From positions 1 to 26,439 of the IMG/VR virus record IMGVR_UViG_3300042547_000229: a stretch of 26,439 bases of DNA, one strand, 5' to 3'. The notes under the pieces were generated by a model. That model searched no databases, was not told the origin of the DNA, and saw only the letters and a program-made list of their open reading frames with translations. The DNA is from a virus. Made by a program: the position numbers and the translations under genes. This document shows, one piece after another, positions 1 through 26,439 of the stretch (position 1 is its first letter; each line of letters starts with the position of its first letter).

Positions 1-1
1 T

Positions 2-145
2 AGCGTGGAGGCCCGGTACGAGGAGAAGATGGCCAAAATAATGGAGCAAATAAACGACTGCAACAAGCAACAAGTCTTAATATTGCGAGAGCAAATTGAG
101 AAAAATAACCGATTGCTTGACCTTTATGAAACCAACCGAAAGTGA
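2..145 (+). CDS. C-terminal end of a coiled-coil protein (partial, runs off left edge)
   Basis: An open frame enters from the left edge and ends at the TGA at 143-145, giving 47 residues with no start in the window. The peptide is strongly charged and helical (Glu, Lys, Gln and Asn with regularly spaced Leu/Ile), which is what a coiled coil looks like. It shares the reading direction of the late genes. Its last 20 bases overlap the start of the nuclease gene at 126, so the two are probably translated together. If the genome is circular or circularly permuted, this would be the far end of the rightward transcript. The function cannot be told from this fragment. Confidence 0.6.
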   Translation, partial: SVEARYEEKMAKIMEQINDCNKQQVLILREQIEKNNRLLDLYETNRK

Positions 146-566
146 GGCCCAACTCCGGGCGGCAGTTTGCCAATATATTGCTTTGCAATACCCAAATGCC
201 ATTTTCTTCCACGACTTGTCCGGGGAGCGAATGCCAATCGGCCTTGCGGTCAAATTGAAGAAACTCAAAAGTTCAAGGGCCATTCCCGACCTTCACATAC
301 TTGAACCCCGGCACGGGTTTTGCGGATTACAAATTGAGTTGAAGCGTGAAGGGGAGCGGTTGATAAAGTCAAACGGGGAGCCGGCAACCGAGCACATTGC
401 CGAGCAATTTTATATGCTCCAAGCGTTAAGGGATAGGGGGTATTTGACCTTTATGGTCAGCGGTTTCGTGCCGGTCAAAAGGATATTGAACCTTTACTTT
501 TCGGATGAGACCAAAGAAAACTTTGACTACATAAAGAACACGTCAGCCTCACTCATATTAATGTAG
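126..566 (+). CDS. VRR-NUC-like nuclease (PD-(D/E)XK superfamily)
   Basis: 146 residues. The core shows the VRR-NUC pattern: IPD at residues 53-55, then a beta strand ending in IELK (Glu71, Lys73), then Gln94 in a helix followed by a short hydrophobic strand after RDRGY. Asp55, Glu71 and Lys73 would form the metal-binding catalytic set. Phage proteins of this size act as structure-specific nucleases in recombination or replication. The ATG at 126 is preferred over an upstream in-frame TTG at 96 because it overlaps the previous gene only slightly and leaves the fold complete. The last 40 bases overlap, tail to tail, the nuclease gene on the other strand. The exact DNA substrate cannot be told from sequence. 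Confidence 0.78.
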   Translation: MKPTESEAQLRAAVCQYIALQYPNAIFFHDLSGERMPIGLAVKLKKLKSSRAIPDLHILEPRHGFCGLQIELKREGERLIKSNGEPATEHIAEQFYMLQALRDRGYLTFMVSGFVPVKRILNLYFSDETKENFDYIKNTSASLILM

Positions 567-1015
567 GCATTCGGCCGGGAGGCAATTCCCCCGTTAACGC
601 TCTTTTGTGTAGTGGTTTGTTTCAAACGGATAGGCACGTTAAGGTCTCCACGTGCGTCCCAAACTTGGGTTACAAGTATTGCGTTCCCGTTCAATAAACG
701 GAGGGCCATAATAAACGGCAAACGGAGTCTTTGAGTTACGAGCCTACAAGCCTCCAACTTTTGATAGGAAACAAGCCATTCGCTTTTGAAGGAGTACCGA
801 AAGTCATCCGTTGACATATCCCGGCACTTTACCTCAAACATTCCGCAAATCCCTCCTTTATTGGATAAAGGGGGGTCAAGTATGAACCCATCGGCACAAG
901 CGTGTGAGGACTCGGAATTTTGGTCAAAACGCAACCATTTCAACCCGGTTTGTCTTGTTAGGTGGTCGCAAGTCTCCATCTCATAGTGGAGCGATAAGCG
1001 TTCAGCCTCCGTCAT
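527..1015 (-). CDS. PD-(D/E)XK nuclease-like protein
   Basis: 162 residues. The segment with Asp42 (ADGF), a strand, then FEVK (Glu61, Lys63) and a helix carrying SYQKLEA fits the PD-(D/E)XK nuclease core. The later hydrophobic strands (PFIMAL, AILVTQVW) complete such a fold. It could process DNA ends in phage recombination, possibly alongside the ERF annealing protein encoded further upstream on the same strand, but the exact family is not clear. Its ATG overlaps the stop of the amidase gene in an ATGA arrangement, so translation is probably coupled. It is the last gene of its unit and overlaps by 40 bases the end of the VRR-NUC-like gene on the other strand. Confidence 0.65.
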   Translation of the reverse strand: MTEAERLSLHYEMETCDHLTRQTGLKWLRFDQNSESSHACADGFILDPPLSNKGGICGMFEVKCRDMSTDDFRYSFKSEWLVSYQKLEACRLVTQRLRLPFIMALRLLNGNAILVTQVWDARGDLNVPIRLKQTTTQKSVNGGIASRPNAYINMSEADVFFM

Positions 1016-1413
1016 CGTCCAAGGGTTTGGTATTCGGCCTTCGCATCAAATTGTGGGCAAGCCTTTTTTACATTAGGGAAGTCCCGGTGGCCTTGGATTA
1101 CGGCACTTGGGTATTGCCTTTTCCACTCCGATAAGACCTCAATCAAGGCTCTTTTTTGGGCCTCCGTCCGGTTGTCCAACTTTGCTCCTCCAATATAGGA
1201 CACGTGGAGGCAAACGGCATTAAAGCCGGCAACCCCGTTCGCATTTGACTCCGGAGGGAGCAACGTAGTTATGCTCCCATTCCGGTCAATTATTTTGTGG
1301 TATCCGGGGTTTTTCCAACCCAACTTTTCCCTCCAATACCGGAGGATGGTTTCAACCCGTGCATTTTGTGGTGTAGCGGTGCAGTGCACAACAAGGTATT
1401 TAATGTTCCTCAT
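1012..1413 (-). CDS. Endolysin: N-acetylmuramoyl-L-alanine amidase, T7 lysozyme-like
   Basis: 133 residues covering one Amidase_2 domain. Zinc ligands are visible as His10 (VVHCTA), His109 (GHRD) and Cys119 (KACP). Tyr38 (NPGYHK) and Lys117 match the positions of the catalytic Tyr and Lys of T7 lysozyme. Such enzymes cut the bond between N-acetylmuramic acid and L-alanine in peptidoglycan. There is no signal peptide or membrane anchor, so release through a holin would be needed; the small membrane protein at 2479-2766 is a candidate. It starts 3 bases after the preceding gene and overlaps the nuclease gene by 4 bases. Both small size and active-site spacing fit the family. Confidence 0.92.
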   Translation of the reverse strand: MRNIKYLVVHCTATPQNARVETILRYWREKLGWKNPGYHKIIDRNGSITTLLPPESNANGVAGFNAVCLHVSYIGGAKLDNRTEAQKRALIEVLSEWKRQYPSAVIQGHRDFPNVKKACPQFDAKAEYQTLGR

Positions 1414-1416
1414 ACC

Positions 1417-1743
1417 TCAAAAATTATAGTCGTGAAAACGCAACGGCTTGTCCCCTACGTGCAAAAAGCGAAAGGAGGATTTTGATACCCTCATCGTGAA
1501 GGTCTCATCGGTCTCCCGGAAGGCCCATTTTTGGTCTCTTTGGTTCTCGCAAATAGCGGAGAAACCGCCAACGTGGAATTTCAAAGTCCCTTTTGGGGTT
1601 ACATCTTCGGCAACAACTTTACGCACTACAACGGAGCATTTTCCGGACGTTCCAATAACTTTCCCAACCGGGAAGGCATCGGTGTAGAGGCAGCGACTGA
1701 TATACATACCAATCATTTCGGAGGGGGTGGGGAGGTTTTTCAT
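1417..1743 (-). CDS. Hypothetical protein
   Basis: 108 residues with the start at 1743. An earlier in-frame ATG at 1794 exists, but it would run into the small gene at 1766-1909, and the CCACTTAA-type element lies just upstream of 1743, so the shorter form is preferred. The protein has alternating strands and Val/Lys-rich segments (CSVVVRKVVAED, GTLKFHVGGF) that suggest a small beta-rich fold. No motif is recognised. It lies immediately before the amidase gene in the same unit, which says little about its job. Confidence 0.6.
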   Translation of the reverse strand: MKNLPTPSEMIGMYISRCLYTDAFPVGKVIGTSGKCSVVVRKVVAEDVTPKGTLKFHVGGFSAICENQRDQKWAFRETDETFTMRVSKSSFRFLHVGDKPLRFHDYNF

Positions 1744-1746
1744 AAG

Positions 1747-1755
1747 TTTAAGTGG
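1747..1755 (-). promoter_or_regulatory. Leader element CCACTTAAA upstream of the gene starting at 1743
   Basis: On the minus strand CCACTTAAA lies 3 bases upstream of the ATG. There is no promoter here, so this copy is internal to a transcript. Confidence 0.5.
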
Positions 1756-1765
1756 TTTTGGTTTT

Positions 1766-1909
1766 TCAATTTTTAGGTAGATTACGCTTAACATTTTTGC
1801 GTCTTTTCACCTCATCTAAAAAGACTTTTGCGTAGGCTTTCAATTCGTCCGTGGATAGCATCATCAATTCGTCCTCAATAAATTCCGGGAGGGTAACTTG
1901 GTTTTTCAT
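1766..1909 (-). CDS. Small hypothetical protein (47 aa)
   Basis: The frame runs from the ATG at 1909 to the TGA at 1766 and encodes 47 residues: an acidic first half (EFIEDELMMLSTDE) and a basic C-terminus (KRRKNVKRNLPKN). The pattern suggests one or two helices. A leader element lies 15 bases upstream of the start, as for other genes of this strand, and the gene fills the gap between its neighbours with short spacers, which is why it is called real despite its size. No family is recognised. The basic tail could bind nucleic acid, but that is only a guess from composition. Confidence 0.55.
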   Translation of the reverse strand: MKNQVTLPEFIEDELMMLSTDELKAYAKVFLDEVKRRKNVKRNLPKN

Positions 1910-1924
1910 CGGGTTCGGGTTAAA

Positions 1925-1935
1925 GGGTTAAGTGG
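1925..1935 (-). promoter_or_regulatory. Leader element CCACTTAACCC upstream of the gene starting at 1909
   Basis: Perfect copy of the most common form of the element, 15 bases upstream of the ATG, between two genes of one unit. Confidence 0.55.
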
Positions 1936-1936
1936 A

Positions 1937-2155
1937 TTAAGCGTGGGCGATTACTTTGTGGGACAATACCTCAAAAGAAAAGCATTCCATAAGGTCATAG
2001 TACTCATCTACAACCTCCGGGATTTCGGACAATTTTTCGCAACAAGTGTGGAACTCAATAACATTAGTCGCAGTAAGAAATCCGGAATGGTTCCGGGTAA
2101 ATTCAAAAAGACCGGGGGCAGTGCGGAGGCTAATTTCAAGGGAGATAGAGTACAT
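1937..2155 (-). CDS. Hypothetical protein, first gene of its unit
   Basis: 72 residues with the start at 2155. Upstream in-frame ATGs exist but lie at or before the promoter -7 box at 2188-2195, so they would not be in the mRNA. The protein is acidic in its second half and has paired cysteines (TCCEK), with no recognised motif. It is the first gene after a clear Bacteroidota-type promoter and is followed by two more small unknown proteins and then the endolysin. Confidence 0.6.
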   Translation of the reverse strand: MYSISLEISLRTAPGLFEFTRNHSGFLTATNVIEFHTCCEKLSEIPEVVDEYYDLMECFSFEVLSHKVIAHA

Positions 2156-2163
2156 AACGTGGT

Positions 2164-2174
2164 GGTTTAGTGTG
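2164..2174 (-). promoter_or_regulatory. Variant leader element CACACTAAACC
   Basis: Degenerate copy of the leader element, 8 bases upstream of the ATG at 2155 and downstream of the promoter at 2188-2218. Confidence 0.35.
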
Positions 2175-2187
2175 TCTTTCAATACCA

Positions 2188-2218
2188 TAAAGATACCACG
2201 CAATTCGGAATATCCAAA
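2188..2218 (-). promoter_or_regulatory. Bacteroidota-type promoter P1 (leftward)
   Basis: Minus strand reads TTTG, 19 bases, TATCTTTA, close to the Bacteroidota consensus TTTG-N19/20-TAnnTTTG. The flanks GTTTGGATA and TTTATGGTATTG are shared with three other promoters in the window. It drives the genes from 2155 down to 527. Confidence 0.8.
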
Positions 2219-2245
2219 CTTTTTAGGAAAAAATTTATGAAAAAA

Positions 2246-2500
2246 TCATCCGGTAATATGCCCGTCCGCTTGGGCATTGTAGGTGTTGTAGAGGTTTCTC
2301 ATCGCTGACTCCACACACGCCCCGCAAAACCAATTGACCGGAGGATGCTCCGGGAATAACATTTGATGAATTTTGTCGTACTCTTGCACAACGTCCGGAG
2401 GGATAAAGACCCGTTGAACCTCCACCATTGTATCAAAATAGGCTTTGGTTTTTTGGAGGTAGAAGAATGACTCCTCGTTCAATGCTTTTTGGTGTGCCAT
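2246..2500 (-). CDS. Hypothetical protein with a C-terminal CxxC
   Basis: 84 residues from the ATG at 2500. An ATG at 2557 would lengthen the protein, but that extension lies deep inside the membrane-protein gene and looks like translated shadow. The C-terminal third contains WFCGACVESAMRNLYN, a CxxC followed by a helix. One CxxC alone is not a full zinc site. The gene overlaps the end of the membrane-protein gene by 22 bases and is the last of its unit, ending next to the AT-rich promoter region of P1. Function unknown. Confidence 0.6.
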   Translation of the reverse strand: MAHQKALNEESFFYLQKTKAYFDTMVEVQRVFIPPDVVQEYDKIHQMLFPEHPPVNWFCGACVESAMRNLYNTYNAQADGHITG

Positions 2501-2766
2501 ATTGTATAGATTATTGGGTAAAGCGATGCGGAAAAAAATCCGGATAGGACGGAGCAAACAATTGAAAACGTGGCCTCATAAATTGGGTAGAAAAGGAAAA
2601 ACGTGGAGACCCAACCAAAGTGAAATGCGATACAAGTTTCGCAATTAAATGGCTTAAATTTCAATTTGTAATACCATCCCGGCATAATCCGGAACTCCAT
2701 AATGCCCAACGATATTCCGGCACTAAAAAATGAAATCATCAAAATTGTCAAGGCGGTGTCTAACAT
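2479..2766 (-). CDS. Small membrane protein, holin candidate
   Basis: 95 residues with hydrophobic stretches at about 4-23, 48-65 and 68-88, so two or three membrane segments. A CETC motif lies between the first and second. Small size and several membrane segments in a unit that also carries a spanin-like gene make it a holin candidate, and this phage needs one because its amidase lacks a signal peptide. Holins have little sequence conservation, and other small phage membrane proteins look alike. The start at 2766 overlaps the sigma-like gene by 44 bases, and the end overlaps the next gene by 22. Confidence 0.6.
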   Translation of the reverse strand: MLDTALTILMISFFSAGISLGIMEFRIMPGWYYKLKFKPFNCETCIAFHFGWVSTFFLFYPIYEATFSIVCSVLSGFFSASLYPIIYTIWHTKKH

Positions 2767-3292
2767 TTGTTTTCAATTTGGCTTTCAGTTTGTCTATGGT
2801 GTCAACTATTGTTCGGTAAGGTATCCCGGTTTTTCTGCTCAAATCCATTTTTGACTTTGCACGGAGGAAGGCTTCAAATAGCAAACGCTTGGTGGGAAAC
2901 TTGGTTTTGTCCCAAGTTTGCATTTCCTCAAATGCGAACCTTAAAGCGACCTCAATTTGCTCCGGGGTAATTTCGGTGGACTCCGACATTCCCGGCTCAT
3001 ATACGACCCGGAACTCCAACGAGTCAACGTTCAAATCGCAAACGAAATGCCGGTACTTTTTTGCGAAGGGTGAGTCATTAGAGCGGTAGAGGTTTATCAT
3101 TGTCCGGACAACGTAAAAAGTCAAAAGACCCTCCCGGTGCAACTCTTCAATTTTGCCCTCCGGTTTTTGTAACAAAACCAAAATAACCTCTTGCCCCAAA
3201 TCCTCTGCATCCCGTGAGGAAGCAATTTGTCGGGCAATACGTGGAATTGTCCCGTCAAGTACAAGAGCCGCAATTATTGATTTTGAGTTCAT
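2723..3292 (-). CDS. Sigma-70-family (ECF-like) sigma factor homologue
   Basis: 189 residues from the ATG at 3292. Residues 28-72 (RDAEDLGQEVILVLLQ, then LLTFYVVRTMINLYRS) match the shape of sigma region 2: an acidic AEDL.QEV helix and a second helix that contacts core polymerase and the -10 element. Residues 137-175 (LLFEAFL, then MDLSRKTGIPYRTIVDTIDKLK) form a helix-turn-helix like region 4. Such a factor would direct host RNA polymerase to phage promoters. The start overlaps the preceding gene by 38 bases; a longer frame from 3424 would be almost wholly inside that gene and is not preferred. It could also act as an anti-host or adaptor protein with a sigma-like fold. Confidence 0.72.
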   Translation of the reverse strand: MNSKSIIAALVLDGTIPRIARQIASSRDAEDLGQEVILVLLQKPEGKIEELHREGLLTFYVVRTMINLYRSNDSPFAKKYRHFVCDLNVDSLEFRVVYEPGMSESTEITPEQIEVALRFAFEEMQTWDKTKFPTKRLLFEAFLRAKSKMDLSRKTGIPYRTIVDTIDKLKAKLKTNVRHRLDNFDDFIF

Positions 3293-3647
3293 TTCTTCCA
3301 AAAGACATTCCGGGAAAAACCCAAGGGGATATTCGGGAGCCGGCAAATACCGGGGTCGGTTTTTGCATAAACTCAAACAATTTTTTGTAATTCTTTTCTT
3401 GTGGCCTCCCGTACGCTTCGTCAATCAAATCGCAAGAGTGCATAACTGACGTGTGGTGGCGGTTTGTGAATTGACCAATTTTCTGAAAGGACATTCCGGC
3501 CTTGTGCCTCAAAAGGTATTGTAGGCACTGCCTCGCAAGTGCGATATTAAAGGTTTTCAAATTCCCCATAATGTCGGCCTCCGATACCGGGTACCAACGC
3601 AAAGTCAAAACAAGGCACTCGGAGGGGGTCATAGTTGAGGCAAACAT
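3255..3647 (-). CDS. DnaA domain IV-like DNA-binding protein
   Basis: 130 residues. Residues 36-77 (ALARQCLQYLLRHKAGMSF, then KIGQFTNRHHTSVMHSCD) match the DnaA C-terminal DNA-binding domain, including the RHHTSV stretch that corresponds to the DHTTV signature contacting the DnaA box. No AAA+ ATPase domain is present, so it is not an initiator by itself. It may bind DnaA-box-like sites in the phage or host. The ATG at 3647 overlaps the stop of the spanin-like gene in a TAATG arrangement, which decides the start over an upstream TTG. Its 3-prime end overlaps the sigma-like gene by 38 bases. Confidence 0.75.
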   Translation of the reverse strand: MFASTMTPSECLVLTLRWYPVSEADIMGNLKTFNIALARQCLQYLLRHKAGMSFQKIGQFTNRHHTSVMHSCDLIDEAYGRPQEKNYKKLFEFMQKPTPVFAGSRISPWVFPGMSFGRNELKINNCGSCT

Positions 3648-4069
3648 TAGGAGTGTATTAACCAATAAAAAAACCTACCAATTACTACAAGGGCAACAAG
3701 AAAAAAGGCAACAATCAAAATCACTTTTTGATAGTTGTTTTTCTTTGTGGTTTTTTGCACCTCTTTTGAGGACGTATAGGTGGAGTCTTTGGTGGACTCA
3801 ACGGAGTCGGTAAGCACAACGGCCCGTACCTCGTTTGAGTCAACCGATATTCTCACTCTTGACCTCCCGGCCTTAATCATCAATTTGCCTCCGGGTACTT
3901 TCGGAAGGGCAACGTAGGTGCTTGAAGGCAAAGCAACGTACCGCTCCCGAACCGAAATCAAAGAGTCAGTTTTGACCGACTCAGTTGCCTTTTTGGAGCA
4001 ACCGGGGGTAAGGGTGGTCAATAGGACAACCAACCCCATTTTTAACCATAATGTAGCCATACCCTTCAT
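3647..4069 (-). CDS. Probable unimolecular spanin (lipoprotein with C-terminal membrane segment)
   Basis: 140 residues. The N-terminus is a lipoprotein signal: charged start, hydrophobic stretch at 11-20 and a lipobox-like LTPGC with Cys24 as the lipid-bearing residue. The C-terminus has one strong membrane segment at about 116-137. A lipid anchor at one end and an inner-membrane helix at the other, joined by a periplasmic linker, is the layout of u-spanins such as T1 gp11, which fuse inner and outer membranes in the last step of lysis. No family motif confirms it. The gene starts 89 bases inside the preceding gene, with a leader element 6 bases upstream of the ATG at 4069; another ATG at 4060 is possible. 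Confidence 0.62.
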   Translation of the reverse strand: MKGMATLWLKMGLVVLLTTLTPGCSKKATESVKTDSLISVRERYVALPSSTYVALPKVPGGKLMIKAGRSRVRISVDSNEVRAVVLTDSVESTKDSTYTSSKEVQKTTKKNNYQKVILIVAFFLVALVVIGRFFYWLIHS

Positions 4070-4220
4070 TTAATTGGGTTAAGTGTTTCTTGTGCAAAAC
4101 TCGCAAATAATGCTCATAATCAATAGCAAGTGGCCGGATTATTTCAGCGTGGGTCGGGAGCGTGGCCGACTCTAATTCAACTTGAACGTGAGTCCTCCAT
4201 TTCAAAAAGTCAACTTTCAT
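3981..4220 (-). CDS. Hypothetical protein
   Basis: 79 residues, rich in His, Leu and Tyr in the middle (HYLRVLHKKHLTQLNEGYG). No family is recognised. The start overlaps the stop of the preceding gene in an ATGA arrangement, and a variant of the leader element lies 5 bases upstream. The 3-prime end overlaps the spanin-like gene by 89 bases, the longest same-strand overlap seen in this region. The C-terminal part is therefore constrained by two frames. Confidence 0.55.
   Translation of the reverse strand: MKVDFLKWRTHVQVELESATLPTHAEIIRPLAIDYEHYLRVLHKKHLTQLNEGYGYIMVKNGVGCPIDHPYPRLLQKGN
4076..4085 (-). promoter_or_regulatory. Leader element CACTTAACCC upstream of the spanin-like gene
   Basis: Lies 6 bases upstream of the ATG at 4069 and inside the coding sequence of the gene at 3981-4220, so it is kept despite a coding constraint. 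Confidence 0.55.
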
Positions 4221-4573
4221 TCTTCGGGGTTTAAGAGGTGGAACAAAGAGTTGCTATCCGCATTGTTTATTTCCGGTTTCCGGTTTGCTACGTAGTCAAA
4301 AAGAACGGCCTCTGAAACCCTTCTGAAATCAACTTTTCGTAGAAAGTTCTCAATGGCTATTGAGAACGGGTGGGCCCTTGGTCTGCTCTCGTAATCATAA
4401 TTACGCAACAATAGGCTCATTATCCGGATTTGGATATTGACCAACGTGGTCTCTTTTTGAGTATTAACAAATTCACCAACGGGTGGAAACACGTCTTTTT
4501 GGTGGGCAACACAAATCCAATAATAGATTAAGTGCGTGTCTGCGGTCATCATTGCTTTATGAGGGTTTTCCAT
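4217..4573 (-). CDS. Hypothetical protein
   Basis: 118 residues. The N-terminal part has helical character with Tyr, Trp and Cys (THLIYYWICVAHQKD); the middle has a basic and hydrophobic helix (NIQIRIMSLLLRNYDYE). No recognised motif. The start at 4573 has a leader element 7 bases upstream and overlaps the preceding gene by 17 bases. The stop overlaps the next start by 4 bases. It sits among small unknown genes between the promoter at 5209 and the lysis and regulatory genes. Confidence 0.6.
   Translation of the reverse strand: MENPHKAMMTADTHLIYYWICVAHQKDVFPPVGEFVNTQKETTLVNIQIRIMSLLLRNYDYESRPRAHPFSIAIENFLRKVDFRRVSEAVLFDYVANRKPEINNADSNSLFHLLNPEE
4226..4241 (-). promoter_or_regulatory. Variant leader element upstream of the gene starting at 4220
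   Basis: Minus strand CCACCTCTTAAACCCC, a form of the element with extra bases between CCAC and CTTAAACCCC, 5 bases upstream of the ATG and inside the end of the preceding gene. Confidence 0.4.
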
Positions 4574-4799
4574 TTTGTGCGGGGTTTAAGTGGTTTTGAA
4601 AATCGTTCCATATTTTTGTCTCCAATTCGTCTCTATCTTTTGAACTCATAATTGACGGGTAGGGGTCTCCTTTTTCAATTTTAGTCATCCAAACCGAGTA
4701 ATAGCGGTCATACCACAATTCGGCCCGGTAGTTTACATTAGGGAACTCAACGCTTTGTGGTTTGTCCTTTCGGCCTTTCCAATTAAATCTATTTGCCAT
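4557..4799 (-). CDS. Hypothetical protein
   Basis: 80 residues from the ATG at 4799; an ATG at 4850 would overlap the preceding gene and is less likely. Rich in aromatic residues (YRAELWYDRYYSVWMTKI) followed by a charged helix (SSKDRDELETKIWNDFQNHL). This suggests a small strand-plus-helix fold. No family is recognised. It follows the first gene of the P2 unit with a spacer of 19 bases. Confidence 0.55.
   Translation of the reverse strand: MANRFNWKGRKDKPQSVEFPNVNYRAELWYDRYYSVWMTKIEKGDPYPSIMSSKDRDELETKIWNDFQNHLNPAQNGKPS
4581..4593 (-). promoter_or_regulatory. Leader element CCACTTAAACCCC upstream of the gene starting at 4573
   Basis: Lies 7 bases upstream of the ATG and inside the 3-prime end of the preceding gene; no promoter is present here. 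Confidence 0.55.
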
Positions 4800-4818
4800 A
4801 GTGCGTATAGTGTTAGGA

Positions 4819-5172
4819 TTAAAGTACGGCCTTTTTGACCAAGTTTTCAACTATCTCAATATTCTCCCGGAGGTAGGCATCAATAGAGGAATTAACGTGG
4901 AGGTCAAATTTGTCCCGTTCCCAAATAACGGAAACAATCTCAACGTAGTCATCCCCTTTATCGCAGTCAATTACGTCTCCGATTTCATAGTCGCCAATTC
5001 CATCATTTCCAATAACGTACTTAACATCGGCATAGAGTAAGGAGTCCCGTTTTTGCTTTACAAAAAAGGTGTCGTATTGTTCCTCCGTCCATCCGGAGAA
5101 CTCCGCTACCTCTACCATTATATTCAAGGTAGCCGAAAGGGACAAAACATTTGTGGGGGTAAGTGTAGCCAT
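4819..5172 (-). CDS. Hypothetical acidic protein, first gene of the P2 unit
   Basis: 117 residues, strongly acidic (GIGDYEIGDVIDCDKGDDYVEI in the middle), with the look of a small beta-rich protein followed by a C-terminal helix (SIDAYLRENIEIVENLVKK). Small acidic proteins made first from a strong early promoter are often host-takeover or anti-defence factors, sometimes DNA mimics. That is a hint from position and charge only. The ATG at 5172 lies downstream of the promoter at 5209-5240 with a leader element between. Confidence 0.62.
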   Translation of the reverse strand: MATLTPTNVLSLSATLNIMVEVAEFSGWTEEQYDTFFVKQKRDSLLYADVKYVIGNDGIGDYEIGDVIDCDKGDDYVEIVSVIWERDKFDLHVNSSIDAYLRENIEIVENLVKKAVL

Positions 5173-5182
5173 AATTATCAGT

Positions 5183-5193
5183 GGTTTAAGTGG
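5183..5193 (-). promoter_or_regulatory. Leader element CCACTTAAACC upstream of the gene starting at 5172
   Basis: Lies 10 bases upstream of the ATG, between promoter P2 and the start codon. Confidence 0.55.
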
Positions 5194-5208
5194 CGGGTTA
5201 CAATACCA

Positions 5209-5240
5209 TAAAGATACGATAACAATACTTTGTATCCAAA
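5209..5240 (-). promoter_or_regulatory. Bacteroidota-type promoter P2 (leftward)
   Basis: Minus strand reads TTTG, 20 bases, TATCTTTA, followed by the shared TGGTATTG. Drives the genes from 5172 down to 2246, which include the spanin-like, DnaA-like and sigma-like genes. Confidence 0.8.
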
Positions 5241-5258
5241 TTTTTTAGGAAAAAATTT
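5238..5258. repeat. Perfect AT-rich inverted repeat next to promoter P2
   Basis: AAATTTTTT, AGG, AAAAAATTT: two 9-base arms around a 3-base loop, just upstream of the -33 box. A copy with one mismatch lies at 2216-2236 next to P1. It may be an upstream promoter element, an operator, or a weak terminator of the preceding unit. Confidence 0.5.
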
Positions 5259-5268
5259 AAGAAAAAAA

Positions 5269-5646
5269 TCATAGTTCCAAACGTACCGCCACAATGCCGT
5301 TTCTGAAAAACTTGGTCGGGACAAAACCAAATGTCAAATAGTTCTTCACCGACATTTTCGTGCAATTAGCAATTATAGCCGTGGCCTTTATTTGATAACA
5401 ATAGGCAATCCGATAGGTCAAGGTATGCCGGTGCAAACCTATCCCACGGAACTCCGGCAAAATGTAGTCGGTTTTGAATAAGCACGTGCCTCCCTTTTTA
5501 ATTAACAAGCCACAACAACCGGCAACCACTCCGTTTATGATTATCAAAAAAAGTTCGGCCCGTGGGTTAATGATTAAGCCAAGCCGGAGCATATCCGGAA
5601 TCCACTCCTTTGGAGGGAATTTTGTTTTTTCAAAACGTATGTCCAT
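5269..5646 (-). CDS. GNAT-like N-acetyltransferase
   Basis: 125 residues. A strand pair around GVVAGCCGLLI, then FKTDYILPEFRGIGLHRHTL, fits the GNAT fold: the acceptor strand, then the acetyl-CoA loop with Arg67 and Gly70 (RGIG) in place of the usual Q/RxxGxG/A. A later KNYLTFGFV is like the conserved segment near the C-terminus. The substrate is unknown. The ATG at 5646 is 4 bases after the helicase stop; an earlier ATG at 5703 would overlap the helicase by 53 bases. It is the last gene of the replication unit. The acetyl-CoA loop is short of the full consensus, so the fold is likely but activity is less sure. Confidence 0.7.
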   Translation of the reverse strand: MDIRFEKTKFPPKEWIPDMLRLGLIINPRAELFLIIINGVVAGCCGLLIKKGGTCLFKTDYILPEFRGIGLHRHTLTYRIAYCYQIKATAIIANCTKMSVKNYLTFGFVPTKFFRNGIVAVRLEL

Positions 5647-5650
5647 AACA

Positions 5651-7021
5651 CTATTTATCACCATACCAATTAGCCGGAGGAGTTCTCCGGAATTTAACGT
5701 CATCCCTCATTTCGTCCCACGTGGAGACCCGTGTATGCTTCAAGTCAATACGGGACAAAATAGTACCAATGCCTCCGCTCCGGTGTTTACGTATAATGAC
5801 TTCAAGGTAGTGTTCATATTGCTCCTTTTCCGGCATATTCATATATTCTGCCGGGCGGTACACGAACATAATTTTGTCGGCATCGTATTCAAGTTGCCCG
5901 GACTCCCGGAGGTCGGCCATAATTGGTCGGTGGTCATTTCGGGAGTCAACTCCCCGGCTCAACGAGGATACCACGCATACCCAAATCTTCAATCGTTTCG
6001 CAAGATTTTTAAGGGCAATTGAGATAGCGGTTATTTGCTCGTACTTTGATTTAGTCCGGTCAGCAGAAAAGGGTCGTATCAGTTGCAAGTAGTCAATATA
6101 AATTCCGGCAATTTTGTGTTTCCGTATCAACCTCCGGGCCGTGGCCTCAATCGTAAGTAGGTCTGCGGACTCAATATCAAAAATAAAGAGCGGAATGTCA
6201 CTCATAGCAAAGGACTCCGTGGCCCCGGATACTCGCTCAACTACGTGCCGGTCAACGTTTGACGGGTCATTAAGGAGTGAGCCATCAAAGTCGTAAAGGT
6301 TGGACAATACCCGTCCGCACAATTGCTCCTCCGACATTTCCAAAGAGACGAACGCAACCGGAGTCCCGGACGTGGCTTGATTAAGTGCAAGTTGTAGGGC
6401 CAAAGTGGTTTTTCCCATAGCCGGACGGCCACCAATAAGGATGAACTCAGTAGGCTTAAAGCCTCCGAGCATTTTGTCCAAGTGCCAAATCCCGGACTTA
6501 CTTACAACCGGAGGAGGTATCGTCCCGTTGTAGTAATCAACCAAACGTACCCGGTACGAATCAAGCAAAGACCCAATAGGTACGGCATCCTTTGCGGTGC
6601 CGTCATTTATTTTCTCAATCCGGTCAATAGCGTTTGAGACCGCAGTGTCAATTCCCATATTTTCGGACTCCGTAAGGAACAAGTCCCGGATAGCAATTTT
6701 TGCCCGTTCAATCCTCAAATCCTCCAACTCGGCAAGATATTCCCGGTAGCCTCCAACCGGGACGTAGGCCTCATCAAGGCATACCACGTAAACCATCGTT
6801 ATTGGGGTGTTGGGGTCAATCTTTAACGCATAGGAGTTTAAGGTTCGGAAGTTGACAACCGCTCCGTCCCGTGTCATATCCTTTATCAAGCTGAAACACG
6901 TTCGCTCAACTCCGGTGAAAACGTCCGGGTTTACCTCCTCAATAATTTGGGGAGTCCATCCGTAGCCGGAGACAAAAAGGGACAAAATGGCTTTTTCATA
7001 ATCTTTGTTAACGAGGTTCAT
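5651..7021 (-). CDS. dnaB: Replicative DNA helicase, DnaB family
   Basis: 456 residues, the usual DnaB size. An N-terminal helical domain (1-110) is followed by a linker and a RecA-like ATPase domain. Walker A is GRPAMGKT (198-205); FVSLEMS (224-230) is the DnaB-specific motif after it; Walker B is GIYIDYLQLI (306-315). VVSSLSRGVDSR (350-361) and DLRESGQLEYDAD (370-382) match the later helicase motifs, and RKHRSGG (411-417) carries the arginine finger region. It unwinds DNA at the phage replication fork as a hexameric ring. Its ATG overlaps the stop of the winged-helix gene in TAATG, so a loader or initiator and its helicase are translated together. No phage DNA polymerase or primase is seen in the window, so host enzymes may be used. 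Confidence 0.96.
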   Translation of the reverse strand: MNLVNKDYEKAILSLFVSGYGWTPQIIEEVNPDVFTGVERTCFSLIKDMTRDGAVVNFRTLNSYALKIDPNTPITMVYVVCLDEAYVPVGGYREYLAELEDLRIERAKIAIRDLFLTESENMGIDTAVSNAIDRIEKINDGTAKDAVPIGSLLDSYRVRLVDYYNGTIPPPVVSKSGIWHLDKMLGGFKPTEFILIGGRPAMGKTTLALQLALNQATSGTPVAFVSLEMSEEQLCGRVLSNLYDFDGSLLNDPSNVDRHVVERVSGATESFAMSDIPLFIFDIESADLLTIEATARRLIRKHKIAGIYIDYLQLIRPFSADRTKSKYEQITAISIALKNLAKRLKIWVCVVSSLSRGVDSRNDHRPIMADLRESGQLEYDADKIMFVYRPAEYMNMPEKEQYEHYLEVIIRKHRSGGIGTILSRIDLKHTRVSTWDEMRDDVKFRRTPPANWYGDK

Positions 7022-7028
7022 TAAGTGG
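7021..7028 (-). promoter_or_regulatory. Leader element CCACTTAA directly at the helicase start
   Basis: The element abuts and shares bases with the ATG at 7021 (CCACTTAATG) and also contains the stop of the preceding gene. Confidence 0.4.
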
Positions 7029-7479
7029 GGTTTTGAGGTGGGGTATAAACAAATTCAGTCGTTTCATTCTTCTTTCTTTCTTTACCTTCTTTGATTGGTG
7101 TCGCAGAAGTGTCGGGCCGGGGTCGTTTGCGTGTCGTTGGGGTGTCGTCTGCGTGTCGCAAGTCTTGGTAACTCTCGTATTTACAAATTGTTAGCCGTGT
7201 CGCAAATCCGATGGACTCAATTTGAATCATTCCGTCCTTTTGCAATAGGGCAAGAAACCTCCTCACTTTCATTTTGTTAGCGTTCCACCGGGAGGCAAGT
7301 CGGTCGTAGGAACATACAAGTTGGCCCCTATCAATATTGACAATCGTGTTGCCAAAGTTTATCCGGGAGCGTTGGTAGTTCGCCATAAGAACGAGGTCAA
7401 CCCAATTCCTAAATTTCCACGGGTCGGAGAATATCCAATGTTCAGATACCTCCCGGTGCAATTTTATCCATCCGGCCAT
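7021..7479 (-). CDS. Phage replication protein with N-terminal winged helix
   Basis: 152 residues. The first 100 (beginning MAGWIKLHREVSEHWIF and continuing DPWKFRNWVDLVLMANY) are typical of phage replication initiators and helicase loaders with a winged-helix domain; SYDRLASRWNANKMKVRRFLALLQKDGMI is the helix-turn-helix and wing region. The C-terminal 50 residues are disordered and basic (TTRKRPRPD, KEGKERKKNE), and may bind the helicase or DNA. Position next to dnaB with overlapping stop and start supports a role in origin binding or loading. A DnaD/DnaB2 domain is not seen, so the exact type is open. Confidence 0.8.
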   Translation of the reverse strand: MAGWIKLHREVSEHWIFSDPWKFRNWVDLVLMANYQRSRINFGNTIVNIDRGQLVCSYDRLASRWNANKMKVRRFLALLQKDGMIQIESIGFATRLTICKYESYQDLRHADDTPTTRKRPRPDTSATPIKEGKERKKNETTEFVYTPPQNPT

Positions 7480-7488
7480 AACACTAAA

Positions 7489-7941
7489 TTACAAAATAGA
7501 GGATGATTCCCGGTATGAATAATAGGAATTTTCAGTTAAAATAATATGGTCAAGGAGTTGAATATCAAGCAGTTTACACGCTTCATTTATCCTCCGGGTA
7601 ATGTCATCGTCAGCCGTGGACGGCTTCAAATTACCGGAGGGGTGGTTGTGGCAAAGAATGATACCGGAGGCCAAAGACTCCACCGCATATTTCATAACGA
7701 TTTTGGGGTCAACAACTGTCCCGGCAACTCCACCTTGGCTAATCTTCGCATACCCTATTGGCCGGTTCATTTTAGACAATAGAACGATAAACATAGACTC
7801 ATAAAGAGTGAGGTCATCGTGGAAAAAGTTACGGCAAAACTTAACGGAGTCATCCGCACTCCGTACTTGTTCGGCCTCAAGTTTCGGCATAGACTTGTCA
7901 ACCGCAAGTTTATAGGCCGGGACGTTTTTAACGTGGCTCAT
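7489..7941 (-). CDS. radC: RadC-family JAB/MPN protein
   Basis: 150 residues, one MPN domain without the N-terminal helix-hairpin-helix of long RadC proteins. The JAMM metal site is complete: Glu49, His98 and His100 (CHNHPSG), Ser108 and Asp111. RadC-like proteins are common in phages and mobile elements, and their biochemical role is still not settled; a DNA repair function has been doubted. The ATG at 7941 overlaps the preceding stop in ATGA and is preceded by AAGGAGG on the minus strand, the only obvious Shine-Dalgarno-like sequence noticed, which decides the start over a longer frame from 7977. Confidence 0.9.
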   Translation of the reverse strand: MSHVKNVPAYKLAVDKSMPKLEAEQVRSADDSVKFCRNFFHDDLTLYESMFIVLLSKMNRPIGYAKISQGGVAGTVVDPKIVMKYAVESLASGIILCHNHPSGNLKPSTADDDITRRINEACKLLDIQLLDHIILTENSYYSYRESSSIL

Positions 7942-8126
7942 TTTTTGTTCCTCCTTCTGTTTAGTTCCATTCCGCAATAGGCGATTTCGTCAAGGTAGTA
8001 CCCGGCATTCGGACTATCGGGCAAAGCGGCAAGGGCCTCTTGGCAGTCTTTAATTACAAACCGGAGGGAGGCCTCATCCATTTTCCGGACTTTCTTTTGG
8101 TACTCGGTGTGGTTCATCGTTTTCAT
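7938..8126 (-). CDS. Small hypothetical protein, first gene of the replication unit
   Basis: 62 residues from the ATG at 8126 (8117 is also possible). Helical, with a basic C-terminus (GMELNRRRNKK). Longer in-frame starts lie at or upstream of promoter P3 and would not be transcribed. It is followed by radC with an ATGA overlap. No family is recognised. Confidence 0.6.
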   Translation of the reverse strand: MKTMNHTEYQKKVRKMDEASLRFVIKDCQEALAALPDSPNAGYYLDEIAYCGMELNRRRNKK

Positions 8127-8134
8127 CGTGTGGT

Positions 8135-8145
8135 GGGTTAAGTGG
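8135..8145 (-). promoter_or_regulatory. Leader element CCACTTAACCC upstream of the gene starting at 8126
   Basis: Perfect copy, 8 bases upstream of the ATG and downstream of promoter P3. Confidence 0.6.
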
Positions 8146-8155
8146 TTCAACACCA

Positions 8156-8186
8156 TAAAGATACGGAACATTTTTGAATATCCAAA
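8156..8186 (-). promoter_or_regulatory. Bacteroidota-type promoter P3 (leftward)
   Basis: Minus strand reads TTTG, 19 bases, TATCTTTA, with the shared GTTTGGATATTC and TATGGTGTTGAA flanks. Drives radC, the winged-helix gene, dnaB and the GNAT-like gene. Confidence 0.8.
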
Positions 8187-8215
8187 CTTTTTCAAAAATA
8201 ATTTATCAAGCAAAG

Positions 8216-8248
8216 AAAAAAATATGCCCCCATTTTACCGGGGGCATA
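8216..8248 (-). terminator. Rho-independent terminator (leftward)
   Basis: Perfect 9-base stem (8223-8231 with 8240-8248, five G:C pairs in a row) around an 8-base loop, followed on the minus strand by seven T (8222-8216). It lies 6 bases after the stop of the SSB-like gene and just upstream of promoter P3, so it separates two leftward units. Confidence 0.88.
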
Positions 8249-8253
8249 CTTGG

Positions 8254-8598
8254 TTAGAACGGCATATCATCGTGGCCCTCGGCCGGGGAGCCAAAGTTGT
8301 CTTTTTGTCCTCCGAACAACGGAGGCTTTTGGGCCGGGCGGTTTTGCGTTCCGGTGTAGGGTTGGCCGATTGGGTGGGCAGTATAGACCGGAGCAGAGGT
8401 GTCTCCTTTTTCTACCCAAGGGGATATTTTGCCGGAGTACATAATACCACGGGCCGTTTGCTTTTCCCATACGGCAAGGTTCATTTTCGTCCCGTCCGGC
8501 AATATGCAATAGCCGTTAAAGTTCGGGGACTTGTCGGAGGTTCGGTTTGTTTCAAAGAGGGAAACGTCTCCGGGTTTCGGTACATAAGGGGTGTTCAT
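8254..8598 (-). CDS. Single-stranded DNA-binding-like protein
   Basis: 114 residues. The C-terminus ends in HDDMPF, very like the acidic SSB tail (DDDIPF) that recruits partner proteins. It is preceded by a Gly/Pro/Gln-rich flexible linker (80-108). The short N-terminal domain has strands (GYCILPDGTKMNLAVWEK, YSGKISPWVEKG) compatible with an OB-like fold, but smaller than standard SSB. It is last in a unit with the ERF annealing protein, the usual company of a phage SSB. Other DNA-binding folds with an SSB-type tip remain possible. Confidence 0.7.
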   Translation of the reverse strand: MNTPYVPKPGDVSLFETNRTSDKSPNFNGYCILPDGTKMNLAVWEKQTARGIMYSGKISPWVEKGDTSAPVYTAHPIGQPYTGTQNRPAQKPPLFGGQKDNFGSPAEGHDDMPF

Positions 8599-8609
8599 TT
8601 TTTTTGGGA

Positions 8610-9068
8610 TTAAAGGGTTACTGCGATTGAAGATTTAGTTGCTTTGGCCGGGGGGCAATCTATTACCTCCCCGGTACTTGGACAAAGGATGAAGGCTTTT
8701 CCCTCGTTTTTGAAGGCTGACCTCAAAAGGTCTTTACGTGCTTTCACTTGGGCCTCCAACTCCGCAAGGATGGTGTCGTGCGAAAAGTCCGGGGTTAATG
8801 TTCCCTCCCGGTTTTGGATTTTGCATCCAAAAAGTTCCACGTTTTTGCCCCCGTTCTCATAACGGGATAGTTCATCTTGGGTAGCCGACTCAATGGCCTC
8901 AATAATATCGGCCATCGTTTTGGCTATCATTTTGGCCTTTACGTAAGTGGGGAGTGCTTTTGCATCCCCGGATAGTACCTCATCCACAACTCGCAACTTA
9001 AAGTCGTGCAATTTTTCTTTAACCTCCTCTCCCGGAAGGGGGCCAAAAAAGTAAACGGCACTAAACAT
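8610..9068 (-). CDS. Hypothetical protein of the recombination module
   Basis: 152 residues: a mainly helical N-terminal half (EEVKEKLHDFKLRVVDEVL, YVKAKMIAKTMADIIEAIE), then KNVELFGCKIQNREG and a Cys-containing end (FILCPSTGEVIDCPP). No family is recognised. The position between an ERF recombinase (8-base overlap) and an SSB-like gene suggests an accessory role in recombination, but it could also be a structural or regulatory protein. Confidence 0.65.
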   Translation of the reverse strand: MFSAVYFFGPLPGEEVKEKLHDFKLRVVDEVLSGDAKALPTYVKAKMIAKTMADIIEAIESATQDELSRYENGGKNVELFGCKIQNREGTLTPDFSHDTILAELEAQVKARKDLLRSAFKNEGKAFILCPSTGEVIDCPPAKATKSSIAVTL

Positions 9069-9678
9069 TTTTAGCGTTGTTTATACGCTCCCGGAGGAAC
9101 TTGACCCCGTTTTGAACCTTCTCAACACTCCACATTTGGTTTAGTGCATACTTGGTTTTTTCATCGTCCGACAACGTGGACAATAAATTCGTGTACTCCG
9201 AACGTAGTTGGTTTAACGTGTTCATTTCAGCCAACGATTTTTTACGGGCCTCCTCTGCACCGGGCCGGTCAGTCATAACGGGCAAATTGGCCGATTTAGA
9301 TACCGGGGTGCGATTACAACCGGAGGCGGCATTTGCGTCATCGTCCTCGGCTTGGAGGGCCAATAGGCTTTGCAACGTGTACCTCCGCAAGTAGGTTATT
9401 TCCGACCCAAGTTTTTGCGGGTCTCCGGAGGTGGTCAAACGTGCAACCGACTCAATAGAGCCTCCGGTCTCAACGTCAATAATAGAGGTTGTAACGGAGT
9501 CCGTGGTTACGGGTTGAACTACGAGGAGGCCGTGTTTTTGGAGTACGGGCTCAACGTGTTCAAGGAGTGAGTTGATGTCAAAGTACCTACTTTTGAAATA
9601 GGGGTTGACGGAATCCTTGGGTATTTTCCCCAAGTCGGCCTTTACTTTGAAGACCTTTTCTCGCAATTCTTTATTCAT
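9061..9678 (-). CDS. erf: ERF-family single-strand annealing protein
   Basis: 205 residues. The ERF core is plain: NPYFKSRYFDINSLLEHVEPVLQKHGL (25-51) and GSEITYLRRYTLQSLLAL followed by acidic QAEDDDANAASG (near 91-119). ERF proteins anneal complementary single strands in phage recombination. The C-terminal 80 residues are helical and charged and vary in this family. It is first in a three-gene unit with an SSB-like protein at the end. No exonuclease lies in the same unit; the PD-(D/E)XK proteins at the left end could serve. Start at the ATG at 9678, after a leader element. Confidence 0.93.
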   Translation of the reverse strand: MNKELREKVFKVKADLGKIPKDSVNPYFKSRYFDINSLLEHVEPVLQKHGLLVVQPVTTDSVTTSIIDVETGGSIESVARLTTSGDPQKLGSEITYLRRYTLQSLLALQAEDDDANAASGCNRTPVSKSANLPVMTDRPGAEEARKKSLAEMNTLNQLRSEYTNLLSTLSDDEKTKYALNQMWSVEKVQNGVKFLRERINNAKNV

Positions 9679-9686
9679 AATAAAGG

Positions 9687-9696
9687 GGGTTAAGTG
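9687..9696 (-). promoter_or_regulatory. Leader element CACTTAACCC upstream of erf
   Basis: Lies 8 bases upstream of the ATG at 9678, between the probable -7 box and the gene. Confidence 0.55.
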
Positions 9697-9701
9697 AGCC
9701 G

Positions 9702-9732
9702 TAAAGGTACAAAAGAGGGTTGAATAAAAAAA
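9702..9732 (-). promoter_or_regulatory. Probable leftward promoter for the erf unit
   Basis: Minus strand -7 box TACCTTTA (9702-9709), the same variant as in the promoter at 17376. The -33 region is only T-rich (TTTT) rather than TTTG, and the GTTTGGATA flank is absent, so it is likely weaker or needs a partner protein. Confidence 0.5.
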
Positions 9733-9745
9733 GTTTTAAGAAAGA

Positions 9746-9777
9746 TTTTTTTTATTCATAATCGCTTTGTATCTTCG
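9746..9777 (+). promoter_or_regulatory. Possible rightward promoter of the divergent region
   Basis: TTTT, 20 bases, TATCTTCG (9770-9777) resembles TTTG-N20-TAnnTTTG with one mismatch in each box. Transcription would start very near the ATG at 9782, implying a leaderless mRNA or a later start codon for the first gene. Confidence 0.4.
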
Positions 9778-9781
9778 CCCT

Positions 9782-10063
9782 ATGAAAACCGAACCGCAAT
9801 ATAAAAACCGACCGAAAGTGAGTAACAAAATTAAAGTTGGCGATGTCGTCTCCGAGAAGATGGTCGCTATGAGCCTCAACCGGGAGGAGGCTATTGACGT
9901 TGTAATGAAGCGAACCGGAGTAACCCTTGACGGCATAGCGAGTCTTGCCCGGACAAACCGAACCTCTGTGTTTTTTTGGAAACGTGGATTGATTACCCGG
10001 AATAGCAATGCTATCTCCGAAGCGTTCCGGTCTTTGACGGGGGACACGAAATGTCCTTTGTAA
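9782..10063 (+). CDS. Helix-turn-helix DNA-binding protein, likely regulator
   Basis: 93 residues. Residues 33-75 (NREEAIDVVMKRTGV, then LDGIASLARTNRTSVFFWKRG) form a helix-turn-helix of the Cro/XRE or YdaS-like kind, with the recognition helix near NRTSVFFWKRG. The protein ends shortly after, so it is a bare DNA-binding domain. It is the first gene rightward of the AT-rich divergent region, where a regulator of both directions would be expected. The ATG at 9782 is used; a TTG at 9767 is less likely, and internal ATGs at 9860 and 9869 would leave the HTH intact and fit the possible promoter better. It overlaps the next gene by 13 bases. Confidence 0.68.
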   Translation: MKTEPQYKNRPKVSNKIKVGDVVSEKMVAMSLNREEAIDVVMKRTGVTLDGIASLARTNRTSVFFWKRGLITRNSNAISEAFRSLTGDTKCPL

Positions 10064-10659
10064 AGAATGCCCGGTACTACCGGGGAATTGTTTATGAGTT
10101 CAATTTGCCTACCGGGTGGACTTGCCCGTTCGCAAAAGAGTGCTTGGTTAAAGTGAACCGGGACAACGGAAAGTTCTCAAAACACATTGGGGAATACTAT
10201 TGCTATGCCTCAAAGCCGGAGCGATTTCCGGCCGTGCGAGACCATCGTTGGAAGAACTTTGAACACGTCTCAAAGGGCAACCCTATCGTTATTCCCCCGA
10301 AGGCAAAAGCAATTCGGATACACGCATCCGGGGACTTTTTTAATCAAGCCTACTTTGACCATTGGTTGGAACTTGCCCGGACAAACCCCGGTGTGGAGTT
10401 TTGGGCCTACACAAAGTCCCTCCCGTATTGGATTAACCGATTGGACTCAATACCGGGGAACTTGATTTTGACCGCAAGTTATGGCGGTAAGCACGACCAC
10501 TTGATTGAGCATTATGGGTTAAAGAACGTGGTTGTGTACCAAGACCTCAAAGACGTTCCGAAACACCGACCCGTTGACACCAACGATGATTACGCACGAA
10601 TGACGTGTGTGAACTTTGCTTTATTGGACAACTCAAAAACCCCTAAAAAACCAAAATGA
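10051..10659 (+). CDS. GP88-like phage protein with conserved cysteines
   Basis: 202 residues. The segment AIRIHASGDFFNQAYFDHWLELA (88-110) followed by FWAYTKSLPYW is the hallmark of the phage family known as gene product 88, whose function is unknown. Four cysteines (Cys25 and Cys31 in TCPFAKEC, Cys51 in YYCYAS and Cys186 in MTCVNF) could hold a metal or an iron-sulfur cluster. The CP..A..C...CYA pattern recalls radical-SAM-like phage proteins, but no classic CxxxCxxC is present, so this is only a suggestion. It overlaps the neighbours on both sides by 13 and 4 bases, so it belongs to the operon of modification-type enzymes that follows. Confidence 0.72.
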   Translation: MSFVKNARYYRGIVYEFNLPTGWTCPFAKECLVKVNRDNGKFSKHIGEYYCYASKPERFPAVRDHRWKNFEHVSKGNPIVIPPKAKAIRIHASGDFFNQAYFDHWLELARTNPGVEFWAYTKSLPYWINRLDSIPGNLILTASYGGKHDHLIEHYGLKNVVVYQDLKDVPKHRPVDTNDDYARMTCVNFALLDNSKTPKKPK

Positions 10660-11183
10660 CCCGAAACACCGCAACGATGATTGAGTTGAAAAAACTCAAA
10701 CCAAACCCCAATAATCCTCGGACTATCCGGGACGAAAAATTCAAAAAGTTGGTCAAATCATTGACCCATTTCCCGGAAATGCTTATGGCCCGGCCGATAG
10801 TCGTGAACTCCGAAATGGTAATCATCGGAGGCAATATGCGGTACAAAGCGGCAATAGAGGCCAAACTTGGCTCCGTCCCGGTGTTTATTGCGGATTGGGA
10901 CGAGCAAGCACAAAAGGAGTTTACCATTAAAGACAACTCATCGGCCGGGGAGTGGGATTGGGAGGCTTTGGCGAACGAGTTTGAAAGCGAGGACTTGAAG
11001 GAGTGGGGAGTCCTCCCGGACTTTGCCTACAACCCGGAGACGAATCCCCAAACACAAATGAGGGACGTAACGGACGATGACGTTGACATACGGCAAAAAC
11101 AAATTGACGATGGGTTAAGTTCGGAGAACACCTATCAAGTTGTCCTATGCCCTAATTGCTCCCACGAATTCAAAATTGCGTAA
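10656..11183 (+). CDS. ParB/sulfiredoxin-fold protein with a C-terminal CxxC
   Basis: 175 residues. The N-terminal domain starts with LKPNPNNPRTIRDEKFKKLVKSL and has the GGNMRYKAA box (58-66), the phosphate- and nucleotide-binding motif of ParB-like domains. In phages this domain often stands before a DNA methylase or an enzyme of unknown role. Here it is followed by an acidic linker and a terminal LCPNCSHEF, half of a zinc ribbon. It is not a partition ParB: the HTH and dimer domains are absent. The start overlaps the preceding stop in ATGA, and the stop overlaps the next start in TAATG. Confidence 0.82.
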   Translation: MTRNTATMIELKKLKPNPNNPRTIRDEKFKKLVKSLTHFPEMLMARPIVVNSEMVIIGGNMRYKAAIEAKLGSVPVFIADWDEQAQKEFTIKDNSSAGEWDWEALANEFESEDLKEWGVLPDFAYNPETNPQTQMRDVTDDDVDIRQKQIDDGLSSENTYQVVLCPNCSHEFKIA

Positions 11184-12028
11184 TGAACCACCAAAAAGCA
11201 ATAGAGTTACTTGAAGCCCATCCGTTCCGGGAGGCAAAAACTGCCGTTAGAAATCCCCACGCATACACGTTGAGGAACGAGTGGAAAAACAAAAGTCAAT
11301 TTGAGGCGGTGGTAAAGTTCATCCGGGAGAAGGGCGAACTTATGCACTTTTGGAAAAAGCCGTACATTATCCTCACAATGAACGGATACCGATATTGGTC
11401 AATGGGGTCTCCGATACCGGAAACCATACTAATCAACCGGGCCGTTCATCGGTATGGCTCCCCGTACGATTTGGTTGCGGATACCTACGATGACGTGGCT
11501 GCCGCAGACCCGGATTATATGGAGGCTTGGGAAATGGTCAAGCCGTTTGTGGATTTCCCGGAGGGGGCAAGAGTGTTGGAGGTTGGGTGCGGAACGGGTA
11601 CGTTATTTGACCTAATGGGGTCAACTCCCGACCCGAAAGATTATGTCGGATTAGAGACCTCTTGGCTTTGTGCCGATAAGTTCTCCAAAAAATACCCGGA
11701 GCATACGATTGTCCGGTGTCCCGTGGAGGAGTTTTGGAGGGGTAAGTTTGACCGGATTTATTGCCTAATGGGTACGGGTTCATACTTGCCGACCGGGGTT
11801 GACGTGTACCTCCGGTCAATGCTTAACGAGGGAGGGGTTGGATATATGATGTTTTACGACAAAGACCATTTCACTATGGCCCATCAAATTGTTGAGGAGA
11901 TACGGCCCGGCACAATTAAGGATTTTTACATATCAAAATTTGGAGAAGGGGCCGGGGCCGAGGTTGGCAAATACCGAATGATTAAACTGAAACCATTATC
12001 CGATGAAGAAAATAGTAACGACTTGTAA
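11183..12028 (+). CDS. Class I SAM-dependent methyltransferase
   Basis: 281 residues. A separate N-terminal domain (1-95) has HAYTLRNEWKNKSQFEAVVKFI and a YWSMGSPIPETILINRA stretch, seen also in other phage proteins of this kind. The catalytic domain has motif I VLEVGCGTGTLFDLM (131-145) for SAM binding, then YVGLETS for the acidic residue after strand 2 and FDRIYCLMGTGSYL for the motif IV region. No NPPY/DPPY DNA-amino-methylase motif is seen, so the target may be a small molecule, protein or modified base. ATG at 11183 chosen because of its TAATG overlap with the preceding stop; it overlaps the next gene by 26 bases. Confidence 0.82.
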   Translation: MNHQKAIELLEAHPFREAKTAVRNPHAYTLRNEWKNKSQFEAVVKFIREKGELMHFWKKPYIILTMNGYRYWSMGSPIPETILINRAVHRYGSPYDLVADTYDDVAAADPDYMEAWEMVKPFVDFPEGARVLEVGCGTGTLFDLMGSTPDPKDYVGLETSWLCADKFSKKYPEHTIVRCPVEEFWRGKFDRIYCLMGTGSYLPTGVDVYLRSMLNEGGVGYMMFYDKDHFTMAHQIVEEIRPGTIKDFYISKFGEGAGAEVGKYRMIKLKPLSDEENSNDL

Positions 12029-12602
12029 GGGCCGGGAGTTTTGTGTCAATCAACTCCGGGTTCAAATCCCCGACCTCATCGTAAACCTTGATGACTTTAC
12101 GGATACCGGGATTTTTAAGTCAACGGCATATTTCAACTACCTCCGGAGTTTTGAACTTGCCGGGCATTCCGAAGCGATTTTTATGGATGACGACATACGA
12201 TTGTGCGACTCCTTTATTGAAAAGGCCAAAGGTGAGATAGCCAAAGACCCCGGAGCAATTATCACATTTTTCTCAATGAAAAAGGCCGACTTGGAAAAGG
12301 GTACAAGGTTGATGCCTCCAAACACGTTTATCGGTATGTGTTGTTTCTACCTTCCTCCCGGTTATGCAAAACAATTGTCAAAATACGGGAAGAATTGGTA
12401 CCACAACTATGCAAACGATATAAAGGCCGGGTGGATTCAACTCCACAAATTTTGCCCTATTGAGATAATGATGCAAGATTGGATGAAATCAAAAAGAATG
12501 TCCTACAAAATTGTGGTTCCAAACTTGGTGCAACACTTGGGCATTAAGTCGGCCATTAACCCAAAAAGAAACCCCGGAAGGTACTCCCCGACCTACATTT
12601 GA
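12003..12602 (+). CDS. Glycosyltransferase-like protein (GT-A fold, DxD motif)
   Basis: 199 residues. FMDDDIRLCDSFIEKA (60-75) has the DxD signature that binds a nucleotide-sugar through a metal, on a strand after a helix as in GT-A enzymes. Later features are CCFYLPPGYAKQL and IMMQDWMKSKRMSYKIVVPNLVQHLGIKS, where DW followed by a VPNLVQH region resembles acceptor-side segments of sugar transferases. Phage enzymes of this type decorate DNA bases, virions or host surface. The gene overlaps the methyltransferase by 26 bases, in the same cassette as the PAPS-reductase-like protein. Confidence 0.68.
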   Translation: MKKIVTTCKGREFCVNQLRVQIPDLIVNLDDFTDTGIFKSTAYFNYLRSFELAGHSEAIFMDDDIRLCDSFIEKAKGEIAKDPGAIITFFSMKKADLEKGTRLMPPNTFIGMCCFYLPPGYAKQLSKYGKNWYHNYANDIKAGWIQLHKFCPIEIMMQDWMKSKRMSYKIVVPNLVQHLGIKSAINPKRNPGRYSPTYI

Positions 12603-12606
12603 GCCG

Positions 12607-13809
12607 ATGAGGATTTGTTTAGACAAAAACGTACTTGAAGCCGGGAGGGAGCGGATAGCGTTCCTATTTGAGGAGTTTGCAAACCCGGTTGTCGCATTCT
12701 CCGGTGGTAAGGACTCTACCATCGTCCTCAATTTATGTCTTGACGAGGCCCGGAAACGGGGGAGAAAGTTGCCCGTTTTGTTTATTGACCAAGAGGCCGA
12801 ATGGACTGCTACCATTGAATACGTGGAGTGGGTTATGAGTCTTGATGACGTTATTCCATATTGGCTACAAATCCCGTTCGTGATGACGAACAATGCCTCC
12901 TCCGAGGATTATTGGCAAAAGGTGTGGGATGACGAGCATCCGGGAAAGTGGTTAAGGCCCAAGTCCCCGTTGGCCATCCATAGCAATAAGTACAACGGGT
13001 CAAGGTTCTACGAGTTGTTTGATAAGTTCATCCTCCAAGAGTATCCGGGGGAGTCGGCTTGTTTGATTGCGGGACTCCGGGCCGAGGAAAGTCCCGGCCG
13101 GAACCTTGCGGTAACGGAGGGCGAAACCTACAAATGGATTACTTGGGGCCGGGTCGTATCTGCGGAGCAAGGCAAGTATGCCTTTTACCCAATTTACGAT
13201 TGGACGTACAAAGACGTGTGGAAAGCCATCCACCAACACGGGTGGGAGTATTGCCGGCTTTACGATGAGTTCTACCGAAGGGGAGTGAAGACCCCACAAA
13301 TGCGGATTTCAAACCTCCACCACGAAACGAGTTTGGTTCAATTGACGTGGGTGCAAGAGATTGACCCTCCGTTGTGGAACAAGTTGGCCGAAAGAATATC
13401 CGGGGCCAATACCTTAAAGCATTTGAGGTTTAAGTCAACCAAATGCCCGGAGACTTTGCCGTTTATGTTTGAGTCGTGGAGGGAATACGCTTTGCACCTT
13501 TTGGACAACTTGGTCTTTGACGAAAGGGTGGCCGGACGGATTAAGGCCGTAATGGAGGCGAAGATGAAGATTTACACAACGGAGCCAATAGCGACTGACT
13601 TTTACAAAGCGTGTATTGCCTCAATCCTTATTGGGGATGATGCCATAACCAAAATCCGGAACTTTTACCGGATGACCCCGGTGTGGGTTTACGAGGACAT
13701 AAAGGCCGGACGTAAGCACAAATGGAAAAAGGAAAACTTGAAATTCAGTAAGTACTTGACCAAAGAAATGATTGATGAACTTGTAAACTTTTTGAAGAAT
13801 GGACGATAA
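12607..13809 (+). CDS. ibrA-like: PAPS reductase-like protein, IbrA type
   Basis: 400 residues. SGGKDS (32-37) is the PP-loop of the PAPS reductase/ATP sulfurylase superfamily. VLFIDQEAEWTATIEYV follows as in the nucleotide-binding core. ACLIAGLRAEES matches the GLRxxES segment that recognises the adenylyl group. The C-terminal part (SLVQLTWVQEIDPPLWNKLAERISGANTL) looks like the DUF3440 region of IbrA, not the ECGIH Cys motif of true assimilatory reductases. The next gene is ParB-like, matching the IbrA-IbrB pair known from E. coli and from phages. The reaction is unknown. Start at the ATG at 12607, 4 bases after the preceding stop; an upstream frame from 12511 would overlap that gene. Confidence 0.85.
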   Translation: MRICLDKNVLEAGRERIAFLFEEFANPVVAFSGGKDSTIVLNLCLDEARKRGRKLPVLFIDQEAEWTATIEYVEWVMSLDDVIPYWLQIPFVMTNNASSEDYWQKVWDDEHPGKWLRPKSPLAIHSNKYNGSRFYELFDKFILQEYPGESACLIAGLRAEESPGRNLAVTEGETYKWITWGRVVSAEQGKYAFYPIYDWTYKDVWKAIHQHGWEYCRLYDEFYRRGVKTPQMRISNLHHETSLVQLTWVQEIDPPLWNKLAERISGANTLKHLRFKSTKCPETLPFMFESWREYALHLLDNLVFDERVAGRIKAVMEAKMKIYTTEPIATDFYKACIASILIGDDAITKIRNFYRMTPVWVYEDIKAGRKHKWKKENLKFSKYLTKEMIDELVNFLKNGR

Positions 13810-14455
13810 ATTGAAGGAGGGACTGCTTGAAGGGTTGAACCGGGCCGAGGACAAAGTTGGGTACGTGGAGGAGGTACGGGCCTTTTTGTCTCAAATCTCC
13901 CCAATCAACCAACCGATTGACCACGTGCGTTGGGTTCCGGTGGAGGAGGTGGAGCCAAATGACTACAACCCGAACTCCGTGGCTAAAATTGAAATGGGCC
14001 TTTTGTACCGGTCAATCTTGAAGGACGGATACACTCAACCCATCGTAACGATACGAGACCCGGAAACGGGCAAGTATGTCATCGTTGACGGGTTCCACCG
14101 ATACTTTACGTGCAAAACCAACCAAGATATTCGGGAGCGGAACCTTGGCCGGGTGCCAATAGTCGTAATCAAAAAGAGCATTAACGAGCGAATGTCTGCG
14201 ACCATCCGGCACAACCGGGCGAGGGGTAGCCACTCAATCCAAGGAATGTCCAATATGGTATTCAAAATGCTTGATAACGGGTGGAGCGATGCCGAAATTT
14301 GCAACGAACTTGGAATGGAAGTGGATGAACTTTTGAGGCTCAAACACGTAACGGGGTTCTCAAAGTTGTTCCAAAACCAAGAGTACAAATTAGCGTGGGA
14401 GACCCGGAAACAAATGAAGGCCCGGAAAGAGTGGGAGGACAAAAACAAGGAATAA
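13799..14455 (+). CDS. ibrB-like: ParB-like domain protein, IbrB type
   Basis: 218 residues. The domain starts at VRWVPVEEVEPNDYNPNSVAKIEMGLLYRSI (about 43-73), a ParB N-terminal signature, with IVDGFHRYFTC as the GxxR-like box and MSATIRHNRARGSHSIQGMSNMV after it. A helical region with DNGWSDAEICNELGMEVDELLRLKHVTG then gives a helix-turn-helix. This arrangement, next to and overlapping (11 bases) an IbrA-like gene, is that of IbrB. IbrA and IbrB were first seen as regulators of eib genes in E. coli, but their biochemistry is unknown. It is the second ParB-fold protein in this cassette. Confidence 0.85.
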   Translation: MDDKLKEGLLEGLNRAEDKVGYVEEVRAFLSQISPINQPIDHVRWVPVEEVEPNDYNPNSVAKIEMGLLYRSILKDGYTQPIVTIRDPETGKYVIVDGFHRYFTCKTNQDIRERNLGRVPIVVIKKSINERMSATIRHNRARGSHSIQGMSNMVFKMLDNGWSDAEICNELGMEVDELLRLKHVTGFSKLFQNQEYKLAWETRKQMKARKEWEDKNKE

Positions 14456-14462
14456 ACAAAGA

Positions 14463-14876
14463 ATGGCGAACCCAAAGGGGAATCCCCAAAATTTGATTTT
14501 GTTCAAGCCGGGTCAGTCGGGAAACCCGAACGGAAGGCCACGTAAGGTTGTGTCAACGTTGACACACTTGGGGTACAAAAAATCCGAGGTAAACGATACC
14601 ATCCAAAATATGATGGCCCTAACCCAAGGCGAGTTAAGGCAAATTTATGAAGACCCGAACGCAACAATTTTGGAGCGAACGATAGCGAATGCACTCAATA
14701 AGGGATTGATAAAGGGTAGCCTTTTTGCCATTGAGGGTCTATTGACACGGGCCTTTGGTATGCCCCGGATAGAGGTTGAGGCATCGTTCCGGGAAACCCC
14801 CATCTTCAACACGATTGACCTTTCATCCGATGCGGTTAAGGTAGTGGAAACCCCGGCACAAAATGAGGGAGTTTAA
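14463..14876 (+). CDS. terS: Terminase small subunit-like protein (DUF5681 N-terminus)
   Basis: 137 residues. The N-terminal FKPGQSGNPNGRPRK (14-28) is the DUF5681 signature often found just upstream of terminase large subunits. The rest is helical with an HTH-like stretch (ILERTIANALNKGLIKGSLFAIEGLLTRAFG). The small subunit recognises phage DNA for packaging. The gene overlaps the large-subunit gene by 14 bases. The spacer to the ParB-like gene is 7 bases, so no separate promoter is likely here. Confidence 0.8.
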   Translation: MANPKGNPQNLILFKPGQSGNPNGRPRKVVSTLTHLGYKKSEVNDTIQNMMALTQGELRQIYEDPNATILERTIANALNKGLIKGSLFAIEGLLTRAFGMPRIEVEASFRETPIFNTIDLSSDAVKVVETPAQNEGV

Positions 14877-16038
14877 GAAGACAACGGCCCAAGCCAAAAT
14901 TGCGAAACTGCGAAAACGGGTACGGGTAGTCCAAGGGGGAACTTCTGCATCCAAGACGTACTCCATACTGCCCCATTTGATAAACTATGCCATAACCCAC
15001 TCCGACAAAGAAATAAGCGTGGTTGCCGAAACTTATCCACACTTGCGGAGGGGAGCGTTGAAAGATTTCATATCAATAATGAAGATGACCGGGAATTGGT
15101 GTGATGACTATTGGAATGCCGGGTTGAGCAAATACACGTTCTCCTCCGGGTCTTACATTGAGTTTTTCAGCGTTGAGCAAGAGCAAAAGGTGCGTGGAGC
15201 GAGGAGGGATGTCCTATTTGGGAACGAGTGCAATGCGTTCAAGTGGGAAACGTACCACCAAATGGCCATCCGAACGAGGGAGTTCATCTATCTTGACTAC
15301 AACCCCTCCATTGAGTTTTGGGCCCATACGGAGGTCATTCCCGACCCGGATACCGACTTTGTGGTTTTGACGTATAAGGACAACGAGGCTTTGGATGAGA
15401 GCATCGTGAAGGAAATTGAGAAGGCAAGGGAGAAGGCCGAAACGTCAAAGTATTGGGCCAATTGGTGGAGGGTATTTGGCCTTGGTTTGCCCGGAGTCCT
15501 CCAAAACTCCGTCTTTGACAACTACGAGTTGATAGACCATATTGACAAATCAAAGGCCAAATTCGTAGCGTTGGGATTGGATTGGGGTTTCAGTATAGAC
15601 CCGACCGCATTGATTGCCGTGTACCGAAGGGGCGATGAAATCTACTTGGAGCAACTGATATACGAGAAGGGGTTGACAAATCAAGATTTGGCCGAGCGGA
15701 TGAGGTCTATGGGATTGAGCCGGGAGTGGGAGATAATTGCCGACTCCTCCGAGCCAAAATCTATTGAGGAGGTATTCCGGATGGGGTTCAACGTAAAGGG
15801 GGTGGGGAAAAAGGCCACGGCCCTATCAATTGACATATTGAGGCGGTACAAAATCTTCATAACCAAGGATTCAGTTGACTTTATCCGGGAGTTCCGCAAT
15901 TATGTTTACGTCTCCGACAAAAATGGGTCAAATACCGGAGTCCCCGTGGATAAGGACAACCACTGCGTTGACGCATTGAGGTATGTGGCCTTGGAAAAAT
16001 TGAGCGTAAACAACTCCGGGGAGTATTTCTTTTTTTAA
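14863..16038 (+). CDS. terL: Terminase large subunit
   Basis: 391 residues. ATPase: Walker A GGTSASKT (25-32) and Walker B VLFGNECN with the catalytic Glu. RNase H-like nuclease: LGLDWGFSIDPTALI, IADSSEP and NHCVDALRY supply the three acidic positions. It powers DNA translocation into the prohead and cuts the concatemer. The length is slightly short of the usual 420-500 residues but all motifs are present. The ATG at 14863 overlaps terS by 14 bases. Sequence alone does not tell whether packaging is headful or site-specific. Confidence 0.96.
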   Translation: MREFKKTTAQAKIAKLRKRVRVVQGGTSASKTYSILPHLINYAITHSDKEISVVAETYPHLRRGALKDFISIMKMTGNWCDDYWNAGLSKYTFSSGSYIEFFSVEQEQKVRGARRDVLFGNECNAFKWETYHQMAIRTREFIYLDYNPSIEFWAHTEVIPDPDTDFVVLTYKDNEALDESIVKEIEKAREKAETSKYWANWWRVFGLGLPGVLQNSVFDNYELIDHIDKSKAKFVALGLDWGFSIDPTALIAVYRRGDEIYLEQLIYEKGLTNQDLAERMRSMGLSREWEIIADSSEPKSIEEVFRMGFNVKGVGKKATALSIDILRRYKIFITKDSVDFIREFRNYVYVSDKNGSNTGVPVDKDNHCVDALRYVALEKLSVNNSGEYFFF

Positions 16039-16047
16039 CCAACCGAT

Positions 16048-16632
16048 ATGAAAAAGGTCAAAAATCTATCAATCCGGGAATACATTGATGCGTTAGGCAT
16101 TGAGAAGAACCGGACTCTATCAAATGCCGAGAAGAAGGTCAAATTGCTACGCATACTTGCTCCGGGGTCAAGTCCGGAGGCGTTAGGCCTCACAACCTTG
16201 AATCAACTCTACGAAAAGATTGAGGCCCAATTTACGGAGTTGAAGAATGCGAAACCCGTGTACTATATCCGCATTGGGGCCGTGTGGTACCAAGTTGACG
16301 TGTTCTACCGGGAGTTGTCGGCCGGGCAATACATTGACCTTATGGCCGTGAACTCAAAGGACGACTCCGAACTTGCGGACAACCTTGACCGGATAATGGC
16401 CATATTGTGCAGACGATGCCGGTTCTTATGGTTTTTCCCGGAGCGATACAACACAAAGACCTTTGACGAAAGACGGGCCTTAATGTTGACCCGGTGCAAA
16501 ATCGGGGAGGTTATGGGGGTGGTCAATTTTTTTTTGCAGAGTTGGACCGAGTTGTCCTATCATATAGCAACTTTTTTGGCCGAGGAACGGATAGAGACAA
16601 TGAAGAAGGAGTTGGAGCGGATGGTCAAGTAG
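16048..16632 (+). CDS. Tail assembly chaperone-like protein (zero-frame product)
   Basis: 194 residues, mainly helical. The middle (KPVYYIRIGAVWYQVDVFYRELSAGQYIDL) and LMLTRCKIGEVMGVVNFFLQSW fit proteins found upstream of tail genes in Bacteroidota siphoviruses. A nine-T run (16527-16535) near the 3-prime part gives a slip site for -1 frameshifting into a second open frame that overlaps this gene by about 100 bases, the arrangement of lambda gpG/gpGT. Such proteins coat the tape measure during tail assembly and are absent from the virion. The start is the ATG at 16048, 9 bases after terL. Confidence 0.68.
   Translation: MKKVKNLSIREYIDALGIEKNRTLSNAEKKVKLLRILAPGSSPEALGLTTLNQLYEKIEAQFTELKNAKPVYYIRIGAVWYQVDVFYRELSAGQYIDLMAVNSKDDSELADNLDRIMAILCRRCRFLWFFPERYNTKTFDERRALMLTRCKIGEVMGVVNFFLQSWTELSYHIATFLAEERIETMKKELERMVK
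16527..16535 (+). other. Slippery nine-T run, likely -1 frameshift site
   Basis: AAT TTT TTT TTG in the zero frame. A -1 slip of the ribosome continues as TTT GCA GAG TTG. Both tRNAs can re-pair on T-only codons. No clear pseudoknot was found downstream by eye. Confidence 0.6.
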
Positions 16633-16874
16633 AGGAGATTTCCGAGGCCGAGGCCAACGGGGAGGTTGAGGTTAAAGACCGGGAGGATTACTTGTCTCAT
16701 TGGGGGTGGCTAATGACGGCATACCGGATAGCCGGGGATGACTTTACCAAAATGGAGCAAGTGTTCTCAATGACGGCTATTGAGTTTTTGAACTATTGCT
16801 CAATGCGTAAGGATATCCAAAACCAAACGATGGCCGATTTGAAACGAAAAAGCCGGGGGATACCCGGCCTTTAA
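16533..16874 (+). CDS. -1 frameshift extension of the tail assembly chaperone (gpT-like part)
   Basis: This frame has no ATG before LMTAYRIAGDD, so it is most simply read as an extension made by a -1 slip at 16527-16535, giving a fusion of about 275 residues. The extension has an acidic linker (EEISEAEANGEVEVKDRED) and then a compact helical domain (YLSHWGWLMTAYRIAGDDF, VFSMTAIEFLNYCSMRKD, NQTMADLKRKS), which is the part expected to bind the tail tube protein. The stop is at 16872-16874. A homopolymer length error in the assembly would give the same picture, and an unusual non-ATG start cannot be excluded. Confidence 0.6.
   Translation, partial: FAELDRVVLSYSNFFGRGTDRDNEEGVGADGQVEEISEAEANGEVEVKDREDYLSHWGWLMTAYRIAGDDFTKMEQVFSMTAIEFLNYCSMRKDIQNQTMADLKRKSRGIPGL
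16847..16868 (-). terminator. Rho-independent terminator for the embedded leftward gene
   Basis: Minus strand GCCGGG, TATCC, CCCGGC, then TTTTT (stem 16852-16857 with 16863-16868; T-tract 16851-16847). It lies within the last codons of the rightward frameshift extension. On the plus strand the same hairpin is followed only by CTTT, so it should act mainly leftward. Confidence 0.72.
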
Positions 16875-16884
16875 TGTTAGTCAA

Positions 16885-17331
16885 TTACCCGTTCGCTATT
16901 TCTCCAAGGTCTATGTGGTGGCCCTTCCCGTGGTAAACCGCAAAGCCGATAGGGGCAAACATTAAGTCAATAGGGGTCGTGGGCTTCAAGTTCAAGTACA
17001 ACATTAGCCTCCGGGCCGTCTCCAAAGTGAGTTCTGACTCATTAGTGTGGGCCATTAAGTCCTCCAATAAACTATCAATAGCCGAGGGGTACTTAACGTG
17101 TTCATCCAATAGAATTTCAATAAACCTAACGTGCAAACGAGCAAGAAGGCATCGCCTACTTACAAGGGGTGTTTTGCTTATTTCATTTAAGCGTTTCGCC
17201 ACATCCTTCGCCCGGTCGGTTACGGGCAGTGTGGCTTTGCCTCCAAGCAACTCTTTTACGTTAAGCATAGAGGACATAACGTGGTGGGACGTGCAAGGGA
17301 CAATCATTACGTGTGGGGCATTCTTACTCAT
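16885..17331 (-). CDS. Hypothetical protein, leftward gene inside the late operon
   Basis: 148 residues. The N-terminus has His and Met (APHVMIVPCTSHHVMSS); the middle is helical and basic (RAKDVAKRLNEI, LVSRRCLLARLHVRFIEILLDEH), followed by an acidic helix and a strand-rich C-terminus ending HGKGHHIDLGEIANG. No family is recognised. It is the only leftward gene among the virion genes and has its own early-type promoter, leader element and terminator, so it is a self-standing unit like a moron. It was probably kept because it acts early on the host or its defences, though this is inference from its promoter type. Confidence 0.75.
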   Translation of the reverse strand: MSKNAPHVMIVPCTSHHVMSSMLNVKELLGGKATLPVTDRAKDVAKRLNEISKTPLVSRRCLLARLHVRFIEILLDEHVKYPSAIDSLLEDLMAHTNESELTLETARRLMLYLNLKPTTPIDLMFAPIGFAVYHGKGHHIDLGEIANG

Positions 17332-17347
17332 CTTTTCGGGGTTTAGA

Positions 17348-17358
17348 GGGTTAAGTGG
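17348..17358 (-). promoter_or_regulatory. Leader element CCACTTAACCC upstream of the embedded gene
   Basis: Perfect copy, 16 bases upstream of the ATG at 17331, more than 7 kb from the other copies. Confidence 0.6.
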
Positions 17359-17375
17359 TTAGTGATTCAATACCA

Positions 17376-17407
17376 TAAAGGTACGATGCTTATTTTGAAT
17401 ATCCAAA
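17376..17407 (-). promoter_or_regulatory. Bacteroidota-type promoter P4 (leftward, inside late region)
   Basis: Minus strand reads TTTG, 20 bases, TACCTTTA, with the same GTTTGGATATTC and TATGGTATTGAA flanks as P1-P3. Drives only the gene at 16885-17331. Confidence 0.8.
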
Positions 17408-17449
17408 CTTTTTCTAAACTTTTTTATCAAATCAGCAAAAAAGTTTTCA

Positions 17450-17479
17450 TTTGCATATTTGTACCATTATTGGTATTTG
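17450..17479 (+). promoter_or_regulatory. Possible rightward promoter of the tail genes
   Basis: TTTG (17450-17453), 20 bases, TATTTG (17474-17479), ending 5 bases before the ATG at 17485. The second box fits TAnnTTTG poorly. A near-identical GGTATTTGACA-N-TATG stretch lies at 25497-25512. Confidence 0.35.
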
Positions 17480-17484
17480 ACATT

Positions 17485-18066
17485 ATGGTTTCAGCCTCCA
17501 TCAAATCAGTAGGGACTCCCACTCCATCAAAGAGTACCGACCCAAATCCCATCCGGGACGTGTTGGTGGATTTCTTCAACGATTTTGTCAATAAGGTTCG
17601 GGACTCCTTAACGAACAAGCGAAAAATTGCAAGCCGGGGACTTTGGCAGTCCGTGGGTTTTGTCCCGACCGGAGTATCAAAGACGAAGGTCAAAGTCCAA
17701 TTTATGATGGAGTCCTATTGGGAACAAGTGGACAAAGGATTGCGTGGAACCAAAAGCGGAGACCTTGCCCCCAACTCCCCTATGAGGGTTGGACTCAACG
17801 TGAGGCCCGTTACCCGGAGGCAAATTGAACTATGGGCCGCATACCGGGGGTTGCCTACATTAGGAGACCGAACCGGGTTCTCCGGGAGGGTTGCGAAAAA
17901 GGTCAACGAAAGGGGATACCGCCCGTCCAACTTTTTCAAAGAGGTTTACGACCAAATTGATTTTGACAAGTTATCAACCGACCTTGCCGATGCCGGGGCC
18001 GACTTAATTGTCAATAACGCAATGAAAAGTAGCATTAACCAAAACGCTCCCGAAAAGGGACTCTAA
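17485..18066 (+). CDS. Tail completion / neck protein-like (HK97 gp10 type)
   Basis: 193 residues. The segment SYWEQVDKGLRGTKSG (around 80-95) corresponds to the Y...vD.G..G stretch seen in head-tail connector and tail completion proteins of the HK97 gp10 group. Helices at the N-terminus (DVLVDFFNDFVNKVRDSL) and C-terminus flank a strand pair. It would cap the tail at the head-proximal end. The ATG at 17485 is chosen because the longer frame from 17362 runs through the promoter region of the neighbouring leftward gene. It follows that leftward unit and starts the run of rightward tail genes. Confidence 0.6.
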   Translation: MVSASIKSVGTPTPSKSTDPNPIRDVLVDFFNDFVNKVRDSLTNKRKIASRGLWQSVGFVPTGVSKTKVKVQFMMESYWEQVDKGLRGTKSGDLAPNSPMRVGLNVRPVTRRQIELWAAYRGLPTLGDRTGFSGRVAKKVNERGYRPSNFFKEVYDQIDFDKLSTDLADAGADLIVNNAMKSSINQNAPEKGL

Positions 18067-18075
18067 AAAACAACT

Positions 18076-19374
18076 ATGGCGATTACCTCTTTGACTTTGA
18101 GCCTCAACGCTTCATACACTTTTGCTCTTTCGGGAAACCCGGTTGTGGCGGTGGTTTTGTCAAACCAAATTGCCAACTCCAATTTCCGATACCGGATTGC
18201 ATTACGCAATAGTGCCGGGACGATTACCTATGTGCAATTAAAGGCCGACAAAGTCCCAACTTTTTTGGTTACAGACTCCGTTACGTCCGGCCTTGTCAAT
18301 TATGGAATAGCCGACCTACGGAGGGCCATTCAAGGTGCGTTGGGGTTAACTCCGGAGTTGAGTGCAATAACAAATGCCGGGGCAATACCTCAAATTCATA
18401 CGGGTATGTTTCAAGCCTTCCAAGTTTTTGCAAACGAGGAGTGGGGAAACCCTCCGGTTGTGCAACCTACGGGGTCTTTGACTTTAAGCGTTATGGCCAT
18501 CCGAGGAGGGACTGACCAAAGGACGTTTGAGTTGTTTGACTCCCGGATTTTTACTTGCTCAAGCGTATTGACTAAACGCTCCCCTTTATTTGCAAACGTC
18601 CAATACAACGGGAGTTTTTTCCGATTGACTCAATACACGTGGAGCGATAGGTATTTGTCATTTTTTATTGGCTCAACAAACTTGGTGGCCCGGTTTAGGT
18701 ATGTAACCTCTAATGGTACAATATCCCGGAATTTTACAATTACGACCGGATTAGTCAATCAAAATGTGTATGTCATAAAGACCGGGTATTATCAATTATC
18801 CCAAAACTCATCGTCAGCCGGAGTCAGCGATGGATTGCCGGTCAATCAAAATTTAGCCAACGTACTTAACGGAGGATACATTGAGGTAAGCGTTGAAACA
18901 ACCGGGGGTTCACAAGTGAGCGACCCGGTGCGGTATTACGTGGATGATTGTTTCCGATATTCCGTGGTGGAGGTTCATTGGGTCAACGACCTTGGGGGAA
19001 TTGACTCTCATACTTTCACGCTTAAAAACCGCAAATCGGCATCCGTTACCCGTGAGCAATACTCCCGGCTTTCAAACGTCTTGCAAAAAGTTCAAACGAA
19101 AGAGGTCGCTGCGGCAACGTACGAGTACGAGTGGGAGTTGAACTCCGATTGGTTGACCGATATTCAATTTGAGTACGTGTTCGGCCTTATTCATTCCAAA
19201 AAGGTGTGGATTGTGGACTTGGGACAAACTCCGTTGTCGGTGTCAAACCACGAAACCAACACCTACAATGGCTACGTTGAAACAAATTCTCATCGGTTTT
19301 TCCGGAGGGTTAACGACAAATTGAAATCATTTTCCGTAAGGATTAAAGTGGCAAACCCTAATTTTAGCGAATGA
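18076..19374 (+). CDS. Phage structural (tail) protein
   Basis: 432 residues, almost wholly beta-rich with high Ser, Thr, Asn and Val. The first third looks like repeated beta-sandwich strands (LTLSLNASYTFAL, NSNFRYRIALRNSAGTITYVQL), with similar segments later, as in tail-spike or tail-tube and baseplate-associated proteins. No catalytic motif. It ends in an ATGA overlap with the next large structural gene and precedes the tape measure. A receptor-facing role is possible; the order does not prove it. Confidence 0.65.
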   Translation: MAITSLTLSLNASYTFALSGNPVVAVVLSNQIANSNFRYRIALRNSAGTITYVQLKADKVPTFLVTDSVTSGLVNYGIADLRRAIQGALGLTPELSAITNAGAIPQIHTGMFQAFQVFANEEWGNPPVVQPTGSLTLSVMAIRGGTDQRTFELFDSRIFTCSSVLTKRSPLFANVQYNGSFFRLTQYTWSDRYLSFFIGSTNLVARFRYVTSNGTISRNFTITTGLVNQNVYVIKTGYYQLSQNSSSAGVSDGLPVNQNLANVLNGGYIEVSVETTGGSQVSDPVRYYVDDCFRYSVVEVHWVNDLGGIDSHTFTLKNRKSASVTREQYSRLSNVLQKVQTKEVAAATYEYEWELNSDWLTDIQFEYVFGLIHSKKVWIVDLGQTPLSVSNHETNTYNGYVETNSHRFFRRVNDKLKSFSVRIKVANPNFSE

Positions 19375-21836
19375 CCCAACTTTACATTCAAAACTTGACC
19401 TCCGGTGGGAGTGGGCCGTTTGCATTATTGGACGTAAACGACCTTGACATTGATATGACCTTCACGTTGTACGACTTGGCAAATCCGGTGGGTCGTAGTG
19501 GGTCGTATTCAAAAACTATTTCCATCCCGGCTACCGAACGGAACATATACGCATTAGGGGTCTCACAAGACCTCAACTCCTTTCCGCTCAATTTTTTCGC
19601 TCAACTCAAATCAAATTGCGTTGTAAGTACCGATGGGGTGGAGGTGTTCCGGGGGGTGTTCCGTTTGTTATCAATAAAAACCGACAAAGGCAAAACCACG
19701 TTTGAGTGTTCCATTAGTAGTGCGGAAACCGATTTTTGGACTTTGGCCAACGAAAAATATTTGACCGAGTTAGATTGGGAAGGGTATAACCACGTCAGAA
19801 CCATTGAGTTTGTTGATGATGCCGTATCCAATATGTCCTCATTTATTGCTACATACGGGTTTTGCTACCCGGCCCTTGACACATACGGATTCCCGGACAC
19901 GTTATTTCAACCGAGCATTCAAGGTCAAAACTTAATTACTCAACAAATTGGGTTTTGGAGGTTAATGCCGTGTATGACCTTAAAAACAATTTTGAATGAA
20001 ATCCACAACCAAATAACTCCCGGAACGAGTTACGGAGGCCCGTTCAAGTGGAAAAGCAACTTTTTTGACTCCACGGGAATATTGGACAAAATTGTGGTTA
20101 CGTATCCACAAGACCATTTTGCAAACGGAGACCAAACTGCGGTCAAGGCTTTTCTTGGGGTTACGGGCAGTTACAACCAAAGTGCATTTGTTGCGGGTTC
20201 TTGGTATAGTCCGGTGCAAAATTTGAGTATGAACGGCTTTTATGCGGATTTAAGGTTTGACGACAACTCCACGTCTCCATACTTTGACGACTTACAAACG
20301 ATTTGGACAAATACGTTGTGGGACGTTACCAACTACCGGATTAACCCGTTGCCGGGGTCAAGTGTTTTTGTTTGGAATATTCAAATGACTTTTGACAATA
20401 CCGGAGGGTTAGACCTATGGGTTATGATTGATTGGACGATTGTAAGCAACGTGAGTGCCGCATACGTCTCCGTTCCCGCAAGTTATCAAGGGACAAATCA
20501 ACTCTACCGATGCCCGGCCGGGGAAAAGACCCGTCTTGCAATTACCGGTCAATTATTGAACCCTAACAACACGATGGTATCTCCGAAGGTGTGGGTTTTT
20601 GACCCATTATTTGGTAGCACGACTTATGAAGTTTATGGGGGAGGAGATACCACAATGTTTATTGAGGCGTACAATACCGGGTTCGGGGACATACCGGGAG
20701 TCAATATGATACCAAAGGGAGTGAAGGCCTCTGATTTTATACTTGACCTTCAAAAAACTTTCAACCTAATGATTTATGCCGACCCGACCGAACCACGGGT
20801 CATCCGGTACGAGCCATACAATTGGTTTTATGACGTGTTGAATGTCAACCCATCGTTCACTCCAACTGCGGTAGATTGGACAAAAAAGGTTGACGTAAAC
20901 GGATTATTCAACATTACTCCCGGAGACACAACCGCAAAACGGAGGTACACGCTCCGAAATAAGCAAATGGGCGATAGATTGTCAAATACACATTTATCCG
21001 ATACCGGCATTCCCTACGGGCAAAGGATTTATGACGTAAACAACCAATTTGCCGTGGATGAGCAAGTAGTTGAGACGATGTACGGCTCTTTACCAATAGC
21101 CTCTTTTGGTATGGACTTTATTACCGGGAGGACTTTTGACCAAGACGGGAACGGGGTGGTTACCCCAAGAGTGCCGGGATACCGATGGGCATACGTTAAG
21201 TTGATTAACCTACCAAACTCCCAAGTATGGTACCTAATGGACACAAACAACACCGCATCCGTAAAGACGAAATGGCCATACATCGGCCATCTTGACGACC
21301 CGTGGAGTCCGACCGCAGATTTGAATTTTGGTATGGCCCGTGAGGTTTATTACACGGCATACATATACCAAACCATCCCCGGCTCACAACTGCCATCATT
21401 AGCCGAGATTACTGCAAACAATGGGTTCAATAATTATTACTACACATATTTTCAAGAGTTGGCCTCATCCGATGCTTTGGAGGTTGAGTTGTCGGTGGTG
21501 TTAAGTGCAACCGATATTGCGACCTTGAACTTTCAAAATCCGATTTATTACGACAACCTACTTTGGAGGCTTGTATCAATTACCGGGTACAAGTTTGGGA
21601 GCACGTTGCCGTGCCGGGCAAGGTTGAGGCGAACGATTACCGGAGGAGGAGGTACAAAGACGTTGCCTTATTTGGGGACGTATCCGGTGGCGAAGCAAGA
21701 TTATGACACGACTTTGGCTTTGACTCCGGAGCGTGAGTACATTTCAAGGATGAGTGCGTTCCGGGGTGGATACGTAAAGCCAAGTATTGACCAACCCCTT
21801 GAACCGGTTTACAACGATGACGGACTCCCGACTTAA
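19371..21836 (+). CDS. Large tail/baseplate structural protein
   Basis: 821 residues. The N-terminus (DLDIDMTFTLYDLANPVG, then SGSYSKTISIPATERN, then VEVFRGVFRLLSIKTDKG) fits the start of Bacteroidota phage tail proteins that carry SKTI.IPxTxxN. The rest is beta-rich with many aromatic residues and no enzyme motif, as for a baseplate hub or distal tail protein. A glycine run (ITGGGGTKTLP) lies near the C-terminus. It overlaps the preceding structural gene by 4 bases and is followed, 9 bases later, by the tape measure. Confidence 0.7.
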   Translation: MTQLYIQNLTSGGSGPFALLDVNDLDIDMTFTLYDLANPVGRSGSYSKTISIPATERNIYALGVSQDLNSFPLNFFAQLKSNCVVSTDGVEVFRGVFRLLSIKTDKGKTTFECSISSAETDFWTLANEKYLTELDWEGYNHVRTIEFVDDAVSNMSSFIATYGFCYPALDTYGFPDTLFQPSIQGQNLITQQIGFWRLMPCMTLKTILNEIHNQITPGTSYGGPFKWKSNFFDSTGILDKIVVTYPQDHFANGDQTAVKAFLGVTGSYNQSAFVAGSWYSPVQNLSMNGFYADLRFDDNSTSPYFDDLQTIWTNTLWDVTNYRINPLPGSSVFVWNIQMTFDNTGGLDLWVMIDWTIVSNVSAAYVSVPASYQGTNQLYRCPAGEKTRLAITGQLLNPNNTMVSPKVWVFDPLFGSTTYEVYGGGDTTMFIEAYNTGFGDIPGVNMIPKGVKASDFILDLQKTFNLMIYADPTEPRVIRYEPYNWFYDVLNVNPSFTPTAVDWTKKVDVNGLFNITPGDTTAKRRYTLRNKQMGDRLSNTHLSDTGIPYGQRIYDVNNQFAVDEQVVETMYGSLPIASFGMDFITGRTFDQDGNGVVTPRVPGYRWAYVKLINLPNSQVWYLMDTNNTASVKTKWPYIGHLDDPWSPTADLNFGMAREVYYTAYIYQTIPGSQLPSLAEITANNGFNNYYYTYFQELASSDALEVELSVVLSATDIATLNFQNPIYYDNLLWRLVSITGYKFGSTLPCRARLRRTITGGGGTKTLPYLGTYPVAKQDYDTTLALTPEREYISRMSAFRGGYVKPSIDQPLEPVYNDDGLPT

Positions 21837-21845
21837 CGAAAAACA

Positions 21846-23789
21846 ATGGCAGATACACGCAAAATAGTATTTGAGTTTGAGGCAACGGCCGAGAACCCGG
21901 CTACCAAATTCAAAAGCCTCAAAGAGGAGATACGGGCCATTCAAAGAGAAATGGCTCAAATGTCTATGGCCGGGGACGTTACGAGTGAGCGGTTCCAAGC
22001 GTTGAATGCCCGTGCCGGGGAGTTGAAAGACACGATGGGGGATTTGGCCGGCCAAATTGGGGCATTGGCCTCCGATACCCCCAAACTTGACTTATTTGCG
22101 GAAGGAATTAAGGGCATTAGTGCCGGGTTCCAAGTTGCCCAAGGTTCGGTGGCTTTGTTCGGGGAGGAGAACGAGGACTTGCAAAAGCAAATGGTCAAGT
22201 TGCAAGCCGTTATGCTCGTTACAAACGGGTTAACGGAGATAGCCAATATGCTCCAAAAGAACTCCCGGATAGCGACCCTACTCCGGGCCCAAGCACAAAT
22301 CTTTTTGAACTCATCGTTGGTATCCGGTGCGGTTGCGGTTACGGGGTTCAGCCGTGCAATGGCGGCCTCCGGTATTGGCCTTTTGGTCGTGGGTTTGGGG
22401 GCAGCGGTCGCTTTATTGGCCCAATTTGCAACACGGGCGAGGGAGTCCGAAATGGCGGTGGGAAAACAAGCGAAGGCCCAAGAGGAGTACAACCGGGTGC
22501 TTGAAATTTACGATACCCAAATGAGGGCAGTTAAGGCATCAGCCGAGGCAAGAGGGGCAACGGAGAAGGAATTGTACGAGGTTGACAAAAGGATTGCCGA
22601 GGGTAGGCTTCAATTAATGCGGATAGAAATGAACGCATTGAAGGCCCGGCACGAAGCGTCAAAGCAATTTTTGGAGGAGGAGATAGACGACTTTGTTTAT
22701 TGGTTCAAGGCATTATCAGCCGTTGACCCAAGTGGGATGCTTGCACAATGGTTCTCCGATATTCCGAAGGCCTCCAAAGCAAACTCTGATTTGACCTACG
22801 AGGTGGATAAGTTGACGGCTGAAATAAACGAGCAAGAGGCGGCAATAAAGAAACTTGACACGGCTTGGGGTAAATCAACGGAGCAAAGGTCAAAGGATGC
22901 TCAAAAGGCCGAGGAGGAACGAAACCGGATAGCAAGGGAGAGGGAGCAACAAAGGATAAAGGAGGCATCCGAGATAAGCGACCCGGCTATGCAACCAATT
23001 ACGGACGTGTTCAAAATAGTCTTTGGGATGACCAAAGAAAAGTACTTGGAGGTTCAAACCGGGAAGGCCGAACTTGATAAATTTTGGAGGAATTACCACG
23101 CAACCGAAAGACAATTGAGTGATGCCTCCGAGTTGGAGCAATTGATTTCGGCATTAAAATTATCCGGAGCGACTGAGTTGCAGATACAAGAGGAGACCGA
23201 AATTCTGAAAAAGCAACAAGCCGATAAGTGGAGGAGGATTGACACAAATGCAAAAAAGGATAAGCGAGACCAAGACAAAAAAGCATTAAAGGAGGAAAGG
23301 CTTCAAGCGTTAATGGACTTTGGTGCTTTGCTTACGGGCCTTGGCCAAATAGTTGAGAACACGTCCAAGTCCGACCGGGAGTCTCGCAAAAAGGCTTTTG
23401 AGTTCAACAAAAAGTTGTCCATAGCGGCAACTTTGATTGAGACCTACGTGGGTGCTCAAAGAGCGTTCACAAGTGCCGGGAACCCCATTCTTGGAGCATT
23501 AGCAGCTGCCGCTGCCTTGGCCTCCGGTCTTGCCCGTGTTACGGCCATTAAGCGGCAAACCTTTGATGCTCCAAGTGAGGAGAAACCAACGGAGACAACC
23601 CCGGCCTCTGCTCCCCCAATTACGGCCCGGCCTCCGGACGAAAGGTCAACCGGAGCGGATGAGTTCGGCAACGTTCCCGGTGGAATGAGTCAACCTCAAA
23701 CGATAAGGGCATACGTGGTTGACCGGGACATTCGTGGAGCGGAGGAGCGGAATGACCAAATAACGAGATTTGCACGGGTGGGATTTTGA
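21846..23789 (+). CDS. Tail tape measure protein
   Basis: 647 residues. Long charged coiled-coil segments (near 20-70 and 300-480), a hydrophobic segment at about 174-194 (GIGLLVVGLGAAVALLA) and a C-terminal part with LSIAATLIETYVGAQRAF, GALAAAAALASGLARVTAIKRQTFD are typical of tape measure proteins. Such a protein sets tail length, is coated by the chaperone products, and leaves the virion during DNA entry. Using the usual 0.15 nm per residue, the tail would be near 97 nm. The disordered Pro-rich tail after 590 (EEKPTETTPASAPP) is common in this family. Confidence 0.88.
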   Translation: MADTRKIVFEFEATAENPATKFKSLKEEIRAIQREMAQMSMAGDVTSERFQALNARAGELKDTMGDLAGQIGALASDTPKLDLFAEGIKGISAGFQVAQGSVALFGEENEDLQKQMVKLQAVMLVTNGLTEIANMLQKNSRIATLLRAQAQIFLNSSLVSGAVAVTGFSRAMAASGIGLLVVGLGAAVALLAQFATRARESEMAVGKQAKAQEEYNRVLEIYDTQMRAVKASAEARGATEKELYEVDKRIAEGRLQLMRIEMNALKARHEASKQFLEEEIDDFVYWFKALSAVDPSGMLAQWFSDIPKASKANSDLTYEVDKLTAEINEQEAAIKKLDTAWGKSTEQRSKDAQKAEEERNRIAREREQQRIKEASEISDPAMQPITDVFKIVFGMTKEKYLEVQTGKAELDKFWRNYHATERQLSDASELEQLISALKLSGATELQIQEETEILKKQQADKWRRIDTNAKKDKRDQDKKALKEERLQALMDFGALLTGLGQIVENTSKSDRESRKKAFEFNKKLSIAATLIETYVGAQRAFTSAGNPILGALAAAAALASGLARVTAIKRQTFDAPSEEKPTETTPASAPPITARPPDERSTGADEFGNVPGGMSQPQTIRAYVVDRDIRGAEERNDQITRFARVGF

Positions 23790-23798
23790 GTATCTTTG
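23769..23798 (+). promoter_or_regulatory. Possible internal rightward promoter before the methyltransferase
   Basis: TTTG (23769-23772), 18 bases, TATCTTTG (23791-23798). The -7 box is a perfect TAnnTTTG; the spacer is one base shorter than usual. It ends 17 bases before the ATG at 23816 and overlaps the end of the tape measure gene. Confidence 0.5.
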
Positions 23799-23815
23799 AA
23801 AAAACTTTTTCAATT

Positions 23816-24454
23816 ATGACCGAAAATACCGACCCAATGCGTAGAGCATTAGAGTTTGTCCAAATTGCCGCAAAATACCCGACTGCTTGGATAGGCCACG
23901 GAATGTTTGCTATCCAACTTGTCTCCGAGTTAAAGCCGAAGGTGGTGGTTGACCTTGGGGTTGACTACGGATTCTCAACCTTTTGTTTCAATTATCCCGG
24001 AGTGGCCGAGGTTTACGGGATTGATTCTTTTGAGGGGGATGGGCATGCCGGCAAGAAAAACACGTATCCTTTGGTAATGGGGCAAATGATTGCACAAACC
24101 GCAGTGTACAAAGTCCCCAAAATCAATTTTATTAAAGGGTTTTTCAACGAGGTTGCCGAAGCGTGGCCGGAGGGAACGAAGATTGACGTACTACACATAG
24201 ACGGGTATCATTCCTACGATGCCGTCCGGGAGGACTTTGAAACGTGGGGCAAGTTTTTGTCCGATGACGGGGTAGTGTTGTTCCACGACACAATTTCGTT
24301 CAAGGATGACGTGGGCCGATTTTTTAACGAATTGCCGGGGGAGTACAAAATGAACTATGAGCATTCCAACGGACTTGGGGTGTGGACACGTAGCGAGAAG
24401 ACATTTGAGGCATTAACCAAAATCAAAAACAATTATGGAACAATTAGTCTATGA
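23816..24454 (+). CDS. Class I SAM-dependent methyltransferase (Methyltransf_24-like)
   Basis: 212 residues. VVVDLGVDYGFSTFCF is the SAM-binding motif I region, EVYGIDSFEGD the strand 2 acidic motif, and IDVLHIDGYHSYDAVREDFETW with VVLFHDT the later motifs. These fit the Methyltransf_24 group, whose members mainly modify sugars and small molecules. Between the tape measure and the protease it is out of place, and it may have its own promoter; it may decorate a virion glycan, or be a moron. The ATG at 23816 is chosen over a TTG at 23786 because it follows the promoter. It overlaps the next gene by 20 bases. Confidence 0.8.
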   Translation: MTENTDPMRRALEFVQIAAKYPTAWIGHGMFAIQLVSELKPKVVVDLGVDYGFSTFCFNYPGVAEVYGIDSFEGDGHAGKKNTYPLVMGQMIAQTAVYKVPKINFIKGFFNEVAEAWPEGTKIDVLHIDGYHSYDAVREDFETWGKFLSDDGVVLFHDTISFKDDVGRFFNELPGEYKMNYEHSNGLGVWTRSEKTFEALTKIKNNYGTISL

Positions 24455-25496
24455 AATTACGATTGACGAGGTGGACGAGTCGGTCAACTTTGTAGCGTTA
24501 ACGGACGACCCGGCCATTCAAAGGTCTTTTATGGCCTTCAACCGGGCAAAGGACTCCATCAAGTTTAGTGGGGACTCAACTCAACGGACGATATTCGGGC
24601 CGTTGATTTTGGCCGATACTCCCATATTGAGGGTCAATAAGGGCCGGGAGTATTACGTTACATTTCCGAAGCCCACCATCCGAAAGATAGTGGAAAAGTT
24701 TTTCAAAGCGAACAACCAACACAACGTCAATGCGTACCACAAAATCCCCATTGACGGCTTGTATATGTACGAGTCTATGATTACCGATTTCTCCCGTGGG
24801 ATTAAAAACCCAAAGGGGTATGAGGACGTTCCGGAGGGCAGTTGGTATGGAGCCTACAAAGTTGAGAACGATGAGGTGTGGGATGATTTCATTAAGACCG
24901 GGGTCTTTACCGGGTTCAGCGTTGAAGGGTTTTTCGGCCTTGACAAAAAAGAGGGTGGAGACGAATTTGAGTCTTACAATGATTACGGGGAGGAGGTTCG
25001 GAACAACGCAAAGAGGGGTATTGAGTTGAACGAGAAGAACGGGAACAAGTGTGCCGAAGCCGAAGGCAAAATCCGAGCGAGACAACTTGCGGACGGCCGG
25101 AACATTTCGTTATCAACCATAAAAAGGATGCATTCCTTTTTGTCCCGTGCGGAAACGTACTACGATGGTGCCGATAGCCAAAACGATTGTGGGTACATTT
25201 CCTATCTTTTGTGGGGGGGAAAGTCCGGGTTGTCTTGGGCAAGAAACAAATTGAGGGAGTTAGGCGAACTTGAATCCCAATATTTTGATTTGCCAAGTCC
25301 GGGGGATAGTGAGGGATTGACCGACTTTATGAACCGGTGTATGGCCGATGACAAAATGAACTCCGAGTTTCCGGATAGCGACCAACGATATGCGGTTTGC
25401 GTATCACAAACGAAAAAATATGAGGCTGATTTTGAGCAAGTTAGGTCGGGACTTTTGGATGAGATTTCTCTTTTTCTGCAAACTTTTGACCATTAA
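24435..25496 (+). CDS. XkdF-like prohead protease with added C-terminal modules
   Basis: 353 residues. The first 170 match the XkdF (Peptidase_S78_2) family: SVNFVALTDDPAIQRSF (16-32), AYHKIPIDG with His102, EGSWYGAYKVENDEVWDDF and GFSVEGFF with Ser162, which are candidate catalytic His and Ser. A second module (194-275; RGIELNEKNGNKCAE to LLWGGKSGLSWARNKL) is a phage domain of unknown role. A third short module (LTDFMNRCMADDKMN to AVCVSQ) with paired cysteines is also known from phage head proteins. The protease would cut the scaffold and head proteins. It overlaps the methyltransferase by 20 bases and is followed by the scaffold-like gene and the capsid gene. Confidence 0.8.
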   Translation: MEQLVYEITIDEVDESVNFVALTDDPAIQRSFMAFNRAKDSIKFSGDSTQRTIFGPLILADTPILRVNKGREYYVTFPKPTIRKIVEKFFKANNQHNVNAYHKIPIDGLYMYESMITDFSRGIKNPKGYEDVPEGSWYGAYKVENDEVWDDFIKTGVFTGFSVEGFFGLDKKEGGDEFESYNDYGEEVRNNAKRGIELNEKNGNKCAEAEGKIRARQLADGRNISLSTIKRMHSFLSRAETYYDGADSQNDCGYISYLLWGGKSGLSWARNKLRELGELESQYFDLPSPGDSEGLTDFMNRCMADDKMNSEFPDSDQRYAVCVSQTKKYEADFEQVRSGLLDEISLFLQTFDH

Positions 25497-25509
25497 GGTA
25501 TTTGACACT

Positions 25510-26148
25510 ATGAGCATTATTCAAAAAATGGCCGACCTCAAAAATGAGATAGCCAAATTGCGGAACAAGTACAACGAGAACGGATACTCGTACAAAACGG
25601 AGGACGGCACAACCTTTGTTGCCGACTCTGAATTGGCAAAAGACGTGCATTTGTACGTTATTGACGAGACCGGGAACAAACTTGATGCTCCCGTGGGTAG
25701 TTACAAGATTGAAGGAGTTGGTATGGTGGAGGTCGCTGAAAACGGGATGATTTCAAATATCGTTACCGAGACCCCGGAAGGGGATGGAACCGGAACGGGA
25801 GACGGGATGGGAGGCAACGGGGATGGTTCCGGTGGAGGTATGGCCCCTTCAATTTCCGAGGAGGATATGATGAAGATTGTGGCTATGGTGGTGGGTAAGT
25901 TGAAGGAGGAAATGGCCTCCGAGTTTTCAGCCGTTTCGTCTTTGACCCAAAAGGTGGAGGGCGAGTTTCAATCCGTAACCAAATCCATCGTGGCCCTTGC
26001 GGACGTGGTGGAAAAGTTGGGCGAGTCTCCACAAACCCCTCCCAAAAAAGACCCATTCGCTTTTGCGAAACAAGGCCCGTCCCGTGAGGATAGGGTTCAA
26101 CAACTTGCCGAAACTCTCAAATCACTCAAAACCAATCTAAACAAATAA
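25510..26148 (+). CDS. Scaffold-like head protein
   Basis: 212 residues from the ATG at 25510. A short coiled coil (IQKMADLKNEIAKLRNKY) precedes a compact strand-rich domain (TTFVADSELAKDVHLYVID, KIEGVGMVEVAENG). A Gly/Asp linker (DGTGTGDGMGGNGDG) follows, then a second helix and coiled coil (EEDMMKIVAMVVGKLKEEMA onward) and a charged C-terminus. Position between the protease and the capsid gene, helical content and flexible middle fit a scaffold. An upstream extended frame from 25390 is inside the protease gene and is not used. Confidence 0.65.
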   Translation: MSIIQKMADLKNEIAKLRNKYNENGYSYKTEDGTTFVADSELAKDVHLYVIDETGNKLDAPVGSYKIEGVGMVEVAENGMISNIVTETPEGDGTGTGDGMGGNGDGSGGGMAPSISEEDMMKIVAMVVGKLKEEMASEFSAVSSLTQKVEGEFQSVTKSIVALADVVEKLGESPQTPPKKDPFAFAKQGPSREDRVQQLAETLKSLKTNLNK

Positions 26149-26151
26149 GCC

Positions 26152-26439
26152 ATGCCTTTTTCATTTCCCGGTGCTGCCAACGGCTATGCCGCAATTTCCA
26201 CCTATACGGAGGAGCAACAACTCCCCCTATTGACCAAGTTGGTCACAAAACCAACCTCGGTCAACAGCTTGACTCCGATTACCGGGGTAAAGTACCGGAC
26301 TCAAATGACCATTGTCAGTTCGTCCATCGTCTTCCAAAGTGCTTCTGCGTGTGCGTGGAATGCTACCGGGGACGTGAGTTTTCAAGGTCGTGTATTGGAG
26401 GTTGCTCCAATTAAAATCCAAACCGAGTTGTGCCCACGC
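26152..26439 (+). CDS. Major capsid protein (N-terminal 96 residues; runs off right edge)
   Basis: 96 codons from the ATG at 26152 with no stop before the window end. The pattern STYTEEQQLPLLTKLVTKPTS, then TPITGVKYRTQM, ASACAWNATGDVSFQGRVLEVAPIKIQTELCP, matches the N-terminus of Bacteroidota phage capsid proteins, including the aromatic-containing SACAW and ELCP. The start follows the scaffold stop by 3 bases. The call rests on an N-terminal fragment, but the place right after the protease and scaffold genes supports it. Confidence 0.78.
   Translation, partial: MPFSFPGAANGYAAISTYTEEQQLPLLTKLVTKPTSVNSLTPITGVKYRTQMTIVSSSIVFQSASACAWNATGDVSFQGRVLEVAPIKIQTELCPR

Follow-up and report, generated by a model that had tools for sequence, protein, structure and literature searches.

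A short C-flanked word recurs upstream of leftward start codons in a Bacteroidota virus

One short RNA word, CCACUUAA(A)CCC, recurs 5' of many leftward start codons in a Bacteroidota virus, as is confirmed here for the window, which comprises the entire 26,439-base contig record. The heptamer CACTTAA was found 12 times on the minus strand of the window and 0 times on the plus strand, and 8 of the 12 occurrences fall within the zones that precede leftward starts (binomial P ~7e-14, before correction for word choice). Since the word is linked to starts, lies on the sense strand, mostly stands without a Shine-Dalgarno sequence, is found both with and without a promoter, and also occurs inside genes, a translation signal acting at the level of the mRNA is the best reading. 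With somewhat better than even confidence, we take the element to be a translation-initiation signal, the phage's stereotyped form of the Shine-Dalgarno-less start region of its phylum, used at leftward genes.

In each of the nine copies listed in a preliminary description of this DNA, the core CACTTAA is present, always on the minus strand. The strict consensus given there, CCACTTAA(A)CCC, holds for four copies (1925, 4581, 8135, and 17348), and what the others have in common is the core. The consensus contains no G and hence no Shine-Dalgarno core, and an Rfam search returned no match. The form CCACTTAACCC is found at 1925..1935, upstream of gene 1766-1909, at 8135..8145, in the leader of gene 7938-8126, and at 17348..17358, in the leader of gene 16885-17331 (these and all following copies are on the minus strand). 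In the first and last of these the first A of the core is at -20 and -21, respectively, and each is paired with a second copy near -13, namely a looser CCCTTTAACCC at 1917..1927 (AA at -12/-11; plus-strand match GGGTTAAAGGG) and CCTCTAAACCC at 17339..17349 (AAA at about -13 to -11; plus-strand match GGGTTTAGAGG). The form CCACTTAAACC occurs at 4583..4593, within gene 4557-4799 and upstream of gene 4217-4573, and at 5183..5193, in the leader of gene 4819-5172, the 3' end of the latter copy being ..AAACCAC. The element CCACTTAAACT at 1745..1755, 1 nt 5' of the ATG of gene 1417-1743, ends in ..AAACTT. The first base deviates from the consensus in ACACTTAACCC at 4076..4086 (ACAC..), within gene 3981-4220 and upstream of gene 3647-4069, and in TCACTTAACCC at 9687..9697 (TCAC..), at or adjoining the predicted mRNA 5' end of the ERF gene (9061-9678). 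The copy at 7021..7027 overlaps the start codon of the DnaB-like helicase gene (5651-7021), whose A serves as its final base, and so is truncated to CACTTAA. The looser copies claimed at 2164, 4226, and 8606 are also real: ACACTAAACCA (2163..2173; PWM 12.4) lies upstream of gene 1937-2155 and 3' of a promoter, the variant CCTCTTAAACC (4228..4238) lies within gene 4217-4573 and upstream of gene 3981-4220, and the loose CCCTTTAATCC (8607..8617; PWM 7.3) lies upstream of the SSB-like gene 8254-8598.

Judged from sequence, promoter-like TTTGGATA...TATCTTTA pairs are present on the minus strand at 2188..2218 (similar to the Bacteroidetes -33/-7 consensus, PMC6847099), 5209..5240, and 8156..8186 (matched in the related contig L081), a TTTGGATA...TACCTTTA pair at 17376..17407, and a -7-like TACCTTTA at 9702..9709, 5' of the ERF gene. 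An evident promoter is missing at five well-matching copies, three of which (4076, 4228, and 4583) are inside the upstream gene, with no promoter seen for 4076 or 4583; the earlier statement that a promoter accompanies some copies and not others, and that copies lie even inside upstream coding sequence, is borne out. Among leucine codons in the last 32 nt preceding a downstream start, 5 of 18 are TTA, versus 27 of 269 elsewhere (p 0.037). The -30..-1 region contains 7.5% G at element starts versus 17% and 20% at other starts, and the predicted unpaired probability is 0.75 for the elements versus 0.48 for random windows.

The link to leftward starts was evaluated with starts curated by eye from the open reading frames (23 of them leftward), and therefore individual start choices may be wrong. 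Exact CACTTAA is present within 30 nt upstream of 8/23 leftward and 0/12 rightward starts. A motif fitted by EM reaches a score of at least 10 at 14/23 leftward versus 0/11 rightward starts, a good match being absent at the other 9 of the 23 leftward starts. Rightward starts lack a copy, as had been noted, the nearest being GACTTAACGA at 21846, and the search of both strands proposed in the preliminary description finds a minus-strand, start-linked word. In a de novo test of all 7-mers the best word was common to 8/23 leftward starts, while 2,000 sets of random windows gave a maximum of 6 and 2,000 Markov sets a maximum of 7. When upstream regions were permuted by column and used with an automatic gene caller, the observed sharing was reached in 0/200 cases, and when 23 real starts were drawn 1,000 times from Niabella (Bacteroidota, similar GC), the maximum was 7, with a word made of A/T only. 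Such sharing does not readily arise by chance from shuffles or from real Bacteroidota starts. The genes for ERF and for the DnaB-like and SSB-like proteins run leftward, that for the terminase rightward.

The core UUAA(A), with its first A at -14/-13, is a phylum-wide feature that the preliminary description had missed. In a deduplicated set of 1,425 gene starts, drawn from other Bacteroidota phage loci, the first A of CTTAA peaks at -14/-13, and TTAAA peaks at -16 to -13 in 3/5 host genomes. (Pooled enrichment of TTAACC is largely due to two loci, L012 and L054.) The first A of the core is at -15 to -10 in most window copies, and the A frequency at -13, -12, and -11 of leftward starts is 0.52, 0.70, and 0.52. 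In Bacteroidetes, A/T enrichment at -12/-13 has been described and binding of S1 proposed (PMC3155529), and in Flavobacterium johnsoniae substitution of A-12/A-13 lowers reporter expression (PMC6847099); in most window copies a core A falls at this position.

The exact word, on the other hand, is private to this phage, and the element shows a stereotypy beyond that of ordinary Bacteroidota start regions. The only close relatives with the word are L081, a contig of 99.9% identity, and L082 (98.5%), which continues it and holds two further start-linked copies. As to conservation at orthologous genes, to which the preliminary description had looked, the exact word is not kept upstream of ERF orthologues of 48-65% identity; what these often share, at a comparable distance, is only a core rich in A/T. 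A DnaB query matched the phage itself and nothing else. The combination of promoter and element was absent from the genome contigs searched; a loose scan of other phages for the combination returned at least 118 stretches, and among the matches listed none had more than 2 start-linked copies, while the same kind of caller finds 7 in the window. No one of 395 host genomes holds more than 3 loose matches to the element. A host-derived element was rejected, since scans at the order and phylum levels turned up no genome that uses it heavily. An antisense small RNA carrying the complement was also rejected, CACTTAA being absent from the plus strand of the window and from the matching orientation in L081 and L082.

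If the element is a translation-initiation signal, its core UUAA(A) would set adenines about 13 nt 5' of the AUG within a G-poor, unstructured leader, where Bacteroidota ribosomes, lacking Shine-Dalgarno pairing, are thought to touch the mRNA near ribosomal protein S1. On this view the phage would have fixed one C-flanked form, CCAC-UUAA(A)-CCC, serving the leftward genes, which are probably the early and replication genes. Each of their start codons, including internal ones in overlapping genes, would therefore have its own docking site. We infer that the element functions as a translation signal, that it would raise initiation, and that S1 or the 30S platform may read it.

A general ribosome signal alone leaves the CCAC and CCC flanks and the leftward restriction unexplained, because the word is over-stereotyped and hosts use it little. 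The preliminary description had offered either a translation signal or the site of an RNA-binding protein; the former stands as the best reading, while for the latter no RNA-binding family was found among the genes scanned, many of which are unassigned. It is nonetheless possible, if unlikely, that a phage RNA-binding protein or ribosome-modifying factor recognizes the element and switches translation of the leftward genes on or off as a group, in a role like that of T4 RegA. Such a factor would fit a word whose stereotypy exceeds what position-specific composition and real Bacteroidota starts give, and which is private to the phage, restricted to one gene class, and variable in spacing. The core, however, sits at the generic peak of start regions, a position that a regulator site would not need. 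Slightly more doubtful still is a phage-wide translational regulon, in which a phage factor would read CACUUAA(A)CC and reprogram host ribosomes toward, or later away from, leftward messages; if so, other Bacteroidota phages might have words of their own, such as TTAACCAAA in L012, TTAACCTTTAAAACAA in L054, and AACTAAAAACAAAT in L026.

We think it quite improbable that the element is a DNA site at which a phage transcription factor acts, such as an operator close to the promoter or an initially transcribed region. Five or six copies do lie 4-17 bp 3' of a promoter-like -7 element, and the phage encodes a sigma-like protein and a DnaA-domain protein, but the internal copies with no evident promoter are still directly 5' of AUGs and in the sense orientation only. 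Direct pairing with the 16S rRNA loop near E. coli position 1085 has very little probability. The complementary stretch named in the preliminary description does exist, as GGGUUAAGUCCC, in host-type 16S, and AACCC copies form 9-nt pairings with it that most shuffles fail to equal at that site (0-6%). Over the whole 16S, however, neither consensus form pairs better than its shuffles (fractions 0.45 and 0.87), AAACC copies fit the 1085 site poorly (0.28-0.81), and the spacing to the AUG varies; moreover, an rRNA target would be common to hosts, yet hosts use the word little. On duplex energies, pairing with 16S h37 was rejected. Chance origin from G-poor, C-rich leader composition is just as improbable, for although leaders are poor in G and weak PWM matches (>=6) are commoner on the minus strand (77 versus 23 on the plus strand), this reading is already disfavoured by the column permutation, which keeps position-specific composition.

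In T4, many early-gene start regions could answer to one factor, RegA, and in this the element is similar; RegA sites, unlike the element, are not one conserved word. No counterpart of RegA was found among the genes scanned in this phage. The Shine-Dalgarno-less start region of Bacteroidota (PMC3155529, PMC6847099) and the element share adenines near -13, little structure, and, mostly, the lack of a Shine-Dalgarno sequence, but the former is a genome-wide compositional preference and the latter a stereotyped C-flanked word of one gene class. For the question of how start codons are chosen in Bacteroidota without Shine-Dalgarno pairing, the repeated word of this phage is a ready natural test set, since its copies stand where the ribosome is proposed to make contact, some behind a promoter and some not. 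The Start-Associated Sequence (SAS) known from cluster K mycobacteriophages and from Microbacterium phages of cluster EF (PMC3203893, PMC7302621) is, like the element, an asymmetric short repeat in essentially one orientation, with about 10-19 copies a few nt 5' of non-structural gene starts and near-absence from the host; some copies of both have promoter-like sequence upstream, and the function of both is putative. The SAS, however, lies mostly 3-9 bp from the start and has a core that resembles a Shine-Dalgarno sequence (AGGAG in cluster K), whereas the element has no G, places UUAA at a distance of about 13 nt, and belongs to a Bacteroidota phage; the two sequences are unrelated. The comparison suggests that Bacteroidota phages, too, have start-associated words specific to a phage, like those of actinobacterial phages but without a Shine-Dalgarno core.

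The short repeat found near leftward (minus-strand) start codons has a core, CACTTAA, that occurs 12 times in the window, every time on the minus strand. All nine copies listed in the preliminary description are real; its consensus, CCACTTAA(A)CCC, is fully matched by four of them, and the other five deviate. With curated start choices (23 leftward), the core lies within 30 nt upstream of 8 of 23 leftward and 0 of 12 rightward starts (Fisher p 0.02), in agreement with the earlier statement that rightward starts have no copy. The EM motif CCACTTAACCC scored at least 10 at 14 of 23 leftward and 0 of 11 rightward starts (p 0.0006), a comparison that is partly circular, since the leftward starts themselves, with L082, a contig that continues this genome, served to train the motif. 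Word-independent tests used random windows, Markov sequences, permuted columns and sets of 23 real starts drawn from five Bacteroidota genomes. In draws of 23 real starts, 8 shared 7-mers were never reached with genomes of similar GC and were reached in 0.5% with two AT-rich genomes; over 5,000 draws, 7-mers containing two or more G/C reached a sharing of 6 at most.

A Bacteroidota host is very probable, since the terminase, encoded among the rightward genes, has relatives at 45-50% identity in Flavobacterium phages and in Chitinophagales and Flavobacterium genomes, and the promoters resemble the Bacteroidetes type (-33 TTTG / -7 TANNTTTG). The window, 26,439 bases, is the entire virus record. 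Among the products of its leftward genes are an ERF-type annealing protein (9061-9678), RadC-like and SSB-like proteins, a DnaD-like loader, a DnaB-like helicase and an amidase. The contig L081 matches the window at 99.88% identity across 10,758 bases, and L082 extends the same genome, its initial 1,681 bases matching the end of L081 at 98.5%. L082 adds two copies of the element, each leftward and immediately 5' of ATG; the frame downstream of the second has only 34 codons. At L082 5220-5246 lies a hairpin, GCCGGGCATTACCCCGGC; right after it come a copy of CACTTAACC and an ORF of 34 codons. Elsewhere in the window, the 3255-3632 (-) protein has a DnaA C-terminal helix-turn-helix domain (Pfam E 5e-14) and would be a stand-alone DnaA-box binder, and two ParB N-terminal-domain proteins (10656-11183 and 13799-14455, +) lie close to a PAPS-reductase-like gene (12511-13809).

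Direct pairing with 16S rRNA, proposed earlier, is not supported as the mechanism: GGGUUAAGUCCC is present at the expected place in Niabella 16S and AACCC copies pair well with it, but AAACC copies do not, and across the whole 16S neither consensus form pairs better than shuffles.

The core is best read, from its position, as a start-region signal of the phylum. Other Bacteroidota phage loci show a sharp peak of both ACTTAA and CTTAA at 13-20 nt 5' of ATG. Among 1,425 automatically called starts, kept after removal of similar proteins and upstreams, CTTAA, TTAAAA, TTAAAC and CTAAA peak in that same zone, GTTAA has no peak, and the mode of CTTAA's first A is -14/-13. TTAAA peaks at -16 to -13 in the Bacteroidota genomes Niabella, G316 and G308 and is weak or absent there in G344 and G193. 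Accetto and Avgustin, who proposed S1 binding, described enriched A/T at -12/-13 (PMC3155529), and Baez et al. found A at -14 to -11, a reporter most sensitive to A-12 and A-13, and S1 nearby (PMC6847099). In the window, the first A of the core falls at -15 to -10 in most good copies, and A frequency at -13/-12/-11 of leftward starts is 0.52/0.70/0.52. Where the first A is at -20/-21 (genes 1766-1909 and 16885-17331), a looser copy then places an A near -13.

The element occurs with and without a promoter and also inside upstream coding sequence, as first described. Promoter-like TTTGGATA...TAYCTTTA lies 10-17 bases before copies 5183, 8135 and 17348, the looser 2163 and the first L082 copy, and 4 bases separate the ERF-gene copy from a preceding -7-like element; given these short distances, such copies sit in the predicted leader. 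No promoter is evident at copies 1745, 1925, 4076, 4228 and 4583, and 4076, 4228 and 4583 are located within the preceding gene. Because of these copies, intragenic or with no evident promoter, and because every start-linked copy is in sense orientation, the arrangement favours an element that would act in mRNA. Over the last 32 nt ahead of a downstream start, leucine is encoded more often by TTA (5/18 codons vs 27/269 elsewhere, p 0.037; two of the five fall outside the element), which lends this weak support. The element is predicted to be more unpaired than random minus-strand windows (0.75 vs 0.48), and the G content of -30 to -1 in element genes is 7.5%. The phage's -7 elements read TAYCTTTA, vs the phylum's TANNTTTG. 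The product of 2723-3292 (-), with weak sigma-factor matches (PHROG 1740 E 0.0034; Pfam Sigma70_r2 E 0.063), is a possible phage sigma factor.

Judged by the comparisons made, the C-flanked word is stereotyped, restricted to leftward genes and private to the phage. CACTTAAMCCN{2,14}ATGAA is fitted by three copies in the 26-kb window, and none of 395 Bacteroidota genomes, each about 1.4-7 Mb, has more than three matches. In a loose viral scan, none of the further contigs among the matches listed had several copies linked to starts. Upstream of ERF orthologues 48-65% identical, the kind of comparison that the preliminary description had looked to, the word is absent.

Other Bacteroidota phage loci have words of their own. 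With automatic gene calls, TTAACC lies upstream of starts in 8 of 19 occurrences in L012 (0.6 expected) and 7 of 20 in L054 (0.7 expected), and AACTAAAAA in 8 of 9 in L026. Phage-specific start-associated words TTAACCAAA, TTAACCTTTAAAACAA and AACTAAAAACAAAT were seen in these loci (and in L008 and L027). In the locus L168, an inverted repeat, GCTATTTAATAGC, immediately precedes the ATGs of genes 9001 and 9530, and GCTATTTA copies are upstream of starts in 4/4. Shine-Dalgarno-like AAGGAGG is over-represented in pooled phage upstreams (14 vs 1.1); in the window it occurs at 7942-7960 (-), upstream of the RadC-like gene 7489-7941, and the neighbouring genes differ.

The Start-Associated Sequences (SAS) of cluster K mycobacteriophages and cluster EF Microbacterium phages have a Shine-Dalgarno-like core, whereas the window element lacks one, which is one reason why it is not classed as a member. 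They are nevertheless its closest precedent: SAS occur in a single orientation, close to the starts of non-structural genes, are nearly missing from the host and are of unknown role (PMC3203893, PMC7302621), and the element is arranged like them, in one orientation and near starts.
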